Positions 1-64,000 of a stretch of 64,000 bases of DNA are shown here, one piece after another. The notes beneath the pieces were generated by a model that had not been told where the DNA came from, searched no databases, and saw nothing but the letters and a program-made list of their open reading frames with translations. Each line of letters starts with the position of its first letter. Position 1 is the first letter of the stretch. A program made the position numbers and the translations under genes. This DNA comes from Spirosoma oryzae (GTDB lineage: Bacteria; Bacteroidota; Bacteroidia; Cytophagales; Spirosomataceae): the NCBI RefSeq assembly GCF_003002825.1, contig NZ_PVTE01000010.1, positions 124,001-188,000 of the forward strand, given 5' to 3'.

Positions 1-14
1 AGGTCAAAAAATTG

Positions 15-103
15 GTGAATGATTGAGTGGTTGAATGATTGAGTGACTGAATGGTTGGCTACGAATCATTCAATCACTCAATCATTCAACCACTCAATCA
101 TTC
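15..103. repeat. Octamer-word palindrome A (aroK leader)
   Basis: A perfect 30-bp inverted repeat pairs 17-46 with 74-103, and about 10 more base pairs with two mismatches continue inward to a short loop near 57-64. The left arm is a run of degenerate 8-bp words in exact register from position 15 (for example TTGAGTGG, TTGAATGA, TTGAGTGA, CTGAATGG; consensus NNGARTGR). The right arm is their complement and contains no G. The aroK start codon lies 12 nt after the right arm. Function is unknown. It belongs to a family with copies at 623, 11741, 56600 and 58132. Confidence 0.9.
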
Positions 104-115
104 GCGCATTCGCGC

Positions 116-622
116 ATGAAGAACGTTTTTCTAGTCGGGATGCCGTCGTCGGGCAAGAGTACGCTGGGGAAGCGTATCGCCGAAGCCCTACACTACCATT
201 TCCTGGATACCGATCGAATGATCGTGCGGGAGGAGGGTCGGTCGGTGCCGGAGATCTTTACCCAGTCGGGCGAAGCGTATTTCCGGGAGGCTGAGCGCCG
301 AATACTGCGAACGATTCAGCCGGGTCGTAGCCTGGTTGTGTCGACGGGTGGGGGGATGCCCTGCTACCACGGCAATATGGCATACATCAACGAGACGGGT
401 ATTTCCGTATTTCTCGACGTGCCGCCCGAGATTCTCCACCGACGTATGGTGGCACACGGACAGGCCGATCGGCCGTTGTTCGATGCCTCAGATCCGCAGC
501 TGCTGGCCGATCTGCAAAAGCGATGTACCGACCGAGCGCCCTTCTACACACAAGCCAATATCGTCGTATCAGGCGAAACCGACGCGGAACACGTCCTGCG
601 CCAATTGGGGCGGTGGCTGTAA
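116..622 (+). CDS. aroK: Shikimate kinase
   Basis: Cytoplasmic enzyme that phosphorylates shikimate to shikimate-3-phosphate with ATP, the fifth step of the chorismate pathway. The 168-residue protein has the family's normal length. Visible features are the P-loop GMPSSGKST (residues 8-16), the Asp pair in DTD (31-33), the shikimate-binding Arg in FREAE (56-60), the GGG motif (78-80) and the lid Arg in RPL (119-121). The ATG at 116 is chosen because the P-loop then sits at its usual distance from the N-terminus; a hairpin repeat ends 12 nt upstream and no Shine-Dalgarno is seen. The stop codon is followed immediately by a second element of the same repeat family. The gene stands alone and converges with the outer membrane protein gene. 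Confidence 0.95.
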   Translation: MKNVFLVGMPSSGKSTLGKRIAEALHYHFLDTDRMIVREEGRSVPEIFTQSGEAYFREAERRILRTIQPGRSLVVSTGGGMPCYHGNMAYINETGISVFLDVPPEILHRRMVAHGQADRPLFDASDPQLLADLQKRCTDRAPFYTQANIVVSGETDAEHVLRQLGRWL

Positions 623-698
623 TAGAATGATGGAGTGATAGAATGATTGATTAAGGGGGAACAGCCGGTTATTCAATCAGTCTATCACTCCATCACTC
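623..698. repeat. Octamer-word palindrome B between convergent stop codons
   Basis: The left arm starts on the base after the aroK stop codon and reads as 8-bp words TAGAATGA, TGGAGTGA, TAGAATGA. The right arm at 672-698 pairs with 625-651 at 24 of 27 positions. The right arm ends 8 nt before the stop codon of the convergent outer membrane protein gene. The loop contains GGGGGAACAGCCGG. It has no T-run, so it is not a classical terminator, although it could act as a bidirectional barrier. Confidence 0.85.
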
Positions 699-706
699 AA
701 GCATTG

Positions 707-2329
707 TTAAAAGAACGTTCCGACCGATAGCGTCACGTTCGTGCCCCGGTTGCTGGTCAGGACGGTTGGCGTGTTGGCATCGCTGGGTAGCGAGTAGGGG
801 GTAAAACCTGACGAATAGGTTAGGTAAGAACCCGACAGGTCGGCGAAGAAGCGGTCGTTACGAACCCCCAGTCCGGCTGATACCAACAGCTTAGACCGGT
901 CGGCGCGCGGTACCCGATCCAGATCGAATACGTACGCGCTGGGTAAGTAACCGACACCGGCCCGAACACGCGCGATCCCCGCCCGGAATTCGGCCCCTGC
1001 CCGCAGGTTTACGACGCTTTTGTACGTTGCCTGCACTTCGCGTGTTACATCCGAGCGAAACTGATTGTTTGTCTGAACGTCGTTGAAAGCTGTCGTGCGC
1101 GCCCGCATGCCACCGTAGCCCACGTATTCAGCGGTTGCCGTTAGAAAACCGGCTTTTCCGAGGAATACCGTAGCACCACCCGTTGCCCGGAAAGGCGTCT
1201 GCATCGAGTACGGAAAGTTATCGTTGCCGGTGACAACGGCTACGCTGCCCGGAGGAGTTGGGCCGTTCGGCGGGTTGATGATGTTCGGGTCTCTGGGGCT
1301 TGCCGACAGACTTTGCTGGAACTGCTCGCGCACGCTACTGAACGTCGGACTGACAATCGTTGCACCAACCTGCACTTCCGGCACCAGCTTATAAATAATC
1401 CCCAGCGTGGCATTGATACCCGTACCGGTTACTGTTAGCGTGTTGGTTTGAACGTAGTTGTTAAACGCCGTGCCATTGATAGGCGTTTCGGTAAACGCGT
1501 AGGTCGAATTGAAGCGCAGGCGCGTGATACCCAGCGAACCGCCGATGTAGAATTTGTCGTCGAAGTTACCCGCATACGCCAGCGTCCACTGCGAACTCGC
1601 ACCCGACCGACTGATCGTAGCCTGTTGCTGCTTTGCCGTGTTGGCATCCGCCCGCGCATACGGTGGACCAAATATCTGCCCACTCGCGTTCTGACCTACG
1701 ACGCCGGTTGGGTCAATCAGGTACAGCTGGTAAGCCGCAGCGGCCGAGTTAGCTGCCTGATTTGAGTTGAAATCGTACAGGTTGTTTATGGCTGCTCCCG
1801 TATAGCCATTTGGGTTGTTGTTGTCACCCGCGTTGGCCTCATTGACATACGTTTGCAGAATGGACGAGTTCCGGTTCTGATTGATGCCAACGGCGTTGAT
1901 ATAGTTTTGAAAATTCAGCGCCTGCGAATACGAGATACCGAAGTTCGACCGGCGGACACGCCGATTTTCGGGACCGTTGTCGCGACCGGAGAAGACGACG
2001 CTAAACTGGCCGATGCTGACGTTACCCTGCGTGCCGGTCGTCTGCGACCCCAGGTAGGAACTACGGTTGTTGACACCGTTGAACGATGGGCTGATACTTA
2101 ACTCCGAGCGGTTGTAGAAGCCGAGACCAGCGGGGTTGCCAAACAGGTTACTGGCATCACCGCCAAGTGCCGCTTGATTGCCACCCAGACCCCGAAAGCG
2201 GGCCGTTCCATTCAGCGTGTTTTCTGAATACTGGTACGTGGCATCGGCATAAGCCGCCGGTGTATCCTGACCGTAGGTTAGCTGTGCTACCGACAGCAGC
2301 AGGGCTGTCGTAAAGATAGTGTGTCTCAT
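707..2329 (-). CDS. Outer membrane protein, OMPP1/FadL/TodX-like
   Basis: Predicted outer membrane beta-barrel of 540 residues, similar in plan to FadL-type hydrophobic-substrate channels. Residues 1-20 form a signal peptide ending TYG before Gln21. The mature N-terminus carries a Gly-rich stretch, RFRGLGGNQAALGGDASN, then NPAGLGFY, the pattern seen at the start of OMPP1-family barrels in Bacteroidota. The rest alternates short beta-strand-like segments with Asn/Thr-rich loops and ends in an aromatic residue (LSVGTFF), as expected for a BamA-inserted barrel. The substrate cannot be told from sequence. No operon partner is seen; the next gene upstream on the same strand ends in its own terminator. 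Confidence 0.8.
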   Translation of the reverse strand: MRHTIFTTALLLSVAQLTYGQDTPAAYADATYQYSENTLNGTARFRGLGGNQAALGGDASNLFGNPAGLGFYNRSELSISPSFNGVNNRSSYLGSQTTGTQGNVSIGQFSVVFSGRDNGPENRRVRRSNFGISYSQALNFQNYINAVGINQNRNSSILQTYVNEANAGDNNNPNGYTGAAINNLYDFNSNQAANSAAAAYQLYLIDPTGVVGQNASGQIFGPPYARADANTAKQQQATISRSGASSQWTLAYAGNFDDKFYIGGSLGITRLRFNSTYAFTETPINGTAFNNYVQTNTLTVTGTGINATLGIIYKLVPEVQVGATIVSPTFSSVREQFQQSLSASPRDPNIINPPNGPTPPGSVAVVTGNDNFPYSMQTPFRATGGATVFLGKAGFLTATAEYVGYGGMRARTTAFNDVQTNNQFRSDVTREVQATYKSVVNLRAGAEFRAGIARVRAGVGYLPSAYVFDLDRVPRADRSKLLVSAGLGVRNDRFFADLSGSYLTYSSGFTPYSLPSDANTPTVLTSNRGTNVTLSVGTFF

Positions 2330-2422
2330 AGATGTACTGGTTCAGGGATTGTTAAGTGCCCTTTAGAGTGCGTGAATGATGCGCCGTTTAACCGCGCGAC
2401 TACTCGTTGTGCATACAAAACG

Positions 2423-2460
2423 AAAAAACCCGACGATTGTAAGAATCGTCGGGTTTTTTT
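2423..2460. terminator. Terminator of the Gly/Tyr-rich lipoprotein gene
   Basis: Hairpin with left arm 2423-2438, loop GTAAG at 2439-2443 and right arm 2444-2459. It is flanked by an A-run on the left and a T-run on the right, so it can act on both strands. It lies 23 bp after the stop codon of the minus-strand lipoprotein gene. Confidence 0.9.
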
Positions 2461-2482
2461 TAAGCAAATCTAATCTTGTCGA

Positions 2483-3844
2483 CTAGCGTGGGCCACGGCC
2501 ACCGCCACCACCTACACTACCGCCACCGCTGCTACCTCCGCCTGAGAAGCCGCCACCCGAGGGGGCACTGTAACTGGGTTGGCTAAAGCCCCGGCTCTGA
2601 CTTTGGTACGAAGGCTGCTGGTAGCTGGGTTGCTGATAGCTTGGCTGCTGGTACGAACGGCTCTGACTCTGATAAGTCCGTTGTGGGGCCTGATAGCTTG
2701 GCTGCTGATAGCTTGAGCGGCTGTTACCATTACCATTGCTGTAGTAATCGTTCGAGTTTGAATAGCCCCGACCACCGCGCGGTGCCGAATACGTACTCGT
2801 TGCATTAGCACTACCGGTGTAGGCTGGTACGCTATTACCCGACGACCGGGCTGCGCTACCATTGTCGTAGTAGTACGAGTTGTTACGCCCACCTCGTGGT
2901 GATGCATAGTAACCGCTGTTCGAGGTACTACCGGTTGTGGCTGCCCCCGACGAGTTGGCGTACGTACCCGTTGCGACCCGACGACCACCGGCGTTGTACC
3001 CCCGATTCGTATTGTCGAAATCAGACGTGTACCGACCAGCTGTGCGACTGCCGCCGTAGTAAGCGCGGTTGTTACGATATGGATCAGCACCCGTAACGAT
3101 TACGTTGTTCACGTACCCCGGATAGCCGTAGTAGCCACCGCCACCGTAGAAGCCCGACCCGAATCCATAGCCGAAGGGGCTATAACCAAACGGACTATAT
3201 GCGAAAGCACTATAGCCGAATGGCGAGTAAAACGGCGAATAGAATGAACTATAGCCAAACCCACCGAATCCGCCATAGCCGTAGGGGCTGTACGCAAACG
3301 AGTCATACATGTATGGTGAACCGAAGCCACCGTAGAAGGGGCTGTAGCCGAAACCGCCTAGTCCACCGTAGCCCAGGCCCATTCCTAGACCAAGGCCGCT
3401 GTAAAAGCCGAGGTTATTAAATCCCCAGCGGTTCCAGCTAAGCGCCGACGTCTGAGCGGCACTGTAACCGTTGGCAAAACCGTTGTTGTAGCTGTTGGTC
3501 GAGTTGTCGCTCCAGCCTGGGTCGGGTGAAAGACCCCGGTTCAGCTTACGGGTAGTCAACTCCGAGTAGTACTCATCGGCGTTGGAGCCAGCACCGTACT
3601 GTTGCTCGTCGTTATAGTCAGGGTTCGCGTTTCGACCCCGTGTCAATGCGCGCTGGCGGGTTGGGCGCTGCGCCACCGACGACGCATCGTTTGACGCGCT
3701 GGCGTACACCTGCGCGTTGCTCGACGACCCGTACAGGTCATCGACTTCGCCCGTGTTCTGAGCTGTCTGAAGTGATGAGGTACAACCCCATATACTCAAC
3801 AGCGCAGCCATCGACAAGTAGCGATATAAAGGTTGCGTTTTCAT
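2483..3844 (-). CDS. Low-complexity Gly/Tyr/Ser-rich lipoprotein
   Basis: Predicted lipoprotein of 453 residues: a hydrophobic signal (residues 8-20) ends at Cys21 (IWGC, an imperfect lipobox). About residues 140-260 are a Tyr/Gly/Phe/Ser-rich block with repeated YSPF(G/Y) units. After a Ser/Asn/Tyr-rich middle, the C-terminal part has repeated SYQQP/SYQSQ units and a Gly-rich tail ending GGGGRGPR. There is no recognisable enzyme domain. The composition resembles low-complexity, self-associating surface proteins, but function is unknown. It has its own promoter, overlapping the divergent proS promoter, and its own terminator, so it is monocistronic. Confidence 0.75.
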   Translation of the reverse strand: MKTQPLYRYLSMAALLSIWGCTSSLQTAQNTGEVDDLYGSSSNAQVYASASNDASSVAQRPTRQRALTRGRNANPDYNDEQQYGAGSNADEYYSELTTRKLNRGLSPDPGWSDNSTNSYNNGFANGYSAAQTSALSWNRWGFNNLGFYSGLGLGMGLGYGGLGGFGYSPFYGGFGSPYMYDSFAYSPYGYGGFGGFGYSSFYSPFYSPFGYSAFAYSPFGYSPFGYGFGSGFYGGGGYYGYPGYVNNVIVTGADPYRNNRAYYGGSRTAGRYTSDFDNTNRGYNAGGRRVATGTYANSSGAATTGSTSNSGYYASPRGGRNNSYYYDNGSAARSSGNSVPAYTGSANATSTYSAPRGGRGYSNSNDYYSNGNGNSRSSYQQPSYQAPQRTYQSQSRSYQQPSYQQPSYQQPSYQSQSRGFSQPSYSAPSGGGFSGGGSSGGGSVGGGGGRGPR

Positions 3845-3924
3845 TTGGCAAGGATTTTAAGCACGACGTTCGAACTGCACATAGCTCTTCTGCATATATA
3901 ACAGCAGAACAGGCCGATTGATTA

Positions 3925-3954
3925 CAAAAATAGGATTAAAACCTATCTTTGCAA
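3925..3954 (-). promoter_or_regulatory. Promoter of the Gly/Tyr-rich lipoprotein gene
   Basis: On the minus strand a perfect Bacteroidota -7 box TATTTTTG (3932-3925) lies 19 nt from a TTG -33 element (3954-3952). It is about 80 nt upstream of the lipoprotein start codon and overlaps the divergent -7 box assigned to proS. Confidence 0.65.
3944..3951 (+). promoter_or_regulatory. -7 box upstream of proS
   Basis: TATCTTTG matches the Bacteroidota -7 consensus TAnnTTTG exactly, about 110 nt upstream of the proS start. The nearest TTG (3918-3920) is 23 nt away, longer than usual, so the -33 element is uncertain. Confidence 0.5.
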
Positions 3955-4060
3955 GTGTTCATCTACTAGATTCCAACCACTGCCGGTTGGTTTAAATCAG
4001 TTTTAAATAAAGTGCGATTAAATCGGTTTATCTATCGACAAACCGGGTCGCTATATACGC

Positions 4061-5533
4061 ATGGCAAAAGCAATTCCGTCGCGGAGCGAAAACTACTCTG
4101 AGTGGTACAATGAGTTAATCAAACGAGCCGATCTGGCCGAGAATTCCGCCGTCCGGGGCTGCATGGTGATCAAGCCCTACGGCTTTTCGATCTGGGAAAA
4201 GATGCAGCGTGCCCTCGACGATATGTTCAAGGAAACGGGCCATACCAACGCTTACTTCCCGCTCTTTATCCCGAAATCGTACCTGAGCAAAGAAGCGTCG
4301 CACGTTGAAGGGTTTGCCAAAGAGTGCGCTGTCGTGACGCACTATCGGTTGAAGAATGCGGAAGACGGCTCGGGCGTGATTGTCGATCCGGAAGCCAAGC
4401 TGGAAGAAGAACTGATTGTGCGGCCGACATCGGAAACGGTGATCTGGAGCACGTACAAGAACTGGATTCAGTCGTACCGGGATTTGCCGCTGCTGATCAA
4501 CCAATGGGCGAACGTCGTGCGCTGGGAAATGCGGACCCGTATTTTCCTGCGGACTGCCGAGTTTTTGTGGCAGGAAGGGCACACCGCCCATGCGACGGCC
4601 GAAGAAGCAGAAGCCGAAACCCGGCAGATGCTGGACGTGTACGCAACCTTCGCGGAAGAGTGGATGGGGGTGCCGGTCGTTCGGGGCGCGAAAACACCAT
4701 CGGAACGCTTTGCTGGTGCGGTCGATACGCTGTGTATCGAAGCGATGATGCAGGATGGCAAGGCGTTACAGGCAGGTACGTCGCACTTTCTCGGGCAGAA
4801 CTTTGCCAAAGCCTTCGACGTACAGTTCCTGAACAAACAGAATCAGCTGGAACACGTGTGGGGTACGTCGTGGGGGGTATCGACCCGGTTGATGGGCGCG
4901 CTCATCATGGCGCACTCCGACGACGATGGACTGGTGCTGCCACCAAAATTGGCTCCCATCCAGGTGGTGATCGTACCGATCTATCGTACCGACGAACAGC
5001 TTGACAGTATCTCGGCCAAGGTAAAACCACTGGTGCAGGAACTGAAAAAAGCGGGTATCTCGGTTAAGTTCGACGATTCGGACGCCAACAAGCCCGGCTG
5101 GAAATTTGCCGAGTACGAGCTGCGGGGCGTTCCTGTCCGGCTGGCCATGGGCGCGCGGGATCTCGAAAACGGCACCGTCGAAATCGCCCGGCGCGATCTG
5201 AAAACAAAAGAAACGGTTCCGTTCGAGGGGTTGACCGAGCGCATCAAAGCCTTGCTCGACGACATTCAGGCGAGTATCTACAACAAGGCGAAAGCCTTCC
5301 GGGAAGCGAACACGTTCAAGGTCGATACGTTCGAGCAGTTTCAGGAGCAGATCGAGAAAGGCGGTTTCATTCTGGCGCACTGGGACGGTACGGCCGAAAC
5401 CGAAGATGCCATCAAGGAAGCAACCAAAGCCACGATTCGCTGCATCCCGTTCGACCAGGAACCGGAAGACGGCGTCGATGTTTTCTCCGGCAAACCATCG
5501 AACGGCCGGGTACTGTTCGCCAGGGCATATTAA
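4061..5533 (+). CDS. proS: Prolyl-tRNA synthetase, short (archaeal/eukaryotic-like) type
   Basis: Cytoplasmic class II synthetase that charges tRNA-Pro with proline using ATP. The 490-residue protein has the length of the ProS type without the long editing insertion. In order: an N-terminal catalytic domain with the class II motif 2 RWEMR near residues 151-155, the proline-pocket TSETV, and motif 3 around [20 protein letters not shown] (near 268-287). Then comes the anticodon-binding domain (about 295-400, VVIVPIYR onward) and the C-terminal domain ending RAY, the usual Tyr terminus of this type. Translation starts at the ATG at 4061. It is monocistronic, with a promoter candidate at 3944 and a strong palindromic terminator after it. 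Confidence 0.95.
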
Positions 5534-5538
5534 CGGGT

Positions 5539-5705
5539 TTCAGTATTCGGTTTACCGTTCAACAAAAAGAGAGACGCAACAGCTGTTGCGTCTCTCTTTT
5601 TGTTAAGTATTCGTTCTCCACTTATTCGTGCGCTTGCTGGCGGAAGCGCCGTAAACCGACTACAGAAAACCGTAAGCTATATCCTGAAAACCTCAAACCG
5701 AAAAC
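5539..5705. repeat. Heptamer-word element F between proS and the PadR-partner gene
   Basis: The left part (5539-5558) carries AGTATTCGGTTTAC, which is identical to a segment of the bioB leader element. The right part is eight consecutive 7-bp words from 5650 (CGTAAAC, CGACTAC, AGAAAAC, CGTAAGC, TATATCC, TGAAAAC, CTCAAAC, CGAAAAC). A perfect 44-nt palindromic terminator lies between them. The last words run into the minus-strand gene: its stop codon (5693-5695) falls inside CTCAAAC, so the repeat encodes the final residues of that protein. Confidence 0.75.
5561..5604. terminator. proS: Perfect palindromic terminator after proS
   Basis: A 44-nt perfect palindrome (22 + 22, no spacer), with GC-rich middle and A/T-rich ends giving a T-run on either strand. 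It begins 27 nt after the proS stop codon and probably ends transcription in both directions. Confidence 0.9.
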
Positions 5706-6214
5706 TGCTGCTCGCGCACGCGGGCGAGGTACCAGCTGACACCGGCGTAGGTCATCCCGGCGACGCCCAGAATCCAGGCCAGCCCCGTCAGGCTGACGTA
5801 CGACCATTCCTTGCGGTTTAGCCCGTCCAGAATAGCGACCAGCATCAGGCAGAAACTGACGGCCATAATGATGGCGTTGCGCATGGTTAGCCGATACGAT
5901 TGCCGGAGGTCGTAAGCACCGTAGGCTTTGTTGCGAAACTGAAAAACGATGTCGTCCAGGCTAGCCTTCTGCAACTGCTCGTCGCTCATGGTCAGCTCCA
6001 CCTGATACCGTTCACGCAGGTGTTTGACGGCCGTGTGGGTTGCCTGATCGGTTACGGTTTCCAGCGCCTTGTCAAACGGCAACCCAATCCAGACATAGTG
6101 TTCGACTTCGCAGGCAAGGTGGTCGATCAATTCGTCGATCAGGGCATCGGAGGTGCCCGTTTTGAGCAGGTGTCGGCGTAGCGTGGCTACCTGTCCGTCG
6201 TTGAGTTTTTCCAT
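5693..6214 (-). CDS. PadR-associated membrane protein with TonB-like RNKAYGAY box
   Basis: A 173-residue protein of unknown function. Residues 1-75 are a soluble helical segment with the look of the permease-prefix/DUF1700-like domain that often follows PadR regulators. Residues about 94-108 read DIVFQFRNKAYGAYDLR, a motif that in Bacteroidota typically precedes the single membrane helix of TonB proteins. Two hydrophobic helices follow (about 116-134 and 143-163). The ATG at 6214 is preferred, leaving 49 bp to the PadR gene; an upstream extension would overlap that gene and has no domain support. The last residues and stop codon come from a heptamer repeat. Probably co-transcribed with padR. 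Confidence 0.7.
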   Translation of the reverse strand: MEKLNDGQVATLRRHLLKTGTSDALIDELIDHLACEVEHYVWIGLPFDKALETVTDQATHTAVKHLRERYQVELTMSDEQLQKASLDDIVFQFRNKAYGAYDLRQSYRLTMRNAIIMAVSFCLMLVAILDGLNRKEWSYVSLTGLAWILGVAGMTYAGVSWYLARVREQQFSV

Positions 6215-6263
6215 GGCCGTAACGGATGTTTGTAACGAGGGTTTAGATCGATAGAGACAGCAA

Positions 6264-6629
6264 TTAGCCCGGTAGCAGTTCGCCGGGCGATTGTAACAAA
6301 CTTCGTACTGAGCGGACAAACCGCTCGAAATCGGATGTCTTCTGGATGGCAGCCTGATTGCCCTGCGGGGTCAGGGCGTAGTATTTACGCAGCCGACCCT
6401 CGACTTCCACCGTGTCGGTCAGGAGCAGACCATCCTGCTCCAGCTTGTGCAATACCGGATACAACGCGCCGAACGAAAGCGTAAGGTCGCCACGGGTCCG
6501 GTCGTGAACGGCCTGCGTGATTTCATAGCCGTACATCCGGCGCGGACCGGTTGGGGTGGGTTCAGCCAGCAGATTCAGTACAATCGTTTTGAGCGTACCG
6601 CGCAGAAATTCCTGACCAGATGATTCCAT
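6264..6629 (-). CDS. PadR family transcriptional regulator
   Basis: Short (121 residues) winged-helix repressor of the PadR-s2 type. Visible features are the N-terminal helix FLRGTLKTIVLNLL, the YGYEITQAV helix, the recognition segment LSFGALYPVLHKLEQDGLL and the wing GRLRKYYALTPQG. Such proteins usually bind DNA as dimers and repress their own operon and a neighbouring transporter or membrane gene in response to a small ligand or stress. Here the next gene encodes the membrane partner. A strong Bacteroidota promoter lies just upstream (6655-6685); autoregulation there is an inference from the family. Confidence 0.92.
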   Translation of the reverse strand: MESSGQEFLRGTLKTIVLNLLAEPTPTGPRRMYGYEITQAVHDRTRGDLTLSFGALYPVLHKLEQDGLLLTDTVEVEGRLRKYYALTPQGNQAAIQKTSDFERFVRSVRSLLQSPGELLPG

Positions 6630-6654
6630 AAGTGTTGTAACGACAGATTGGAAA

Positions 6655-6685
6655 CAAACATATATAAGTTTCCGATAGGGTCAAA
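6655..6685 (-). promoter_or_regulatory. Promoter of the padR operon
   Basis: On the minus strand TTTG (6685-6682), 19 nt, then TATGTTTG (6662-6655) gives a textbook Bacteroidota -33/-7 pair, about 26 nt upstream of the PadR start codon. It is the best promoter match in the window. Confidence 0.8.
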
Positions 6686-6804
6686 TGTAGGCGCTAGAAA
6701 ATTGATTAATACCTCGTTTTTTTTGTAAAAAAGGGGCAAACATTCCGGCCCTCTGAACGCTTATCTGTCTTTTGGGTTTCTAAGCAAAACTAGTTCTACT
6801 AACT

Positions 6805-7257
6805 ATGGCACAAGCAAAATCCGGAGACACCGTTCAGGTGCATTATAAAGGTACACTGACCGACGGAACCGTGTTCGATTCATCGGAGGGACGCTCTCCA
6901 CTTGAGTTCACGGTCGGCAGCGGTCAGGTCATCAGAGGGTTTGATGAAGGCGTGCTGGGCATGAACGAAGGCGAACGGAAGACGATCAATATACCTGTGG
7001 AAGATGCGTACGGTCCGGCAAACGAAGAAATGATCTTCACGCTGAACCGCACCGATATTCCCGATGATATTCCACTTGAGGAAGGCATGACGCTCAACAT
7101 GCACGAGGATGGCAACCCCCGGCCCATTCCGGTGATCGTTCGCAAACTGGACGATACCAACGTTACGCTCGATGCGAACCACCCGCTGGCGGGCCAGGAT
7201 CTGACCTTCGACGTCGAGCTGGTGAGCACCAAGTCGCCGTCTGGTATCATCCTTTAG
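6805..7257 (+). CDS. FKBP-type peptidyl-prolyl cis-trans isomerase, SlyD-like
   Basis: Cytoplasmic prolyl isomerase and folding helper of 150 residues. The FKBP core is at residues 1-70 (VQVHYKGTLTDGTVFDSSEG, FTVGSGQVIRGFDEGVLGM) and 125-145. The insert-in-flap chaperone domain typical of SlyD lies between them (about 72-122, from VEDAYGPANEEM to DTNVTLDANHPLAGQDL). The closing GQDLTFDVELV is characteristic. It lacks the long His-rich metal-binding tail of E. coli SlyD. It is followed by a strong terminator shared with the convergent gene. Confidence 0.92.
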   Translation: MAQAKSGDTVQVHYKGTLTDGTVFDSSEGRSPLEFTVGSGQVIRGFDEGVLGMNEGERKTINIPVEDAYGPANEEMIFTLNRTDIPDDIPLEEGMTLNMHEDGNPRPIPVIVRKLDDTNVTLDANHPLAGQDLTFDVELVSTKSPSGIIL

Positions 7258-7284
7258 TTGACCCGTCGGGTTGACCTGAAGTCG

Positions 7285-7322
7285 ACAAAAAAGCGGTTAG
7301 GAGCGATCCTGACCGCTTTTTT
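7285..7322. terminator. Bidirectional terminator between FKBP and convergent gene
   Basis: Hairpin with an A-run and GCGGT on the left, loop GCGA near 7302-7305, and ACCGC plus a T-run on the right. The T-run runs into the stop codon of the convergent minus-strand gene (7321-7323), so one structure serves both genes. Confidence 0.88.
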
Positions 7323-7722
7323 AGTGCTTTTCCAATTCCAGCAGGTGCTGAAGCTCGCTGATGGCTGAGTGAATACCTTTCCGGTTGGCCCGGGCAACGT
7401 GAGAGGCCAGGGCGACGATCATGGCCCCCAGACCGAGGGCCAGCGTTAGGTTGATGGCTGTCTGGAGCCGTGCCCGAACGTGCTGTACCAACTGCTCGAT
7501 CGCTTCGGTCAGTTGCTCGCCCTGATCGACGGCGGGGTTTACGGTACGGGTATGCAGGTCATGGGCCCTGCCAAGCAGGCTGTTCTGATACGCATTCAGG
7601 TCGAGCTGTTGTTCGTAGGAAAATTCGGCCCAGCGTACCAGCTGAAACTCGGCCAGCGTCCTGGCCATCAGCTGATAGTTGCTGACAATCGTGGCTCGCT
7701 GAAGTGGGGTCAAATCGTTCAT
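7321..7722 (-). CDS. Hypothetical protein with one membrane helix
   Basis: A 133-residue protein without a family I recognise. It is mostly helical: residues 1-85 look like an amphipathic, coiled-coil-prone segment. A hydrophobic helix (LTLALGLGAMIVALASHV, about 92-109) follows, then a short charged tail ending LLELEKH. The ATG at 7722 is preferred to a TTG 12 nt further upstream. It converges with the FKBP gene and lies divergent to uvsE, so it has no obvious operon partner. Confidence 0.6.
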   Translation of the reverse strand: MNDLTPLQRATIVSNYQLMARTLAEFQLVRWAEFSYEQQLDLNAYQNSLLGRAHDLHTRTVNPAVDQGEQLTEAIEQLVQHVRARLQTAINLTLALGLGAMIVALASHVARANRKGIHSAISELQHLLELEKH

Positions 7723-7793
7723 GAGGGGAGACAAGGCATGAGGGTAAGCATCAATATACCAGGTTAATCAGGAAAGCTGGTCGCGTAGTGGCC

Positions 7794-7801
7794 TACTTTT
7801 G
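7794..7801 (+). promoter_or_regulatory. -7 box upstream of uvsE
   Basis: TACTTTTG matches TAnnTTTG exactly, 47 nt upstream of the uvsE start codon. No clear -33 element at the usual spacing. Confidence 0.5.
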
Positions 7802-7848
7802 ACGGAACGGTCGCAAAACCATCGCTCCCAACGAATCGTTGACTACCT

Positions 7849-8748
7849 ATGGAATCGACAGCGCCAAACGTGGGCTATGCCTGCATCAACCTGAGTCTAC
7901 AGGCTGACAAGATCACGACGAACCGGGGGATGATTCGGAAAACGTTCATGGCCAGGGGAATCGCCTACGCGTCAGAACTGGCCCTGAAAAACGTCACTGA
8001 TCTGCTGAAAATCGTCGACTGGAATCTGGCGAACGGCTTTCGCATCTTTCGAATGTCGTCGGATATGTTTCCGTGGGCATCAGAATATAAACTGGCTGAA
8101 TTGCCGGATTTTCCCGAGATCCGGGCAATACTGGAGGCCATCGGTACACGCCCCATCCGTCTGACCATTCACCCCGGCCCCTTCAATCACCTGGCGGGGC
8201 AGGGGAGCGTACTCGACAATACGATCAAAGACCTTGAATACCAGTCCGAGCTGTTCGACCTGATGGGGCTAACGCCGTCGCACTGGAACAAAATCAACAT
8301 TCACGTGGGCGGTACCTACGGCGACAAAGAGGCTACGCTCATCCGGTTTGCGCAGAATTTTGGCTTGTTATCGGAGAACCTGCGTGCCCGCCTGACGGTC
8401 GAAAACGACGACCGTGTTAGTCTGTACACCGTAGCCGACCTGGTGCCCCTGTCGGAAACGATCGGTGCTCCCATCGTCTTCGACTATTTTCACCATTCGC
8501 TCAATCCCGGTCTGCAAACGGAACAGGAAGCGTTTATGGCCGCCTATAATACCTGGGATGTTCGGCCGGTGTTTCATTTCTCGGATTCGCGGCAGCACAA
8601 CGAAGATACCACGGCCCGGCGCGAAGCCCATGCCGACTGGATTTACTCGCCCGTCAACACATACGGCAAAGAGGTCGACATCATGTACGAGTCGAAGATG
8701 AAGGAATTGTCGCTGCTGCGGCTGCGCGGTGTTGAGGTGACGGTATAG
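7849..8748 (+). CDS. uvsE: UV damage endonuclease UvsE/UVDE
   Basis: TIM-barrel, metal-dependent endonuclease that nicks DNA 5' to UV photoproducts and starts an excision pathway independent of UvrABC. The 299-residue length is normal for bacterial UvsE. Metal-ligand candidates appear in the expected order: His108 in LTIHPGPF, His152 in NIHVGGTYGDKE, Glu185 in LTVENDD, Asp212 and His215/216 in FDYFHHSLN, and further His at 243 and 261. The N-terminal GYACIN and NRGM motifs are also typical. It is monocistronic, with a -7 box 47 nt upstream. Confidence 0.93.
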   Translation: MESTAPNVGYACINLSLQADKITTNRGMIRKTFMARGIAYASELALKNVTDLLKIVDWNLANGFRIFRMSSDMFPWASEYKLAELPDFPEIRAILEAIGTRPIRLTIHPGPFNHLAGQGSVLDNTIKDLEYQSELFDLMGLTPSHWNKINIHVGGTYGDKEATLIRFAQNFGLLSENLRARLTVENDDRVSLYTVADLVPLSETIGAPIVFDYFHHSLNPGLQTEQEAFMAAYNTWDVRPVFHFSDSRQHNEDTTARREAHADWIYSPVNTYGKEVDIMYESKMKELSLLRLRGVEVTV

Positions 8749-8801
8749 AAGCACATACCGAACCGTGTCGACTGCGCCTATACGGACCCGGCTACACGGG
8801 T

Positions 8802-9551
8802 TTATAAAGTCTCCAGCTTCTCTGTAAGGTCAGGAAACGCACTGATGTTGTACCATTCGTCGGTGCCGAGGTTTAGCCATTGACCGGGGGCTTTCGGGCG
8901 CTTGAGTTGCGCCATGTCGGGATCATAGTCGTTGGCAAATACAGCGGTCATAATGTCCTGCAACGCCGTCCAGGGCAGTGAGCGGTTGCGTTCGCGCCGA
9001 TTGCGGATGGTCGTGAAATTGACGTTCCGTTGCGCAAACGAAGCGATCAGCCGCACTTCATGATCTTCAGGGCCGATACGCAGGTATGTCAACTCAAACG
9101 GGCGCTCCCGACCATCGGCTTCGAACGTAGCCTGGGTTAATTCCTGCACCAGATACTGCCAGTTGTCGGTACTACCAGGACCAGTAGCCGCCGGACGGCC
9201 CTGCCGATCGGGGCCGGGGTTTTGCTTCAGGGTCAGCTCCCAGAAATCGTCGTCTTCGTCCAGATCATCCTCCCCGGCTGGCTGAAGTTTTGTCTGTTCG
9301 GCCAGCTTGGCAACGGCCTGTAGCCAGGGTTTCGATAGTCGGCCCGACCAGGTAAAATCATCGTCGCGCGTAAATCCTTCCGCGATCAGTTCGTCGTCCT
9401 CGATATCGTCGCGGTCGGGGTATGTGATCGACAGATCGACCTGTAAAAAGTCGCCGAAGGCCGGCCGCATGTCGAGTGTGTAGAAATAAGCGTAAGGCGC
9501 GGGTAGCGACCGGGCGGTCTGGAAACGAATGCGAAGATTGGTAAATGACAT
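8802..9551 (-). CDS. Hypothetical acidic protein, 249 residues
   Basis: I do not recognise a domain. The protein is soluble, has no signal peptide or membrane helix, and is strongly acidic in the middle (DDLDEDDDFWELTL, about residues 94-107). It contains many Trp/Tyr residues near the C-terminus (PGQWLNLGTDEWYNISAF). A -7 box lies 20 nt upstream, overlapping the end of menE, so the gene probably has its own promoter although it follows menE on the same strand with a 24-bp gap. Confidence 0.65.
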   Translation of the reverse strand: MSFTNLRIRFQTARSLPAPYAYFYTLDMRPAFGDFLQVDLSITYPDRDDIEDDELIAEGFTRDDDFTWSGRLSKPWLQAVAKLAEQTKLQPAGEDDLDEDDDFWELTLKQNPGPDRQGRPAATGPGSTDNWQYLVQELTQATFEADGRERPFELTYLRIGPEDHEVRLIASFAQRNVNFTTIRNRRERNRSLPWTALQDIMTAVFANDYDPDMAQLKRPKAPGQWLNLGTDEWYNISAFPDLTEKLETL

Positions 9552-9570
9552 AGCGTAAGAGTCGGCCGCG

Positions 9571-9578
9571 CAAAATTA
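9571..9578 (-). promoter_or_regulatory. -7 box for the acidic hypothetical gene
   Basis: The minus strand reads TAATTTTG, an exact TAnnTTTG match, 20 nt upstream of the start codon at 9551. It overlaps the menE stop codon. Confidence 0.5.
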
Positions 9579-10631
9579 GCGGATTTGGTCGATTGTCGCC
9601 CGTCGATCGATCTTGCCGGTGGGTGTTTCGCTGAATACGTCGACGGAATGCCAGGCTTTCGGCACGGAATACGGACCGAGTGCAGTACGAACAATCTGTT
9701 GAATCGTCGTCCATTGGGGCTCCGTCAGCGATGATCCTTCCAGCACGAGTACGACGCGTTGTCCCAGCCGGTCGTCGGGTAAGCCGGCGATAAACAGTCG
9801 GGGGCTGCGGTTGTGTTCGGCAAGGTAGGTCTGAATAAGCCGCTCAACAGGCTCGGGCTGCACCTTGACGCCCCCGCTGTTGATGACACTGTCGGCCCGG
9901 CCCAGCAGTCGGAACTGCGTCGCATCCCGTAAGTCAACGACATCGTTGGTCTGCACGCGTTCGAAGTTGGTGGCGGCTGACGTAATGTGCAGGCAACCCC
10001 GTTCATCGGTGCCTAAATCGACACCGGGCAGTGCTGTAAACAGGTCGGATACGGTCGGACCATTAAGTCGGTGGAGGGCGATGTGCGAAACCGTTTCCGT
10101 CATGCCGTAGGTCGCGTAGACCGGCGCGGTGATCGACTGAATAAGCCCTTCGAGTGCCGGGCTGGTAGCGGCTCCGCCTACCAGAATGGCTTTCATCCCG
10201 TCCAGAACAGCCTTTTTTTCAGGCGTTTCGGTCAGGATCGTTTGCAGTTGCAGAGGAACAAGGGCGGTGAACGCGAATGACTTACCCACCACTTCCGGGC
10301 GGATAAGCGGATTGCTGACCGGCTCAACAACCGTCATCGGTAGCGCCAGTTCCAGCCCCCGCACGAGCATCATCGTTCCGGCAATGTACCGCGTGTTCAG
10401 GCAGACCAGCGCCGAATCCCCCGCCTGCAATCCCAGTGCCTGCCCGGTCAGCTGTGCGCTGGCCCGCATCTGAGCACGGGTCAGCTCGATGGGTTTTGGC
10501 GTACCCGTCGAGCCGGAGGTGTGCAGCGTGAATGTTTCCTGGCCGCTCTGCCAGGCCCGGCAAAACTGCTGGGTGTGCGCTTCGTAATCGGTCTGCGCCG
10601 GTGGAAAGGGGCGGTCGGGTAAAAGAAGCAT
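9576..10631 (-). CDS. menE: o-Succinylbenzoate--CoA ligase
   Basis: Acyl-adenylate-forming enzyme that activates o-succinylbenzoate with ATP and CoA in menaquinone biosynthesis; MenB, encoded about 1.2 kb away, uses the product. The ANL motifs are clear: TSGSTGTPK (residues 38-46), YGMTETVSH (175-183), GRADSVI (244-250) and the catalytic Lys340 in TPTGKIDRR. At 351 residues it lacks the N-terminal lobe portion of longer ligases, as is usual for Bacteroidota MenE. A 14-bp tandem repeat sits just upstream of the start codon. An alternative is another short acyl-CoA synthetase, but the nearby menB favours MenE. Confidence 0.85.
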   Translation of the reverse strand: MLLLPDRPFPPAQTDYEAHTQQFCRAWQSGQETFTLHTSGSTGTPKPIELTRAQMRASAQLTGQALGLQAGDSALVCLNTRYIAGTMMLVRGLELALPMTVVEPVSNPLIRPEVVGKSFAFTALVPLQLQTILTETPEKKAVLDGMKAILVGGAATSPALEGLIQSITAPVYATYGMTETVSHIALHRLNGPTVSDLFTALPGVDLGTDERGCLHITSAATNFERVQTNDVVDLRDATQFRLLGRADSVINSGGVKVQPEPVERLIQTYLAEHNRSPRLFIAGLPDDRLGQRVVLVLEGSSLTEPQWTTIQQIVRTALGPYSVPKAWHSVDVFSETPTGKIDRRATIDQIR

Positions 10632-10642
10632 GGACTACAAAT

Positions 10643-10712
10643 ACGATGACCGGGTCACGATGACCGGGTCACGATGACCGGGTCACGATGACCAGGTCGC
10701 GGTGATCGGGTC
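10643..10712. repeat. Five 14-bp tandem repeats between menE and the Rieske-like gene
   Basis: Exactly five head-to-tail 14-bp units of ACGATGACCGGGTC (10643-10712). The first three are identical, the fourth has one change, the last several. Each unit contains the small imperfect palindrome TGACCGGGTCA. The array fills nearly the whole gap between the Rieske-like stop codon and the menE start codon on the same strand, so it lies in the menE leader. The length, 2 x 7, recalls the heptamer elements elsewhere in the window. Confidence 0.9.
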
Positions 10713-10722
10713 ACCTAATCGA

Positions 10723-11178
10723 TTACTGAGGAGTTATCTGCAAGACACCGGCGCTCGGGCTGGACACGTTGTATACCTTGAGTGGAACCGTAGCCGGACC
10801 GCTGATAACCCTGCCGCTCAGGTTATACCGCGACAGATCGAGCGGGCAGTAAAACTGATTTTCGGCAGCCCGAAAGACTAGCGCCGTGTTGTCGTGGGTG
10901 CAGCGACCACTGACGGCTACGTACTGATCGGCATTGGTATGGGCCACGACGATGTTGTTGGTCAACACATAGCCCCCTTTCTGCATCAGCCCCTGATTGA
11001 CTTTATCGGTCAGATTCAGCGTCATTACGTCGGATTGGGGGTCGGGGGCGGCTTCGTTGCCGGAACAGCCCGAGGTGTTACCGGAGAAAAGCAGCGTTGT
11101 GAAGGCTGCGCCCAGCACGTGAAAAAACGACTGCCGGGAGAGGAGCGGCTGGTTCGATGGGGTAGAAGCGGTTTCCAT
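10723..11178 (-). CDS. Rieske-like lipoprotein with altered cluster motif
   Basis: A 151-residue predicted lipoprotein: an SRQ-containing N-terminus, a hydrophobic segment (about 19-33) and Cys38 after NTSG. Residues 60-150 follow the Rieske fold. The first cluster motif is C93-T-H95, but the second reads C111-P-L-D114 where the family has C-P-x-H, so one histidine ligand is replaced by Asp. The following LSRYNLSGRVISGPA segment matches the GSxF...GxxxxGPA part of Rieske proteins. Either the cluster has a non-standard ligand, or the fold no longer carries iron. The ATG at 11178 is preferred to an upstream start that adds a non-conserved segment. It is upstream of menE on the same strand and may be co-transcribed. 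Confidence 0.7.
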   Translation of the reverse strand: METASTPSNQPLLSRQSFFHVLGAAFTTLLFSGNTSGCSGNEAAPDPQSDVMTLNLTDKVNQGLMQKGGYVLTNNIVVAHTNADQYVAVSGRCTHDNTALVFRAAENQFYCPLDLSRYNLSGRVISGPATVPLKVYNVSSPSAGVLQITPQ

Positions 11179-11188
11179 AGGTTTGTCG

Positions 11189-11196
11189 TACTTTTG
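11189..11196 (+). promoter_or_regulatory. -7 box upstream of the DUF2452 gene
   Basis: TACTTTTG, an exact TAnnTTTG match, 94 nt upstream of the start at 11290; the divergent Rieske-like gene starts 11 nt to the left. No convincing -33 element. Confidence 0.45.
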
Positions 11197-11289
11197 CCGA
11201 AATAGCGGATATAGTGTCGTAAAGATGCTTTTTTTTATCAACAAACGCTGGAGAAACAAAGCCATTCATCCGGCGGTTTGCTAATACGT

Positions 11290-11748
11290 ATGGAAGAAGC
11301 AAAAGTTGTTGTCAATCCAATCTCGCCCGACAAGGTAGCCGCGTCGCCGGGCTTGCTCGAATACGCCCACACGGCGGGCGGTGCCGTCATTCGGCCCGAA
11401 GATAAAGGTAAGATCACCGGTCGGGCCGTTGCCGCCATGCGCGAACAGACCGACATGCAGCTCAGTCAGCTCTATAAGCAGATGCAGCTGCTGGCCGAGC
11501 AGGCGACCGCCATTCGGCACCGGGTCGAAATTTCCGAGCGTATTTACGCGGCACAGATGAGTTTCGAACCGGTAGTCGGACACACGTATCACTTTTACCA
11601 GCGCAAAAATGGTACCGATCTGCTGTCGATGGTTGGCCCGACGGAGTGGGGGCGTACCTTCCCTTTCGAGTGTTGCCTGGCTACCGTCCGCATGATGGCC
11701 GACCACACCTGGGACGTACAGTATCACGATGTTTCATATTCTGAATGA
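11290..11748 (+). CDS. DUF2452 family protein
   Basis: A 152-residue soluble protein of the DUF2452 type, common in Bacteroidota and without known function. The N-terminal third (GLLEYAHTAGGAVIRPEDKGKI) leads to a helical segment, MQLSQLYKQMQLLAEQA. The conserved C-terminal block has FEPVVGHTYHFYQRKNG, LLSMVGPTEWG and MADHTWDVQY. The ATG at 11290 is preferred to a TTG 12 nt upstream. The stop codon lies inside the first octamer of a palindromic repeat, so the last codon is shared with that element. menB follows downstream on the same strand. Confidence 0.8.
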   Translation: MEEAKVVVNPISPDKVAASPGLLEYAHTAGGAVIRPEDKGKITGRAVAAMREQTDMQLSQLYKQMQLLAEQATAIRHRVEISERIYAAQMSFEPVVGHTYHFYQRKNGTDLLSMVGPTEWGRTFPFECCLATVRMMADHTWDVQYHDVSYSE

Positions 11749-11840
11749 TAGAATGAATAAGTGACAGAATGATTGAATGGTCTGCACCTGTCGACTCATT
11801 TACTTATTCTGTCATTCAGTCATTCCACCACTCAATCACT
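11741..11840. repeat. Octamer-word element C between DUF2452 gene and menB
   Basis: The left arm is five 8-bp words in register (CTGAATGA, TAGAATGA, ATAAGTGA, CAGAATGA, TTGAATGG; 11741-11780). The right arm is the complementary type (TCATTTAC, TTATTCTG, TCATTCAG, TCATTCCA, CCACTCAA; 11796-11835). Pairing is imperfect because the words are slipped against each other. The first word contains the TGA stop of the DUF2452 gene (11746-11748), and the right arm ends 7 nt before the menB ATG. Confidence 0.85.
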
Positions 11841-11847
11841 ACTAGCC

Positions 11848-12672
11848 ATGACAAGCAATTACCCTTGGGAGACTATTAAGGAGTATCAGGAAATCCTGTT
11901 TACGTATTACGACGGGATTGCCAAAATAAGCATCAACCGGCCGCACAAGCGCAACGCGTTCACTCCGCAGACGGTGAAGGAGATGTCGGAAGCGATGGAA
12001 ATTGCCCGGCAGGACGAGCGTGTGGGCGTGGTTATTCTGACCGGCGAGGGGGGCGAAGCGTTCTGCTCCGGGGGCGATCAGTCGATTCGGGGACATGGTG
12101 GTTACGTCGGCGAAGACAAAGTGCCGCGTCTGAATGTGCTCGATCTGCAAATGCAGATTCGCCGGATTCCCAAGCCTGTTGTGGCGATGGTGGCGGGCTA
12201 TGCGATCGGGGGCGGTCACGTACTGCACGTCGTCTGTGACCTGAGCATTGCCGCCGAAAACGCCCGCTTCGGCCAGACCGGCCCGAAAGTCGGCTCGTTC
12301 GACGGTGGGTTCGGTGCTTCGTATCTGGCGCGGGTCGTAGGGCAGAAGAAAGCCCGCGAAATCTGGTTCCTCTGCGATCAGTACGACGCGCAGGAAGCCC
12401 TCGATATGGGACTGGTCAACAAGGTTGTGCCGCTTGATAAGCTGGAAGAAACGACTATAGCCTGGTGCCGGAAGATGCTCGAAAAAAGCCCGATTGCGCT
12501 GCGGATGCTCAAGGCATCGTTCAATGCCGAACTCGACGGACAGGCGGGTATTCAGCAGCTGGCCGGCGATGCAACGTTGCTCTATTACCTGTCGGAAGAA
12601 GCGAAAGAAGGGAAAGACGCCTTTCTGGAAAAGCGCAAGCCCGACTTCAGCAAGTTTCCCAAGTTCCCGTAA
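11848..12672 (+). CDS. menB: 1,4-Dihydroxy-2-naphthoyl-CoA synthase
   Basis: Crotonase-fold enzyme that closes o-succinylbenzoyl-CoA to 1,4-dihydroxy-2-naphthoyl-CoA in menaquinone synthesis, directly after the MenE step. The protein has 274 residues. Diagnostic segments are [10 protein letters not shown] (29-38), the oxyanion motif CSGGDQ (73-78), [12 protein letters not shown] (121-132) and [13 protein letters not shown] (142-154), the last being nearly invariant in MenB. The [12 protein letters not shown] block also fits. The ATG at 11848 is chosen because the N-terminus then aligns with the family; upstream codons fall in the repeat element. A large nested palindrome follows the gene. Confidence 0.95.
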
Positions 12673-12777
12673 GGTTTCATAAGCCACGGCTACAACTGGC
12701 CATAACCCTTCCCTAACGGGCTGTTTGTGTAGGGGTGTTGCGCAGGTGAGTCTGCGACGCTGTTTACATGCCTTTTT

Positions 12778-13011
12778 TACCCCTAAATCCCCTGAAGGGG
12801 ACTTTGATCATACATAGACAAAGTCCCCTTCAGGGCAGGGCTGTTAAGTTCTTGATTGAATGCTGGTATTGGCCAAATTTCCTTCGGCTAAACCACCCCC
12901 CAGCCCCCTAAATGGGGAGCCGTTCATCCGCAGAATGCTCCCCCTTTAGGGGGCTGGGGGGTGGGGCTACCCAGAACTTAACGGCCCTGCCCTTCAGGGG
13001 ATTTAGGGGTA
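12778..13011. repeat. Three-tier nested palindrome (MITE-like), 234 bp
   Basis: The outer arms are a perfect 21-bp inverted repeat, 12778-12798 with 12991-13011. A second tier pairs 12833-12851 with 12973-12991 at 18 of 19 positions. The inner tier pairs 12891-12920 with 12937-12966 at about 27 of 30, with a 16-nt loop. The left half also contains its own hairpin (12791-12834). It occupies most of the 433-bp gap between menB and the DUF2071 gene. No coding capacity and no obvious target-site duplication were seen. It may be a non-autonomous mobile element or stacked insertions. Confidence 0.88.
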
Positions 13012-13105
13012 GAAAGATCCCACATGTTCAGCCAATTAATTAGCTAACACCAACAAAAAGCCCTACACGAGTAGCCCTGGGGGCATCGGTTCAGACACAA
13101 TTACA

Positions 13106-13828
13106 ATGGCGTTCACGTTTTTATCTGCCGACTGGTGCAACCTGATCTTCGCTAACTACCCGATCGATCGGGCGGTGCTGCAACCGCTTGTGCCGCACGG
13201 AACCGAACTCGACGACTATAATGGCGTCTGTTTCGGTAGTCTGGTTGGGTTCAACTTCGAGAAGGTACGGATGCTGGGTGAGGTACCGGTGCCGTTCCAT
13301 ACCGAATTTGAAGAGTTTAACCTTCGTTTCTACGTCCGACGCAAAACGGAGAAGGGCTGGCAGCGGGGTGTCGTGTTTGTTAAGGAAATCGTGCCGAAAC
13401 CGGCAATCGTATGGGTTGCGCGAACGCTCTACGGCGAACCGTACGAAACCCGACCCATGCGCCACACCTGGCAATTCCGCGATGATAGTCAGCACATTCG
13501 CTACGAATGGAAGGTAGGCGACGACTGGAATTACATCGATGTTGAGGCTAGTCGGGCGGGGGAACAGGCGCAGCCGGGTAGCGAAGAATGGTTTATTACC
13601 GAAAATTACTGGGGCTATACCGCACGCGGAGCGAAGCATACGTCGGAATTCGAAGTCGTTCACGACCGCTGGAAAATTTATCCCGTCAGCCAGTTTGACG
13701 TACGTTGCGACGTGGCCCAGTTATACGGCTCCCAATTTGCGCCCTTCTTTACGGGACCGCCAAGCAGCGTGTTTCTGGCCGATGGCGCGCCGGTAACGAT
13801 TCGTTCAGGGCAGGAGATAAAAGCGTAG
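13106..13828 (+). CDS. DUF2071 (YqjF-like) family protein
   Basis: A 240-residue soluble protein matching the DUF2071/YqjF plan of an acetoacetate-decarboxylase-like beta-cone. The N-terminal WCNLIFANYPIDRAVLQPLVPHGTELD is followed by a GSLVGFNF segment. Conserved central segments are FEEFNLRFYVRR and RGVVFVKEIVPKPAIVWVAR. The C-terminal FITENYWGYTARGAKHTSEFEVVH is typical. No catalytic role is established for the family. It stands alone, with a terminator hairpin after the stop and the nested palindrome upstream. Confidence 0.85.
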   Translation: MAFTFLSADWCNLIFANYPIDRAVLQPLVPHGTELDDYNGVCFGSLVGFNFEKVRMLGEVPVPFHTEFEEFNLRFYVRRKTEKGWQRGVVFVKEIVPKPAIVWVARTLYGEPYETRPMRHTWQFRDDSQHIRYEWKVGDDWNYIDVEASRAGEQAQPGSEEWFITENYWGYTARGAKHTSEFEVVHDRWKIYPVSQFDVRCDVAQLYGSQFAPFFTGPPSSVFLADGAPVTIRSGQEIKA

Positions 13829-13851
13829 CCGCGAAATCTAGTGCCAAAACG

Positions 13852-13887
13852 AGAAGGGGGAACCAGATCTGGCTCCCCCTTCTCATT
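13852..13887. terminator. Terminator between the DUF2071 gene and the TIG lipoprotein gene
   Basis: A 16-bp stem with one mismatch centred on AGATCT, with GGGGG/CCCCC in the stem and a T-rich 3' side. It lies between two convergent genes and probably serves both. Confidence 0.8.
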
Positions 13888-13904
13888 TTGCTGACAAAAA
13901 CAGC

Positions 13905-15578
13905 CTATCGGTCGTAGTCGACGGCCTGCGGATTGTAATTCGTCCAGTTGGTGGCCCAGTTGTCGGTGCCGAAGGCTCCGCGATAGGTTACCGCAGTGAA
14001 GAAACTGTTGAGTCGGTTGCCGCTTACCGCGTCGCTCAGCAAGGGCGAACCTGACTGGGGCAGGAAGGCCGGTGACGTCAGCGTAAAGTTGCTGCCATTC
14101 AGCAGTAGCGCTGCCAGGTTGTTCGATGGGACGATCTGGTTGTTCCGTCCTACCGTCTGAACATACTGCGACACCTGATCGCTGGTGACGGCTCCACCAC
14201 CCACCACCGGCGATAGGGTGTTCGCCAGTACAACCCCGCGCAGATCGACTGTGCCACTGGTCAGGCTGCTGGGGCCGGTAGTCGACTCGATATGAACGCC
14301 TTCCGGATAGCCGTAGAACAGCGAGTTATAGACCGCAATGGCGCTGTTCCGCCGGACAAACAAACCAGCGCGCGCGTTACCTGTCGTCGGCGTTGTGTTG
14401 TAGGCGAAACTGCTGATGTTGGCAAAGACCGGTACGTTTTGCGCCTGGCCGTTGATTGGCGTAACCAGCGATACGTCGGTGTCGGCCGTTTCGTAGTTCT
14501 CGACTTCCAGTCCGTTCGAACCCGATGCGTCGAACACGCTTGGGTCGCGCAGAGCCGCAGCAAACTGTACGTTCCCCGTATACCCCCAGTCGACCGTCCA
14601 GTCGTCGTCGGTGGTGCGGAAGGCCATCAGATTCTTCGCGTTGACCGTACCGCCAAACCAGCTGTACGCATCGCCACCGCTGTTCGATACCTGGATGTGA
14701 TCGATGGTTGTGCCCGTGCCTACGCCGATGAACGATAGCCCGGCCAGCCGAACGGCCGTGTTGCCCGCCATCGGTGCACCCGCGTATTCAATTCGGACGT
14801 ACTGCATCGCACCCGAATTACTGGCGGGTTCGCCGTAGGTTTCTACCGTACCGCGAATGCCCCGTGGGTTCGCGGTCGTACCGGCCCGGTTAACCGGTGA
14901 CCGACCGATCAGCACCACGCCACCCCAGTCGCCTGTCGCCCGCTGACCGGCGGTTTTTGCTGAGGTGAAGACAATTGGCTGGCTGGCTGTACCCCGGGCG
15001 TTGATAAAGCCCCCGCGCTCGATCACCAGCGCGCCGGGCATGTTCGCTCCTGACGGGTCGGCGTCGGCACTGGCTCCGCGAATAACGGTTCCCGCCGGAA
15101 TCGTCAGCGTGTAGGTCTGTGGCACATACACGATACCCCGCAACAGGTACACCGTGTCGCGGCTGAGCGTGCGGCTGCTGAAGATCGTTCCCTGCAAGGT
15201 AACAACTGGTTTGACGGATGGTAAGGTTACCGTCAGCGACGTCTGGCTCTGGGCCGTCTGACCACCTGCCGATACACTGACCGGACCGGTAGTGGCGCTG
15301 GTGGGAACTGTCACGACCAGGCGGGTCGACGAGGCCGACACGATTGTGGCCGGGACGCCCCCAATCGTGATCGTGTTGCTGGCCGGGTCGGAACTGAAGT
15401 TGGTACCCGTGATGGCAATGGTACTACCGACCGGCGCTGACGTTGGATCGATGCTACTGATCGTTACCGTCGTCGGTGTGGGGTTGACGACTGGGTTGGG
15501 GTCTTTGCAACTGACGATAAGTCCCGCCAGACCGATGAATAGGGACAGCAGGAGTAGCCTGCAATTGGTTGGTTTCAT
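13905..15578 (-). CDS. IPT/TIG-domain surface lipoprotein with beta-helix-like region
   Basis: A 557-residue lipoprotein: signal residues 1-23, lipobox IVSC with Cys24, then a Pro/Thr/Asn-rich linker. An IPT/TIG immunoglobulin-like domain follows (about 38-117; ISSIDPTSAPVGSTIAITGTNF is diagnostic). Residues about 130-540 form a repetitive, Gly-rich region (GALVIERGGFINARGTASQPIVFTSAK, DWGGVVLIGR, MQYVRIEYAGAP) seen in Bacteroidota surface proteins with right-handed parallel beta-helix repeats. The likely location is the outer membrane surface or periplasm; ligand and function are unknown. It is next to, but separate from, the exopolysaccharide cluster. Confidence 0.8.
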   Translation of the reverse strand: MKPTNCRLLLLSLFIGLAGLIVSCKDPNPVVNPTPTTVTISSIDPTSAPVGSTIAITGTNFSSDPASNTITIGGVPATIVSASSTRLVVTVPTSATTGPVSVSAGGQTAQSQTSLTVTLPSVKPVVTLQGTIFSSRTLSRDTVYLLRGIVYVPQTYTLTIPAGTVIRGASADADPSGANMPGALVIERGGFINARGTASQPIVFTSAKTAGQRATGDWGGVVLIGRSPVNRAGTTANPRGIRGTVETYGEPASNSGAMQYVRIEYAGAPMAGNTAVRLAGLSFIGVGTGTTIDHIQVSNSGGDAYSWFGGTVNAKNLMAFRTTDDDWTVDWGYTGNVQFAAALRDPSVFDASGSNGLEVENYETADTDVSLVTPINGQAQNVPVFANISSFAYNTTPTTGNARAGLFVRRNSAIAVYNSLFYGYPEGVHIESTTGPSSLTSGTVDLRGVVLANTLSPVVGGGAVTSDQVSQYVQTVGRNNQIVPSNNLAALLLNGSNFTLTSPAFLPQSGSPLLSDAVSGNRLNSFFTAVTYRGAFGTDNWATNWTNYNPQAVDYDR

Positions 15579-15833
15579 ATGCGTAATTGGTTAGTGGATA
15601 TACAAAGCCGTGAACAAGGGGTAGACAAAACCCGGTAGGCGTTCGGCTGCGGATTGACGTGGCTGATGGATCAGCGGTGCATTGTCGGGGTTGGTAGCGA
15701 ATCGGTTTGTTCCTGTGTCATCGTCCCCGCTTCAGTCATAACGGAGAAAGGGCAACGACACGGGCGTTAACTTGTATGTGTGGGTACGGACCGGTCAGCG
15801 TCAAATCGACAGGGCAGGGCCTTTTCGACTTGC

Positions 15834-17036
15834 TCAGGCAGCTACCGGACGACGGTCCGGGTGCAGCGATTGTTCGTACAGGGCCATGTACTGCGCAGTT
15901 ACCTGAGTTAGATTGAACCGGTCGGCAACGCTGGCCTGTGCCTTGCGGGCAATCGACTGCGCCAGTGGCCGGTTCGTCAGCAGGCGGTCGACGGCGGCAG
16001 CGATGGCGCTGGCATCCATTACGTCGACCAGCAGCCCACCTTCGCCAACGACCCAGGGAACCGCTCCGCTGCGCTGCCCGGCAACGACCGGCACCCCGCA
16101 GGCCATCGCTTCAGCGGGTACCATACCAAACGACTCCTCGATCGATGTGTGCAGCACCAGATCACTCTGCGCCATCCCCTGTAACATCGCCTGATGGGGG
16201 GTAAGACCCAGGAACTGAACGTTTGTGATCGCGTGCTTCTGACAGAAATCGTCGGCCTGCTTGCCGGGTTCGAAGGCCGTGCCGTAACCCGCTAGTACAG
16301 CATCGGGGTGCTGCTGCTGAATCGTTTTGAAGGCCAGCAACGCCGTTTCCAGATTCTTGTGCAAGGCCCAGCCGTTGACCGCCATCGCGATAACCGGATG
16401 CGCCGGACGAACCACTTCGTCAAGGTTCGGCATCATAACCGGATTCGGTACGACCTGAATGCGCGCCGAAGTCCAGGGCTGAACCGACTGGGCCGTGTAG
16501 GGCGATACCGCCGTAAACCGACGCCCTTTGCGGAATACGTACCGGGCCATGCCTAACATAAACAGCCGCTCCAGCGTAGGGATGTACTTCAGAATCAGCC
16601 GGGCGTTGTCGTGAACGGTAATCAGCGCGTCAGGATCGTAGGCCATGGCAGCCATCGCAAATTCATACGTCCAGTGGGCATGAACGACTTCCGGCTTGTA
16701 CTGGCGGAGAATGGCCAGAATGTGCTTCCGCTCGACGCGGAAAAAGTCGGCCGTGCGACCGGGGCGTTTGCCGTTCGGCCGGAAAATACGCTGCCGGCTC
16801 GGCGCGACCACGTACGTAAGCTGCCCCTGCTCGTAAACGAACGGTGGCTGATCGTCGTCCAGGTTTCGATCGGTCGTGATGGCTAGTACCCGGTGACCCT
16901 GGCGGAGTAATTCCAGAATCAGGTGGCTGATCAAAGGCGCTTCGGCCCGTCCCTCCGGGAACGAGCGTCTGACGGCCGGGTCCAGATCAACCAGCAGGTC
17001 GGCGGTGGCAATGGGGGCAGCAATGGCAATGTGCAT
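15834..17036 (-). CDS. Glycosyltransferase family 4
   Basis: A 400-residue GT-B retaining glycosyltransferase, cytoplasmic or membrane-associated, likely adding a sugar to the lipid-linked repeat unit. The C-terminal Rossmann domain has NPVMMPN, the nucleotide-sugar site around GYGTAFEPG and LGLTPHQAML, and a proper EX7E motif (EESFGMVPAEAMACG). It differs clearly from the three tandem paralogues that precede it, which have Asp in place of the first Glu. It is the last gene of the minus-strand cluster, 52 bp after the upstream gene. Donor and acceptor cannot be inferred. Confidence 0.88.
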   Translation of the reverse strand: MHIAIAAPIATADLLVDLDPAVRRSFPEGRAEAPLISHLILELLRQGHRVLAITTDRNLDDDQPPFVYEQGQLTYVVAPSRQRIFRPNGKRPGRTADFFRVERKHILAILRQYKPEVVHAHWTYEFAMAAMAYDPDALITVHDNARLILKYIPTLERLFMLGMARYVFRKGRRFTAVSPYTAQSVQPWTSARIQVVPNPVMMPNLDEVVRPAHPVIAMAVNGWALHKNLETALLAFKTIQQQHPDAVLAGYGTAFEPGKQADDFCQKHAITNVQFLGLTPHQAMLQGMAQSDLVLHTSIEESFGMVPAEAMACGVPVVAGQRSGAVPWVVGEGGLLVDVMDASAIAAAVDRLLTNRPLAQSIARKAQASVADRFNLTQVTAQYMALYEQSLHPDRRPVAA

Positions 17037-17087
17037 AACCGGAACGGCTTTGTTGTTTACGTGGGTAGCGGACGGGTAAGGTGCCGC

Positions 17088-18329
17088 TTAATTCACAGGT
17101 TCGAGTTTGAGCAGCGCGTCGTAATACGTGTGTAGCAGTCGGTTGATCTTCTTTTCCCAGCACTGATCCTGGGCAAAGTGGTAGGCGTTGAGCCCCATCG
17201 CTAATCGCTTCTCTTCGTTATAGTACATCCATTCGATGGCCTTGCCCAGCTCATTGGCTACGGTTTCGGGGTCGGTAACCGGCACGCGGATACCGGTCGA
17301 GTCGTCGACGAGTTCGGCCTGTCCGTGCAGCATCAACGTCACGACGGGCAGCGTATAGCCCATTGCTTCCATCAGCTGACCCGGCCCGGTATCGCGCAGG
17401 CTGGTAAAGTAGAACACGTCGGCATTGGCGTAGTACGACCGCAGCTCCGTATACGGAACTTTGCCCACCCAGGTTACCCGCTGTTGCAGCTTGTATTTCT
17501 CGATGTATTCCGCCACGTACTTCCCCATCTCGCCGTCGCCCACGATGGTAAAATGCACGTGACAGGTTGGATTGACGCGACTCAGACCGTGCAGGGTCAG
17601 TTCTAGTCCTTTGCGGGGCATCAGCCGACCGACCCAGATCAGTTCGAGGACATCCCGTGAGGGTCGGTGCATGGGGGCGGCCGGAATAAAGTTTTTGTCG
17701 ATACCGCCGAATACCTTGTCGACTGCCCGTTTGCGGCCGAGTTTGTGGATCATCCGGCTGGTGTCTTCATTCCAGGACAGCACGTAATCGGCCCGGCGCA
17801 CCGACTCGTAGCAACCCGGATTAAAACGCAGCATGAGGTTACTGACGGCCGACCGTAATTGCTCTTTCAGCCAGAATTCCTTGAAGTAGTGCCGAAACGT
17901 AGTCGGCGCTTCCTGCCCGCCACCCACCGGCCCGAAGATGAACGGTTTCTTCAGGCGGTACAGGAAGCTGCCCATTTGCAGGCTGGTGTAACTGACGTGG
18001 TGAACCAGGTTGAAGCCATGCTGTTTGTTGAGCGCCAGCGCTGTTTTCGAGGCCGTCCACTGCCAGTAGATGTAGTGAAAATACAGTCCGAACAGCCCTT
18101 TGTGGTACGCATTGTCGATCCATTTAGGTACCGTTACGTACACAAAAGTCAGGTTCGGATTCGGGTATTTCGCCAGCTTCTCCTCAATCTCTTGTTTGCC
18201 GATATCGCGGGTGATGCACCAGACTTGATAGCCCTGTTTGCTGATGAGTGAGGAGTAGTTCCATCCATTGCCTTCCTCAGACCCTCGGTCGGGTATGCAG
18301 GCATAGGCAGAGATAAGGATCTTTTTCAT
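17088..18329 (-). CDS. Glycosyltransferase family 4, tandem paralogue 3
   Basis: A 413-residue GT-B enzyme, one of three consecutive paralogues. The shared N-terminus is MKKILISAYACIPDRGSEEG. Shared core segments are FIFGPVGGGQ, WVGRLMPRKGLELT and LMLHGQAELVDDSTGIRVPV. The EX7E motif is modified to DX7E (DTGPGQLMEAMGY). The ATG at 18329 matches the starts of its two paralogues; an upstream ATG adds five residues. It lies 153 bp after paralogue 2. Likely role: a sugar addition step in repeat-unit assembly. Confidence 0.87.
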   Translation of the reverse strand: MKKILISAYACIPDRGSEEGNGWNYSSLISKQGYQVWCITRDIGKQEIEEKLAKYPNPNLTFVYVTVPKWIDNAYHKGLFGLYFHYIYWQWTASKTALALNKQHGFNLVHHVSYTSLQMGSFLYRLKKPFIFGPVGGGQEAPTTFRHYFKEFWLKEQLRSAVSNLMLRFNPGCYESVRRADYVLSWNEDTSRMIHKLGRKRAVDKVFGGIDKNFIPAAPMHRPSRDVLELIWVGRLMPRKGLELTLHGLSRVNPTCHVHFTIVGDGEMGKYVAEYIEKYKLQQRVTWVGKVPYTELRSYYANADVFYFTSLRDTGPGQLMEAMGYTLPVVTLMLHGQAELVDDSTGIRVPVTDPETVANELGKAIEWMYYNEEKRLAMGLNAYHFAQDQCWEKKINRLLHTYYDALLKLEPVN

Positions 18330-18482
18330 AACGCTGGTTATCAAGAGGGAGTAAAGAAAGAAAGCGCATAAGCCGTCGATGGCCCGGCGATTTCTGAATA
18401 CGTATCGATGATCGACAGAAGAAGTAAAGCGGCTGCGGTACTGATCGCCGATGGTAGCGGTGGGATAGGCATGGTGTCGTGT

Positions 18483-19742
18483 CTAGTCGTGTTCCGCCAG
18501 TACAGCCGGCTCGCTCAGTATCGCCGGGTAAATACGGTCGGTAAACAGGCGGATTTTGGTGTCCCACAACTGCGTCTGGGCAAAGTCGTAGCCGGCCTGG
18601 CCCATCGCGAGCCGCTCGGCCGGGTGGTGGTACATCCACTCGATGGCGCGCGCCAGGGCCGCTACGACCTGCTCCTCCGTACCGACCGGCACGCGGATAC
18701 CGGTCGAATCGTCGACGAGTTCGGCCTGTCCGTGCAGCATCAGCGTCACGACCGGTAATGAGTAGGCCATCGCTTCCAGCAACTGATGCGGGCAGGAGTC
18801 GCGCAGGCTGGTGAAGAAGAAAACGTCCGACTGCTCGTAGTAGGCCTTCACCTGCTGAAACGTGACGTGCCCCACCCAGTCGACTCTGTCGGCCACCCCG
18901 TAGCGTTCCAGGTAGCCCGGTACGTGATCGACCATCTCGCCCTTGCCGCCGACAATCGTCAGCGTGACGGGGATGGCCGGGTCGACCTGACCCAGTGCCT
19001 GAATCGTTAGTTCGAGCGCTTTGCGCGGCAGGAGTCGCCCCACCCACAGCAGCTTCAGCGTCGCGCCGGGCGTGTGCTGAATCGGTTCGGCGGGCAGAAA
19101 CGTCCGGCTCAGGCTGGCGTCCCAGATGCGCTCGACCGGCGCTGTTGGCCGTAGCGTACGGGCCAGCCGGAGTGTATCGAGATTGGTGACGATTAACTGA
19201 TCGGCCTGCCGCACCGTCCGGTAAAAGGCGGGATTGACGTATTGCAACAGCGTACCCACCCAGTCGCGCATCCATTCCCGCGTCCAGAAACTGCCGAAAT
19301 AGCGTTTCAGCGACTTGGGAGCCCGCTGCCCGCCACCGACCGGCCCGAATACAAACGGTTTATGGAGCCGGTACATGAAACTGCCCAGTTGAATGCTGCC
19401 GTATGAAACGTGGTGAATCAAATCGATCGGGTCTGTTTTGTCCAGTGCCAACGCCAGGTTCGAGGCCGTCCATTGCCAGTAGAGGTAATGGAAATACATG
19501 CCGATCAGTCCCTTTCCGCAAAACGTATCGACCCAGTCGGGAACGTGTACGTAATGGACCGTCAGGTTGGGGTACTGACCGGAAGCCAGGATCGGATCGA
19601 TTACCGACTGACCGTCTTTCTTGGTCAGGCAGTGCACCCGATACCCGTTCTGACTCAATGTCGACGCGTAGGTCCAGCCGGTTCCTTCTTCGGAGCCCTG
19701 ACCAGGTATGCACGCGTAAGCCGAGATCAATACAGTTTTCAT
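18483..19742 (-). CDS. Glycosyltransferase family 4, tandem paralogue 2
   Basis: A 419-residue GT-B enzyme starting MKTVLISAYACIPGQGSEEG. It shares FVFGPVGGGQ, LLWVGRLLPRKALELTI and LMLHGQAELVDDSTGIRVPV with its neighbours, and has DX7E (DSCPHQLLEAMAY). Residues 250-270 (TIVGGKGEMVDHVPGYLERYG) closely match paralogue 1. The HGQAELVDDSTGIRVPV stretch is identical to that in paralogue 3 and nearly so in DNA, pointing to recent duplication or conversion. It starts 153 bp after paralogue 1. Confidence 0.87.
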   Translation of the reverse strand: MKTVLISAYACIPGQGSEEGTGWTYASTLSQNGYRVHCLTKKDGQSVIDPILASGQYPNLTVHYVHVPDWVDTFCGKGLIGMYFHYLYWQWTASNLALALDKTDPIDLIHHVSYGSIQLGSFMYRLHKPFVFGPVGGGQRAPKSLKRYFGSFWTREWMRDWVGTLLQYVNPAFYRTVRQADQLIVTNLDTLRLARTLRPTAPVERIWDASLSRTFLPAEPIQHTPGATLKLLWVGRLLPRKALELTIQALGQVDPAIPVTLTIVGGKGEMVDHVPGYLERYGVADRVDWVGHVTFQQVKAYYEQSDVFFFTSLRDSCPHQLLEAMAYSLPVVTLMLHGQAELVDDSTGIRVPVGTEEQVVAALARAIEWMYHHPAERLAMGQAGYDFAQTQLWDTKIRLFTDRIYPAILSEPAVLAEHD

Positions 19743-19895
19743 AACGTTGGAATAAGACGCGCTAACCGGTGGGGTACACCTGAAAAACAGTCGGGCAGGC
19801 GTCGGATGAACTGTCGTTGCGGAGTTAATCAGCGGGTAACATGATGCGGTTGGTCGATGCGTGGGATAGATAGATATACTGTTGACTACCTGTGG

Positions 19896-21200
19896 TTAGC
19901 CGAGCCGGTAGTCCGAAAACTGACCCAGTTCGACCGGTTCCGGCTCCCGAACCGACTGCTGTACTGCTGCGGTTGCCAGGGCCGGGTACCAGTTGTCGGA
20001 GAAGAGCTTTACTTTCCTGTCCCAGAGCTGCGTAAGGGCAAACCGGTAGGCGGTCTGTCCCATCTGTTGCCGCTCGGTCGGGTGGTGCCACATCCAGGTC
20101 AGGGCCGCTGCCAGATCGGTCGTGACCTGCTCGGGCGACCCGACCGGCACGCGGATGCCGGTTTCGTCGCTGACGATTTCGCCCTGGCCGTGCAGGTTCA
20201 GTGTCACGACCGGTAGCGAATAGGCCATCGCTTCCAGCAGCTGATGTGGCCCCGAGTCGCGCAGGCTGGTCAGGAAAAAAACATCGGCCTGTTGCAGGTA
20301 CTGTTTGACTTCGTTGTGCGATACGTGCCCAACCCAGTTGATGCGATCCTGCACGCCGTATTTCTCGATGTACCCCGGAACGAGATCGACCATGTCGCCC
20401 TTACCGCCAACGATGGTTAGCCTGATCGGTACGCTGGGGTCTACCTTGCTCAGTGCGTGAATGGTGAGTTCCAGCGCCTTCCGGGGTAGCATCCGGCCGA
20501 TCCAGAGCGCGTTCAGTTCGCGACCGGGTTCGTGGCTGATCGGCCCTTCCGGTAAAAACGATTGCCCGATGCCGCCGTCGAGTACTTTGTCGATGTCACC
20601 CGTCCGGCGGTAGCGCCGGGCAAGTTCGTAGGTGTCCGAGTTGGTCACGATGACGCGATCCGCTCGTTTGATGGTGTTGACGAAGGCGGGATTGATTCGC
20701 TCCAGCACCGCGCCGACCCAGTCGCGCATCTGTTCGCGACGCCAGTAGCCGCCGAAATACTGCTTCAGCGACGCCGGCGATTTCTGCCCACCACTGACCG
20801 GTCCGAAAATGAACGGCTTGTTCAGGCGGTACATGAAACTGCCCAGCTGAATGCTGCCGTAGGTAATGTGATGCACCAGATCGAATGGACGCCGACGATC
20901 CAGCCGGCGGGCTACCTGACTGGCGGCCCACTGCCAGTAGAGGTAATGGAAATACATGCCGGCAAGCCCCCGGCCGTACGATTGCTCGACCCAGTCGGGA
21001 ATCGTTACGTAATGGACCGTCAGGTTGGGCCATTGCCCACTGGCCAGCGCCGTGTCGATGGCGTCTTTCCCTTTTAGTTGGGTCAGGCAATGAACGTCCA
21101 TCTGTTCCTGACTCAGCGTAGTCGCGTATAGCCAGCCGGTTGCTTCTTCCGAACCGATGTTAGGGATGCAGGCGTAGGCCGATAGTAGTACTTTTTTCAT
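19896..21200 (-). CDS. Glycosyltransferase family 4, tandem paralogue 1
   Basis: A 434-residue GT-B enzyme starting MKKVLLSAYACIPNIGSEEA; an upstream start adds eight residues not present in the paralogues. Shared segments are FIFGPVSGGQ, LWIGRMLPRKALELTIHAL, TIVGGKGDMVDLVPGYIEKYG and LNLHGQGEIVSDETGIRVPV, with DX7E (DSGPHQLLEAMAY). It is transcribed first of the three and follows the GT2 gene by 41 bp. The C-terminal tail (about 415-434) is longer than in the others. Its sugar specificity is not predictable. Confidence 0.87.
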   Translation of the reverse strand: MKKVLLSAYACIPNIGSEEATGWLYATTLSQEQMDVHCLTQLKGKDAIDTALASGQWPNLTVHYVTIPDWVEQSYGRGLAGMYFHYLYWQWAASQVARRLDRRRPFDLVHHITYGSIQLGSFMYRLNKPFIFGPVSGGQKSPASLKQYFGGYWRREQMRDWVGAVLERINPAFVNTIKRADRVIVTNSDTYELARRYRRTGDIDKVLDGGIGQSFLPEGPISHEPGRELNALWIGRMLPRKALELTIHALSKVDPSVPIRLTIVGGKGDMVDLVPGYIEKYGVQDRINWVGHVSHNEVKQYLQQADVFFLTSLRDSGPHQLLEAMAYSLPVVTLNLHGQGEIVSDETGIRVPVGSPEQVTTDLAAALTWMWHHPTERQQMGQTAYRFALTQLWDRKVKLFSDNWYPALATAAVQQSVREPEPVELGQFSDYRLG

Positions 21201-21241
21201 AGTGCGTGTGTGGAGAATTAACAACCGTTGCCGATGCGTGC

Positions 21242-22126
21242 TTAGCCGAGCCGAACTGTCCGCAGTTTACGCAGCAGGAAGCCCGCGCAGATCCGGCCAA
21301 TGTCGAAGCAGAAATACAGGTGCTTAGTGCGCGAATGTTCGAGTGCGAAGTTGTACCGGACGGTTAGGTTGGTTGGGGATTTTATGGAGGTGAAACTATT
21401 GATAAACTGTTTGAACGTCAGGCCCTTCTCGACCTGGATGCCCGTCGCCTGAACGATTTCGTAGACAATACTTTTGGCGTCGACGATCAGGCGGTACCCG
21501 GCTTTTTTAGCCCGGATCGAAAACTCGATGTCGGCCATGTAGTGCGCGTACTTTTCCGCGTTGAACAGCCCCGCTTTGGCGAAAACGTCCATCGGGATCA
21601 GCGTACCCCGGCCCGGCAGCGACTGCGACTCGACGTGGTCGGTTTTGCCGATCAGGTTCGCGTAGCTGTACTGGTAGTCGGCCGCGAGATGGCGACCACC
21701 GGCCGTGTAGAGTTCAAAGGCCGAGCCGGCGTATTCGAGCCGCTCCGGATTGGTGCTGTCGACACTGACCGATCCAACCAGGCAGGGGTGGTGCACGTCG
21801 TAGGCATTGAGCATGCTTTGCAGGTAGTCGGGCTGCACGATCGTATCGTCGTTCAGCGTCAGCACGAAATGCGGCCCATTGCCGTCCGGCTGCTTCATCG
21901 CGTACCGGATGCCGACGTTGGTGGCTTCGGTCCACCACAGGTTCCCATCGCCTTTGATCAGCACGACGTCGGGAAACTCGGTCTTTATCATGGTATCGGT
22001 ACCATCGGTCGACCCGTCGTCGACGACAATCACCCGGAAGTCGCGGTAGGTCTGGGCCGATAGGCAGTTCAGGCATTGTCTGGTATAGGCAAGCCGATTG
22101 TGGACAGGAATAACGACACTAATCAT
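21242..22126 (-). CDS. Glycosyltransferase family 2
   Basis: A 294-residue GT-A inverting glycosyltransferase. The N-terminus MISVVIPVHNRLAYTRQCL and VVDDGSTDGTD (35-45) form the nucleotide-binding half. LTLNDDT (89-95) supplies the metal-binding DXD-like acidic pair, and GRGTLIPMDVFAKAGLFNA is an acceptor-loop segment typical of rhamnosyltransferase-like GT2 enzymes. YMADIEFSIRAKKAGY carries the likely catalytic Asp (MADIEF). It sits 23 bp after the polymerase gene in the same operon. Confidence 0.9.
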   Translation of the reverse strand: MISVVIPVHNRLAYTRQCLNCLSAQTYRDFRVIVVDDGSTDGTDTMIKTEFPDVVLIKGDGNLWWTEATNVGIRYAMKQPDGNGPHFVLTLNDDTIVQPDYLQSMLNAYDVHHPCLVGSVSVDSTNPERLEYAGSAFELYTAGGRHLAADYQYSYANLIGKTDHVESQSLPGRGTLIPMDVFAKAGLFNAEKYAHYMADIEFSIRAKKAGYRLIVDAKSIVYEIVQATGIQVEKGLTFKQFINSFTSIKSPTNLTVRYNFALEHSRTKHLYFCFDIGRICAGFLLRKLRTVRLG

Positions 22127-22149
22127 AGGTAAGAACGTTAAGTAGCGGA

Positions 22150-23379
22150 CTATTGATGAATCGGTTCGAGCAGGTGTTCTTCTTCGTGTTCCTCCGGCAT
22201 GGTGAACTGGGGCGTGGGGCGCTGCCGACCGTAGAACATGCCCAGCCCGAGCAGGCCCCAGTAGTACACGGGAAGCTGGTACGAGATACCGTAGACAAGG
22301 CCACCGGCCAGAAACCCAAACAGAACCAGTTGCTCGATGGAGTACGACCGTTTGCCGCTGTACAGGACATAGAGCGTGCCCAGGATAAGCAACAGGTTGA
22401 TAGCCAGACCAACTGCGCCGTAGTTATACAGCTGGTCGACATATTGCGAGTGGATGATCGTGCCTTTGTCGGGGAAATCTTCGTGGCGCATCACTTCCCC
22501 GCGATCGTAGCCTTCGTAGCGCCAGCCCAGAATCGGCCGTTCGGGGACCAGCGCCATGTAGTGCTGCGATTGTTCGAGCCGCCAGCTGCCGGTATTGTCT
22601 TCCTTGGGGTCCAGAATACCGCTGATGCTTTCCATGAAATCGTCGAACTTATGCTCGGGCAGCATGCCCACCAGCGGGGTCGACAGGCCGATCAGCATGA
22701 TGAACAGCATAAACGTCCGGGCAATGGGAAAGCCGTTCACCGACGAGCGGCTGATCATCATCAGGCCCGTGACCAGCCCGGCCGAAAACACCGCCGTCGA
22801 GATAACCGAGCGGTGCAGCAGGATGACGATGAACAGAAAAACGGCCAGCGACGCGAACAGGTGAATCAGCTTGTGCTCCTTGTAGTACTGCACCAGAAAA
22901 TACAGGAACGGCACGACCAGATACAGCGATTCGGGGGCTGTCGTGGTGCGGCTTTCCGACGAGAACGAGTAGGCGTAAATCTGACCGAGCAGAATCTGGT
23001 TGACGAAAAACAGAATCAGCACCAGATACCCGATGTACTCGAACCGGATATGGCCCGCCCGTACGGCTGCGTAATAGGCCGTGATGGTAAGCGCACAGTA
23101 GGTGAATCGCTTGATGACGAAGTAGGAATATACGTATTCGCCGTATTCGTACTTCGACTCCAGAAAGAGCAGCAGCGCCCCGATAAAGATGGGCCACGAC
23201 ATGACCTTGTAAAACCGGGGCATGTCGAAGTAGCAGATAACCAGTGAGACCAGGCCGACCAGGGCCATACCGCTCGTTACCTTGTCGAGGATCGGGTTCA
23301 GGGAATCACCACCGTAGGTAAGCGGACTCAGCCCGAACAGAATCATGAAGAGCGCGAATCGAAAGAGCCAGATCATCAT
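22150..23379 (-). CDS. O-antigen ligase/polymerase family membrane protein (Wzy-like)
   Basis: A 409-residue inner membrane protein with about ten to twelve hydrophobic helices. A periplasmic loop around residues 262-330 is typical of Wzy/WaaL enzymes: GSWRLEQSQHYMALVPERPILGWRYEG and HSQYVDQLYNYGAVGLAI, including the conserved RPILGWRYEG and HSQY motifs. In a cluster with Wzx, Wza and Wzc it is most likely the polymerase that links undecaprenyl-linked repeat units. Its start overlaps the upstream glycosyltransferase stop by 4 bp (ATGA), implying translational coupling. The tail is acidic (EEHEEEHLLEPIHQ). Confidence 0.85.
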   Translation of the reverse strand: MMIWLFRFALFMILFGLSPLTYGGDSLNPILDKVTSGMALVGLVSLVICYFDMPRFYKVMSWPIFIGALLLFLESKYEYGEYVYSYFVIKRFTYCALTITAYYAAVRAGHIRFEYIGYLVLILFFVNQILLGQIYAYSFSSESRTTTAPESLYLVVPFLYFLVQYYKEHKLIHLFASLAVFLFIVILLHRSVISTAVFSAGLVTGLMMISRSSVNGFPIARTFMLFIMLIGLSTPLVGMLPEHKFDDFMESISGILDPKEDNTGSWRLEQSQHYMALVPERPILGWRYEGYDRGEVMRHEDFPDKGTIIHSQYVDQLYNYGAVGLAINLLLILGTLYVLYSGKRSYSIEQLVLFGFLAGGLVYGISYQLPVYYWGLLGLGMFYGRQRPTPQFTMPEEHEEEHLLEPIHQ

Positions 23380-24542
23380 GACAGTACAGGGGTAGGTGCC
23401 GGCGCAACGGGTTGACTGGCACGGGTTAGCTGTTGATAGTAAGCGAGAAGCTCGCTAAGATTTTGCTGGTGGTCGAAGACCTGCGCGGCATGAGCCGCCT
23501 GCTGATCGGCCACCGCCTGCCGCTGATCGACGTCGAAGTAAGGCAGCAGTTCATCGACCAGCTCCGTCGGTTCCTGACTCGCCAGCAGCCCAACGCCATT
23601 GGGCACCATTTCCGGGATGCCACCCGTTGGCAGAGCCACGACCGGCACCCCAACCGCCATTGCTTCGATGAGGGCGTAGGGGCAGTTGTCGTTCAGAGCC
23701 GTGTGCACGTACAGATCGCTCTGTGCCACCAGCGTCCAGGGGGCCGACTGCCGACCGTGGAAAACGACGTGGTCGGTCAGTTGCCACTCGGTAGCCAGGG
23801 CTTCGTAGTCTGCTCGTTTCGGGCCGTCGCCGATCAACTGGATGCTGAAGTCTGTCCGGCCGCGTCGCAGCAATTCCCGACCGATTGCCAGCAGCAGTTG
23901 CTGATTCTTGCGCTCGTCGAGGTAGCCCACGTTGCTGATCGTCAGCTGCCCCGTGTCCATACTGCGCCGACGAGCCACGCTGTCGAGCTGAACCGAGTTA
24001 CGTAGAATCCGCTTGTCGATACCCGCCGGTAAAAAGTGCTTCGATGTCGTATACGCGTAGTTTGAGACGAAGACGTAGTGGCGGATGTGCGAAAACAACC
24101 GCATGTACCACTTCGTCAGCTGCCGCGTCACCGCCGGCTTCAGCGAAAAGGCGTTCGTCAGTTCGCTGACCGGGTCATCGTTGAAGTGACAGGTCAGCAC
24201 GACCGGCGTGTTAGTGCCAAGCGCCAGCCGGGCCGCTGCGCCCGACCGGGGGTCCTGCGCGTGAATCAAATCGATGCCCGTGTGCCGCAGCCGACGGGTG
24301 GCCAGGTATACCCCGGTGAAGTAGGCAAACTCGTCGTAGGTGACCGCGAAGGTGCCGCCCAATGGCCGCATCAGCCGTTTGGCCAGCCCAAGAAACTTAC
24401 GCCAGCCAACGGGCGTACTGCTCGCGTCGACTACCTGCACCCCAACACCGTTGGCCGCGAGATCGCGGGTCAGCGTTTGGGTGTACGTGACCACGCCCGA
24501 GGGCGAATCCGTAGCCAGATAGGTTGCAATCAGTACGTTCAT
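23376..24542 (-). CDS. Glycosyltransferase family 4
   Basis: A 388-residue GT-B enzyme. The N-terminal domain begins MNVLIATYLATDSPSGVVTYTQ with the Gly-containing acceptor loop. The C-terminal domain has ISNVGYLDERKNQQLLL, LIGDGPKR and HGRQSAPW, and a DX7E-type motif (DNCPYALIEAMAVGVPVVALP) ending in GGIPEMV. It overlaps the polymerase gene by 4 bp and follows the GT2 gene by 9 bp, so it is embedded in the operon. It is not one of the three tandem paralogues. Confidence 0.88.
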   Translation of the reverse strand: MNVLIATYLATDSPSGVVTYTQTLTRDLAANGVGVQVVDASSTPVGWRKFLGLAKRLMRPLGGTFAVTYDEFAYFTGVYLATRRLRHTGIDLIHAQDPRSGAAARLALGTNTPVVLTCHFNDDPVSELTNAFSLKPAVTRQLTKWYMRLFSHIRHYVFVSNYAYTTSKHFLPAGIDKRILRNSVQLDSVARRRSMDTGQLTISNVGYLDERKNQQLLLAIGRELLRRGRTDFSIQLIGDGPKRADYEALATEWQLTDHVVFHGRQSAPWTLVAQSDLYVHTALNDNCPYALIEAMAVGVPVVALPTGGIPEMVPNGVGLLASQEPTELVDELLPYFDVDQRQAVADQQAAHAAQVFDHQQNLSELLAYYQQLTRASQPVAPAPTPVLS

Positions 24543-24551
24543 CGACAGGGC

Positions 24552-25460
24552 TTATTTATTCATGAATTGATAGAGCCGCAGCGTGTAGATGGTATTGGGG
24601 CGCTTGCGGAAGTTGTTGAGCAGGCTGTCGGCAGCTGCTTCGCCGTAGAGCAGGAAGTTGTAGAACCGGTTCTTCCGATCGGTCGACAGCTGACTGAACG
24701 TCGCCTTAACCGACCAGAACATAAACATGAGGAAGCCGTACTTATTACCGTGCGCGTTCTGGAAGACCCGGCGCTCGTTCCGAATGCGATAGTAGTTCTT
24801 CCACGCACCCGGCCAGGGGATACCATCGCGGTCGACGGACGGTGGGTGAAACAGCAGGGCGGTGGGCACCGTAACCACCGGGAAGTTCATCTTGATGGCA
24901 CGCGTCATGTACTCTACTTCGTCGCCCCAGATAAACAGCTTCTTGTCGGGGATACCGATGGCCCGGATTACCTCCGAGCTGATGAGCGTTCCGTTGAACA
25001 ATGACGCTACCCCGTATACGAGGTCGTAACCGCCCATGTCCGACACCTTCTGGAAATCCTTGTTGTTCAGCCGGACGAAGAACGCCAGCTCCTCGTGATT
25101 CTTGTTACTGATCGACACGCAGTTCTTGATCGCCGGGCCGATGTTGGGCGACGTCATCAGGTTGTGCAGTGCGTCGGGCGTTGGTACGCAGTCGTCGTCC
25201 ATGCACCAGATTTCATCGTGCCCATCTTTGTACGCCCGCTCGATGCCCGTCGCGAAACCACCCGCCCCGCCCAGGTTCGCCTGCGTAACGACGGTCAGGT
25301 CCGGTTGCTCGGCGAGCCACTCGGCGGTACCATCGTTGCTGCCATTGTTGACGACATAGATGGCGTCCGACTGTAGTGTTTGTTCGCGAATGCACGATAC
25401 GCACACCTTCAGGTCGCTCAGTCGGTTGTAGGTAACGATTAACGTTGCTATTGTTTTCAT
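24552..25460 (-). CDS. Glycosyltransferase family 2
   Basis: A 302-residue GT-A enzyme starting MKTIATLIVTYNRLSDLKVC. VVNNGSNDGTAEWL is the nucleotide-sugar segment, WCMDDDCVPTPDAL gives the DXD-type metal site, and FNGTLISSEVIRAIG and FIWGDEVEYMTRA the acceptor and catalytic region. This pattern resembles rhamnosyl- and galactofuranosyl-type GT2 enzymes. The ATG at 25460 is chosen because the family begins there; an alternative TTG at 25562 would overlap the flippase stop codon and add 34 residues without similarity. Confidence 0.87.
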   Translation of the reverse strand: MKTIATLIVTYNRLSDLKVCVSCIREQTLQSDAIYVVNNGSNDGTAEWLAEQPDLTVVTQANLGGAGGFATGIERAYKDGHDEIWCMDDDCVPTPDALHNLMTSPNIGPAIKNCVSISNKNHEELAFFVRLNNKDFQKVSDMGGYDLVYGVASLFNGTLISSEVIRAIGIPDKKLFIWGDEVEYMTRAIKMNFPVVTVPTALLFHPPSVDRDGIPWPGAWKNYYRIRNERRVFQNAHGNKYGFLMFMFWSVKATFSQLSTDRKNRFYNFLLYGEAAADSLLNNFRKRPNTIYTLRLYQFMNK

Positions 25461-25558
25461 AACTCGTAAGCGCGCATCAGCACGATTGGGTTGGCTGATG
25501 GACAGGTTCTGTAGCCGTTGGTTAGTTGGAGCAGGTGAGGGTATTCGCACGACCGTGG

Positions 25559-26938
25559 TCAATGCCGCGAAGGAATCAGTTTGGTTACGGTGCGCAGCCG
25601 GGCTTTGGTGAAGGCAACGGCTTCGCTGAACGCAGACAGCTGAATGACGTCCACCTGCTGTGACCGCAAGTAGATATACATGGCTACCGTGATGCAGCCT
25701 TCGGTAATCACCCAGGCCCAGGCCGCGCCCACGTGGCCGGCCGTTTTGATGAGCAGCAGGTTCAGGCTCAGCCCGATGACCGAGCCCATGGCGGTAATGG
25801 CAAAAAAAGCTTTGTCCATCCGGAGGTTCAGCATCGTATGCAATCCCAGCAGGTTGCTGAGGCCGATTGCCAGCGGCAGCAGCGACACGATGCGCAGGAT
25901 CGTAACGGCATCGCGGAACGCTTCACCGTAGAACAGCGTGATGAAAAACGGCGCGATAATCCAGAGTCCCAGCGAGATAAGGCCCATGAAAGCTGCCAGT
26001 GGGAAAAACGTCGTTCGGACCAGCCGCAACCCCTGTTCGCGGCTCCGCCCGAAAGCGTTGGCAACGATGGGGAAAAAGGCCTGGTTGAGCGCGATACCGG
26101 CGAAGGCGCGGCTGATGCTTTCCAGCCGGGTGCCGGCCGAGAAGATACCGACGTTGTAAGCGTTGCTCAGCAGGCCCAGCAAAAAGACGTTGGAACCCGC
26201 ATACAGCGTAATCGTCATCGATGAGAAGAACAGCGTACGGTCGTCGATAAAGCGTTGCTTCAGGTTGGTCCAGAGCGGCCAGGTTATCGTCAGGTTGTAG
26301 CGCCGAATAGCGACCACCAGTGCTACTACGCTAACCAGCACCTGGGCAATGCTCATCGACAGGTTTTGGTAGATGTAGTCGCCTGGCTGCCGGATCAGTA
26401 CGAACACGGAAAGCGAGAACAGTACCTTGACAATCAGGTTGAACAGCGCGACCCGGCTCAGGTCTTCCATGCCCTGGTACAGCCAGAGCGGAAACAGCAC
26501 TATCCCGATGCAGGTCAGGTACGAGCAGGTATGCAGCACCCACTGTTCCCGGAATTCCGGAACGGCGATGACGATACCCGCAAACAGCACCGTCGACAGT
26601 AGCCACAGCAGGATTTTACCGGCCAGCACTTCGCAGAACACCCGATTTATTTCGGCCGTGTTGCTCCGGTTTGCCGCGATACTCCGAACCGCAGCCATGT
26701 CGAAGCCGTAGTTGATGACCAGGTTGAAGTAAGCAATAAACGCCAGCGAGAAATTGAGCATACCCAGCCGCTCCGGCCCGATAATGCGGACGACGTAGGG
26801 CACGGTGAGCAGCGGTAACAGCATGTTGGCCAGTTGCACGCTGAACAGCGAGGCCACGTTGACGACGAAGCGTTTGATGACCGACTGAGACTCAGCAGCC
26901 GTGGGTTCCTCGATAGATTTGATTTCTTCGCTAACCAT
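25559..26938 (-). CDS. Oligosaccharide flippase, Wzx/RfbX family
   Basis: A 459-residue polytopic inner membrane protein of the MOP superfamily with about 12-14 hydrophobic helices. The first conserved block SLFSVQLANMLLPLLTVPYVVRIIGPERLGMLNFSLAFIAY is split here by description only; its key feature is P-Y-(V)-x-R-x-(I/L)-G-P at residues 47-55. YGFDMAAVRSIA follows. It should move the lipid-linked repeat unit to the periplasm for the Wzy-like polymerase encoded downstream. It starts 28 bp after the GT26 gene. Confidence 0.88.
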   Translation of the reverse strand: MVSEEIKSIEEPTAAESQSVIKRFVVNVASLFSVQLANMLLPLLTVPYVVRIIGPERLGMLNFSLAFIAYFNLVINYGFDMAAVRSIAANRSNTAEINRVFCEVLAGKILLWLLSTVLFAGIVIAVPEFREQWVLHTCSYLTCIGIVLFPLWLYQGMEDLSRVALFNLIVKVLFSLSVFVLIRQPGDYIYQNLSMSIAQVLVSVVALVVAIRRYNLTITWPLWTNLKQRFIDDRTLFFSSMTITLYAGSNVFLLGLLSNAYNVGIFSAGTRLESISRAFAGIALNQAFFPIVANAFGRSREQGLRLVRTTFFPLAAFMGLISLGLWIIAPFFITLFYGEAFRDAVTILRIVSLLPLAIGLSNLLGLHTMLNLRMDKAFFAITAMGSVIGLSLNLLLIKTAGHVGAAWAWVITEGCITVAMYIYLRSQQVDVIQLSAFSEAVAFTKARLRTVTKLIPSRH

Positions 26939-26966
26939 TGGTGGATATTAACAGCAAGAATGCGGA

Positions 26967-27728
26967 TCAGGCGTGTGACGAACGCGGGCCGGTCAGGGCT
27001 TCTTTCAGATTGAACAGGATAAACAGGGGCACGACGCGCAGGTAGCGGCTTGCCAGTCGCTTCGGCTCCATCATCAGGCGGAAAAACCATTCCATCGACA
27101 GCCGTTGAATCCAGCGCGGAGCCTGGGCTACCCGGTTCGTGTGAAAGTCGAACGCGGCACCGACCGTTACCAGAAAGTTGACGTTTACCAGTTGCGACAG
27201 GCGGGCGGCAAAACGCTCCTGCTTGGGACTACCCAGGCCAACCCAGACGATGTTGGCACCCGATTCGTTGATGGTTTTGGCCAGCGCGTGCAGTTCGTCG
27301 TCCGTCATCTCGCGGAAAGGCGGGCAGTACGTGCCCACCACCCGGCTGTTGCCGAACTTGCGGCTGACGGCCGTTTTCAACTCATCCGCGACGCCTTCCT
27401 TGCCACCGCAGAAGAAGTGGGTTACCTCACGGCTGGCACCCTGCGACAGGACCAGTTTGAAGAAGTCCGGGCCGTAGCAGCGGGTCATCTGATCCGCGCC
27501 TTTCCAGCGGCCCAGCCATACGCTCGGCATACCGTCGGGCAATACCCAGTAGAACGAGTCGAGCAATGCCTTGAACTCCGGCTTTTTATAGGCCGTTACC
27601 AGCCCGTGCGCGTCGGTCGCGCTGATGCAGTGACTGTGGCGGGGCTGCGTTTTGGCGCAGGCGTCCAGACAGGTTTGTACGGCCGAATCCAGACCGGTGT
27701 CGTACAGATTGATACCTAATACATTCAT
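26967..27728 (-). CDS. WecG/TagA/CpsF family glycosyltransferase (GT26)
   Basis: A 253-residue GT26 enzyme that adds the second sugar (in WecG, ManNAcA; in TagA, ManNAc) to an undecaprenyl-diphosphate-linked first sugar. Typical blocks are ATDAHGLVTAYKKPEF, LPDGMPSVWLGRWKG, RCYGPDFF, FFCGGKEGVADEL, YCPPFREMTDDE and WVGLGSPKQERFAARL, with the closing VGAAFDFHTNRVAQAPRW. The C-terminal Arg-rich tail should bind the membrane. It lies 27 bp after the initiating sugar-transferase gene, which fits sequential first and second steps. Confidence 0.92.
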   Translation of the reverse strand: MNVLGINLYDTGLDSAVQTCLDACAKTQPRHSHCISATDAHGLVTAYKKPEFKALLDSFYWVLPDGMPSVWLGRWKGADQMTRCYGPDFFKLVLSQGASREVTHFFCGGKEGVADELKTAVSRKFGNSRVVGTYCPPFREMTDDELHALAKTINESGANIVWVGLGSPKQERFAARLSQLVNVNFLVTVGAAFDFHTNRVAQAPRWIQRLSMEWFFRLMMEPKRLASRYLRVVPLFILFNLKEALTGPRSSHA

Positions 27729-27755
27729 GGGTTGGGGTAGTTAAAGCACTGAGGG

Positions 27756-28451
27756 TTAGCGAGCGTTCTTGTTGCCGTTCAGGGCCGCTTTGACCGTCCA
27801 CCAGCAGATTTTTACATCGAGCCGCGACGATTGCCGACGGATGTAGAGGTGATCGTACCGAACGCGGCCCTGCATCTTGTAGAGTACGTCGGTTTCGCCC
27901 CGTGCGCCCCGTGCCTGGGCCAGTCCGGTGATTCCCGGCCGAACGGCGTACCGGTCTTTGTAGCCCGGCATCGAGTGCCAGTACTTGGCGTCGAGGGGGA
28001 GCGGGTGGGGGCGAGGGCCAACGACGCTCATCTGACCCAGCAGCACGTTCAGAAACTGAGGCATCTCGTCCAGGTTGCTCCGGCGCAGCATGTGTCCCAG
28101 CCGCGTAACCCGAACATCATTCGCCGTTACCTGCTTGAATTCCGCATTGGGTGCGTGGGTCATGGTGCGAAACTTGAAGCAGCGAAACGGCTTCCCGTCG
28201 CGTCCCGTGCGCATCTGCACAAACAGAATCGGTCCCCGCGACGACAGCTTTATCAGCAGGCCAATCAGTGGGATAAGCCAAACCAGTACCGTAACCGACA
28301 CAATACCGGCTATGGCCAGGTCGAAAGCCCGTTTCTCCAGGTTCCGCAGGTCACTGCGGCTCAGAATCCGGGTTTTTTTATGTGAGCTGGTGAGTACGTC
28401 CCCTCGTTCCTTCTGAGTCTGTTTGCTCAGATGAGTATACGTTGTCGACAT
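27756..28451 (-). CDS. Initiating undecaprenyl-phosphate sugar transferase (PssY/WcaJ C-terminal type)
   Basis: Monotopic phosphoglycosyl transferase of 231 residues, short form with only the catalytic domain. It moves a sugar-1-phosphate onto undecaprenyl phosphate to begin the repeat unit. Visible features are KRAFDLAIAGIVSV leading into a re-entrant hydrophobic helix, GPILFVQMRTGRDGKPFRCFKFRTM is the central conserved stretch (key residues P, Q, R, G, F-K-F-R-T-M), and TRLGHMLRRSNLDEMPQFLNVL with the catalytic Asp-Glu. VVGPRPHPLP and YAVRPGITGLAQ are also typical. The ATG at 28451 is preferred to a TTG six codons upstream. Confidence 0.92.
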   Translation of the reverse strand: MSTTYTHLSKQTQKERGDVLTSSHKKTRILSRSDLRNLEKRAFDLAIAGIVSVTVLVWLIPLIGLLIKLSSRGPILFVQMRTGRDGKPFRCFKFRTMTHAPNAEFKQVTANDVRVTRLGHMLRRSNLDEMPQFLNVLLGQMSVVGPRPHPLPLDAKYWHSMPGYKDRYAVRPGITGLAQARGARGETDVLYKMQGRVRYDHLYIRRQSSRLDVKICWWTVKAALNGNKNAR

Positions 28452-28526
28452 AGCTAGTGTAGTTAACAAAAAATAACGTGAGAAGTAGCGCGTGATTCAG
28501 CCTGAATCCGTCTGATTCGTACCGGT

Positions 28527-30821
28527 TTAGCGGTACGAGTAACTGTTTTTATACTGGTGGCTGTAGTGGTACGAATTGCCGCGTTCTACTGCGTTGAGAA
28601 TGATGCTCAGGTTCTGGAAACGCTGTTCCTTATGCATCTTGTCCAGAATCTTCAGGCAATGCTTGGGTGTCAGGCCATGCCGAACGACGAACAAGGTCGA
28701 GTCGGCCATCGGAGCGAGCAGCTGCGCGTCCGTGACAATACCGATTGGTGGCGCATCGACCATGATGTAGCGGAATCGCTCACGCAGCTCACTCATCAGC
28801 GTCCGCACTTCCAGACCGCTCAGCAGCTCGGATGGGTTCGGTGGCAGTGGTCCACTGGGGATGATGAAATAGTTTGGGTGGCCCGGTACGGGTTGCAGGA
28901 TTTCGTCCAGCGTCGCGTCGCCGTTGAGGTAGTTACTCAGTCCAACGCTGTTGTCGATGCCGAATACCTGGTGCAGGCGGGGCATGCGCAGGTCCATCTC
29001 CAGAATTACCGTGGGCTGTTTGAGCATAGCCATGCTGGCACCCAGGTTAAGCGACACGAACGATTTGCCTTCCCCGCTGATGCTCGACGTAAACAGGATT
29101 ACCTGACTGGCCGTGAGGTCGACGTTGCCGATTTGCAGGTTGGTGCGGATGGTCCGGATCTGCTCGGCAATTACCGACTGCATATTCTGACCAACGACCA
29201 TTACGTCGCGTTTCCGTTTGTTCATCACCTCCCCCAGAATCGGGACGTGGGTCATATCTTCGACGTCGAGCCGGCGCGTCACCTTTGTGTTGACGGCGCT
29301 TTTACCCGCGATCAGCGCCGTTGGAACCAGCAGACCGACCAGCCCGAACAGAGCGTACATCACCGCGCCGACGGGTTTGACCGGTGCGCTGCCAGCCGCT
29401 GGGAGGTCGACTACCCGGCTGTCGGCCTGGGTGGCGGCAAACAGGACCGCCAGTTCTTCCCGCTTTTTCAGCAGGTAGGTATAAAGGTCGTTTTTGATAC
29501 CCTGCTGCCGCGTGATGTTGACCAGTGCCCGTTCCTGCTGCGGAATGGCCCGAATCGACGTTTCCGTTTGCTGACTCTTGCCCGAATACTCCCGCTGTGA
29601 GTTTTCCAGCTGGCTTTTCATCGTCTCGATGTTCTGGCTGATGTTGGCCTTCGTGTTGCGGATCTGCTTGTCGAGCGTTACCAGCATCGGGTTTTCCTCC
29701 GAGGTGGTCGACGCTTTGGTTTCGCGTTCCAGTTCCAGGTCCGACAGCTTATTGATCTGACCAAGCAGGGTAGCGTCCGTCAGGCCGAGCGTTGCGGGGG
29801 TGCTGCTACGTTTCCCCGATGAATTGTTGATGAACTTTTGCAGATCGTTCAGCGACGCCAGTTGAATGTTGATCTGGTTTAGCTGCGCATCGTTCTGCCG
29901 GGCCGTCTCGACCAGCGCCGTCGCTTGCGAACTCAGGTCCGTGATACCCTGACTCGATTTGTAGGATTCTACGTCGCGTTCAACCGACGACAGTTCGCCC
30001 GATACCATACGCAGCCGTTCTTCCACGAACTTGAGCGTACTGGCCGCTACTTTGTTTTTGTCGAGAACAGCCGCTTGGTTGTATTCCTGAATCAGCCCGG
30101 TCAGCACGGCTTCGCCTTTTTCCGGCACGGCATCGTCGAGCGTCAGGTTAATCACCGTCGACGTCTTGCTGGTTGGTTCAGCCTTCAGTTTGCCCAGGTA
30201 GTTACCGATGGCAGCAGCCCGTGGCATGGCCTGGAGGAAAATGCTTTCGGTCGTGTCGCTGACGGGCCGGCGGGTGACGATCCGCAGTTCACCGTACGGC
30301 GTACTGGCCAACTGGTTCAGCGGATAGTTTTTCTCATCGATCCGCACGGTTTTGTTATCGACGAAGTCGAGTTGAACCGGCTGCTTGTACAGTGCATCGT
30401 TGCCCTGCACGACGGTCACGATTACCGGTGAGTTGGCGTAGATTTCGCGTTTGCCGAACGAGGTTTGCCGCAGGTATTTCGACGTCAGGTTCAGGTTATC
30501 GACAACCCGGCCCATGAGCGACGATGACTTCAGTACTTCCAGCTCGTTCTCGACCACTTTCTTGGGCGAGTAGGTTTCCAGTTCTTTCAGCGGATTGCTT
30601 TGTTCGCTCCCCCGCTTTTCGTCCTGAAGCATCAGGCTGGCTTTGGTACGGTAGATGGGTTGCTGATACAGCAGGTACACGTAGGCACCGGCCAGTGCAA
30701 CGACCAGCGATGCCACAAACCAGGGCCACCGCTGCAAAAACGGCTGTAAATGAGCCATCGCCGATGAATTGGTTGGTTCAACCACCTGGTAAGGGACGTA
30801 TGATTGGGAGGATTTGGCCAT
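28527..30821 (-). CDS. Polysaccharide co-polymerase / tyrosine autokinase (Wzc-like)
   Basis: A 764-residue inner membrane protein that controls chain length and export. The N-terminal Wzz domain has a membrane helix at about 32-52, followed by a long periplasmic coiled-coil region (about 265-440). A second helix lies near 480-500. The cytoplasmic BY-kinase domain has Walker A SGEGKS (582-587), Walker A' VILEMDLRMPR (605-615) and Walker B YIMVDAP (685-691). The tail contains a cluster of five tyrosines (751-763), the usual autophosphorylation site. It starts 35 bp after the wza-like gene. Confidence 0.94.
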   Translation of the reverse strand: MAKSSQSYVPYQVVEPTNSSAMAHLQPFLQRWPWFVASLVVALAGAYVYLLYQQPIYRTKASLMLQDEKRGSEQSNPLKELETYSPKKVVENELEVLKSSSLMGRVVDNLNLTSKYLRQTSFGKREIYANSPVIVTVVQGNDALYKQPVQLDFVDNKTVRIDEKNYPLNQLASTPYGELRIVTRRPVSDTTESIFLQAMPRAAAIGNYLGKLKAEPTSKTSTVINLTLDDAVPEKGEAVLTGLIQEYNQAAVLDKNKVAASTLKFVEERLRMVSGELSSVERDVESYKSSQGITDLSSQATALVETARQNDAQLNQINIQLASLNDLQKFINNSSGKRSSTPATLGLTDATLLGQINKLSDLELERETKASTTSEENPMLVTLDKQIRNTKANISQNIETMKSQLENSQREYSGKSQQTETSIRAIPQQERALVNITRQQGIKNDLYTYLLKKREELAVLFAATQADSRVVDLPAAGSAPVKPVGAVMYALFGLVGLLVPTALIAGKSAVNTKVTRRLDVEDMTHVPILGEVMNKRKRDVMVVGQNMQSVIAEQIRTIRTNLQIGNVDLTASQVILFTSSISGEGKSFVSLNLGASMAMLKQPTVILEMDLRMPRLHQVFGIDNSVGLSNYLNGDATLDEILQPVPGHPNYFIIPSGPLPPNPSELLSGLEVRTLMSELRERFRYIMVDAPPIGIVTDAQLLAPMADSTLFVVRHGLTPKHCLKILDKMHKEQRFQNLSIILNAVERGNSYHYSHQYKNSYSYR

Positions 30822-30856
30822 AACAAGTTGAGTTAGCTAGGGATGCATAACGGCTA

Positions 30857-31663
30857 TTAGCGCCGGGTAGCGATGATGGCAAGGAGGGATAGAACGCCGG
30901 TAATGACTGGGGCAATGATGTAAGCTCGGTCGACACTGGTAGCGCGTGCCTTACCCGGTTCGACGTAGATGATATCGTTGGGGCGCAGGGCGTAATAAGG
31001 TGATTTAAACGTCTCGCGCTGGGTCATGTCCAGGCGGGCGAAAATGCGTTTGTTCCCCTCATCGCGAATGACCAGTACGTTGTCGCGTCGGCCATAAATG
31101 GTCAGGTCGCCGGCTAGTCCCAGGGCTTCGGGTAGCGTTATCTGCTCATTGGGGATCGTGAACAGCGACGGGCGGGCCACTTCGCCGAGTACGGAAATCC
31201 GGAAGTTGGTATTCCGCACAATCACAGTTGGTTCCTTAAGGTACACTTTCAGCTTGCTGGCAATCAGGTCGCTGGCTGCCGTATTGGTCAACCCTTCGAC
31301 CGCCAGCTGCCCGATCAAGGGTAGTTTGATCGTGCCGTCGGCCGCTACCAGATAGCCGGTCTGACGAGCCAGCGGGTTGGTCGTCGCGTTGAGCGTGGTG
31401 TTGTTGTCGGCTACGGCGGCCGGATTGAAATAGCCCGATGCTTCGGCGTTCAGGCTGCTGACCTGTACCGACAGCATGTCGCCTTTACGAATGGTAGGTA
31501 CGTAGGCGGGGGCTACGGTCAACGTGTCTTCCCGGGTTCCGGCCGACTGGAAATAGGCTAGTTTTTTGACGGGAGTACAGCTACTGATCAGTACAATGCC
31601 TGCAATCAGGGCAAGCATATACGTTCCGATGCGTTTGCTGTTATTTTTGGGGGTACCTGGCAT
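30857..31663 (-). CDS. Polysaccharide export lipoprotein, Wza-like
   Basis: Outer membrane export component of 268 residues. The signal ends in LISSC (Cys29). The poly_export segment reads IRKGDMLSVQVSSLN, SLBB-like segments are GTIKLPLIGQLAVEGLT and ISVLGEVARPSLFTIPNEQITLPEALGLAGDL, and the closing block is LRPNDIIYVEP. A hydrophobic C-terminal helix (IIAPVITGVLSLLAIIATRR) takes the place of the amphipathic Wza barrel helix, as is usual in Bacteroidota. The ATG at 31663 gives a compact signal peptide; an upstream start would prepend 31 residues without a match. First gene of the exopolysaccharide operon. Confidence 0.9.
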   Translation of the reverse strand: MPGTPKNNSKRIGTYMLALIAGIVLISSCTPVKKLAYFQSAGTREDTLTVAPAYVPTIRKGDMLSVQVSSLNAEASGYFNPAAVADNNTTLNATTNPLARQTGYLVAADGTIKLPLIGQLAVEGLTNTAASDLIASKLKVYLKEPTVIVRNTNFRISVLGEVARPSLFTIPNEQITLPEALGLAGDLTIYGRRDNVLVIRDEGNKRIFARLDMTQRETFKSPYYALRPNDIIYVEPGKARATSVDRAYIIAPVITGVLSLLAIIATRR

Positions 31664-32404
31664 TACTATGAATCTTAAAATATGGGTAATGGTCGTGGTT
31701 GAACGAAGGGCAGTTTTCTGTATTATTGGGTAAAAAAGTAGCGTTAACACAAACAATACAATTGTTCGTGTTTTAAGGTCTTCGGTACTTGTCTGTGGTT
31801 ACTTATCGAATGAAGAATTGCGTTTTTTTATGCCCCAATCGAATCGTTAACGTCAACTTTCCAAAAAGAAACGGATGCACTGAGCCTTGTGAGCAGTCAG
31901 AAAAAGTCAACGCGTCAATTGCGTTGATTCAGGTCAGTATGGAAGTACGGTAGCAGCAGGAAAAGCGCGCCGTTTTGCGGCCGATTTCCTAGTCAAATAT
32001 CAGGTATAAGACGATTTTGATGCGCCTAACAGATACTAATGTGATCTATTGGCTAGGTATATTTATTGAATAAAAAATTTATAAATACGTTGATTTATAG
32101 CTGTTTGTAATATTATAAGTTTTCTTATACAAGAAAAGGTAAATAAATGAATTTACCTTTTCTTGTTGTTAATATGACTTTTACAAGTAATACCATCTAA
32201 GACATTTATTGACGTAACTGTCCTTTTTGAGGGAGTGGTGATGCCGAATTATATCCAACAATGAAATCGTTATATAATAAATACGCAACTAATTTATCGG
32301 GCTGGTACTTTATCGTGTGACCTGGTAGGTTTTTACTTTTTTAGCGTAGCAGAATGGACTGCATTTTTATAAATGTGTCGATAAATAATGAGTAGAAAAG
32401 CCCA
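31664..32404. other. AT-rich intergenic region upstream of the exopolysaccharide operon
   Basis: About 740 bp with no credible gene. It must contain the promoter of the exopolysaccharide operon, but I found no exact TAnnTTTG box on the minus strand; the closest match, at 31750-31758, has one extra base. Two adjacent hairpins occur at 32114-32166. The region is markedly more AT-rich than its surroundings. Confidence 0.6.
32114..32166. other. Two adjacent hairpins in the AT-rich gap
   Basis: A 6-bp stem with a TTTT loop (32114-32129) is followed directly by a perfect 16-bp stem (32129-32144 with 32151-32166) with a 6-nt loop. Neither is followed by a clean T-run, so a terminator role for the minus-strand beta-helix gene is possible but not certain. 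Confidence 0.6.
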
Positions 32405-35400
32405 TTAGCGTGTCCGGAATAAAAGCTGTGTCTGATCGTCCTCACCGTTGGTAAATCCATTGCCGGGTGTTGAGTCAATATCGGGCGTCTGGCAGCCGGA
32501 AATTTCCGCGTTGCCGGTCCATGTTCCTGGCTGACTGATTTTCACGCGGAACCAGACCGTTTGCTGACTACCGACCGAAATACTTGCCAGACTTGTCGAC
32601 ACGACGGAACCGGAACTAGCCCAGTTCGCACCGTCGACAAATTGGGCACCCGTTGGTAACTGGTAGCGCAGTTGAACCGGGCCGGACGCGCTCCCGCCGG
32701 TATTGGCCACCGTCAGGCTTATACTGATCACGTCGCCCACCGCAGCAACCGGTTGACTGATTACGCCCGCCAACGACAGGTCCGTGTAAGTACTGTTCGG
32801 GACCGGCTGATTGGTAATCACAGGCGGCAGGGGAATCTGGTTCGGATTGGCTGATGCGTAGATAACGTCGGCCGGTTCGATGGTGCGCATATCGATCTGG
32901 GCCGCATCATCCTCCCCGTCGGCGGTGCCTGAGTTCGGCGAACTGTCTGGGTCGGGGAGGGGGGCGCTGCTGATCTGAGCTGCCAGTCGATACAGACCCG
33001 CCTGTTGCGGACTGACGGTGAACACAAAGGTTGTGTCGCTGCCGGCATCCAGGTGATAGGCCGATCCGGTTAGCAGGCCATCCTGATACAGCAGGCCGGG
33101 GGCCGACGCTACGGCGAGGTTCGCCGGGAGCCGACACGTCCACTGTACCCGACCATTCATGGGGCTGCTGTCCTCGTTCCGCAGCGTTACCAGTACGGTC
33201 TGTTTGTCGTTCAGCCGGACAGCCCGGCTCATGGTACGAAGGGTCAGCGATAGATCAATGGAAGCTGGTCCCGTCAGCAAGGATGTATTACGCATCAGAA
33301 CGACCGATGAGAACGGGCTGACCTGTATGGTGCCGTCGGTATTCTGATTCGTCGTGGCGTTGGCCTGTAAGGCCGTTGTAATCGTGCGGTTTCGGTAGAT
33401 GTTGCTGAGTTGAATCAGGCTGTCGCGGGAGGTGGGGTTGTAAGCCAGGTGAATCGAATCGGCGGGGCTGGCGACGGTTAGTTCAGCTTCCCGCAGGTTG
33501 ACGTTATCGAACCAGACCGTTTGCCCATTTTCCATCAACTGCGTTACCAGGAGTGTATTTGCTTCGCTGTCGGTGGCTGTAAACGCCATTTCGACGTGCT
33601 GCCGGTCGGGGCCAACCCAGATCGTTTTCCGATTGCTGACATCCCGGTAGCCGGCGTCACGTTGCCGCAGATAGAACGGCAGCTTCTGCCCCGCACCCGA
33701 CCCAATCGCGTCGAACTGAAGCAGGTAGTTTTTGCCCTTCGTCACGGCCCCCACGTTGACGAAGGCAAACAGGTACGAGTCACGCTGGTTCGACGCGCTG
33801 GTAAACCCGATACGCAGGCTGTTGCCGTCGAGCTTGCCCGACTTGTCCTGCACAACCTGGGTGTTGTTGTTCGGACCCCAGGTCGACCAGTCGCCGTTGT
33901 TTACGTCAAATGTCTGGTTCAGCCGGACGTTACCAAGCTTGGTTACGGTATAGTTACGATACAGCACCGGGCTGTTGACCGAGGATGCATCCTGCCCTGA
34001 CTGGGCCTGCCATTCACTCAGCGACAGGTCGTTGCCGATAATCGATCCGTTGACCCCTTTGACGGCTCTGATCTTGACCAGATCATCGAACGGACGGGCG
34101 TAGGTATTCTTCGTGAACGTACCGTAGCTGCTGAGGTCGTCCATCGTCGATTCGTAGGCCGCAACGAGTTGACTGGCGGTTTTACCGATGAACAGGTTGT
34201 TTTGTACCGTGTTGTTGCGCGCCGGACACACGTTGTTGTTATGGGAGATCCGGAACTGCGCTTCGTCGTTGTCGATGCTGGTGTTGTCGCTGGTGATGGT
34301 CGTATTGGTGGCGTGCAGGTAAATACCAATTCCCGCGCAGCCGAACACCGTGTTCGACTTGGTTTCGATGTTGTAGGTGCAGTCGTCGAGGTAGATACCG
34401 TTGGCACCGGAATAGGCCCCGCCGGGTGTGCCTTCGGGGGCCCCCATTCCGCCGTAGACAATGTTCGACAGAATCCGGTTGTTGTTCATTGCCAGCTTAT
34501 TACCATTCCAGACGTAGATGCCGCCCCCGTCGCTTTTGGTCAGGCAGAAGTTGGAAATGATGTTTCGCTGGACCAATGCATTGTTGACGAAGCAAATGCC
34601 GTTGAAGCCCAGACTGTCGAGGACGTTGTCTTCCAGCACCAGCCCCCCCGAGCCGTTGGACAGAATCCCGACCGACTGCCCATCACCACTGCGGCCCCGG
34701 CCGGCCAGTACGCCCACGTTACGGATGGTATTCCGGCGGATGGTAACGTTCTGGTAAGGGGCCGACGTGATACCGTTGTTGTTGATGTTGTAGAGTTGCG
34801 AGTTCTGAATGACGGCGTTACTGCCGTTACCTTCCAGCAGAATACCATCTTCCCCGGCGTTACTAACGTAGAGTTCTGTCAGGGTCAGGCCAGTTGCATT
34901 GACCGCCCGCAGGTTGGTTTTTCGTGCCTGCGTTATGTGCAGGTTCTGCACCGTTACGTAACTGCTGCTGATAAGGACCGCTTCGTCGTAGGCCGTGGCG
35001 GTCAGCGCGTTCGACACCGGTTGCTGAGTCTGGTAGAGCTGAACGGTTTTGCTGGTCGCGTCGTAGTACCATTCGCCGTTCTGATCGAGCGTAGCCGGGT
35101 GATTCTGGATGAAGTAGCCCCAACCGTCGGCCAGCGTGTAGTTGGTATTGTTCGTCAGTGAAAGTGTGTTCCCATTCTGACTGGTGATCGGTGCCCGGTC
35201 CAGAATCCATTGAACGGGCCTGACTACGACTTCCGCTCCGACCCAGTTGGTTGTCAGGGCCTGCTGGCTGGTTAGCTGCGTTTTGCCGCTGTGTGCCTGC
35301 ACCGTCAGGTACCCTTTGTTGGTGTCGGTCAGATTCGGGTAGCGGCCCAGCGGCAGGGCTATGTTATTGGCAAACAGCCCCGTTACGCGGCTCCCACAGT

Positions 35401-35824
35401 CGGGGCAGGCAGCCTGCCATTTGTTGGTGCCCATCTGCACCCAGCCGGTCAGGGGCAGGCTGCCACTGAGCGTCGGTCGCTGCCCGGTACCATACGCGTC
35501 GATACGAATGGGGGCGTTGGTGGTGCCGGCCTGTCGGATGGTGAGCGTACCGCGAAAGGTGTCGCCCCGCCGGAACAGAACAGCGTCGCCGGGGCGCAAC
35601 GTCAGGGTGTTAAGTTTGGTCAGCGTCAGGAATGGCGCATCGGGCGACTGACCCGAGTTCGCATCATTGCCTGAATTGGCGATGTAGTAGGTCGTTTGTG
35701 CCGTGCAGGTACCGGTGAGCAGCAGGCTACGGATAAGAAGGAGGTAGACGAACAGGGGCGCAGATAGCCGACGGCGGATCGTCGCCGAATGGATTCGGCA
35801 AAACTGGGTAGTAAAAAGTCCCAT
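32405..35824 (-). CDS. Secreted right-handed parallel beta-helix protein, CBM-like and DUF11-like domains
   Basis: A 1139-residue exported protein. The signal peptide is about residues 20-43 (ending CTAQ). A chondroitinase-B-like start (YYIANSGNDANSGQ, LRPGDAVLFRRGDTFRG) leads into parallel beta-helix repeats with Asn-rich turns (about 100-560). A jelly-roll carbohydrate-binding-like domain follows (about 640-780, ending WFDNVNL). Two Ig-like DUF11/CARDB-type domains make up the rest (about 860-1139). No type IX sorting domain is present at the C-terminus. Possibly a lyase, epimerase or polysaccharide-binding protein linked to the adjacent cluster. About 260 bp near the 5' end are almost identical to the plus-strand paralogue. 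Confidence 0.82.
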   Translation of the reverse strand: MGLFTTQFCRIHSATIRRRLSAPLFVYLLLIRSLLLTGTCTAQTTYYIANSGNDANSGQSPDAPFLTLTKLNTLTLRPGDAVLFRRGDTFRGTLTIRQAGTTNAPIRIDAYGTGQRPTLSGSLPLTGWVQMGTNKWQAACPDCGSRVTGLFANNIALPLGRYPNLTDTNKGYLTVQAHSGKTQLTSQQALTTNWVGAEVVVRPVQWILDRAPITSQNGNTLSLTNNTNYTLADGWGYFIQNHPATLDQNGEWYYDATSKTVQLYQTQQPVSNALTATAYDEAVLISSSYVTVQNLHITQARKTNLRAVNATGLTLTELYVSNAGEDGILLEGNGSNAVIQNSQLYNINNNGITSAPYQNVTIRRNTIRNVGVLAGRGRSGDGQSVGILSNGSGGLVLEDNVLDSLGFNGICFVNNALVQRNIISNFCLTKSDGGGIYVWNGNKLAMNNNRILSNIVYGGMGAPEGTPGGAYSGANGIYLDDCTYNIETKSNTVFGCAGIGIYLHATNTTITSDNTSIDNDEAQFRISHNNNVCPARNNTVQNNLFIGKTASQLVAAYESTMDDLSSYGTFTKNTYARPFDDLVKIRAVKGVNGSIIGNDLSLSEWQAQSGQDASSVNSPVLYRNYTVTKLGNVRLNQTFDVNNGDWSTWGPNNNTQVVQDKSGKLDGNSLRIGFTSASNQRDSYLFAFVNVGAVTKGKNYLLQFDAIGSGAGQKLPFYLRQRDAGYRDVSNRKTIWVGPDRQHVEMAFTATDSEANTLLVTQLMENGQTVWFDNVNLREAELTVASPADSIHLAYNPTSRDSLIQLSNIYRNRTITTALQANATTNQNTDGTIQVSPFSSVVLMRNTSLLTGPASIDLSLTLRTMSRAVRLNDKQTVLVTLRNEDSSPMNGRVQWTCRLPANLAVASAPGLLYQDGLLTGSAYHLDAGSDTTFVFTVSPQQAGLYRLAAQISSAPLPDPDSSPNSGTADGEDDAAQIDMRTIEPADVIYASANPNQIPLPPVITNQPVPNSTYTDLSLAGVISQPVAAVGDVISISLTVANTGGSASGPVQLRYQLPTGAQFVDGANWASSGSVVSTSLASISVGSQQTVWFRVKISQPGTWTGNAEISGCQTPDIDSTPGNGFTNGEDDQTQLLFRTR

Positions 35825-36030
35825 TAACTGGCGTAAAGTCGGTAGGTATAGTCACGGTATTTTCTGAATGGGTTAGCTTGGTCAGCGTTCGCGAGGAGCG
35901 GTCAGCGCTGCCGTATAAATGCGCTGTGCACTAAGTGTACCAAATTTCTATATACTAACTTGGTTAAGCTTTTCTGTTGCCTATATTATAAAAATAGTAA
36001 CACAAAATAGTAAAATAAGTCAATAAAAAG

Positions 36031-36081
36031 CCCTGCCTACCGGACGAGTTGATGTGTATCAACTCATTCCGGTAGGCAGGG
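36031..36081. terminator. Terminator of the GT2-like gene
   Basis: A 13-bp perfect outer stem (36031-36043 with 36069-36081) and an inner 7-bp stem (36046-36052 with 36059-36065). An A-rich left flank gives a U-run on the minus strand. It lies about 30 bp after the stop of the minus-strand glycosyltransferase gene. The rest of the 35825-36111 gap shows nothing else. Confidence 0.8.
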
Positions 36082-36111
36082 ACAGGTATTTTTGAAGACT
36101 AACTGCAGGAA

Positions 36112-37008
36112 TTAGCGCATACCAGCGTACGTCTTCAGCTTATTGAAAATGCGGGTTGGTATGCTGTATTTGTTTAGCGTCTGCCGATGATAATAGGGTG
36201 TCGTATCGATATGGTCTGTTAACGTAAACGTGCGTCGTGTTCCATCGTCAAGCTGGGTTTTATACCGATTGTAGATGTTGGTATGCGTTGCCTGGTCGCC
36301 GAAGCCAATGTTTTGAACCTTCGACACGGTCGGGTAAACACTGAGTCCGTCGGCCCGAAACCGATTGTAGCAGAACCGAATATCCCAGGCATCCGAACGG
36401 CCTTCCATCTGATCCTGTAACATCTTTACTAAATCGGAGCCGCCCTGCATAAACGCTTTCTGCTGCCGCCGATCACCCGCAAAAGCCGGGTAATCGGTCA
36501 TGTCCCAGTCGATGGCCTGCCAGCGGTCGCGCCAGGTGGCCCAGCCCCAGGGACTGTGCCGTGGAATCAGGTACGTATCGGTCGTATGGTCGACCGGCTG
36601 TTTGAAGGGAAAGGTATACCCGGCAATCGAATACACGCGCTTGTGCGACTCGTAATGAACCAGACACTGATTCATGTAGTCCAGGAAATTGGGGGACGTG
36701 ATCAGATCGTCTTCAACGATGATCGCCGTTGGGTACCGGTCCAGCACATACGAGATGCCCCGGATAATGGAGTCCGCGCAACCGATGTTTTTCTCCGCAT
36801 AATCCCGGTAAATCGACTTGAACCCCGTGATACCATCCATCACGGCATGCACGTCGGCAACACCGGCTTCATCGGTTGGTTTTTTGGGAGCGTCGACGAA
36901 AATAAACAAGTCACTTTCGGGGGCCAGGTAATTGGCCTGAAGTGCTTTTATCGTTGCTTTCAGCTCGGTGGGACGCTTGTAGCCGAACAGAACAATAGGA
37001 GCAGGCAT
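36112..37008 (-). CDS. GT2-like glycosyltransferase (HlpA-like)
   Basis: A 298-residue GT-A-fold protein. The N-terminus PAPIVLFGYKRPTELKATIKAL and FIFVDAPKKPTDE form the nucleotide-binding half; IIVEDDLITSPNFLDYMNQCL contains the acidic metal-binding pair. The PRHSPWGWATWRDRWQAIDWD segment is characteristic of this subgroup, seen in capsule and LPS loci. It is separated from the main cluster by the beta-helix gene but has the same orientation. It has its own terminator. Donor sugar unknown. Confidence 0.82.
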   Translation of the reverse strand: MPAPIVLFGYKRPTELKATIKALQANYLAPESDLFIFVDAPKKPTDEAGVADVHAVMDGITGFKSIYRDYAEKNIGCADSIIRGISYVLDRYPTAIIVEDDLITSPNFLDYMNQCLVHYESHKRVYSIAGYTFPFKQPVDHTTDTYLIPRHSPWGWATWRDRWQAIDWDMTDYPAFAGDRRQQKAFMQGGSDLVKMLQDQMEGRSDAWDIRFCYNRFRADGLSVYPTVSKVQNIGFGDQATHTNIYNRYKTQLDDGTRRTFTLTDHIDTTPYYHRQTLNKYSIPTRIFNKLKTYAGMR

Positions 37009-37114
37009 AATTGGACAAGCAAAGGATACATACAGGTCGCTTACGATTGCCGGACAGACTCGGTACGACGACTGGATACGGGGTCAGGCGACGGTTACTG
37101 ACGTGGCCGAACCG

Positions 37115-37435
37115 CTATTGAACAGCTTTAAGTTGTGTATCGGTGTAGGTCAGGCGACTGCGCGATACGGGTAAAATCTTGCCATTGTGCAGTTGCACCC
37201 AGCCCGCTCGGCTTTTGCGTTGTTTGAATTCACGCACGTACATCGGGTTAACGATCGCGGAGCGGTGAACCCGGATGAAATCGAGCTTTTGGTCGAACCA
37301 CTGTAACGGATGCGTGACCAGCGTGAAGCTACCATCCCGGTAATGTACGCGGGTATAGTTGGCCTCGCCCTCAAGCCAAACGATCATGTCGACAGGGGTA
37401 GGCTGCCTGTGCGCAGGCAATTGAACTGTAGTCAT
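37115..37435 (-). CDS. Orphan LytTR DNA-binding regulator
   Basis: A 106-residue protein consisting almost only of a LytTR DNA-binding domain (VDMIVWLEGEANYTRVHYRDG, LDFIRVHRSAIVNPMYVREF, ILPVSRSRLTYTDTQL). No receiver or membrane domain is present, so the signal input is missing or comes from a partner. The ATG at 37435 is preferred; a longer form starting 60 nt upstream is possible. It lies between the exopolysaccharide/beta-helix genes and the second beta-helix gene, making it a candidate local regulator; this is inference from position. Confidence 0.82.
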   Translation of the reverse strand: MTTVQLPAHRQPTPVDMIVWLEGEANYTRVHYRDGSFTLVTHPLQWFDQKLDFIRVHRSAIVNPMYVREFKQRKSRAGWVQLHNGKILPVSRSRLTYTDTQLKAVQ

Positions 37436-38068
37436 AGTTCTTTGTTCGTTGTGTAAGATATGGGTCATTACAGAATGTACCCGCTGTGGCAGCACAATGC
37501 GGTAGCATTATGCACGGCAATACAGGAATTTTCAAAGACAGCTACGGCTACTTGACGGCATACTGTATTTAGCTTCGGGGGAAGGGCAATCAGCAATTAC
37601 GTCGTCAACGGTGTACAAATATTTAGCGGGGAAAATTGATATACACAATAGCAAACGGGATTATTATCTACCGTGCCGATAGTGTAAGTAAACCGGAGAT
37701 AGAACTGTTGTTCACGAAAGAGCAGGAGGTGAGATAGGCAAGATACCATAACTGGAAATAGGTAAATAAAAGCACGGTACTTTTCTTATTTCCTATGAAA
37801 CTTATTCGATAAATGCCCACTAGTACAGTTATCCCGTTTTGGCATCTAAGCAGGTTTTCTAGAGTCAACGATCATAGTCTACAAAATGACTGCTTTTTTA
37901 ATGATCTTATAATGAGATAATTAGGCCGGGGGCCATACGATAATCATTCATGGAACAGTGGAATCCTGGTTGGAATGATGCGTATCTTCGTAAAGTAATC
38001 AACAAGATCTGTTACCAGCTACAGCATACACGGCGGAGCCAATCAGCCCCTGATGTAGCGATTGGCCT
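37436..38068. other. Intergenic region between LytTR and Ig-like membrane protein genes
   Basis: About 630 bp, AT-rich and without a credible gene. A 66-codon minus-strand open frame at 37668-37868 lacks coding character. TATCTTCG at 37983-37990 matches the -7 consensus at seven of eight positions, about 80 nt upstream of the plus-strand gene at 38069, and is the only promoter-like sequence noticed. Confidence 0.5.
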
Positions 38069-38965
38069 ATGACAACCTCTGAATTAACCAGCAGTGAGCA
38101 GTCGCTGACGTTTCCCAAAACGATACCAGGCAAACCTGTGTTTCTGGTGCTGCGAGTAACGACCGATGAAAAAGACGGGCGCGTGACAGCCTCGACTGAC
38201 CTGCCTGCGGTATTTCAGCTTGCCAGTGACGCGCGCCCGATTTTTGGCGCGATGCTCTCCCTGACTTACGAGCCGTCGGGAACGTACATACATATACGAT
38301 ACCAGCCCGACCGGGCGGGCTTGCATGAAGGTACACTGACACTCCAGTCGGCAGTCGGTACCCGAACCGTAGCGCTGACCGGGCGATGCAGCCGTATCGC
38401 AGCTACGCATACCAACGCCAACAAGGTACTGACCCAAACCGTCGCGTCGCGGGAAGCGAATTCGACTACCCGGCGAACCGGCAAGCTGATCGCAGGCGCT
38501 GCGGTCGTAGTCGCCCTGCTTTATACGGGCGTTACCTATCGTTGCCAGTTGCTGCCGTCTTTGTGCCGGCAGGACGCGAGCGTTGGTTCACAGCCGGTGG
38601 TTCGGTCAACTCTACCGGCAGTAGGTACCACGGCTCCTGTACCGGTTCCAGAACGAACGGCAGCGGTCGAGCCGATTACCGAACGTGCCGTGCCAGAAGC
38701 CGCCGACCGGAGCCGGCAGAAACGGGTACGTACCAGCGCGGAGGGGCGTGACCGGCGATCGGCACGCGTAGCTGAGCCCACCCGGACCGCCGAAGTCAAG
38801 CCCTCGCTAGCCGCGAATCAATCGGCTACTCGTTCGGTTGTCACCAAGCCGGTGCGGGCCGAGAAGCCCCGGTTCGAGCCGGTTCGTCCGGCAAAACCAG
38901 CCGCCGAAACCGAAGAGAGCGATCTGGAACGTGAATTAAACGGTCGTACCAACCAGAATCGGTAG
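38069..38965 (+). CDS. Ig-like single-pass membrane protein with basic Pro/Arg-rich tail
   Basis: A 298-residue protein of unknown function. Residues 10-107 resemble an immunoglobulin-like domain of the ASPM/Hydin sort (FLVLRVTTDE, YIHIRYQPDRAGLHEGTLTL, VALTGRC). A hydrophobic helix at about 139-157 (LIAGAAVVVALLYTGVTYR) is followed by a Pro/Arg/Ala/Thr-rich tail with many basic residues to the end. There is no signal peptide, so the Ig-like part may be cytoplasmic and the tail periplasmic, where it could bind acidic polysaccharide or the cell wall; this is speculation. Codon use and GC match neighbours. Confidence 0.65.
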   Translation: MTTSELTSSEQSLTFPKTIPGKPVFLVLRVTTDEKDGRVTASTDLPAVFQLASDARPIFGAMLSLTYEPSGTYIHIRYQPDRAGLHEGTLTLQSAVGTRTVALTGRCSRIAATHTNANKVLTQTVASREANSTTRRTGKLIAGAAVVVALLYTGVTYRCQLLPSLCRQDASVGSQPVVRSTLPAVGTTAPVPVPERTAAVEPITERAVPEAADRSRQKRVRTSAEGRDRRSARVAEPTRTAEVKPSLAANQSATRSVVTKPVRAEKPRFEPVRPAKPAAETEESDLERELNGRTNQNR

Positions 38966-39478
38966 CCCACAAAAACCCGGTTTTCAATGACAGTCCCTCG
39001 ATAGACGCGCTACTGCGTACGTCTGGGGCCTGCTCTGTTACCAGGGTAATCGTTTTCGGGCGTGCATGCGTTTATAGTATACCGGTTAGCCACTTTGCTT
39101 TCCCCCCAGCGTTCACTGTTTACGATACTACAACCGTAAAAACACTACGCTTACTAAATAAATAAAGCGCGAAATCACTAGTACTTATCAGGTAAGATAC
39201 TGATTGATAGAATATTGTATGGATTTGGTAAATGTGCGTACTGAACAGTGATACAACTTAGTCTACAGAAATAGGGTTTTATCGAGGTAGATTTGCAGAT
39301 TTACCGTGCCTGAAAGCAATTCCCGGTTCTATCGACACCATTAGAAAAGTGGCGCGTGGTATCCGGGGATAATCGCAGGCAGGCGTTCGCACCAGGCTAG
39401 TGCTTCTTGTTTACATCTTCAGCTACAATTGCAGCTACTGCCTGATGGTTGTCAGCGCTGTCTGTTTCGTAAGTACCT
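38966..39478. other. Intergenic region upstream of the plus-strand beta-helix gene
   Basis: A 513-bp gap with no credible gene. The only recognisable signal is a -7-type box at 39288. The middle (about 39130-39260) is AT-rich. Confidence 0.5.
39288..39295 (+). promoter_or_regulatory. -7 box upstream of the plus-strand beta-helix gene
   Basis: TAGATTTG is an exact TAnnTTTG match about 184 nt upstream of the start codon; no clear -33 TTG at normal spacing. The implied leader is long. Confidence 0.4.
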
Positions 39479-42400
39479 ATGAATACGTTGCGTTTTGCTG
39501 TGCTTTGGGGCTGTATGCTGTCGGTCGTGTCGTCGGTCGTCATTCAGTCGTGGGCGCAGACAACGTACTACGTAGCCGTCAACGGGAAAGACGCCAATGA
39601 TGGTAAGTCCGTCGTGACGCCGTTTCAAAGCCTGAGTAAAGTCAGTAGTCTACAGCTTGTGCCCGGCGACGCTGTTCTGTTCCGGCGGGGCGACACCTTT
39701 CGCGGTACGCTCACCATCCGACAGGCCGGCACTGCCAACGCCCCCATTCGCATCGACGCGTATGGTACCGGGCAGCGACCGATCCTCAGTGGCAGCCTGC
39801 CCCTGACCGGCTGGGTGCAGACGGGCACCAACAAATGGCAGGCTGCCTGCCCCGACTGTGGGAGCCGCGTAACGGGACTGTTTGCCAATAACATAGCCCT
39901 ACCGCTGGGCCGCTACCCGAATCCGCAGGAAGCCGATGCCGGTTTTCTGACAGTGCAGGGACACGTTGGCAACAATCAGTTGACCAGTCGGCAGGCCCTG
40001 ACGACCAATTGGGTTGGCGCGGAAGTTGTCGTCAGGCCTACGCACTGGATCATCGACCGCGCCACCATCACCGGGCAGCGTGGTAACACACTCAGCCTGA
40101 CTAACCCATCGAACTATGCCTTAACGGATGGTTGGGGCTACTTCATTCAGAACCACCCGGCAACGCTCGACCAGGACGGCGAGTGGTACTACGACCCAGC
40201 GAAAAAGGTCATCTTGCTCTACCAGAGTCGTACTGACCCCAATGGGCAGTCAGTCACGGCTACAGTGTTTGATGATGGTGTCGTACTCACCGACGTGTCG
40301 AACATCAGCATTCAGAATGTGCAGATCATGCAGACGCGGAGTCACCATCTGTATGGCAGTAACGTGTCTGGCCTGACACTGACGAACGTCGACCTGATAC
40401 ACGCGGGCGAAGATGGTATTACGCTGGTTGGGACGGGACAAAACGTATCCATCAGTCAGGTGCGGATGACCAACGTCAATAACAACGGGATCAACGTCGG
40501 CCAGTATCAGAACGTAACGCTGCGTAACAATACCCTCCGCACTATTGGCCTGAACCCTGGCCGGGGGAAAAGTGGCGACGGACAGTTTTGCGCCGTTCAG
40601 TCGCTGGGGCAGGACGTGCTGATCGAAAACAACGTCATTGACAGTGTTGGCTATAATGGGCTGTCTATCTGGAACAACACGACCGTCCGGCGAAACAGCA
40701 TCAGCAACTTTTGCGCGATCAAGAGCGACGGGGGCGGGATTTACCTGTGGAACGGCAACAAGCTGCCGATGAGCAATATCGCCCTTCAGCAAAACGTGAT
40801 CTGGGGGGGGATCGGCACGACCTCGGGTACGTCCGATATGGTGTTTAGCGGTGCCCACGGTATTTTCATGGACGATTGCACCGCAGGCATTACGATTCAG
40901 GACAATACGGTATTTGGCTGTAATGGCACTGGACTGGCGCTGCATGGGGTCAACAACGTAAAGGTGCTGCGCAACGTCAGTTTTAATAATCAGCTTGGGC
41001 AACTGAGCCTATACACCTATTCGGGTGAATGTCTGCCCCGTGACAACGTCATCCAGAACAATAAATTCGTTGGGCGGAATAGTACGCAACCCGTGGTACT
41101 TTTCCTGTCGAGTCAGGACGATCTGCCCGCTTACGGCGCAATCGATCATAACTACTACGCCCGCCCCTTCGACGATGTACTGACGATCAGGACAGTGTAT
41201 AACGGAAACGTCGTGGCTAACCTGTCGTTGTCGCAGTGGCAGGATAAGTTTCAGCACGATTTGTTCTCGCACACAAGTCCGCTGCGTTACACGGGTTACA
41301 CACTGCAAAACCTGAGTACGTCCAGCCGCATTGCCGATTCCTTCAGTCAAGCGGTCAACGGCTGGGAGTCCTGGAGCCTGCGCGGGAACGGCCTGGTCGG
41401 CTGGGACAAGAACAGTCCACTGGATGGCGGTAGTCTGCGGATGACGTTTTCGCCCCCGTCGCCTGCCCGTGACTCGTACCTGTTGCTGTACAAATCCATG
41501 CAGGCGGTGGCCAAAGGGAAATCGTACATACTGCGGTTCGATGCCATCACGCAGGGCGTCGATCAGCGCATCGACGTGTACATCCGCCGGCGCGACGCCC
41601 CGTACAGCGACCTGACCTCCCGATCGACCCGGCTGGTCACGACGGGACGCCAATCCTACGAAATCGCGTTTACGGCTACGGATTCGGAGTCGGATGCGCT
41701 GCTGGCGTTTCAGCTACAGGAAAATGGGCAGCCCATCTGGCTCGACAATGTGTCGGTGCAGGAAGCGACCGTCAATGCCGTCGAACAGGGGGCGTACATG
41801 CAGTTACTGAACAATCCGGGTCTTCGCGATAGCACGTTTACGCTCGCTGGTAATGCCCGCGACCTGCAAAACCGTGCCTACACCGGACAGGTTACACTGT
41901 CTCCTTTTCAGTCGGTTGTGTTGCTGCGGGATACCTTACCAGCCGTCGACGTAAGCCTGGCGATGCAACTGGCGAAGGCAACGGTGCCGATTGATGAACC
42001 GGCGGTGGTATCGGTGCGCCTGCGCAGCGGAGCGGGGGCGGTGAGTCGGGTTGCTAACCGGGTGCAGTGGGCGTGTCGACTGCCCGCTGGTCTGACTTTG
42101 CTGGATGCGCCGGGGCTGGTCTGGCGTGACAGCACCGTCATGGGTACGGTGCGAAAACTGGACCGCGACACGACCTTTACCTTTCGGGTCCGGGCTACGC
42201 AGACCGGGACGTATCAACTGGCCGCGCAGGTTACGGAAACGGCTTATGCTGATCCCAACAGCTCGTCGGATTCGGGAACGGACGACAATGAAAACGACAT
42301 GGCCCGGATCAGCTTCAAAGTCGTCACCCGTGGTTCGCTGGATACGGTCAGCATCGTAACCGATATCGAACCGACCTTACCGCTGATCTTGAACGCCGTC

Positions 42401-42625
42401 TATCCGAACCCATCGTCGGGGGGCTTTACGTTCGTCGCGGACGGTGATCTGCAACAGCTGCGTGTTTTCGACCTGGCGGGGCGCGAACACCTGCATATCG
42501 GTCCGACCCGGCGCGAACAGCCGATTCGGTTCGGTTCGGAACTACCGACCGGGCAGTACGTGCTCCGGCTGATTTACAGCAGTGGCGACGCCCGTTCCGT
42601 AACGCTTATCAAGGCGCAACCCTGA
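39479..42625 (+). CDS. Secreted right-handed parallel beta-helix protein with T9SS type A sorting domain
   Basis: A 1048-residue paralogue of the minus-strand protein at 32405-35824. The signal peptide ends at about residue 28 (SWAQ). The parallel beta-helix region (about 60-560) has the same order, including the WQAACPDCGSRVTGLFANN block with its C-x2-C pair. The jelly-roll CBM-like domain lies near 600-740 (ending IWLDNVSVQEA) and an Ig-like domain near 800-955. The last 80 residues (LNAVYPNPSSGGFTF, LRVFDLAGRE, LPTGQYVLRL) are a type IX secretion sorting domain, so it should be exported to the cell surface. Its stop codon overlaps the end of the convergent permease gene by 17 bp. Confidence 0.86.
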   Translation: MNTLRFAVLWGCMLSVVSSVVIQSWAQTTYYVAVNGKDANDGKSVVTPFQSLSKVSSLQLVPGDAVLFRRGDTFRGTLTIRQAGTANAPIRIDAYGTGQRPILSGSLPLTGWVQTGTNKWQAACPDCGSRVTGLFANNIALPLGRYPNPQEADAGFLTVQGHVGNNQLTSRQALTTNWVGAEVVVRPTHWIIDRATITGQRGNTLSLTNPSNYALTDGWGYFIQNHPATLDQDGEWYYDPAKKVILLYQSRTDPNGQSVTATVFDDGVVLTDVSNISIQNVQIMQTRSHHLYGSNVSGLTLTNVDLIHAGEDGITLVGTGQNVSISQVRMTNVNNNGINVGQYQNVTLRNNTLRTIGLNPGRGKSGDGQFCAVQSLGQDVLIENNVIDSVGYNGLSIWNNTTVRRNSISNFCAIKSDGGGIYLWNGNKLPMSNIALQQNVIWGGIGTTSGTSDMVFSGAHGIFMDDCTAGITIQDNTVFGCNGTGLALHGVNNVKVLRNVSFNNQLGQLSLYTYSGECLPRDNVIQNNKFVGRNSTQPVVLFLSSQDDLPAYGAIDHNYYARPFDDVLTIRTVYNGNVVANLSLSQWQDKFQHDLFSHTSPLRYTGYTLQNLSTSSRIADSFSQAVNGWESWSLRGNGLVGWDKNSPLDGGSLRMTFSPPSPARDSYLLLYKSMQAVAKGKSYILRFDAITQGVDQRIDVYIRRRDAPYSDLTSRSTRLVTTGRQSYEIAFTATDSESDALLAFQLQENGQPIWLDNVSVQEATVNAVEQGAYMQLLNNPGLRDSTFTLAGNARDLQNRAYTGQVTLSPFQSVVLLRDTLPAVDVSLAMQLAKATVPIDEPAVVSVRLRSGAGAVSRVANRVQWACRLPAGLTLLDAPGLVWRDSTVMGTVRKLDRDTTFTFRVRATQTGTYQLAAQVTETAYADPNSSSDSGTDDNENDMARISFKVVTRGSLDTVSIVTDIEPTLPLILNAVYPNPSSGGFTFVADGDLQQLRVFDLAGREHLHIGPTRREQPIRFGSELPTGQYVLRLIYSSGDARSVTLIKAQP

Positions 42626-43685
42626 GCGGAAGCCGTCGGAATCGGCTAACCACGATCGTTGCACCCCAGCCCAGGGCGCACCAGACTGACGCAGGCACAT
42701 GAGCCATAATCGTCAGTAAACCAAGCACGAAAGCCGCAAACAGACAGGCCAGCCAGCGGTCGGGATCAACCTGTCGGCCGTAGACCAGCGTGTGCAGCAG
42801 CAGCAGCCAGCCCAGTCCAGTCAGCCAGAGTAGTAGCACGTACTGTACAGCAACCGCGTCGGGACAATGACGCAGCAACAGGGCCAGTTCCGGTAGCCAG
42901 ATTAGCGCGTACAGCGCCAGATACTGCGTAATCCGTTGCCAGACCGAATACGGCATGTTGTCGAGCAGGAGCAGGTAATGCCGGTCAAACGCGCTAACCT
43001 GACGACTGACGGCTGCATGAAACAGAACCGCCAGCAATAGGCCAATCAGAAGTAACCGCTCGTCATAGTCGTCGGTGGGGTAGAGTAGGCATACACCCAC
43101 CAGTAATAGGCCCGAGGAAACCTTCGTCAGTACCAGCGAAATGGGTTCTTTACGAAGCCAGTACGTCGGAAAAAAAAGCAGATAGGGAATGGGAAGGGAC
43201 GGTAGCGAAAGCCGTAGCCGGGTCGGCGACGGGTGTCGTAGCCGGTAATCGACCCAGATTACGCTCACGGTAACCAGCCCCGTTACCGCTGTGGTGATGG
43301 CGTAAACGGCAGGCCACTGCGCAAAACGGACGGCCCGAAACAGCATCCAGCCCGCATAGCCGAGGATTGGAATAAGCAAGTCAACAACTACCCACAGCCA
43401 GATCAGTCCGCGAACCGGGGCCGCGATCAGCCGAAAGGCGTTGAAAAACAGCTGCTCAGGAGCCGCGAGCTGTGACCGGACGAAAGCGACTGCCTTCAGG
43501 GTATAAAGCCCCCACAGGAACATGAAGAAACCGAGTAGCATCGGTGAGCCGAGGGCCGCGTCGATCAGGGCTTCGTGGTCGGATGCGCGCATAAAGCCAA
43601 ATGCCAGCAACAGGCCGATCAGCAGGGTACCGGCGTTCTGCGCGTAGAATGGGCGTACAAAGAGCCGGCTAACCAGTGAACGCAT
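42609..43685 (-). CDS. ABC exporter membrane subunit
   Basis: A 358-residue polytopic membrane protein with about eight to ten hydrophobic helices. It has no sequence motif I can name, but it overlaps the ABC ATPase gene by 17 bp and is surely its membrane partner. The Bacteroidota family has a conserved segment FFNAFRLIAAPVRGLI and a DRHYLLLLDNMPYSVWQRI loop. Substrate unknown. The 3' end overlaps the convergent beta-helix gene on the opposite strand. Confidence 0.7.
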   Translation of the reverse strand: MRSLVSRLFVRPFYAQNAGTLLIGLLLAFGFMRASDHEALIDAALGSPMLLGFFMFLWGLYTLKAVAFVRSQLAAPEQLFFNAFRLIAAPVRGLIWLWVVVDLLIPILGYAGWMLFRAVRFAQWPAVYAITTAVTGLVTVSVIWVDYRLRHPSPTRLRLSLPSLPIPYLLFFPTYWLRKEPISLVLTKVSSGLLLVGVCLLYPTDDYDERLLLIGLLLAVLFHAAVSRQVSAFDRHYLLLLDNMPYSVWQRITQYLALYALIWLPELALLLRHCPDAVAVQYVLLLWLTGLGWLLLLHTLVYGRQVDPDRWLACLFAAFVLGLLTIMAHVPASVWCALGWGATIVVSRFRRLPLRVAP

Positions 43686-44316
43686 CGGATGTCAGGTGTA
43701 TCGTGCCAGTACTGATCTGCCAGGTGGCTGTGATGGGTAATCCGGTGAGCGCAACGTCCTGGTGGGAGGTCAGCCAAACCGAAACGCCCCGTCGAACCTG
43801 CTGATGCACAAAGTCGAACAGCCGGGCAGCCGTTTCGACGTCGAGTGTCGTCAGGGGCTCGTCGAGCAAGACCAACTGCGGCCGACCCAGCCAGGCCAGC
43901 AAAAGCGATAGTTTCTTGAGCATACCACTCGAATACGTTCGGGTCGGCTGCGTCCAGAAGGCTGTAACGCCCAGCAGATCGGCCAATTGATCAACTTGCC
44001 CGGCAGGCGCTCGTTTAGCCTTGGCGACAAAAGCGGTCAGGTCGCGGGCAGTCAGAAAGTCGGGGTAAACCGGCTCTGCTTCCGCGTAATTCACCCGAAG
44101 CCGATAGTCGACAGGCTGGCGTTGGCTGTCGTAGGTGTTGTCGAGCAACACCGTCCCGGTGAAGGGCAGCAGCCCCGCTACGATACGCAGGAAGGTCGTT
44201 TTGCCCGAGCCGTTGCTGCCCCGGAAATAGTGAATGCCGGGCGGAACGGTCAGTTTAGGAACGGTCAGTACGGTTTTCCCTTCGTACGCTTTGTTTAGGT
44301 CGGTAACAGTCAGCAC
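43669..44316 (-). CDS. ABC transporter ATP-binding protein
   Basis: A 215-residue ATPase subunit. Walker A GSNGSGKTT (33-41), a signature motif degenerate at YSSGM (128-132), Walker B LVLLDEP (148-154) and the H-loop LTSHQ (about 184-188). The short length and tight coupling to a membrane protein fit an ABC-2-type exporter like the CcmA class. It is followed by the permease gene with a 17-bp overlap and lies 70 bp from the TonB-dependent receptor gene on the same strand. Confidence 0.9.
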   Translation of the reverse strand: MLTVTDLNKAYEGKTVLTVPKLTVPPGIHYFRGSNGSGKTTFLRIVAGLLPFTGTVLLDNTYDSQRQPVDYRLRVNYAEAEPVYPDFLTARDLTAFVAKAKRAPAGQVDQLADLLGVTAFWTQPTRTYSSGMLKKLSLLLAWLGRPQLVLLDEPLTTLDVETAARLFDFVHQQVRRGVSVWLTSHQDVALTGLPITATWQISTGTIHLTSDAFTG

Positions 44317-44385
44317 AGGTAGTGGCTAGGGCAGAGGTTCGGCTGTAAAACTACGCCCGTAAGCCTGCTGCACCTGTACCGCTCA

Positions 44386-46509
44386 TCACCATTTCAGACC
44401 AAGCCGCAGGCCGGCGAGTGCATTCCGGGCCGGAGAAGCATTGTAGTACCGGTTACCGACAGCGTTGATATCGTAGCCCAGCGAATACACCTGATTGAGC
44501 AGATTGTCGCCACTCACGTACAGGTCAGCGGTCCAGCGCTGCGCCCAAATGCGCCGGTAGCCCAGCGTGGCCTGAAGAAGTCGCGTCGGGTCAGACTGTA
44601 CCGTACCGGCATCGTTCAGCGGAAACGGATTCAGGTATTGGTAGGTCAGGTGCGCGTATAAGCCCGGCCGCGACTCGAAGTCGAAACCCGCGACGACGGT
44701 CACCGGCGCGACGCCCGGTATGCGGTTGTTCGACAGGTCAGCGTTGCCTTGCTGGTAATCACGGAAGCTGTAATCGGTCAGGGTCAGACTCGTCCAGAGC
44801 CGACCCAGCGTGACAAAGGAATGAGTGGTAGCCGCAAGACCGGGTTGGAACAGATCGTACGAAAACTGGCCCTCCAGCCCCCGCTGATCGGTACGACCCG
44901 CGTTGACGAAAAACTCGGCACCGGCCGCATTTGATCGACGCACAATAGTCTGGCGTAATCCCAGCTGATACAGGGCCAGGTCGACGCGAAGTCGTCCGTC
45001 GCGGGTCGATCCGCGCAGGCCAACCTCGTAGCTTGCTCCTCGTTCGGGGTCCAGTGTCGTGTTGAACCCGCCCGCCGACGGCCGTACTTCCTGGCTCGAT
45101 GGGGCCGAATAGCCGGTGCTGATGCTGACAAAAGCTGACAGTCGTTGACAGAACGTACGCAGCAACGCCACGCGGGGCAGCCAAACGGGATCGAAAGTGC
45201 GGGTCAGCAACTGAGCCGGAATGGCATTGGTCGCCTGAACGGGGAAGCGCGTAAACCCGTAGCTAACGTTGTTGCGGCTCAGGCCCGCCGTCAGGCGAAA
45301 CTGGGCAGGCAGTTTCATCTCGGCCTGTGCAAACAGCGTGAGCTGCCGCGCGGTCAGCTCCTCGTCGGTCTGAATGGTGTCGGGTACACCCTGCCGGTTA
45401 CCAAAATTCCGGTCGACCGTGAAGTTGCGCAGAAACTCACCGCCGACCGTAAACGTGGTTGGTATTGGCCCATCGGGTAGCCGGAACTGCGTGATCGTGC
45501 GCCCGCCCAGCCCCAGGTCAGCCCGCTTTTCGTAATTGGTAATAAACGGATTGGCAAAGTCGGTCGTCGATCCGTAGAGCACGGTTGTGTTCTGAATGCG
45601 GTCGGTCCAGCGGTATTCCTGCGCCACGCCCAGCAGCCCAAATTTCTGGTAGATGCCGGCCTGTTGCTGAGCACTGCCGGGCAGCGTCGCCGTTGCCGGG
45701 CGCGACGCTCGTGGATTGGCCCGATACTGATTTTCGTTCAGACCGCCCGGCGTTTCGTAGTGCAGGTCGGAATATAAGCCCAGTACGGAAATCGTGCGTT
45801 TGGGCGATACGGCGAATGAGCTGGTCAGGCTGAAGTTATCCCGGACTAAGGCACTGTGATCGCGATACCCGTCCGATTGCAGGTGATTGTAACTGACCGA
45901 TAAAGCGGAGTTTTCGCGTCCTGTCTGCACCGACACCCCGTTGCCGTAAAGACCGTAGCTGCCTGCCAGCCCCGACAGTTCAACGCTGGTCTTACCGCTG
46001 GGTACCGACAGGCCACTAAACAGCAGCGTGCCCCCCGTACCGGCACCGTACAGACTACCCGACGGGCCTTTGATGACTTCCAGCCGCCCCAGCGCCCGCA
46101 CATCGAGGGCATTCAGCGGGGTATTACCGCCCGCATCGGTCAACGGTATTTCATTCCAGTAGGTCTTCACGTTGCGCACACCGAATGGCGAGCGAATGGC
46201 GCTGCCCCGAATTGCCAGCCGGTAACTGCCCGGCGACCGCTCGTCGGCCCGAACACCGGGCAAGGTATTGAGGGCCGGAACCAGCGTCGGGATGCCGAAC
46301 CGTTGATTCAGGTCGCGACGCCCGAGCAGGCCAATCGACGCCGGTGTTTCCAGCAACCGGCGGTTGGTCGCGTAGCCCCGGACGATGACCTCGTTGAGCT
46401 GTAAGGTATCGTCGAGCGAACGGGTCAGCGAATCTGGTCCCGGTGTTTGTGCCGACGCCAGAGTCATCGTGCCAATAAGCAGTGCTGTTGATGCGTAATA
46501 AGCCTTCAT
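44386..46509 (-). CDS. TonB-dependent outer membrane receptor
   Basis: A 707-residue outer membrane receptor. The signal peptide is MKAYYASTALLIGTMTLASAQ. A TonB-box-like segment LNEVIVRGY lies near residues 39-47. The plug domain covers about 55-165 (TPASIGLLGRRDLNQRF, LPGVRADERSPGSYRLAIRG, LEVIKGPSGSLYGAGTGG). The rest is a 22-strand-type barrel ending GLRLGLKW. It lacks the N-terminal carboxypeptidase-like domain common in SusC proteins and is smaller, closer to siderophore or metal-chelate receptors. The substrate is not determinable. The ATG at 46509 fits the signal peptide. It may be co-transcribed with the ABC exporter genes. Confidence 0.9.
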   Translation of the reverse strand: MKAYYASTALLIGTMTLASAQTPGPDSLTRSLDDTLQLNEVIVRGYATNRRLLETPASIGLLGRRDLNQRFGIPTLVPALNTLPGVRADERSPGSYRLAIRGSAIRSPFGVRNVKTYWNEIPLTDAGGNTPLNALDVRALGRLEVIKGPSGSLYGAGTGGTLLFSGLSVPSGKTSVELSGLAGSYGLYGNGVSVQTGRENSALSVSYNHLQSDGYRDHSALVRDNFSLTSSFAVSPKRTISVLGLYSDLHYETPGGLNENQYRANPRASRPATATLPGSAQQQAGIYQKFGLLGVAQEYRWTDRIQNTTVLYGSTTDFANPFITNYEKRADLGLGGRTITQFRLPDGPIPTTFTVGGEFLRNFTVDRNFGNRQGVPDTIQTDEELTARQLTLFAQAEMKLPAQFRLTAGLSRNNVSYGFTRFPVQATNAIPAQLLTRTFDPVWLPRVALLRTFCQRLSAFVSISTGYSAPSSQEVRPSAGGFNTTLDPERGASYEVGLRGSTRDGRLRVDLALYQLGLRQTIVRRSNAAGAEFFVNAGRTDQRGLEGQFSYDLFQPGLAATTHSFVTLGRLWTSLTLTDYSFRDYQQGNADLSNNRIPGVAPVTVVAGFDFESRPGLYAHLTYQYLNPFPLNDAGTVQSDPTRLLQATLGYRRIWAQRWTADLYVSGDNLLNQVYSLGYDINAVGNRYYNASPARNALAGLRLGLKW

Positions 46510-46623
46510 AGAACCCAATAAGAAGCCACCCAACGGCAGCGGACCGGGGTGGCTTGGTACGGGATTAACCCGGAATTAACGCAAATGGTCGCGTACCGCG
46601 AATAAATTGAGCGAACAGGTCAG

Positions 46624-46750
46624 TTGATAGTTATAAAGTTGTAAGGTCGTAAAGTTATAAAGTTGCTGACGCCAGCGGTACTGGACGCGGTAGTCCCGGC
46701 GGGGAACCGCAACTTTACAACGCTACAACTATCCAAATCTATAACTCTAG
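46624..46750. repeat. Octamer-word element J (YTRTAARG type)
   Basis: The left arm has 8-bp words in register at 46631-46662 (TTATAAAG, TTGTAAGG, TCGTAAAG, TTATAAAG). The right arm at 46711-46750 is AACTTTAC, AACGCTAC, AACTATCC, AAATCTAT, AACTCTAG. The loop contains TCCCGGCGGGGAACCGC (46694-46710), nearly identical to the core in the element at 61992-62008. The stop codon of the MRJP-like gene (46747-46749, minus strand) falls inside the last word. Words differ completely from the GARTG-type elements. Confidence 0.82.
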
Positions 46751-47832
46751 TTAGGAAGTTTCATCCGGTACAGGCGGTACGGATAATCGGTCTTGTCTTC
46801 CCCGTCGTTGTATTTTTTGCCCCGGTTGATCTGCGCACAGGTCAGGTACAAATAGCCGTCCCAACCCACAGCGAAACTATCGGGCCAGATCAGCCGCCCG
46901 TCGCGGACAAGCGTCTTCAGCTCCCGCTTCGGCGTAAAATACCGCACGGCTTGGTTCGGTGAATCAGTCAGGTAGACGTTGCCGGCCTTGTCGGATGTCA
47001 TACCGTGCGATACGCCTACTTCACCCATCGTTTCGACCGCTGCCGACAATTGCGCCGGACTGAGCGATTCGTTGCGCAGGGCTTCGGTCGGGATGCGGTA
47101 CAGCTTGGTCTGGTTGATGGCCCGGTAATAGAAGTACGTGTTATCGTCGGTCAGAGCAATGCCGTTGACGTTGCTACTGAACGGCTTCCCCGTCTTGTCT
47201 TTCACGACCTTGCCATCCAGCCGTAGCGTAAAACCCGGTTCGGCTTTGGTCGATTTGTCGTCGGTCAGTACCGTCCGGCTTTTGCCCGTTTTCAAGTTTA
47301 GTACGACCACCGACGACCGCTTGGGGTCCGACAGGTAAGCGTACTGATGTTCCGTGTCGATGCGCACGTCGTTGAGCGCCGTTTGTTCGCGGGGCAGATC
47401 CTCGAACCGGTAAATCTGCTCGACTTTATTGGTCGCGAGGTCGATCTTCATCAGCTTAACGCCGTCGGGAATGGTCGCTTCCTCGCCGGGATTGCCGGGG
47501 TCGAGTACCCACAGCGCGTTGGTATTGTCGACGTACAGCGCCTGTACGTTCATGAACCGGTCTTTCGGTTTTAGCGAATCCCACTGATTCCATTCGGCAT
47601 TGGGGTACGGCTTTCGTTCGCCATTGACAATTTCGGCCAGCCCGTAGTTGTAGTTCGTCGGCTTCTTGGGGAAGGTGACGAAGATTCGGCGCTCTTTGGA
47701 AACGCCAAGACCGATGGGCTGGAATTTGCCGAATTCGGCGACCGTTTCGAGTGGGGTTTGCGATTGACCCGGCTGGGCCTGCGTGGATGCAATACTCATC
47801 AGGGTAAACAGACCTAGTAGCTGCGTTTTCAT
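46747..47832 (-). CDS. Major royal jelly protein/yellow-like beta-propeller
   Basis: An exported 361-residue protein with signal peptide MKTQLLGLFTLMSIASTQA. It follows the bacterial MRJP family plan: PIGLGVSKERRIFVTFPKK, YPNAEWNQW, NVQALYVDNTNALWVLDPGNPG, LNDVRIDTEHQYAYLSD, FSSNVNGIALTDDNTYFYYR and VSHGMTSDKAGNVYLTDSPNQAV. These mark successive blades of a six-bladed propeller. The enzymatic role of bacterial members is unclear (possibly lactonase-like). The gene is divergent to another six-bladed propeller gene (SMP-30-like). Its stop codon lies in a repeat word. Confidence 0.88.
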   Translation of the reverse strand: MKTQLLGLFTLMSIASTQAQPGQSQTPLETVAEFGKFQPIGLGVSKERRIFVTFPKKPTNYNYGLAEIVNGERKPYPNAEWNQWDSLKPKDRFMNVQALYVDNTNALWVLDPGNPGEEATIPDGVKLMKIDLATNKVEQIYRFEDLPREQTALNDVRIDTEHQYAYLSDPKRSSVVVLNLKTGKSRTVLTDDKSTKAEPGFTLRLDGKVVKDKTGKPFSSNVNGIALTDDNTYFYYRAINQTKLYRIPTEALRNESLSPAQLSAAVETMGEVGVSHGMTSDKAGNVYLTDSPNQAVRYFTPKRELKTLVRDGRLIWPDSFAVGWDGYLYLTCAQINRGKKYNDGEDKTDYPYRLYRMKLPN

Positions 47833-47954
47833 GCGTTGAGCGTAACAGATAACCTGCTCAGATAACCGGGCGTGTGCGCTAAGGTTTCAAAATCAGCCCG
47901 GCTGGCACAGGTGGGGTGTCACAATATGATCATCATTGAAATCAATAACATGCT

Positions 47955-48035
47955 GCGAGTAGTTTTCAGTTTGTCGCCCTTAGTTCTGCCATTGCCGATC
48001 AACCACGAACGACAAACTACAAACCGAATACTCAA
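47955..48035. repeat. Heptamer-word element I (leader of the SMP-30-like gene)
   Basis: Left words of 7 bp from 47955: GCGAGTA, GTTTTCA, GTTTGTC, GCCCTTA, GTTCTGC. The centre contains CATTGCCGA, also present in the LolD leader element. Right words from 48001: AACCACG, AACGACA, AACTACA, AACCGAA, TACTCAA. The right arm ends 1 nt before the ATG at 48037. Pairing is imperfect but both arms keep the 7-bp register. Confidence 0.78.
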
Positions 48036-48036
48036 C

Positions 48037-49083
48037 ATGATGCGATTTCTCTTCTTCTGTGTCGTCAGTAGCTTACTGGCCGGGTCCGTGCTGGCCCAGT
48101 CTGCCCAATACACCACCATCGGTGCCGTCGTCCGGATGGACCCCCAGCTCGACAAACTGATCGCTCCGGGTACGGTCATCGAAGTTGTCGGGTCGGGGTT
48201 TGCGCACTTAGAGGGACCTGTCTGGGCGAAAGACAGCAGCTACCTGCTTGTCAACGACACGAAAGCGCAGATCACCTATAGCTGGTCGCCAACGAAAGGG
48301 ACGACAAAGTTTCTGGAACATTCGGGCTATACTGGTCGACTGCCGTATGGCGAAGAGCCGGGAGCGAATGGCATGTCGATCGATCCGCAGGGGCGACTGG
48401 TGATGGCTGAACATGGCGACCGGCGCATTGCCCGCATGCCGCTGATTGGTCACGGGGGTAAGGAAACGGTGAGCGACGCGTACCAGAACAAACGCTATAA
48501 TAGCCCCAACGACGTACTCGTCCACACCGACGGTAGTATTTACTTCACCGACCCGACCTATGGACTGCCGAAGAAAGACACTGATCCGGCGCGTGAACAG
48601 CCCGTGAAAGGTGTCTACCGCTTGCCGGCCGGTGGACGGGGTGCCGCTACGCTGCTCGTTAGTGACCTGACGTATCCCAACGGACTGGCGCTGTCGATGG
48701 ACGAAAAAACGCTGTTCGTGTCGCAATCCGACTCGGCCAGACCGATCATTATGGCGTATCCCGTGCTGGCGGGTGGCTCGCTGGGTAAAGGCCGTGTCTA
48801 CTTCGATATGAGCAAGCTTCCCCGGCTCCGGTACAAAGAAGTACCCGATGGCCTGAAAGCCGATCAGGCGGGGAACCTGTGGGCGAGCGGACCGGGTGGT
48901 TTGCTGGTCATTGCGCCCTCGGGAGCCGGGAAGACCGGTAAACTGATTGGGCGGATCGATACGGGCGAGGTGATCTCGAACTGCGCCTGGGGCGACGACG
49001 GGTCGATGCTGTATATCGTGTCGGGTACGTATCTCTGTCGCGTCAAAACCAACACAAAAGGCCACCTACAGGGCAAACCGTAA
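48037..49083 (+). CDS. SMP-30/gluconolactonase family protein, exported
   Basis: A 348-residue periplasmic or secreted six-bladed beta-propeller. The signal peptide is MMRFLFFCVVSSLLAGSVLAQ. Metal-site and active-site candidates fit the SMP-30 family: Glu in HLEGPVWAKDSSYLLVND, Asn in RYNSPNDVLVHTDGSIYFTDP, and Asp in KEVPDGLKADQAGNLWASG. Family members hydrolyse sugar lactones with a divalent metal. The start at 48037 (or 48040) gives a clean signal peptide; the frame is open for 55 codons upstream, but those fall in the repeat element and lack coding character. Confidence 0.88.
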   Translation: MMRFLFFCVVSSLLAGSVLAQSAQYTTIGAVVRMDPQLDKLIAPGTVIEVVGSGFAHLEGPVWAKDSSYLLVNDTKAQITYSWSPTKGTTKFLEHSGYTGRLPYGEEPGANGMSIDPQGRLVMAEHGDRRIARMPLIGHGGKETVSDAYQNKRYNSPNDVLVHTDGSIYFTDPTYGLPKKDTDPAREQPVKGVYRLPAGGRGAATLLVSDLTYPNGLALSMDEKTLFVSQSDSARPIIMAYPVLAGGSLGKGRVYFDMSKLPRLRYKEVPDGLKADQAGNLWASGPGGLLVIAPSGAGKTGKLIGRIDTGEVISNCAWGDDGSMLYIVSGTYLCRVKTNTKGHLQGKP

Positions 49084-49111
49084 CTGGCCTTTTGCGCTGG
49101 AAGAGAACGTG

Positions 49112-50371
49112 TTAATTGGCTAGTGGCTCGGTCATCGGGGAGTCGCGGACCAGCATAACATACTGGAAGTAAGCCGTCATTGGTAGTGCTGGATTAAACT
49201 CGATGCGCTGGGCCATGGCCGACGAATAACGAATTCGTAGTGGGGTTGTGCGGGCAAAGGAACCGGGCCGGTCGAGGGCAAACAGGGTTACGGAACGCGG
49301 CCTGGTCAGTGCCCGCATCACGTCGATGCCTTCGGTATGCATCATCTTTCCGTCGTTGTTGAACAGGCTGACCGGTGAAAAGCGCTGCCCCGGCGTTCGT
49401 GCTTCTATGGGTAGGTACGACGATGGTGACATCATGAAACTGTCGAGGTAAGCGAACGTAATCGACACAATTTTGTCGTGCAGGTACAGGTTCGATTCCC
49501 GAATGCGGCAGGCCAACGGTTTTCCGCTGTTGACGGGTTTTTCCTGCAATACGTGAAAGAAGCCCCAGAGTCCGTACAGTTTTTCACCGTTCAGGCCGGG
49601 TAGTAGCTGCGCGAAATTGGCGAACAGGGTCGCTTCGCGACTGGGTATCGTCCGCAGCCAGCCAATGTTGGTCAGTAACTGCCGCGTTTCGGTATACGTC
49701 GATTTTAGGAGCCGCTGGTAAGCCGCTGAATCGGCTTTGAACCGGTCGAGCAGCGGCAGTGCCGTTGCGCCAACGATACTGTCGGGGCGACTACTGCGCA
49801 ACTGGGCCAACAGCGTATCGACTACCGCGCGATCGTCGTTCGATAAGCGGACGGTGGCGAGCAGACTGCTCAGATGATCGGCGGCAAGGGGATTGTCCTG
49901 AATCCGGTCGATACCCACGAATCGAATCTGTCGCCGGTTGGGTAGCGTCTGATTCAGCGCCCGGATGCGCTGAATTTTTCGGTAGAAATCGGCATTGCCC
50001 CACTGCGCCTTTTGCTTTACCCAACGAGTGAACACTCGCTTAAGCAGGGTAGTGTCGCCAGTTTGCAGGTATTGATTCAGCAGTCGGGCCTGTGAGGCAT
50101 CGACTTCGGCCAGGTAATGGCGTAGGCCAACGCGCTGATTCAGGTGCCGGAGCAGGGTGAAGTCGACCGCCTGGGGTGTCTGGAAGCCGTGAGATTCGCC
50201 CAGTAGAAACAGCTGGTTTTTGTAAAACGAATCGTCGAAGAGCGGAAACGGATTCGCTGCGTCGAGTTGAACAGGCTGGTGGGGGACTGAATTGTACGAA
50301 CTGTCGGATTGCGCCAGCAGTCGGTAGGAGACAAACAATAGCAGTAGCCCTGTCCGAAAGGCGTTCAGCAT
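49112..50371 (-). CDS. Erythromycin esterase-like (EreA/ChaN superfamily) exported protein
   Basis: A 419-residue protein with a signal-like N-terminus (MLNAFRTGLLLLFVSYRLLAQ). The LFLLGESHGFQTPQAVDFTLLRHL segment carries the Glu-x-His typical of the EreA-type active site. LAEVDASQARLLNQYL and RQIRFVGIDRI are the next conserved blocks. The overall plan is that of a Bacteroidota EreA/ChaN-like hydrolase; macrolide esterase activity is not implied. The ATG at 50395 is an alternative start eight codons upstream. Codons before the promoter-like box at 50438 are excluded. Confidence 0.7.
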   Translation of the reverse strand: MLNAFRTGLLLLFVSYRLLAQSDSSYNSVPHQPVQLDAANPFPLFDDSFYKNQLFLLGESHGFQTPQAVDFTLLRHLNQRVGLRHYLAEVDASQARLLNQYLQTGDTTLLKRVFTRWVKQKAQWGNADFYRKIQRIRALNQTLPNRRQIRFVGIDRIQDNPLAADHLSSLLATVRLSNDDRAVVDTLLAQLRSSRPDSIVGATALPLLDRFKADSAAYQRLLKSTYTETRQLLTNIGWLRTIPSREATLFANFAQLLPGLNGEKLYGLWGFFHVLQEKPVNSGKPLACRIRESNLYLHDKIVSITFAYLDSFMMSPSSYLPIEARTPGQRFSPVSLFNNDGKMMHTEGIDVMRALTRPRSVTLFALDRPGSFARTTPLRIRYSSAMAQRIEFNPALPMTAYFQYVMLVRDSPMTEPLAN

Positions 50372-50437
50372 GGAGGAAGGAAAGGTAGCAGTCATAAGTA
50401 AGCCGTTACTTGATCGATCGATGCGTTGTCGATCTGT

Positions 50438-50445
50438 CAAAACTA
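50438..50445 (-). promoter_or_regulatory. -7 box upstream of the EreA-like gene
   Basis: The minus strand reads TAGTTTTG, an exact TAnnTTTG match. The expected transcription start near 50431 is compatible with translation from 50395 or 50371 and argues against a longer protein. Confidence 0.5.
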
Positions 50446-50538
50446 GGCGTCACAAAGTCGTTACGCCTATCAGTAGTGACAGGGTGGCTGCTACAGGGAT
50501 AAACGGGATAAATCAGGGACCGGTCGGCTGCGTTGGGA

Positions 50539-51444
50539 TCAATGGGAGCGGGCTACCGTGTCGAAGCGCGCATCGAAGGTGTCTACGAAGGAGCGCGAAA
50601 CCGGAATGCGGTTAGGAACGTCGGTAAGCGTAAGCTGATAGCCACGCGCATTGCCGTCGGCATGACTGACCGCCCGTAGGTTGACGAGAAACGCCCGGTG
50701 GCAGCGCAGAAAGTCCGGGTGTGACGCGAGCGTAGCTTCGATTTCCTTCAACGTACTGCGCAGTACCGTCTTGTGCAGCGCCCCCGTGTGTAGCCAGTAC
50801 ACATCGACATAATTACCCACCGACTCGACGTAGCGCAGTTGATCGGGTATCAGGCTGAGTTTGTCGCGTCCGTTTTCCGAGCTAAGCACAATGGGCGCTA
50901 CTGTCGGTTCTGGTTTGGCGGTCATTACCGACTCAGTCACAGGCGGATCAATGGCAATGCGGGCCAGTTGCTGATTCAGCAATTGTGCGTGGGCCAGATT
51001 CCGTTTCAACCGTCGTTGCTCGTTGCTGAATACGCCGACGCTGATGGGAAAGAATCCGATCAGCGTAACGCTGGCATACATCTCCCAGAACGTAGCGTGC
51101 CCTATACGCAGTAACCACATCACGATCATATTGCCGACGCTAACGCACAACAGGACAAACAGAACCTGTACGATCTGTCTGCCAACCGTCCAGCGGTCTT
51201 CGTCATAAAGGGCAGGGAGGAGCGACGGAACAAGCCAATTGGCTACCAGCGTCGACAGAACACACCCGAGCCCGAACAGAGCGAGTAGCCCGGCCCGAGA
51301 CCAGTCGTCGGTATGACCACCCCCGAACAGGTACACAAATGCAAAAACGTAAACGCCACTGAGCAGCGACTGTCGAACTTGGTTGGTAAAGCCAAAATCT
51401 TCAGCCACAGGCCGGTTCAGGAAGTGATGAATCGAACGAAGCAT
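50539..51444 (-). CDS. Membrane-anchored LytTR transcriptional regulator
   Basis: A 301-residue protein with four hydrophobic helices in the first half (about 28-43, 50-75, 90-113 and 122-140), a coiled-coil-like link (NEQRRLKRNLAHAQLLNQQLA) and a C-terminal LytTR domain (about 190-295; LRYVESVGNYVDVYWLHTG, FLRCHRAFLVNLRAV, RIPVSRSFVDTF). It would bind DNA from the inner membrane as a one-component system. The ATG at 51444 is used. It is divergent to bioB; its target genes are unknown. Confidence 0.86.
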   Translation of the reverse strand: MLRSIHHFLNRPVAEDFGFTNQVRQSLLSGVYVFAFVYLFGGGHTDDWSRAGLLALFGLGCVLSTLVANWLVPSLLPALYDEDRWTVGRQIVQVLFVLLCVSVGNMIVMWLLRIGHATFWEMYASVTLIGFFPISVGVFSNEQRRLKRNLAHAQLLNQQLARIAIDPPVTESVMTAKPEPTVAPIVLSSENGRDKLSLIPDQLRYVESVGNYVDVYWLHTGALHKTVLRSTLKEIEATLASHPDFLRCHRAFLVNLRAVSHADGNARGYQLTLTDVPNRIPVSRSFVDTFDARFDTVARSH

Positions 51445-51496
51445 CGACAAAAATAAGTAGTGATGCCAATCGACGCGCCAAATCCATCCCGCCGAT

Positions 51497-51504
51497 TATC
51501 TTTG
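51497..51504 (+). promoter_or_regulatory. bioB: -7 box of bioB
   Basis: TATCTTTG, an exact TAnnTTTG match, 93 nt upstream of the bioB start. The heptamer palindrome begins 7 nt further on, so the transcript leader would consist almost wholly of that element. Confidence 0.65.
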
Positions 51505-51511
51505 TTGACCA

Positions 51512-51597
51512 GGTTTACAGTATTCGGTTTACAGTCATGCGATGGCAGCGGTAAACGGAATACCGTGAACCGTAAACTGTAAACCATAAACTACGTT
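51512..51597. repeat. Heptamer-word element G (bioB leader)
   Basis: The left arm is 7-bp words GGTTTAC, AGTATTC, GGTTTAC, AGTCATG (51512-51539). The right arm is six words GGTAAAC, GGAATAC, CGTGAAC, CGTAAAC, TGTAAAC, CATAAAC (51550-51591), followed by TACGTT and the bioB ATG. The two arms are complementary (GTTTAC with GTAAAC). The AGTATTCGGTTTAC segment recurs at the element after proS. Confidence 0.85.
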
Positions 51598-52593
51598 ATG
51601 CTGCGTACCGACTGGACCCGTGCTGAAATTGCCGATATTTATAATTCGCCCGTACTGGAACTGATCTACCGGGCCGCTACCGTACACCGCGAACACCACG
51701 ATCCACAGGAGGTGCAGGTATGTACGCTGCTGTCGGTCAAGACGGGCGGTTGCCCCGAAGATTGTGCCTATTGCCCGCAGGCTGCCCGCTACCATACCAG
51801 CGTCAAAACCCACAAACTGCTGGAGGTCGACGAAGTACTGACGGCGGCACAACGGGCGAAAGACACGGGCAGCACGCGTTTCTGCATGGGCGCGGCCTGG
51901 CGTGAAGTGCGCGACAACCGCGACTTCGACAAAGTGCTCGACATGGTGCAGGGCGTCAACGAAATGGGCCTTGAAGTGTGCTGTACGCTCGGTATGCTCA
52001 CCGAAAGTCAGGCGCAGAAACTGAAGGATGCCGGTCTGTACGCCTACAACCACAACCTCGACACCAGCGAAGAATACTACGGCGACATCATCAGCACCCG
52101 CACCTACGACGACCGGCTCGATACGCTTGGTCACGCGCGTAAAGCCGGAATCTCGGTTTGCTCGGGTGGTATCATCGGCATGGGTGAGTCGCATACGGAT
52201 CGGATCGGTATGCTGCACACGCTGGCTACGCTGCCCCAGCACCCGGAGTCAGTACCGGTCAATGCGCTGGTACCGGTAGAAGGTACACCGCTGGAAGATC
52301 AACCCCGCGTGTCGGTCTGGGAAATGGTGCGTATGATTGCGACGGCGCGTATCATCATGCCGAAAACGATGGTGCGGCTGTCGGCGGGACGCGTGCGGAT
52401 GAATACGGAAGAGCAGGCGCTGTGCTTCCTGGCCGGGGCCAACTCGATCTTCGCCGGCGACAAACTCCTGACCACGCCCAACCCCGACGAAGACGCCGAT
52501 CAGCAACTGTTCCAGACGCTCAACATCCGACCTCGTAAGGCGTTCAAAAACAACGATCAGCCGGCCGTCGTCTTCGAGCAGATTCCGTTATAA
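51598..52593 (+). CDS. bioB: Biotin synthase
   Basis: Radical SAM enzyme that inserts sulfur into dethiobiotin, the last step of biotin synthesis. The 331-residue protein has the SAM-cluster cysteines C52, C56 and C59 ([12 protein letters not shown]), the family block [24 protein letters not shown] and the closing LSAGRVRMN and [13 protein letters not shown]. Ligands for the second [2Fe-2S] cluster should be the Cys in FCMG, the Cys in EVCCTLG and the Arg in SAGRVRM. It is monocistronic, with a promoter, a hairpin leader and a terminator; other bio genes are not in the window. Confidence 0.97.
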
Positions 52594-52635
52594 GTCAATT
52601 CGCTGGCAAGTCAGTCGCTGATTGACATGATATGA

Positions 52636-52684
52636 AAAGCCGTTTGAACTCAGTAGCGCGTCTAGTGAGTCCAAACGGCTTTCG
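52636..52684 (+). terminator. bioB: bioB terminator
   Basis: The stem AAAGCCGTTTG pairs with CAAACGGCTTT, and the inner ACTCA pairs with TGAGT, with a loop around 52652-52665; it is followed by a T-rich tract. It lies about 45 nt after the bioB stop. Confidence 0.75.
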
Positions 52685-52784
52685 TTTGTTGACGCGTAGC
52701 TTGTCGAGAAGTAGAATTCGACTCGATCGTCGCTTAAGCGCATGTGCAGACAAGTCGTTTGTTTTACAGTCCGAATAGCAGTCG

Positions 52785-54293
52785 ATGACGAAAAGAACGG
52801 TTCTGTTGGTTGGCTTTATCGTCCTGAAGTTTGCGCTTCAATACGTCCTGATCGATCCTGAATACGATCTGCATCGGGATGAATACCTGCATCTGGATCA
52901 GGCTGGCCATCCGGCTTGGGGGTACCTGTCTGTGCCACCGTTCACATCCTGGGTTGCGCAGGTTATCCGCTGGCTGGGTAATAGCACAAATGTCGTGCGG
53001 TTCTTTCCCGCCTTCTTTGGCGCGCTCACGATTTTGGTAGTCTGGAAAACGGTAGAGGCCTTGGATGGTAAGCTGTTTGCCTGCGTGTTGGCGACTACGG
53101 GCGTGCTGTTTTCCGTTCTGTTGCGACTGAATCAACTGTTCCAGCCCAATTCGATGGACGTCCTCTGCTGGACAACACTCTACTTTACCCTAATCAAGTA
53201 TCTGAACACAAAGCGCCACCGGTGGCTCTACGCATTTGCTGTTGTCTTTGCCGTCGGGTTTCTCAACAAATACAATGTCGTTTTTCTGCTCATCGGACTT
53301 GTTCCCGCGCTGCTGCTAACCGAACACCGTCGACTGTTACTAAACCGACATGTGTATCTGGCCATGGGCGTCAGCCTGCTGCTGATCCTGCCCAACCTGC
53401 TCTGGCAATACCAGCATGCGTTTCCCGTTGTTCACCACATGCAGTTGCTGGCCAAGACCCAACTGGTCAACGTCAGCCGGGTCGACTTCTTCAAGGAACA
53501 GGTACTATTCTTCATGGGGTCGATCCTGCTTATTGGCGCTGGCCTGTACGGACTGCTGGTATACCGACCGTTGTCGACCTATCGGCTTTTCTTTTTTGCG
53601 CTGCTGTTTACGCTGGCCGCGTTTGTCTATTTCAGAGCCAAAGGCTACTACGCGATAGGCATCTATCCCATTTATGTAGCCTTTGGGGCTGTATTCATAG
53701 CGGCCAGGACGACGGCAGTATGGCTGCGAACGGCCTGGGTAGCGCTTCCTGTACTACTGTTTGTTCCGTTGTACAGGGTGGCTTTCCCCAACAAAAGTCC
53801 GGCGGAAATTGTCCGGCAGTCGGAGCGGTACAAACGGTTGGGGCTGTTGCGCTGGGAGGATGGCAAAGACCATGCGCTGCCGCAGGATTTTGCGGACATG
53901 CTGGGCTGGCGGGAACTGGCGGCTAAAGTAGATGCTGCCTATGCGCGCCTACCTGATCCGGGACGAACGCTGGTGCTGTGCGATAATTACGGACAGGCCG
54001 GTGCCATCAATTACTACGCGCGCCAACCCATCAAAGCTGTCACGTTCAACGCTGATTACATAAACTGGTTTGACCTTAGTAAGCCATACCGCCATCTCAT
54101 CCGAATCAAGACGGGAGGTGAAACGGCTGAAGAGCTTGCCGAAACCGGACCCTTGTTCGCGAAAGCGTCCATCGCCGACTCCGTCAAAAGTACCTACGCC
54201 CGTGAGCGGGGAACCACCATTTTCGTCTTCGAGTCGGCCAGGGTAAACATTAACCCACGGCTGGCCAACGAGATTGAGCAGGAGCGTTGGTAA
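52785..54293 (+). CDS. GT39/ArnT-like membrane glycosyltransferase
   Basis: A 502-residue integral membrane protein of the PMT/ArnT superfamily, which uses polyprenyl-phosphate sugars as donors on the periplasmic side. The first loop YDLHRDEYLHLDQAGHPAWGY has the catalytic Asp-Glu pair, followed by PPFTSWVAQVIRWLGNS. About ten to twelve membrane helices fill residues 5-345. A soluble periplasmic domain (about 350-502) includes LCDNYGQAGAINYYARQ. The acceptor (lipid A, protein or glycan) cannot be told. The next gene on the same strand encodes a small lipoprotein. Confidence 0.85.
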   Translation: MTKRTVLLVGFIVLKFALQYVLIDPEYDLHRDEYLHLDQAGHPAWGYLSVPPFTSWVAQVIRWLGNSTNVVRFFPAFFGALTILVVWKTVEALDGKLFACVLATTGVLFSVLLRLNQLFQPNSMDVLCWTTLYFTLIKYLNTKRHRWLYAFAVVFAVGFLNKYNVVFLLIGLVPALLLTEHRRLLLNRHVYLAMGVSLLLILPNLLWQYQHAFPVVHHMQLLAKTQLVNVSRVDFFKEQVLFFMGSILLIGAGLYGLLVYRPLSTYRLFFFALLFTLAAFVYFRAKGYYAIGIYPIYVAFGAVFIAARTTAVWLRTAWVALPVLLFVPLYRVAFPNKSPAEIVRQSERYKRLGLLRWEDGKDHALPQDFADMLGWRELAAKVDAAYARLPDPGRTLVLCDNYGQAGAINYYARQPIKAVTFNADYINWFDLSKPYRHLIRIKTGGETAEELAETGPLFAKASIADSVKSTYARERGTTIFVFESARVNINPRLANEIEQERW

Positions 54294-54531
54294 GCTGATC
54301 GGTGCTGTGTACTGTCGAGTCGCCCGCAACCAGGTGGAGCCATTAGCGGATAACTGTCGGATTCGTTTATCCGCTGGCAAGGTGTTTTGCGAAGCACACG
54401 CGACACTACCGCTCGCGTTTCGACCGAAGACAGATGAATTTATCGGGTTACCGACGCAACCAGCAAGGCTGTTTGTTCATCTATCGGCTATCCGGCAGAG
54501 GGACTGTCCGGTTACTATCAAAACCATCCTG

Positions 54532-54903
54532 ATGAATCGATTTGTCGCATACGTTGCCGTTAGCTTACTGTTTAGTGCCTGTACATACGTCAAGAACTGG
54601 CAGGGAACAACGAACCCTGATCTCGTTCAGGCTACATTCGATGCGTTACAGGGCGAACAACGGTTTGTAATCCACGTGCCCAACAATGATACATACCTGA
54701 CTTACCGTTTCGCTGAAACGTCGGGTGATTTACAGGCATCCATAAAATCGCCCTCGTCGGTTGTATTTGCCAAAAAGATCGACGCTACTGAAAAGAACAG
54801 TGTCCATCTGGTCAATCAGAAAGGAACTGCCTACACGGTGGTAGTCAAGGGGAAGCGCGCGTCCGGCGAATTCGATGTTCGGTTTGCACCGTCGGCCAAC
54901 TAA
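54532..54903 (+). CDS. Small lipoprotein, 123 residues
   Basis: The N-terminus MNRFVAYVAVSLLFSACTY has a clear lipobox (FSAC, Cys17). The mature part is a small, probably beta-rich domain with alternating hydrophobic residues (RFVIHVPNNDTYLTYRF, AYTVVVKGKRASGEFDVRF). I do not recognise a family. The ATG at 54532 is chosen for the lipobox; the open frame upstream (from 54274) has no coding character. A 9-bp stem (54345-54353 with 54367-54375) lies in the 238-bp gap after the GT39 gene. A terminator follows. Confidence 0.72.
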   Translation: MNRFVAYVAVSLLFSACTYVKNWQGTTNPDLVQATFDALQGEQRFVIHVPNNDTYLTYRFAETSGDLQASIKSPSSVVFAKKIDATEKNSVHLVNQKGTAYTVVVKGKRASGEFDVRFAPSAN

Positions 54904-54961
54904 GTCTCCAGTGCCTCGCGTCTACTAAAACGAACGGTTGAAAATGGAGCCGTTCACCAGC

Positions 54962-54998
54962 GAAAAGGGCCAGCTGACGACGTCGACTGGCCCTTTTC
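54962..54998. terminator. Terminator between small lipoprotein and bestrophin genes
   Basis: Stem GAAAAGGGCCAG with CTGGCCCTTTTC around a 13-nt loop, with T-run on both sides; it lies between convergent genes and can serve both. Confidence 0.85.
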
Positions 54999-55018
54999 AG
55001 GTACTAACCTAAACCCGA

Positions 55019-55912
55019 TCAGGACAGGTAATAGTCAGTCGGTTCAACGGGTTTAGGAATCGTATGTTCACCCAGCAACTGCCGAATATTAATCTCGATG
55101 TTGCGGGCAATGGCCGTCATGGCCGTGTCGGTCGGCTGATTGTTGAATGGGTCCTGTAGGCTGTCGGCAGTTTTTTCCAGCAGGAAAAAGCCCGTCGAGA
55201 TCGCCAGCAGCAGGGGAAGCTCAAAAATGATGTCGATTTTTCCCAGTGCAATCGACAGGACGATGGTAAACAGGTAAATAATCCAGTGCAGGTATTGCCG
55301 GTAGGTAGCCGGAAATACCGTCGATTTGATACGCTCGCACATGCCCATCTGGTTGGAGAAATTGACCAGCGTCGCGTTGAGCTGAATCAGGGAAAACAGG
55401 GGGAGTTGCCCGTCCTGCTGCAAACCCGACAGGTCCAGGCTGTTCCGTTGCAGAATCGCGAGGGGCTTGTTGGTATGCGCTTGCAGGGCATCCAGGTCGG
55501 TCTCGCTCAGGTAAGGGGCCAGATTCTCGGTTGGGTCCAGCCCGCGAAGGGCCTGCCCCAGGCTGTACAGCCAGGCAATGTGTCGATGGGCAATGGCCTG
55601 AATGCGGGTTTCATTACCGGCCTGAACAAACGACTGCATCTGAATCACGAACGTACGGCTGTCGTTGACGATACCGCCCCATACTTTTCGTGCTTCCCAC
55701 CAGCGGTCGTACGATTGGTTGAGTTTGAAGGATAGAAGGACCGAGATAGCTGTACCGATAAAAGCAGGAATGCTGATGGGCATATCAGGAATCTGGTTCC
55801 GAAAATGATTTTTCAGGTAGTGGGTCAGGAGTCCGATGACCAGGATATAAAGCATTTCGTGCTTTACATTGCCAAATAGGTAGCGGAGCGGAATCTGTTT
55901 GTTAAGCAGCAT
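55019..55912 (-). CDS. Bestrophin-like chloride channel family protein (UPF0187)
   Basis: A 297-residue inner membrane protein of the bacterial bestrophin family (pentameric anion or cation channels such as KpBest). Diagnostic features are the first helices LYILVIGLLTHYL and IPAFIGTAISVLLSFKLNQSYDRWWEARKVWGGIVNDSR (conserved NQSYDRWWEAR core at residues 63-73). LNATLVNFSNQMGMCERIKSTVFPATY and the closing DPFNNQPTDTAMTAIARNIE are also typical. It is monocistronic with a -7 box about 65 nt upstream. Confidence 0.9.
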   Translation of the reverse strand: MLLNKQIPLRYLFGNVKHEMLYILVIGLLTHYLKNHFRNQIPDMPISIPAFIGTAISVLLSFKLNQSYDRWWEARKVWGGIVNDSRTFVIQMQSFVQAGNETRIQAIAHRHIAWLYSLGQALRGLDPTENLAPYLSETDLDALQAHTNKPLAILQRNSLDLSGLQQDGQLPLFSLIQLNATLVNFSNQMGMCERIKSTVFPATYRQYLHWIIYLFTIVLSIALGKIDIIFELPLLLAISTGFFLLEKTADSLQDPFNNQPTDTAMTAIARNIEINIRQLLGEHTIPKPVEPTDYYLS

Positions 55913-55976
55913 TATAACGGAACAAATGAGAAAAGAAGTTGGCTGTAATTAGTTGGTTTACAGTGCCGGATTGTTG

Positions 55977-55984
55977 CAAATATA
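55977..55984 (-). promoter_or_regulatory. -7 box upstream of the bestrophin gene
   Basis: The minus strand reads TATATTTG, an exact TAnnTTTG match, about 65 nt upstream of the start codon at 55912. No clear -33 element. Confidence 0.5.
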
Positions 55985-56174
55985 GCTAGCTACCACCATG
56001 GCGCAGTCCCGTGCGCTAAACGCTTGTAAACGGATTTAGCAGCTTACCGGTACGCACGCCACCGCGTAGGGCTATTGTAGAAACGAACAGACTACGGGGT
56101 ACGATATAGAAACAGTGATAGCCAGACTGGCTGGCTGTAGATAAAGAAACGTAAAACGCGTAATTGACCAACCT

Positions 56175-56603
56175 ATGAACTGGCGTATCGTTCCGTACCG
56201 GACTGAGCATACTGAATCGCTCCGGCTTGTCTACCAACAGGCTCGTCAGGTAGCTTTTCCCTGGATCGATCCAGTCAGTTTTCGACTGACTGATTTTGAC
56301 GCGGTCACTCGGGAAGAAACCGTATTGGTCGCGGTTGAGCAGGCGACTCCTGTCGGGTTTATCGCCTGGTGGCCACCGGACAATTTTATCCATTCCCTGT
56401 TCGTCAGTCCCGCGTATATCGGACGAGGGATAGGCAAAGTGCTCCTACGGACCTGCCTGGCAGACATAGGCCGTCCGGTAACGCTCAAATGTAAAGCAGC
56501 CAATCAGCGGGCGCTCCAGTTCTACTATTCGCAGGGATGGCAATTTGTTGAACAAGCGGAAAGCCCGCAGGGGGCCTATGTGCTACTTACGTACGGCGGT
56601 TGA
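56175..56603 (+). CDS. GNAT family N-acetyltransferase
   Basis: A 142-residue acyl-CoA-dependent acetyltransferase. The acetyl-CoA-binding motif A is IHSLFVSPAYIGRGIGKVLLRTCL (P-loop R-G-I-G-K at about 83-87), preceded by PVGFIAWWP (strand beta-4) and followed by NQRALQFYYSQGWQFVEQ (motif B with the conserved Tyr). The substrate is unknown. Its stop codon TGA (56601-56603) lies within the first octamer of a repeat element, so the last base of the gene belongs to the repeat. It converges with a beta-barrel gene. Confidence 0.9.
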   Translation: MNWRIVPYRTEHTESLRLVYQQARQVAFPWIDPVSFRLTDFDAVTREETVLVAVEQATPVGFIAWWPPDNFIHSLFVSPAYIGRGIGKVLLRTCLADIGRPVTLKCKAANQRALQFYYSQGWQFVEQAESPQGAYVLLTYGG

Positions 56604-56703
56604 ATGGTTGAATGATGGAGTGGTTGAGTGGTTGAGTGGTTGAGTGATTGAGTGATTGGCTATTTATTCAACAACCATTCAATCACTCCATCATTCACTC
56701 ATA
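56600..56703. repeat. Octamer-word element D after the GNAT gene
   Basis: Seven consecutive 8-bp words from 56600: TTGAATGG, TTGAATGA, TGGAGTGG, TTGAGTGG, TTGAGTGG, TTGAGTGA, TTGAGTGA. The right arm has CATTCAAT, CACTCCAT, CATTCACT (56676-56699). Pairing around GAATGATGGAGTGRTTGA is 17 of 18. The first word contains the GNAT stop codon, and the right arm ends about 10 nt before the stop of the convergent beta-barrel gene. It is the clearest example of the 8-bp register. Confidence 0.9.
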
Positions 56704-56712
56704 CAATCTGCT

Positions 56713-57279
56713 CTACCTCAGCTTAAACGAAAGGCCGATATTACCCTGCCAGCCGCTGTGATCGGGAATCAGGTACGTTTGCTTTAGCTGACTACGTTCA
56801 ACACTAGCCTCGATAGACCAGCGAGCCCCGAGTCGGTACTGCGCCCCAGCGCCGGCTGTCAGTTGCCAGGTGGTTCCTTTAAGGGCAGAAAGGGGGCGGT
56901 AGGGGTCTGTCGGTTCGACTTTGCTGTAGACATGTTGACCAACGCTGGCCCCTACCTGACCAAACAACGCCAGCCGATTACGGCGCAGGAAATAATACCG
57001 GGTCGATAAGCCACCCCCCAGATAGCTGAAGTCAGGTCCCGTTCTGCTATACCGAGCTTCGGCCTGCAACGCCCAGCCATCGGCCAGGAAATACTGAATG
57101 CGTGGTGTGATGTTCGTTACCACCCCCAGTCCGCTACCATAACCACCCCCGCCACTAACGCCGACAGACCAATGGCCTTTTCCCAACAGATCGTCCTGTT
57201 TATCATCAGCCGTTGATTGAGAAAAACTCCAGAATGGGAGCAAACACAAACAGAAAAGTAGGATTACACAACGTCGCAT
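56713..57279 (-). CDS. Outer membrane beta-barrel protein
   Basis: A 188-residue protein with a signal peptide (MRRCVILLFCLCLLPFWSFSQ). It is an eight-strand type OmpA/OmpX-like barrel: GHWSVGVSGGGGYGSGLGV, YFLADGWALQAEARYS, GGGLSTRYYFLRRNRLALFGQVGASVG and AGAGAQYRLGARWSIEASVE, ending IGLSFKLR. No peptidoglycan-binding domain. The ATG at 57279 fits the signal peptide; earlier codons do not. It is followed on the same strand, 109 bp upstream, by another small barrel protein gene. Confidence 0.8.
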   Translation of the reverse strand: MRRCVILLFCLCLLPFWSFSQSTADDKQDDLLGKGHWSVGVSGGGGYGSGLGVVTNITPRIQYFLADGWALQAEARYSRTGPDFSYLGGGLSTRYYFLRRNRLALFGQVGASVGQHVYSKVEPTDPYRPLSALKGTTWQLTAGAGAQYRLGARWSIEASVERSQLKQTYLIPDHSGWQGNIGLSFKLR

Positions 57280-57388
57280 ACGTAACAAACGGTTTTGAGA
57301 TACACCAAGAGGACAGCCGACCGTATGCACGGGTTGGAACTCATCGCCGTTTTTGACTTATTTTAACAAATGCCAGTCGATCGAACGC

Positions 57389-57997
57389 TCAAAAACGATA
57401 GAGCAACTGGGCCTGTATACCGACGTTATACGATTGGTAATTTGAGAACTGATAAACGACGTCGTTAACAGGCGGGGAAAAGGAATAGCTAGCTGTTGGC
57501 TGAACGAGTAGTGACATAACAGGGCCTAACTGGTAGTCGATACCTGCTGCAATGACGCCGTCGGTTTGTAGTGGGGAAGTAAATGTAATGCTCTTGGTAA
57601 AAAACGTACCGGCCGAGAAATAAGGCGATAACCGCCGGTTAGTCAGTCGGTAGCTGACCAGTAATGGGAATTGCACCGCTTGACTGGTAAAGGCCGAGGG
57701 CGCGCCATAGGGACTCTGAGGACGTTGTACATGGTCAGCTGGCCGGGCGTAAAGTCCACCTATCGCCAAATCCCAGCGCGTGGTGAACTGGTAACGTATC
57801 ACCAGGCCTACTGATGAAATAGCCTTATAACCACTGACTTGTGTGTCGGTCTGTTGACCATTAAAATCCGTGGCAACGCGATATTTGTAAGGATTATATT
57901 GAAACCAATACGTTGGTGCAACTGACAGACGGTGTTGGGCTGTCAAGTGTGTCGCACATATGACCCATAGTGCAAGTATAAGGGGAAGCGTTTTCAT
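57389..57997 (-). CDS. Outer membrane beta-barrel protein (PorT-like size)
   Basis: A 202-residue exported protein: signal peptide MKTLPLILALWVICATHLTAQ, then alternating strands (YWFQYNPYKYRVATDF, SVGLVIRYQFTTRWDLAIGGLYA, QFPLLVSYRLTNRRLSPYFSAGTFF). The RLSPYFSAG block is common in small Bacteroidota barrels. The C-terminus ends in an aromatic residue (LLYRF). Function unknown; it may be co-transcribed with the downstream barrel gene. Confidence 0.78.
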   Translation of the reverse strand: MKTLPLILALWVICATHLTAQHRLSVAPTYWFQYNPYKYRVATDFNGQQTDTQVSGYKAISSVGLVIRYQFTTRWDLAIGGLYARPADHVQRPQSPYGAPSAFTSQAVQFPLLVSYRLTNRRLSPYFSAGTFFTKSITFTSPLQTDGVIAAGIDYQLGPVMSLLVQPTASYSFSPPVNDVVYQFSNYQSYNVGIQAQLLYRF

Positions 57998-58131
57998 ACG
58001 TTGATCAGATTGACTCGTTGGTTATATAAGTCAGTCAATGGGTCGAATTACCCCTTATAGAATGTACGCAGTACAATGCTGAATCATCTCAAGTTATTGT
58101 TATTGAAGCAGATCAGTGACACGGCGATGGG

Positions 58132-58163
58132 TATTCAATCACTCAATCATTCGTTCATTCAAT
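58132..58163. repeat. Single-arm octamer element E
   Basis: A/C-rich 8-bp words TCACTCAA, TCATTCGT, TCATTCAA (58139-58162) correspond to the right arm of the GARTG-type elements, but no left arm is present nearby. It lies 12 nt after the stop codon of the polysaccharide-lyase remnant, so a deletion may have removed the partner arm. Confidence 0.7.
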
Positions 58164-58174
58164 CGTAAAGTGTT

Positions 58175-58560
58175 TTAGTTAGTCTGGCCAGGTTTCACAA
58201 TTTCGTACGTAGCTGTAGCGTTACCGATCCGCACTTCGTCATAGTAAAGCACGCGTTCAGCGTATTTTGATTTACTCGTCCAGGCATAGATGCCTATTTC
58301 CCAGTAAGGCTTGACCAGTTCCCGATAGCCAATATTGACGTTCTGTTCGTCAACAATCTGCTTACCGTCCTGCCAGATTTCCAGGATGCCTGTGTTGCCA
58401 GTAGGTCCCACTTTACATGCACAACATAGTCGACCCATTTGTCATAAATGCCTGAGCCTAAATGAATAATCTTCTGACTTGTTGGTGCCTGCTGGTATCT
58501 GGTAATGGATACGTCTGAAGCACGATAGTAGTACCAGATCGGGCCGTGTGAGCCTAGTCA
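58175..58560 (-). pseudogene. Frameshifted 3' remnant of a heparin-lyase-I-like polysaccharide lyase
   Basis: The minus strand encodes GPIWYYYRASDVSITRYQ and QKIIHLGSGIYDKWVDYVV in one frame, then PTGNTGILEIWQDGKQIVDE and PYWEIGIYAWTSKSKYAERV in another. The two join at VKWD-PTGN if one C is restored near 58405 (GGTCCCA where GGGTCCCA is expected on the plus strand). Together they match the C-terminal part of heparin lyase I/PL-type proteins (HVKWDPxGNTGxLEIWxDG; GIYxW). A stop codon (58558-58560) closes the upstream frame. The N-terminal 150-200 residues are missing. Decayed gene, not likely functional. Confidence 0.75.
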
Positions 58561-58661
58561 GAGAAAGGCTGACAAGAAGAGTTATCAGTGTTGCCATACC
58601 TGTTAGCTGAGCAACCTCTGGACCTAACGAAAGCGTTTACTGTATCGGCGGGTATACCAAG

Positions 58662-58699
58662 CAGAAAGCGGTGCCAGTTTGCACTGGCACCGCTTTCTG
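58662..58699. terminator. Terminator of the 244-residue lipoprotein gene
   Basis: A perfect 17-bp stem (58662-58678 with 58683-58699) with loop TTGC. It lies 33 bp after the stop codon of the minus-strand lipoprotein gene. The flanking T-run is short. Confidence 0.78.
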
Positions 58700-58731
58700 T
58701 TAATGCTGACTCGTTGTATGAACGGAGTAGC

Positions 58732-59466
58732 TTAGTGGCTTTCCATGTGTCTGAAGTATTCTTTGTCCAGAATACGTTCCATCAGTACTTCAGCCATTAG
58801 CTTGGCGCGTTCTTTCTTCACGTCATTTTTGTCTTTGGTCTCCACCTGAACGTTAATGATGTGATTGATATACAGCACGTGCAGGGCACCTTCACTTGCA
58901 TTCCAGACCGCCTTATCGCCGAAGTCTTTGACTGGCTCATAAGCACCGTGCGCAACGGCCGGCTTGATTTTATGCTTATCGTCGTCTTGCTTGGCACCCG
59001 CTGAATCAGGGGGCGTACCAGCACCTGCTTTCGGGTCGGCCGTGACCGTAGCACCCGAGATGGTATCGGCTTTCGCTACGTCATCCTCACCCGTTGCTTT
59101 GCCCTGGAACATCTTGTCGAACTGATACGCAGCGGTAAACATCGACTGATACGGCCGGCGGCCGCCAAACGACAGCAGTACTTTATTGCCTGCCCACTCA
59201 AATTCGCATCCCTTGCCAGCACTGACGTCTTCGAGTTTAACGTCTTCGCCAAGGTTAAACGTTTTCCGCATGAATTCTTCGTCAATGATGGCGCAAGGCT
59301 CCTCATAGATGACGTCGGACTTGATCATATTCACGCCAGCGACTTGCTTAGCCAGTATTGCGCTGCCGTTATCAGACGTGTTACCCGTTGATGCATCAGT
59401 GCCTGTGTTGTAGCAGGAGGTAAGCATCAACACGGGTAGAGCGAACAGAAGTGAGTTGATTTTCAT
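58732..59466 (-). CDS. Hypothetical lipoprotein, 244 residues
   Basis: A predicted lipoprotein: MKINSLLFALPVLMLTSCYN with lipobox LTSC (Cys18). The mature protein has a segment EEPCAIIDEEFMRKTF and GKGCEFEWAGNKVLLSFGGRRPY with two Cys residues (about 58 and 87) that may form a disulfide. A low-complexity linker (about 125-160) and a C-terminal domain (NHIINVQVETKDKNDVKKERAKLMAEVLMERIL) follow. The layout resembles DUF3558-like or peptidase-propeptide-like proteins, but I cannot name a family. It has its own promoter and terminator. Confidence 0.72.
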   Translation of the reverse strand: MKINSLLFALPVLMLTSCYNTGTDASTGNTSDNGSAILAKQVAGVNMIKSDVIYEEPCAIIDEEFMRKTFNLGEDVKLEDVSAGKGCEFEWAGNKVLLSFGGRRPYQSMFTAAYQFDKMFQGKATGEDDVAKADTISGATVTADPKAGAGTPPDSAGAKQDDDKHKIKPAVAHGAYEPVKDFGDKAVWNASEGALHVLYINHIINVQVETKDKNDVKKERAKLMAEVLMERILDKEYFRHMESH

Positions 59467-59483
59467 AGAAAAGTGATAATGCG

Positions 59484-59491
59484 CAAAAATA
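59484..59491 (-). promoter_or_regulatory. -7 box of the 244-residue lipoprotein gene
   Basis: The minus strand reads TATTTTTG, an exact TAnnTTTG match, 17 nt upstream of the start codon; the leader would be very short. No clear -33 element. Confidence 0.55.
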
Positions 59492-59731
59492 ATAACGGTT
59501 GGCTCTAATACTACCAGTTTCAGTAAGATGTTTGTGATGGGTCAGCCAGGATTACCGAATTGACGGGCTTACGCCTACTGGTGCTGAACCTCATTCCCGG
59601 CCGAAATGAACTGAACGCCCGACACCGGACGTACAAACACCAGATTGAAGTCTGGCTCAGGGTAAAGAAATCCGGTTCATCCTGTCATCCTGTCGAAAAC
59701 AATCTTATCAGAAGCCGTAGCTTTGCCGGTC

Positions 59732-60553
59732 ATGACCGACGTTGAAACCATTCTGTTGCCGCCCGGCCGTAAAGCGTATTTTGCTTCCGATTTTCACCTG
59801 GGTACGCCCACGCCCGAACAAAGTCGTGCCCGCGAACGGGCCGTGGTTGCCTGGCTCGATCACGTAAAAACCGATGCCGCCATTATCTTTCTGGTGGGCG
59901 ACGTCTTCGACTTCTGGTTTGAATACAAGCACAGTATCCCGAAAGGATTTGCCCGCCTACAGGGTAAGCTAGCTGAACTGACGGATGCCGGCCTTCCGGT
60001 CATTCTCTTCACGGGCAACCACGACATGTGGATGGACAGCTACTTCACCGATGAAATGGGCATTCCCGTGTACCGGGCACCACGGCAGTATCAGCTGGGG
60101 GAGAAGACGTTTCTGATTGGACATGGTGACGGACTCGGACCGGGCGATCACGTCTACAAACAATTGAAGAAAGTATTCGAAAATCGCCTGGCCCGACGCC
60201 TGTTCCGCTATGTTCACCCGGACCTTGGCATCGGTCTGGCGCATAAATGGTCGCGCAGTAGCCGGGCGAGCAATGAGAAGAAAGATGAGGAACGTTTCCT
60301 GGGTGAAGACCGCGAATGGCTGATGCAGTATTGCCGCGAGGTCGAGCAGCAGCGCCACCACGACTACTACATTTTCGGCCACCGCCACCTGCCACTCGAT
60401 CTGAACGTAACGACCGACAGTCGGTACATCAACCTGGGGGAGTGGGTGTCGGCTCGTACCTATGCCGCGTTCGACGGGGCTGATTTGCACTTACTGACCT
60501 GGCCCGATAATCAGCCGTATAAAATGAAACACCGCCAGACCGACGTCAGGTAG
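59732..60553 (+). CDS. lpxH: UDP-2,3-diacylglucosamine diphosphatase (LpxH-like)
   Basis: Metallophosphoesterase of lipid A biosynthesis that hydrolyses UDP-2,3-diacylglucosamine to lipid X, peripheral to the inner membrane. The 273-residue protein has the dinuclear-metal motifs DFHLG (20-24), GDVFDFWFEY (56-65), GNHD (95-98), GHGD (about 130-133) and GHRH (about 217-220). DFWFEY is typical of LpxH and distinguishes it from general phosphodiesterases. The ATG at 59732 is preferred to a TTG nine nt upstream. It converges with sucC, sharing a terminator. Confidence 0.88.
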   Translation: MTDVETILLPPGRKAYFASDFHLGTPTPEQSRARERAVVAWLDHVKTDAAIIFLVGDVFDFWFEYKHSIPKGFARLQGKLAELTDAGLPVILFTGNHDMWMDSYFTDEMGIPVYRAPRQYQLGEKTFLIGHGDGLGPGDHVYKQLKKVFENRLARRLFRYVHPDLGIGLAHKWSRSSRASNEKKDEERFLGEDREWLMQYCREVEQQRHHDYYIFGHRHLPLDLNVTTDSRYINLGEWVSARTYAAFDGADLHLLTWPDNQPYKMKHRQTDVR

Positions 60554-60575
60554 TCAAGGGTTTCCAATATGACAT

Positions 60576-60617
60576 AAAGGCAACGGCCCGAACGCATGCA
60601 TTCGGGCCGTTGCCTTT
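60576..60617. terminator. Bidirectional terminator between lpxH and sucC
   Basis: Perfect 17-bp stem (60576-60592 with 60601-60617) with an 8-nt loop, GC-rich centre and AAAGG/CCTTT ends. It lies between convergent genes. Confidence 0.88.
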
Positions 60618-60633
60618 GTTATGTAGTGGAAGC

Positions 60634-61857
60634 TTACGCCTGCTGACCCTTCAGCACTTGCTCAACTTTCTCCGCAGCTTCCTTCAGCAATACAGCCGAG
60701 TATACTTTCAGCCCCGACTCGTCGATGATACGAGCACCTTCTTCGGCGTTGGTACCCTGCAAACGAACGATGATCGGAATGTTGATGTCGCCGATGGCTT
60801 TGTAGGCTTCAACAACGCCCGTCGCCACGCGGTCGCAACGAACGATACCACCGAAGATATTGATCAGGATCGCTTTAACGTTCGGATCTTTCAGAATGAT
60901 CCGGAAACCGGCTTCAACCGTCTTGGCGTTGGCACCACCCCCTACGTCGAGGAAGTTCGCCGGTTCACCACCCGACAGTTTGATGATATCCATCGTCGCC
61001 ATTGCCAGGCCGGCACCGTTCACCATACAGCCTACGTTACCATCGAGTTTAACGTAGTTCAGGTCGCTGGCCGTTGCTTCTACTTCGAGGGGATCTTCCT
61101 CGGCAACGTCACGCAGGTTAGCCAGGTCAGGGTGGCGATACAGGGCGTTGTCGTCCAGGTTTACTTTGGCATCGACCGCCAGGATTTTGTTGTCAGACGT
61201 TTTCAGGACCGGGTTGATCTCAAACATCGACGCGTCGGTTTCGACGTACGCTTTGTAAAGCGAGGTGACAAATTTCACCATCTCTTTAAACGCTTCGCCT
61301 TCCAGACCCAGACCGAAGGCTACTTTACGCGCCTGGAACGGCTGCAAACCAACGGCCGGATCGACCCACTCCTTCACGATTTTCTCGGGTGAATGCTCGG
61401 CGACTTCTTCGATGTCCATACCGCCTTCGGTGCTGGCCATGATGACGTTGCAGGCTTTCGACCGGTCGAGCAGGATACTCAGGTACATCTCTTTAGGCTC
61501 CGAAGCGCCGGGGTAAAAGACGTCCTGGGCAACCAGAACCTTATTGACTTTACGGCCTTCCGGACCCGTCTGGTGGGTAACCAGTACGTTGCCGATCAGA
61601 TTTTTGGCGATATCCCGAACGTCGTCAACCGATTTGGCCAGCGCAACGCCCCGCTGTTCCGAACCGACAACTTTGCCTTTACCGCGACCACCAGCGTGGA
61701 TCTGCGACTTCACGACAACGAACTTCGAACCCGACTGTGCCATGATCTGCTTGGCCGCTTCAACGGCTTTCTCGGGCGACTCGGCTACGATACCTTCCTG
61801 AATCCGGACACCGTATTTTTTGAGAATTTCTTTACCCTGATACTCGTGTATATTCAT
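60634..61857 (-). CDS. sucC: Succinyl-CoA synthetase (ADP-forming) beta subunit
   Basis: TCA-cycle enzyme subunit of 407 residues that binds nucleotide and couples succinyl-CoA cleavage to ATP or GTP formation; it works with an alpha subunit (SucD) encoded elsewhere. The ATP-grasp N-terminal domain shows MNIHEYQGKEILKKYGV, KSQIHAGGRGKGKVV, and EMYLSILLDRSKACNVIMAS. The nucleotide/Mg site NPVLKTSDNKILAVDAKVNLDDNAL and the C-terminal CoA-ligase domain (GLAMATMDIIKLSGGEPANFLDVGGGA, INIFGGIVRCDRVA) follow. Start at 61857. Transcribed convergently to lpxH. Confidence 0.97.
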   Translation of the reverse strand: MNIHEYQGKEILKKYGVRIQEGIVAESPEKAVEAAKQIMAQSGSKFVVVKSQIHAGGRGKGKVVGSEQRGVALAKSVDDVRDIAKNLIGNVLVTHQTGPEGRKVNKVLVAQDVFYPGASEPKEMYLSILLDRSKACNVIMASTEGGMDIEEVAEHSPEKIVKEWVDPAVGLQPFQARKVAFGLGLEGEAFKEMVKFVTSLYKAYVETDASMFEINPVLKTSDNKILAVDAKVNLDDNALYRHPDLANLRDVAEEDPLEVEATASDLNYVKLDGNVGCMVNGAGLAMATMDIIKLSGGEPANFLDVGGGANAKTVEAGFRIILKDPNVKAILINIFGGIVRCDRVATGVVEAYKAIGDINIPIIVRLQGTNAEEGARIIDESGLKVYSAVLLKEAAEKVEQVLKGQQA

Positions 61858-61887
61858 GGTAATGGCAACATGGAGTGTTGGAAATCG

Positions 61888-61895
61888 TATTTTTG
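61888..61895 (+). promoter_or_regulatory. -7 box upstream of the LolD-like gene
   Basis: TATTTTTG on the plus strand, an exact TAnnTTTG match, 24 nt before a heptamer palindrome that fills the leader, and 150 nt before the GTG start codon. Confidence 0.6.
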
Positions 61896-61918
61896 TGCGG
61901 CAAGTTAAGCATAAATGA

Positions 61919-62044
61919 GTTCGTAGTTTGTGGTTTGTCGTTCGTAGTTTGTCATTGCCGAACCCGATTCCCGGAATCGTTTACCAACAAATCCCGGCGG
62001 GGAGCCGCGCTAACTACAGACTGCCACTATAAACCACAAACCGA
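61919..62044. repeat. Heptamer-word element H (leader of the LolD-like gene)
   Basis: The left arm is 7-bp words GTTCGTA, GTTTGTG, GTTTGTC, GTTCGTA, GTTTGTC (61919-61953). The right arm (62010-62044) is A/C-rich with CTAACTA, CAGACTG, CCACTAT, AAACCAC, AAACCGA, ending directly at the GTG start codon. The centre has CATTGCCGA (shared with the element at 47955) and the core TCCCGGCGGGGAGCCGC (61992-62008), 16 of 17 identical to that at 46694-46710. A small palindrome GATTCC/GGAATC lies at 61966-61978. Confidence 0.82.
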
Positions 62045-62704
62045 GTGCCCCTGCTGCAAACGACCAACCTACGCCGTCAGTACGGCGATCTCCCTGTCCT
62101 GAAAGGAATCAACCTCAGCATCGATGCCGGGGAAGTCGTGTCGATTGTTGGCGCGTCGGGGGCTGGTAAAACTACACTCCTCCAAATCCTCGGCACGCTC
62201 GACCGACCCGATACGGGTACGCTGGAAATTGATGGGCAGGATGTATTTGCCCTGAACGACCGCGACCTGGCCCGCTTTCGCAACGAGACGATCGGCTTTG
62301 TCTTTCAGTTCAACAACCTGCTGCCTGAATTTACGGCGCTCGAAAACGTCTGCCTGCCCGCCTTCATCGCTAAACGCGACGAAAAAACGACGCGACAGCG
62401 GGCTGAATCGCTGCTGAAGACACTTAATCTGGGGCATCGACTCAATCATTTTCCGTCGCAGATGTCGGGTGGGGAGCAACAGCGAACTGCCGTGGCGCGT
62501 GCTCTCATCAACGAACCGGCCATTGTCTTTGCCGATGAGCCGAGTGGTAACCTCGATTCACAGAACGCCGAAGAACTCCATCAGCTTTTCTTCCGCCTGC
62601 GCGACGAACTAGGCCATACGTTCATCATCGTGACGCATAACGAGACCCTGGCCACCCTTGCCGACCGTACGATAACAATACGAGACGGTGTGGTTAAGGT
62701 ATAA
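62045..62704 (+). CDS. ABC transporter ATP-binding protein, LolD/MacB type
   Basis: A 219-residue ATPase. Walker [10 protein letters not shown] (36-44), Q-loop in [16 protein letters not shown], signature SGGEQQR (141-147), Walker B VFADEP (161-166) followed by SGNLD, and H-loop [18 protein letters not shown] and DEPSGNLD are typical of LolD, which drives release of lipoproteins toward the outer membrane with LolCE, or of a MacB-like exporter. No permease gene follows in the window. The GTG at 62045 is chosen; upstream sequence is repeat. LolD is the more likely role, but the missing partner leaves it open. Confidence 0.85.
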
Positions 62705-62921
62705 GGAGGAAAGCCTACTTAGGGTTCTTTTTACATACTTGTGTAAGTAGTAATACTTAAATCGTTATTTTTTATCGGTTATAAATTGTGGATTAACTAG
62801 TTGATAGGTAGCTAGTTGATTGACGGAACGAAAAAATATTTACGGATAAGAACCAATTATCATCACATTTGTTTTATCATTGTGTCGAAAAGAAAAGTTT
62901 TTCATAACGTTGAGTAAATCA

Positions 62922-62954
62922 GAAAGCCAGGGGAGAGTCTCGCTTGGCTTTTTT
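62922..62954 (+). terminator. Terminator-like hairpin in the lolD-groL gap
   Basis: AAAGCCAG pairs with CTTGGCTTT around a 12-nt loop, followed by a T-run. It is 218 nt after the LolD-like stop codon, rather far, and may end either a long 3' UTR or an independent small RNA. Confidence 0.55.
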
Positions 62955-63145
62955 GTTTGTCCATACCGCAAAGCGCCCCGCTTTGCCCGGCCACAATAGC
63001 AGACACAGGCCGAAGAATCTTCTCCCAGATTACGTTTACCCTCATTCGTTGTTTGCTGTTAGGCAACAATGGTTTGCTGTTTTTGTTTGCCAGAACGGGG
63101 CTAATCAGTCCATGCTTATTCGTTGTTTATAAGCTTATAAAAAGC

Positions 63146-63180
63146 AAAACCCTCCGACCATACGGTCGGAGGGTTTTTTT
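63146..63180. terminator. groL: groL terminator
   Basis: Perfect 14-bp stem (63146-63159 with 63164-63177), loop ATAC, with an A-run on the left that gives a U-run on the minus strand. It lies about 33 bp after the groL stop codon. Confidence 0.9.
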
Positions 63181-63212
63181 ATCACGCTAATCAGCGTAAG
63201 CTAAGCCATGAA

Positions 63213-64000
63213 TTACATCATGCCGCCCATGCCACCGCCTGGGTGACCGTGGCCTGCGCCACCGGCTGGAGCCTCTTCAGGCTCGTCAGCGATCACACAT
63301 TCGGTCGTCAGCAGCAGACCAGCGATCGATGCTGCGTTTTCCAGTGCCAGACGGGTTACTTTCTTCGGATCGATAACACCAGCGGCAAACAGGTCTTCGT
63401 ACGAGTCGTTTTTAGCGTTGTAGCCAAAACCACCCTGACCGTCTTTCACTTTATTCACGACAACCGAACCTTCGCCACCGGCATTGGCAACGATCGTACG
63501 GAGCGGAGCTTCCAGGGCCGTGCGGATAATCGCAACACCTGTCTTCTCGTCTTCGTTGATGGTGCTGACACCGTCCAGTGCCGAGATGGCACGGATCAGG
63601 GCGATACCACCACCGGTTACGATACCTTCTTCAACGGCAGCGCGGGTAGCGTGCAGGGCATCGTCAACGCGGTCTTTCTTTTCTTTCATTTCTACTTCGG
63701 TAGCGGCACCGATGTACAGGATGGCAACACCACCCGACAGTTTGGCCAGACGCTCCTGAAGTTTTTCCCGGTCGTAATCCGAGGTCGTGTTCTCGATCTG
63801 GGCTTTGATCTGGTTGACCCGGCCCTGAATATCGTCTTTCGCGCCAACACCGTTTACGATCGTCGTGTTGTCTTTGTCGATCGTTACTTTGTCACACTGA
63901 CCCAGGTACTCAATCGATGCGTTCTCCAGTTTGAAGCCACGCTCTTCCGAGATTACCTGACCACCTGTCAGGATAGCGATATCTTCCAGCATTGCTTTCC
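63213..64000 (-). CDS. groL: Chaperonin GroEL, C-terminal part (runs off the window)
   Basis: 60-kDa chaperonin subunit. Only the last 262 residues are here; the gene continues beyond position 64000, where the preceding residues read [13 protein letters not shown] in frame. Visible family features are the apical-to-intermediate segment ITKDNTTIV-like [48 protein letters not shown] (with the conserved equatorial [14 protein letters not shown] core), [15 protein letters not shown], and [24 protein letters not shown] [14 protein letters not shown]. The C-terminal tail ends GGMGGMM, the usual hydrophobic Gly-Met repeat. groS would be expected upstream, outside the window. Confidence 0.97.

Follow-up and report, generated by a model that had tools for sequence, protein, structure and literature searches.

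Why do several gaps between genes in one stretch of the Spirosoma oryzae genome hold palindromes of short words, and why do these palindromes lie at gene ends? The question arose from a 64,000-nt stretch of contig NZ_PVTE01000010.1 (positions 124,001 to 188,000; hereafter the window). A preliminary description had proposed that at least ten intergenic elements of the window share one plan, with tandem words in a 7- or 8-bp register on one arm and complementary words on the other. The ten elements are (coordinates of the window):

10..110: period-8 word palindrome, TTGARTGA words; arms 10-56 and 64-110, loop of 7 nt
623..698: period-8 word palindrome between convergent genes; arms 625-654 and 669-698
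5533..5705: period-7 word arms, 87% complementary; arms 5533-5555 and 5651-5673
11741..11840: period-8 word palindrome; arms 11742-11779 and 11797-11834
46624..46750: period-8 GTTRTAR word palindrome; arms 46629-46666 and 46709-46746
47955..48035: weak period-7 palindrome, 75% complementary; arms 47962-47985 and 48001-48024
51512..51597: period-7 word palindrome in a divergent gap; arms 51512-51535 and 51562-51585
56600..56706: period-8 TTGARTGA word palindrome; arms 56600-56634 and 56672-56706
58132..58163: single period-8 arm, 11 nt from the stop of 58175-58411(-)
61918..62044: period-7 GTTYGT word palindrome; fold -43.1 kcal/mol, lag-7 segment 61918-61952

The common plan was recovered in nine of the ten, where arms of 7- or 8-bp words can be recognised as inverted pairs. 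It does not extend to 58132..58163, for which no hairpin was predicted (fold 0.0) and which is either a remnant or a half element. The inverted-repeat list includes seven of the ten, i.e. 15-103, 623-698, 11741-11840, 46624-46750, 47955-48035 (weaker), 51512-51597 and 56600-56703.

The first element, in its listed extent (15-103), ends 12 nt upstream of the start of a shikimate kinase gene (116). The second lies immediately past the stop at 622, and the facing stop (707) is 8 nt away. The arms of 5533..5705, flanked by the convergent genes proS and 5693-6214(-), enclose a perfect 22-bp terminator-like hairpin (5561-5604). Element 11741..11840 overlaps the stop of 11290-11748(+), its arms stopping 13 nt short of the next co-directional called start, and 46624..46750 touches the stop of 46747-47832(-), with the next start about 119 nt off; the loop of the latter holds a 14-nt segment common to two elements on contig C4. 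By the called starts 47955..48035 occupies a divergent gap, and it is intragenic if the longer ORF 47872-49083 is used. Between element 56600..56706 and the stop of 56713-57123(-) (the ORF extends to 57330) there are 6 nt. Two elements are exceptions to the association with stops described below: the arms of 51512..51597 end 12 nt upstream of 51598-52593 (Radical SAM/BATS protein), and 61918..62044, in a divergent gap by called genes, directly precedes 62045-62704(+), which encodes an ABC transporter ATPase.

Periodic words are concentrated between genes

The lag scan (threshold 11) covered 1.264 Mb of S. oryzae DNA, about 19% of the genome, with gene coordinates from a home-made gene caller, and intergenic DNA was compared with genic DNA and with Markov-resampled intergenic DNA. 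A stricter first scan with a heavy mismatch penalty had yielded few segments (5 intergenic and 1 genic at lag 7, 13 and 3 at lag 8, 9 and 0 at lag 14; Markov control 0), after which the threshold was loosened and the Markov control rerun at the looser setting. This analysis revealed 58 intergenic and 4 genic segments at lag 7 (Markov control 1.0), 43 and 8 at lag 8 (0.6), and 30 and 3 at lag 14 (0). The proposed autocorrelation at lags 7 and 8 therefore gave a strong intergenic excess over both controls, the opposite of repeats as common inside genes as at their ends. Such over-representation of tandem degenerate units of about 7 nt in intergenic DNA is a mark of heptamer repeats.

After merging, the 1.264 Mb contained 117 elements (about 1 per 10.8 kb), including 11 within genes. 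As had been noted for the window, the lag scan placed none between 13.1 and 46.6 kb; since about 3 would be expected there at this density, their absence is only mildly unusual. In the whole S. oryzae genome, TTGARTGATTGARTG (1 mismatch allowed) occurs 286 times and its reversed pattern once.

Elements are anchored at stop codons

All ten elements had been described as abutting a start or a stop codon. The adjacency was confirmed, but over the sampled part of the genome it is a tie to stops and not to starts. In same-direction gaps the median distance to the stop side is 5 nt and to the start side 21 nt in S. oryzae (n = 51), and 4 and 15 nt, respectively, in the related genome G020 (n = 45). 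In such gaps with at least 60 nt free, 8 of 11 elements (S. oryzae) and 8 of 12 (G020) are no further than 15 nt from the stop, where random placement would give 1.3 and 1.1. The suggestion that the elements are leaders hiding initiation regions is not supported by these gaps, in which 16 of 23 elements are within 15 nt of a stop and none within 15 nt of a start; the window over-represents start-adjacent cases because three of its ten elements sit between divergent starts. Divergent gaps hold 2 of 71 strict hairpins and 7 of 105 in a looser set, the counts for divergent gaps of at least 50 nt being 2/143 and 4/111 (Fisher p = 5e-5 and 9e-5). Location near stops and rarity between divergent genes are again features of heptamer repeats. 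Supplying stops in every frame was considered as a purpose of periods that are not multiples of 3. Stops in all three frames were found in 77/144 elements and 169/480 control chunks in S. oryzae, and in 99/142 and 102/320 in G020, an excess that is confounded by word composition.

Such placement might arise neutrally, if slippage-prone 7- and 8-mers pile up where they are harmless: with promoters and coding DNA excluded, DNA behind stops remains. The avoidance of genes and of divergent, promoter-bearing gaps agrees with this, as does the idea of 7-nt polymerase slippage cited in the accessible parts of PMC4679880 and PMC4692102. However, neutral debris would not be expected to hug the stop where at least 60 nt are free, and non-periodic inverted repeats in same-direction gaps lie at medians of 35 and 51.5 nt from it. 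With the further points given below, we consider this origin rather unlikely.

Sites behind stops and between convergent genes would also suit ordinary intrinsic terminators with an unusual stem, which we nevertheless regard as very unlikely. A T run after the stem is not characteristic of the elements: runs of at least 4 T or A adjoin the stem in 12% and 17% of elements and in 10% and 16% of other inverted repeats. Inside the element at 5539-5705 there is a distinct terminator-like hairpin, and many elements lie 10-20 nt before the next co-directional start; because only these 10-20 nt remain, full termination would be costly in many same-direction gaps. Within the 64-kb window, Rfam 15 gave no match at gathering score.

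Stem architecture and polarity

A typical stem consists of a few degenerate words, about 3-5, whose length is constant at 7 or 8 bp, the 5' arm being G-rich and the 3' arm C-rich, with a loop that is mostly unrelated from element to element. In the inverted pairs the G-rich arm comes first: G exceeds C in 69/72 periodic left arms in S. oryzae and in 67/71 in G020, whereas non-periodic inverted repeats are divided 52:52 (n = 121) and 37:30 (n = 76). The asymmetry reported earlier as a T/G-rich first arm is thus real, although G over C is the better rule. Complementarity of period-7 arms is 0.89 and 0.90 within elements vs 0.66 and 0.65 between elements (best register). Since the elements are palindromic, the transcript of either strand would bear the same hairpin, 5' G-rich and 3' C-rich, a few nucleotides behind the stop. 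The elements are thus periodic, polar and anchored at stops, and the strictness of the polarity argues against neutral debris.

Words, grammars and dialects

As had been claimed, the words differ between elements, with at least five word families. Several words and two periods coexist within one genome, in contrast to the one word per genome of quadruplex heptamers, and the word logos show isolated G anchors, with GGG only at some word boundaries and not the G-tract of at least 3 per unit. At least three grammars were distinguished, with the anchors GT every 7, GA every 4/8 and GT every 8. The period-7 anchors are near-invariant (G 99% and T 100% in S. oryzae, G 100% and T 98% in G020), values that are favoured by the picking of the registers by those anchors, while non-anchor positions drift (position 6 is C in 91% in S. 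oryzae and A in 74% in G020).

At period 7, neighbouring words match each other exactly less often than after their order is shuffled (0.056 vs 0.097±0.015 and 0.011 vs 0.049±0.011), which counts against simple slippage, because slippage predicts like neighbours, and likewise against neutral debris. At period 8 identical neighbours are avoided little or not at all (GA words, 0.088 vs 0.104±0.016 and 0.051 vs 0.096±0.023; GT words, 0.000 vs 0.038±0.024 and 0.067 vs 0.071±0.029). Both arms are of GTNTWC type in 88 of 103 rungs in S. oryzae; in G020, many elements mix GTNYRA- and GTTYGT-type words, and words of GTNTWC type are rare. Mosaic elements were considered as a record of the direction of conversion, but no inner-outer trend was seen by inspection in these two genomes.

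Dialects are unevenly distributed among genomes. The word GTTYAANGTTYAAGG is near-private to G020 (150 occurrences; 13 in G022, 5 each in S. oryzae and G039, 0-1 in 32 other genomes). Words of other kinds were found in the samples of G014, G017 and G004, and no periodic element in the 100 kb sampled from G023. Of 80 named loci, most of them from Bacteroidota, many contain arrays of period 7 and 8 with other words.

Near-invariant anchors (favoured by the choice of register) amid drifting positions, strict polarity and period-7 neighbours that avoid identity could reflect a trans-acting factor that reads the anchor arrays (GT/7, GA/4-8, GT/8) on RNA or DNA, drift in its preference producing genome-wide dialects. 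Such a factor seems to us improbable: for at least three grammars per genome, either more than one factor or a factor of loose specificity would be required, and TTGARTG and AAAGARYG differ locus by locus in both directions (see below) and not genome-wide. Still less probable is a period-reading system at mRNA 3' ends, in which a factor would recognise an anchor every 7 or 8 nt of the G-rich arm, several grammars would coexist in one cell, and a species could move an entire set of sites to another dialect in place while keeping period, polarity and locus.

Place and period are conserved in orthologous gaps

Between S. oryzae and G020, place and period are conserved while most word dialects differ. 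Among 258 conserved gaps, an array was detected in both genomes in 38, in S. oryzae only in 13, in G020 only in 8 and in neither in 199. The period agrees at 38 of 38 shared loci (7/7 at 24, 8/8 at 14, none mixed; Fisher 1e-10), as a trans-acting factor would also predict, and the dialect differs at 26 of 38, one of these by a tie (C2 105047, 1:1; by eye AAAGARYG in both, which would give 25/38). The comparison of orthologous gaps for presence or absence, as had been advised, thus found place and period kept and the words mostly different. In the gap orthologous to 623..698, for example, G020 has a period-8 palindrome of AAAGARYG words. At period 8, the difference between TTGARTG and AAAGARYG runs one way at 6 individual loci (one a tie) and the other way at 3. 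Orthologous elements are not detectably more alike than unrelated ones of equal period in these two genomes (best identity 0.667 vs 0.657, p = 0.13, and 0.746 vs 0.636, p = 0.12).

A strict ungapped periodic inverted repeat was found at 23 of the 38 loci in both genomes, at 7 in S. oryzae only, at 5 in G020 only and at 3 in neither, i.e. the strict hairpin test fails in at least one genome at 15/38. Of the 26 changed-dialect loci, 15 have a strict paired stem in both genomes; both arms must therefore have changed together, and these paired stems speak against neutral debris.

Array detection is threshold-based and misses some elements among the one-sided gaps, where at least 6 of 21 counterparts visibly hold words below the detector. 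Another inverted repeat (score of at least 12) is present in 11 of the 21 counterparts, compared with 20% and 25% of background gaps, as would suit ordinary terminators, some of these 11 being missed word elements. At C4 146899 and C1 349432 the relative has a short gap only (lost, or never gained), which neutral debris would accommodate.

Whole-word changes, and paired changes in closer species pairs

Words are gained or lost whole: one arm differs by exactly one 8-nt word, and the copy number of a 7-mer array is 22-23 vs 8-9. These length changes uphold the contribution of slippage suggested earlier and would equally be expected of neutral debris. In seven closer-pair gaps with an array in both species the period is kept in six and changes from 8 to 7 in one; the G043/G046 comparison comprised 9 gaps.

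In 11 alignable closer-pair hairpins with 343 stem pairs, both partners had changed with pairing retained in 12. Seven of the 12 lie in two stems without 7/8 periodicity, one in an ordinary terminator, two in a low-periodicity stem (0.37; it passed the lag-7 detector in one species only) and two in clear word stems. The six clearly periodic hairpins have 177 stem pairs, of which 156 are unchanged, 18 changed on one side, 2 changed on both sides and stayed paired, and 1 changed on both sides otherwise. By comparison, the hairpins described in the accessible part of PMC8794818 as maintained by template switching have multi-base compensation on two arms. From these counts, arm rewriting in word stems is weakly supported, and the scarcity of two-arm changes there agrees with neutral debris. 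Against the latter stand two hairpins (118 and 109 aligned nt) that are identical between G004 and G045, although identity at third codon positions is 55.5% for the intervening gene and 81% and 86% for the outer neighbours, a situation that fits selection or recent exchange.

Dispersal

A mobile palindrome family of the REP/REPIN kind, whose arms a transposase moves in trans and whose new dialects replace old ones at gene ends, is unlikely in our judgement, though it has several observations in its favour. The positional consensus of the period-7 arms of S. oryzae (inner GTTTACG in 14/26 elements, GTATACG/GTATTCG next and GTTTTCG third most often) makes a dispersal history possible. Word and rung are correlated in S. 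oryzae (0 of 1000 shuffles attain the observed chi-square), which is the pattern expected of dispersed copies, but not in G020 (546 of 1000). The near confinement of GTTYAANGTTYAAGG to one genome points the same way. In the G020 orthologue of 10..110 the upstream gene is co-directional and its stop codon lies within the words, and REPs, too, may supply stop codons (available part of PMC3733652). A Y1 transposase was matched once, weakly, in S. oryzae (256-aa frame; PF01797, which may miss diverged RAYTs).

REP/REPINs are copies of one conserved palindrome including its linker; here, in contrast, only 6 similar pairs were found among 68 loops of S. oryzae, and several grammars stand side by side. 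The 52 loops of G020 gave 25 alignments, some of them several per pair, and 13 of the 15 among those listed join two period-8 loops. The 100% complete genome G019 has 53 word matches (3 for the control pattern) yet no Y1_Tnp match, within the reach of PF01797, which may miss diverged RAYTs. Transposase (RAYT) counts were also considered as a driver and dropped, as they show by inspection no visible relation to word counts (3 Y1 in the word-richest genome, G017; 14 Y1 and 80 words in G016). Since G020 shares loci and period but has other words, mobility would need a period-respecting replacement. The mobile element class offered in the preliminary description thus receives no clear support: loops are mostly unrelated in S. 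oryzae, Y1 counts show no visible relation to the words, and arrays stay at orthologous gaps with other words.

A model of stop-proximal hairpins

We infer that the elements are RNA hairpins close to stop codons, in which words are exchanged over time but register and stem are retained, a reading of function and mechanism to which we assign a probability of roughly 45%. The hairpin would be kept for an action at the mRNA 3' end or between cistrons, candidates being protection against 3' exonucleases or partial termination. Pairing would matter more than sequence. At the DNA level, slippage would gain or lose words in whole units and one arm could be rewritten from the other by template switching; register and stem would therefore survive word change. 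The mostly single dialect of G020 (GTTYAAN) goes beyond such within-element processes, to which one would most readily add exchange among elements.

Should the hairpins act on mRNA ends, Bacteroidota would possess in them a large class of 3' structures, because arrays of both periods with other words recur in many of the named loci. To our knowledge, there is no settled answer to why bacteria prefer repeats of about 7 nt. How long stems keep pairing as their sequence changes is likewise debated (PMC8794818, in the part accessible). The two questions meet here in one system that each genome replicates many times over, with inheritance of period and place but mostly not of words. Because most words differ at the same places while word length stays, the elements offer a natural test of repeat and RNA-structure evolution, and at orthologous gap pairs slippage, arm templating, inter-element exchange and RNA selection predict different outcomes.

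Comparison with known repeat systems

The cyanobacterial STRR, intergenic heptamer arrays beside codons, are comparable to the elements studied here. The analogy, drawn already in the preliminary description, is supported, tandem units of about 7 nt between genes being common to both. According to the available part of PMC4692102, the heptamers GGGAATC of Xanthomonas and GGGGA(T/C)T of Nostoc PCC 7120 are G-rich and quadruplex-capable. They share with the present elements degenerate 7-nt intergenic units, a location near stops on the sense strand and rarity between divergent genes; inverted pairs also occur in both (70 and 75 in convergent orientation in Xanthomonas). Their unit is a single G-tract heptamer, in contrast to isolated G anchors, coexisting 7- and 8-bp grammars and dialects that vary from species to species at constant period and place.

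The P6b stem of the Nostoc tRNA-Leu(UAA) intron also contains degenerate heptanucleotide repeats (PMC3488679, as far as accessible), paired in one hairpin, of more than one class and with copy-number changes in length; it is one intron site, whereas here there are many sites behind stops and 8-bp words as well. TAACTGA direct repeats, reported from Beggiatoaceae, Cyanobacteria and five Bacteroidetes (accessible part of PMC4679880), are intergenic heptamers beside codons with a similarly scattered distribution, but are described there as single-word direct repeats, with one inverted repeat and, in the type genome, mostly upstream of starts. REP/REPINs share short intergenic inverted pairs able to overlap stops; in the available parts of PMC3116915 and PMC3733652, a REPIN consists of two copies of a conserved repeat and is linked to a RAYT gene, whereas here the words differ by locus. 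In a literature search for which most subscription journals were out of reach, neither Spirosoma word palindromes nor word replacement at constant period was found described. The elements belong with the known intergenic heptamer repeats, and the change of dialect at constant period and place is their new part.

Periodic word palindromes occupy intergenic regions

The studied genome (G000; 6.57 Mb, 75 contigs, the window being G000:C10:124001-188000) was scanned for periodicity over 1.264 Mb, including the window, at lags 4 to 15 with a threshold of 11 and with genes called by a hexamer-based caller. The genome is treated as Spirosoma-like: among named records in one scan, which may omit its own or very close entries, the best match to its proS product came from a Spirosoma sp. 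MAG (90% identity), ahead of Larkinella and Runella. Intergenic segments numbered 58 at lag 7, 43 at lag 8 and 30 at lag 14, against 4, 8 and 3 genic segments and 1.0, 0.6 and 0 in the Markov control, respectively; other intergenic counts were 1-4 (lags 5, 10, 11 and 13) and 9 each (lags 4 and 9). The 7- and 8-bp periodicity proposed in a preliminary description of the window therefore stands, as lags 7 and 8 exceed both the control and the genic counts. At nine of the ten places it had listed, word arms were recognisable as inverted pairs, while 58132-58163 is a lone arm. One of these elements encloses a further structure:

5539-5705, window: perfect terminator-like hairpin enclosed by word arms

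No elements occur in window 13905-46509, where genes are mostly on the reverse strand and Pfam matches were obtained for 6 of 8 scanned proteins (TIG domain, glycosyltransferase, polysaccharide biosynthesis protein, two beta-helix proteins and a TonB receptor).

Gaps in the 1.264 Mb contain 198 inverted repeats whose arms reach 18 nt or more, and a first cut classed 64 of them as periodic at lag 7 or 8. The period-7 word families are GTNTWCR, GTTYGTN, GTTTAAN and a GAAGAAAG type, and those of period 8 are TTGARTGA, AAAGARYG and GTTRTAR. Loops span 3 to 107 nt (many 16-20 nt) and are mostly unrelated, with 6 similar pairs among 68 in this genome, and some contain a dispersed second hairpin (TGTAGCCTGGACG...). 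Two element sets were used for polarity and placement, a looser one of 117 merged elements and strict hairpins (72 here and 71 in the related genome G020). The first arm is G-rich in 69/72 and 67/71 strict hairpins, respectively, unlike in non-periodic inverted repeats, which split about evenly; six of the seven listed exceptions do not look like word elements. Because palindrome polarity is the same on both strands, a transcript of either would run G-rich arm, loop, C-rich arm.

Other repeats were also noted. In contig C1 gaps starting at 14847, 18224, 23087, 25033 and 324870, the loops of word palindromes enclose hairpins of a REP-like family (TGTAGCCTGGACGTCC...GGACGTCCAGGCTACA and variants); at C1 293862 such a hairpin is solitary, and the relative has a word palindrome there. 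A dispersed repeat at C1:182410-182840, which has AT-rich words like GATTTATTTGATT and for which G020 holds dozens of diverged matches in both orientations, forms a distinct class. Further palindrome word types (GGATTTAAC, ACAGGATT, CACAGAG) occur in the same genomes (L160:15641; L156:19331 in relative G004; C1 gaps 24418, 80816 and 243067), and the 7/8-period sets include some ACAGGATT palindromes. One GGATTT-type palindrome has an identical loop and paired arm changes. In the window, a 14-bp tandem repeat (ACGATGACCGGGTC, about 5 copies, 10643-10714) lies upstream of reverse-strand gene 9576-10631, beginning 11 nt from its start, and a nest of inverted repeats that includes CCCTGAAGGGGACTTTG and CCCCCAGCCCCCTAAA segments (12790-13004) resembles the gap at C1 246749.

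Elements lie close to stop codons

In the looser set, 105 of the 117 elements lie in gaps (47 '<<', 25 '>>', 26 convergent and 7 divergent). For strict hairpins in same-direction gaps, the median distance on the stop side is 5 nt (4 nt in G020) and on the start side 21 nt (15 nt in G020), and in gaps with at least 60 nt free, counted over both genomes, 16/23 elements are no more than 15 nt from the stop, whereas 0/23 are that close to the start. In same-direction gaps, the median stop distance of non-periodic inverted repeats is 35 nt here (n = 67) and 51.5 nt in G020 (n = 40). In G020, the first words of one element contain the stop codon of the gene preceding the shikimate kinase gene. Divergent gaps of at least 50 nt are avoided (2/143 and 4/111 occupied); window elements 47955, 51512 and 61919 lie in divergent gaps near starts, and two of them are absent from the strict set.

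Words are replaced while the period is kept

G020 shares 86% DNA identity with the studied genome over proS and a median protein identity of 90.5% (359 reciprocal best hits, each at least 60%). From 290 conserved adjacent gaps, 32 short ones were removed; among the remaining 258, arrays were detected in both genomes in 38, only in the studied genome in 13, only in G020 in 8 and in neither in 199. The period was identical in all 38 shared gaps (24 period-7, 14 period-8; Fisher 1e-10), and the word family, or dialect, had changed in 26. Both genomes passed the strict ungapped hairpin test at 23/38 loci, and 15 of these 23 belong to the 26 whose dialect had changed. Changes affected 17/24 period-7 loci (GTNTWC vs GTNYRA in 13) and 9/14 period-8 loci, with TTGARTG/AAAGARYG swaps running either way (6 in one direction, including a tie, and 3 in the other); for instance, the G020 counterpart of the TTGARTGA element at window 623-698 is an AAAGARYG palindrome. 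The GTTRTAR dialect was retained at 3/3 loci. Orthologous arrays showed no detectable extra similarity over same-period non-orthologues (p = 0.13 and 0.12), with period-8 medians (0.746 vs 0.636) leaning towards similarity.

Vocabulary varies among genomes. With one mismatch allowed, TTGARTGATTGARTG occurs 286 times in the studied genome; across 24 genus members its count ranges from 1 to 528. GTWTWCGGTWTWCGG is present in 31/36 genomes, most often in the studied one (263), GTTYAANGTTYAAGG is almost confined to G020 (150; 13 in G022, 5 each in the studied genome and G039, 0-1 in others), and AAAGARYG pairs were found in 36/36. Word logos, with registers set by anchors, show genome-specific degeneracy: G-T-[TA]-T-[AT]-C-[GA] here and G-T-T-[TC]-[AG]-A-N in G020. 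Among 80 named loci, mostly from Bacteroidota, lag-7 arrays with other words were intergenic in 39 cases vs 4 within ORFs (at least 120 aa), and lag-8 arrays in 12 vs 0.

Single steps are visible in closer pairs (third-codon-position identity 80.7% for G004/G045 and 84.4% for G043/G046). An arm difference of exactly one 8-nt word was found at L161:1559, 7-mer copy numbers of 22-23 vs 8-9 at L165:8887, and identical loops with paired changes in both arms at L165:14469 and, in a stem lacking 7/8 periodicity, at L160:15641. Both species had a detected array at 7 gaps, one of which shows a period change (8 to 7, L158:19498). Two period-8 hairpins between same-direction genes in G004 (L157:11506-11611 and L157:12860-12956) are 100% identical in G045; the gene between them (415 aa) has 55.5% third-position identity. 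In 11 alignable hairpins, 343 stem pairs comprised 286 unchanged, 12 with paired two-sided changes, 2 two-sided otherwise, 35 one-sided and 8 gapped. Six clearly periodic stems contributed 2 of the 12 paired changes and 18 one-sided changes in 177 pairs, so on the short scale one-arm change is commoner than paired change, and support for arm rewriting comes from neighbouring hairpin types and from the long-scale comparison.

Possible function and origin

Judging from their sequence, we take the word elements as predicted RNA hairpins maintained near stop codons. T runs are lacking, which disfavours canonical termination, and the intercistronic sites, where the next start follows after 10-20 nt, instead favour a predicted role in stabilisation or partial termination. 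Words may turn over via slippage and, less certainly, via arm templating; template switching is described as a source of paired changes in RNA hairpins (PMC8794818). Adjacent period-7 words avoid identity (not clear at period 8), which does not fit simple slippage. Such within-element processes do not explain a genome-wide dialect, and the positional word consensus in arms of the studied genome is compatible with a dispersal history.

The closest published objects found are the Xanthomonas/Nostoc heptamers, which share placement, locus conservation and, in Xanthomonas, inverted pairing with the word elements (PMC4692102), but use one G-tract word where the present elements use several grammars. 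Degenerate paired heptamers are also a feature of the Nostoc intron P6b stem (PMC3488679). Intergenic heptamer repeats are thus already known, and what we call new here is word replacement at constant period together with coexisting grammars.
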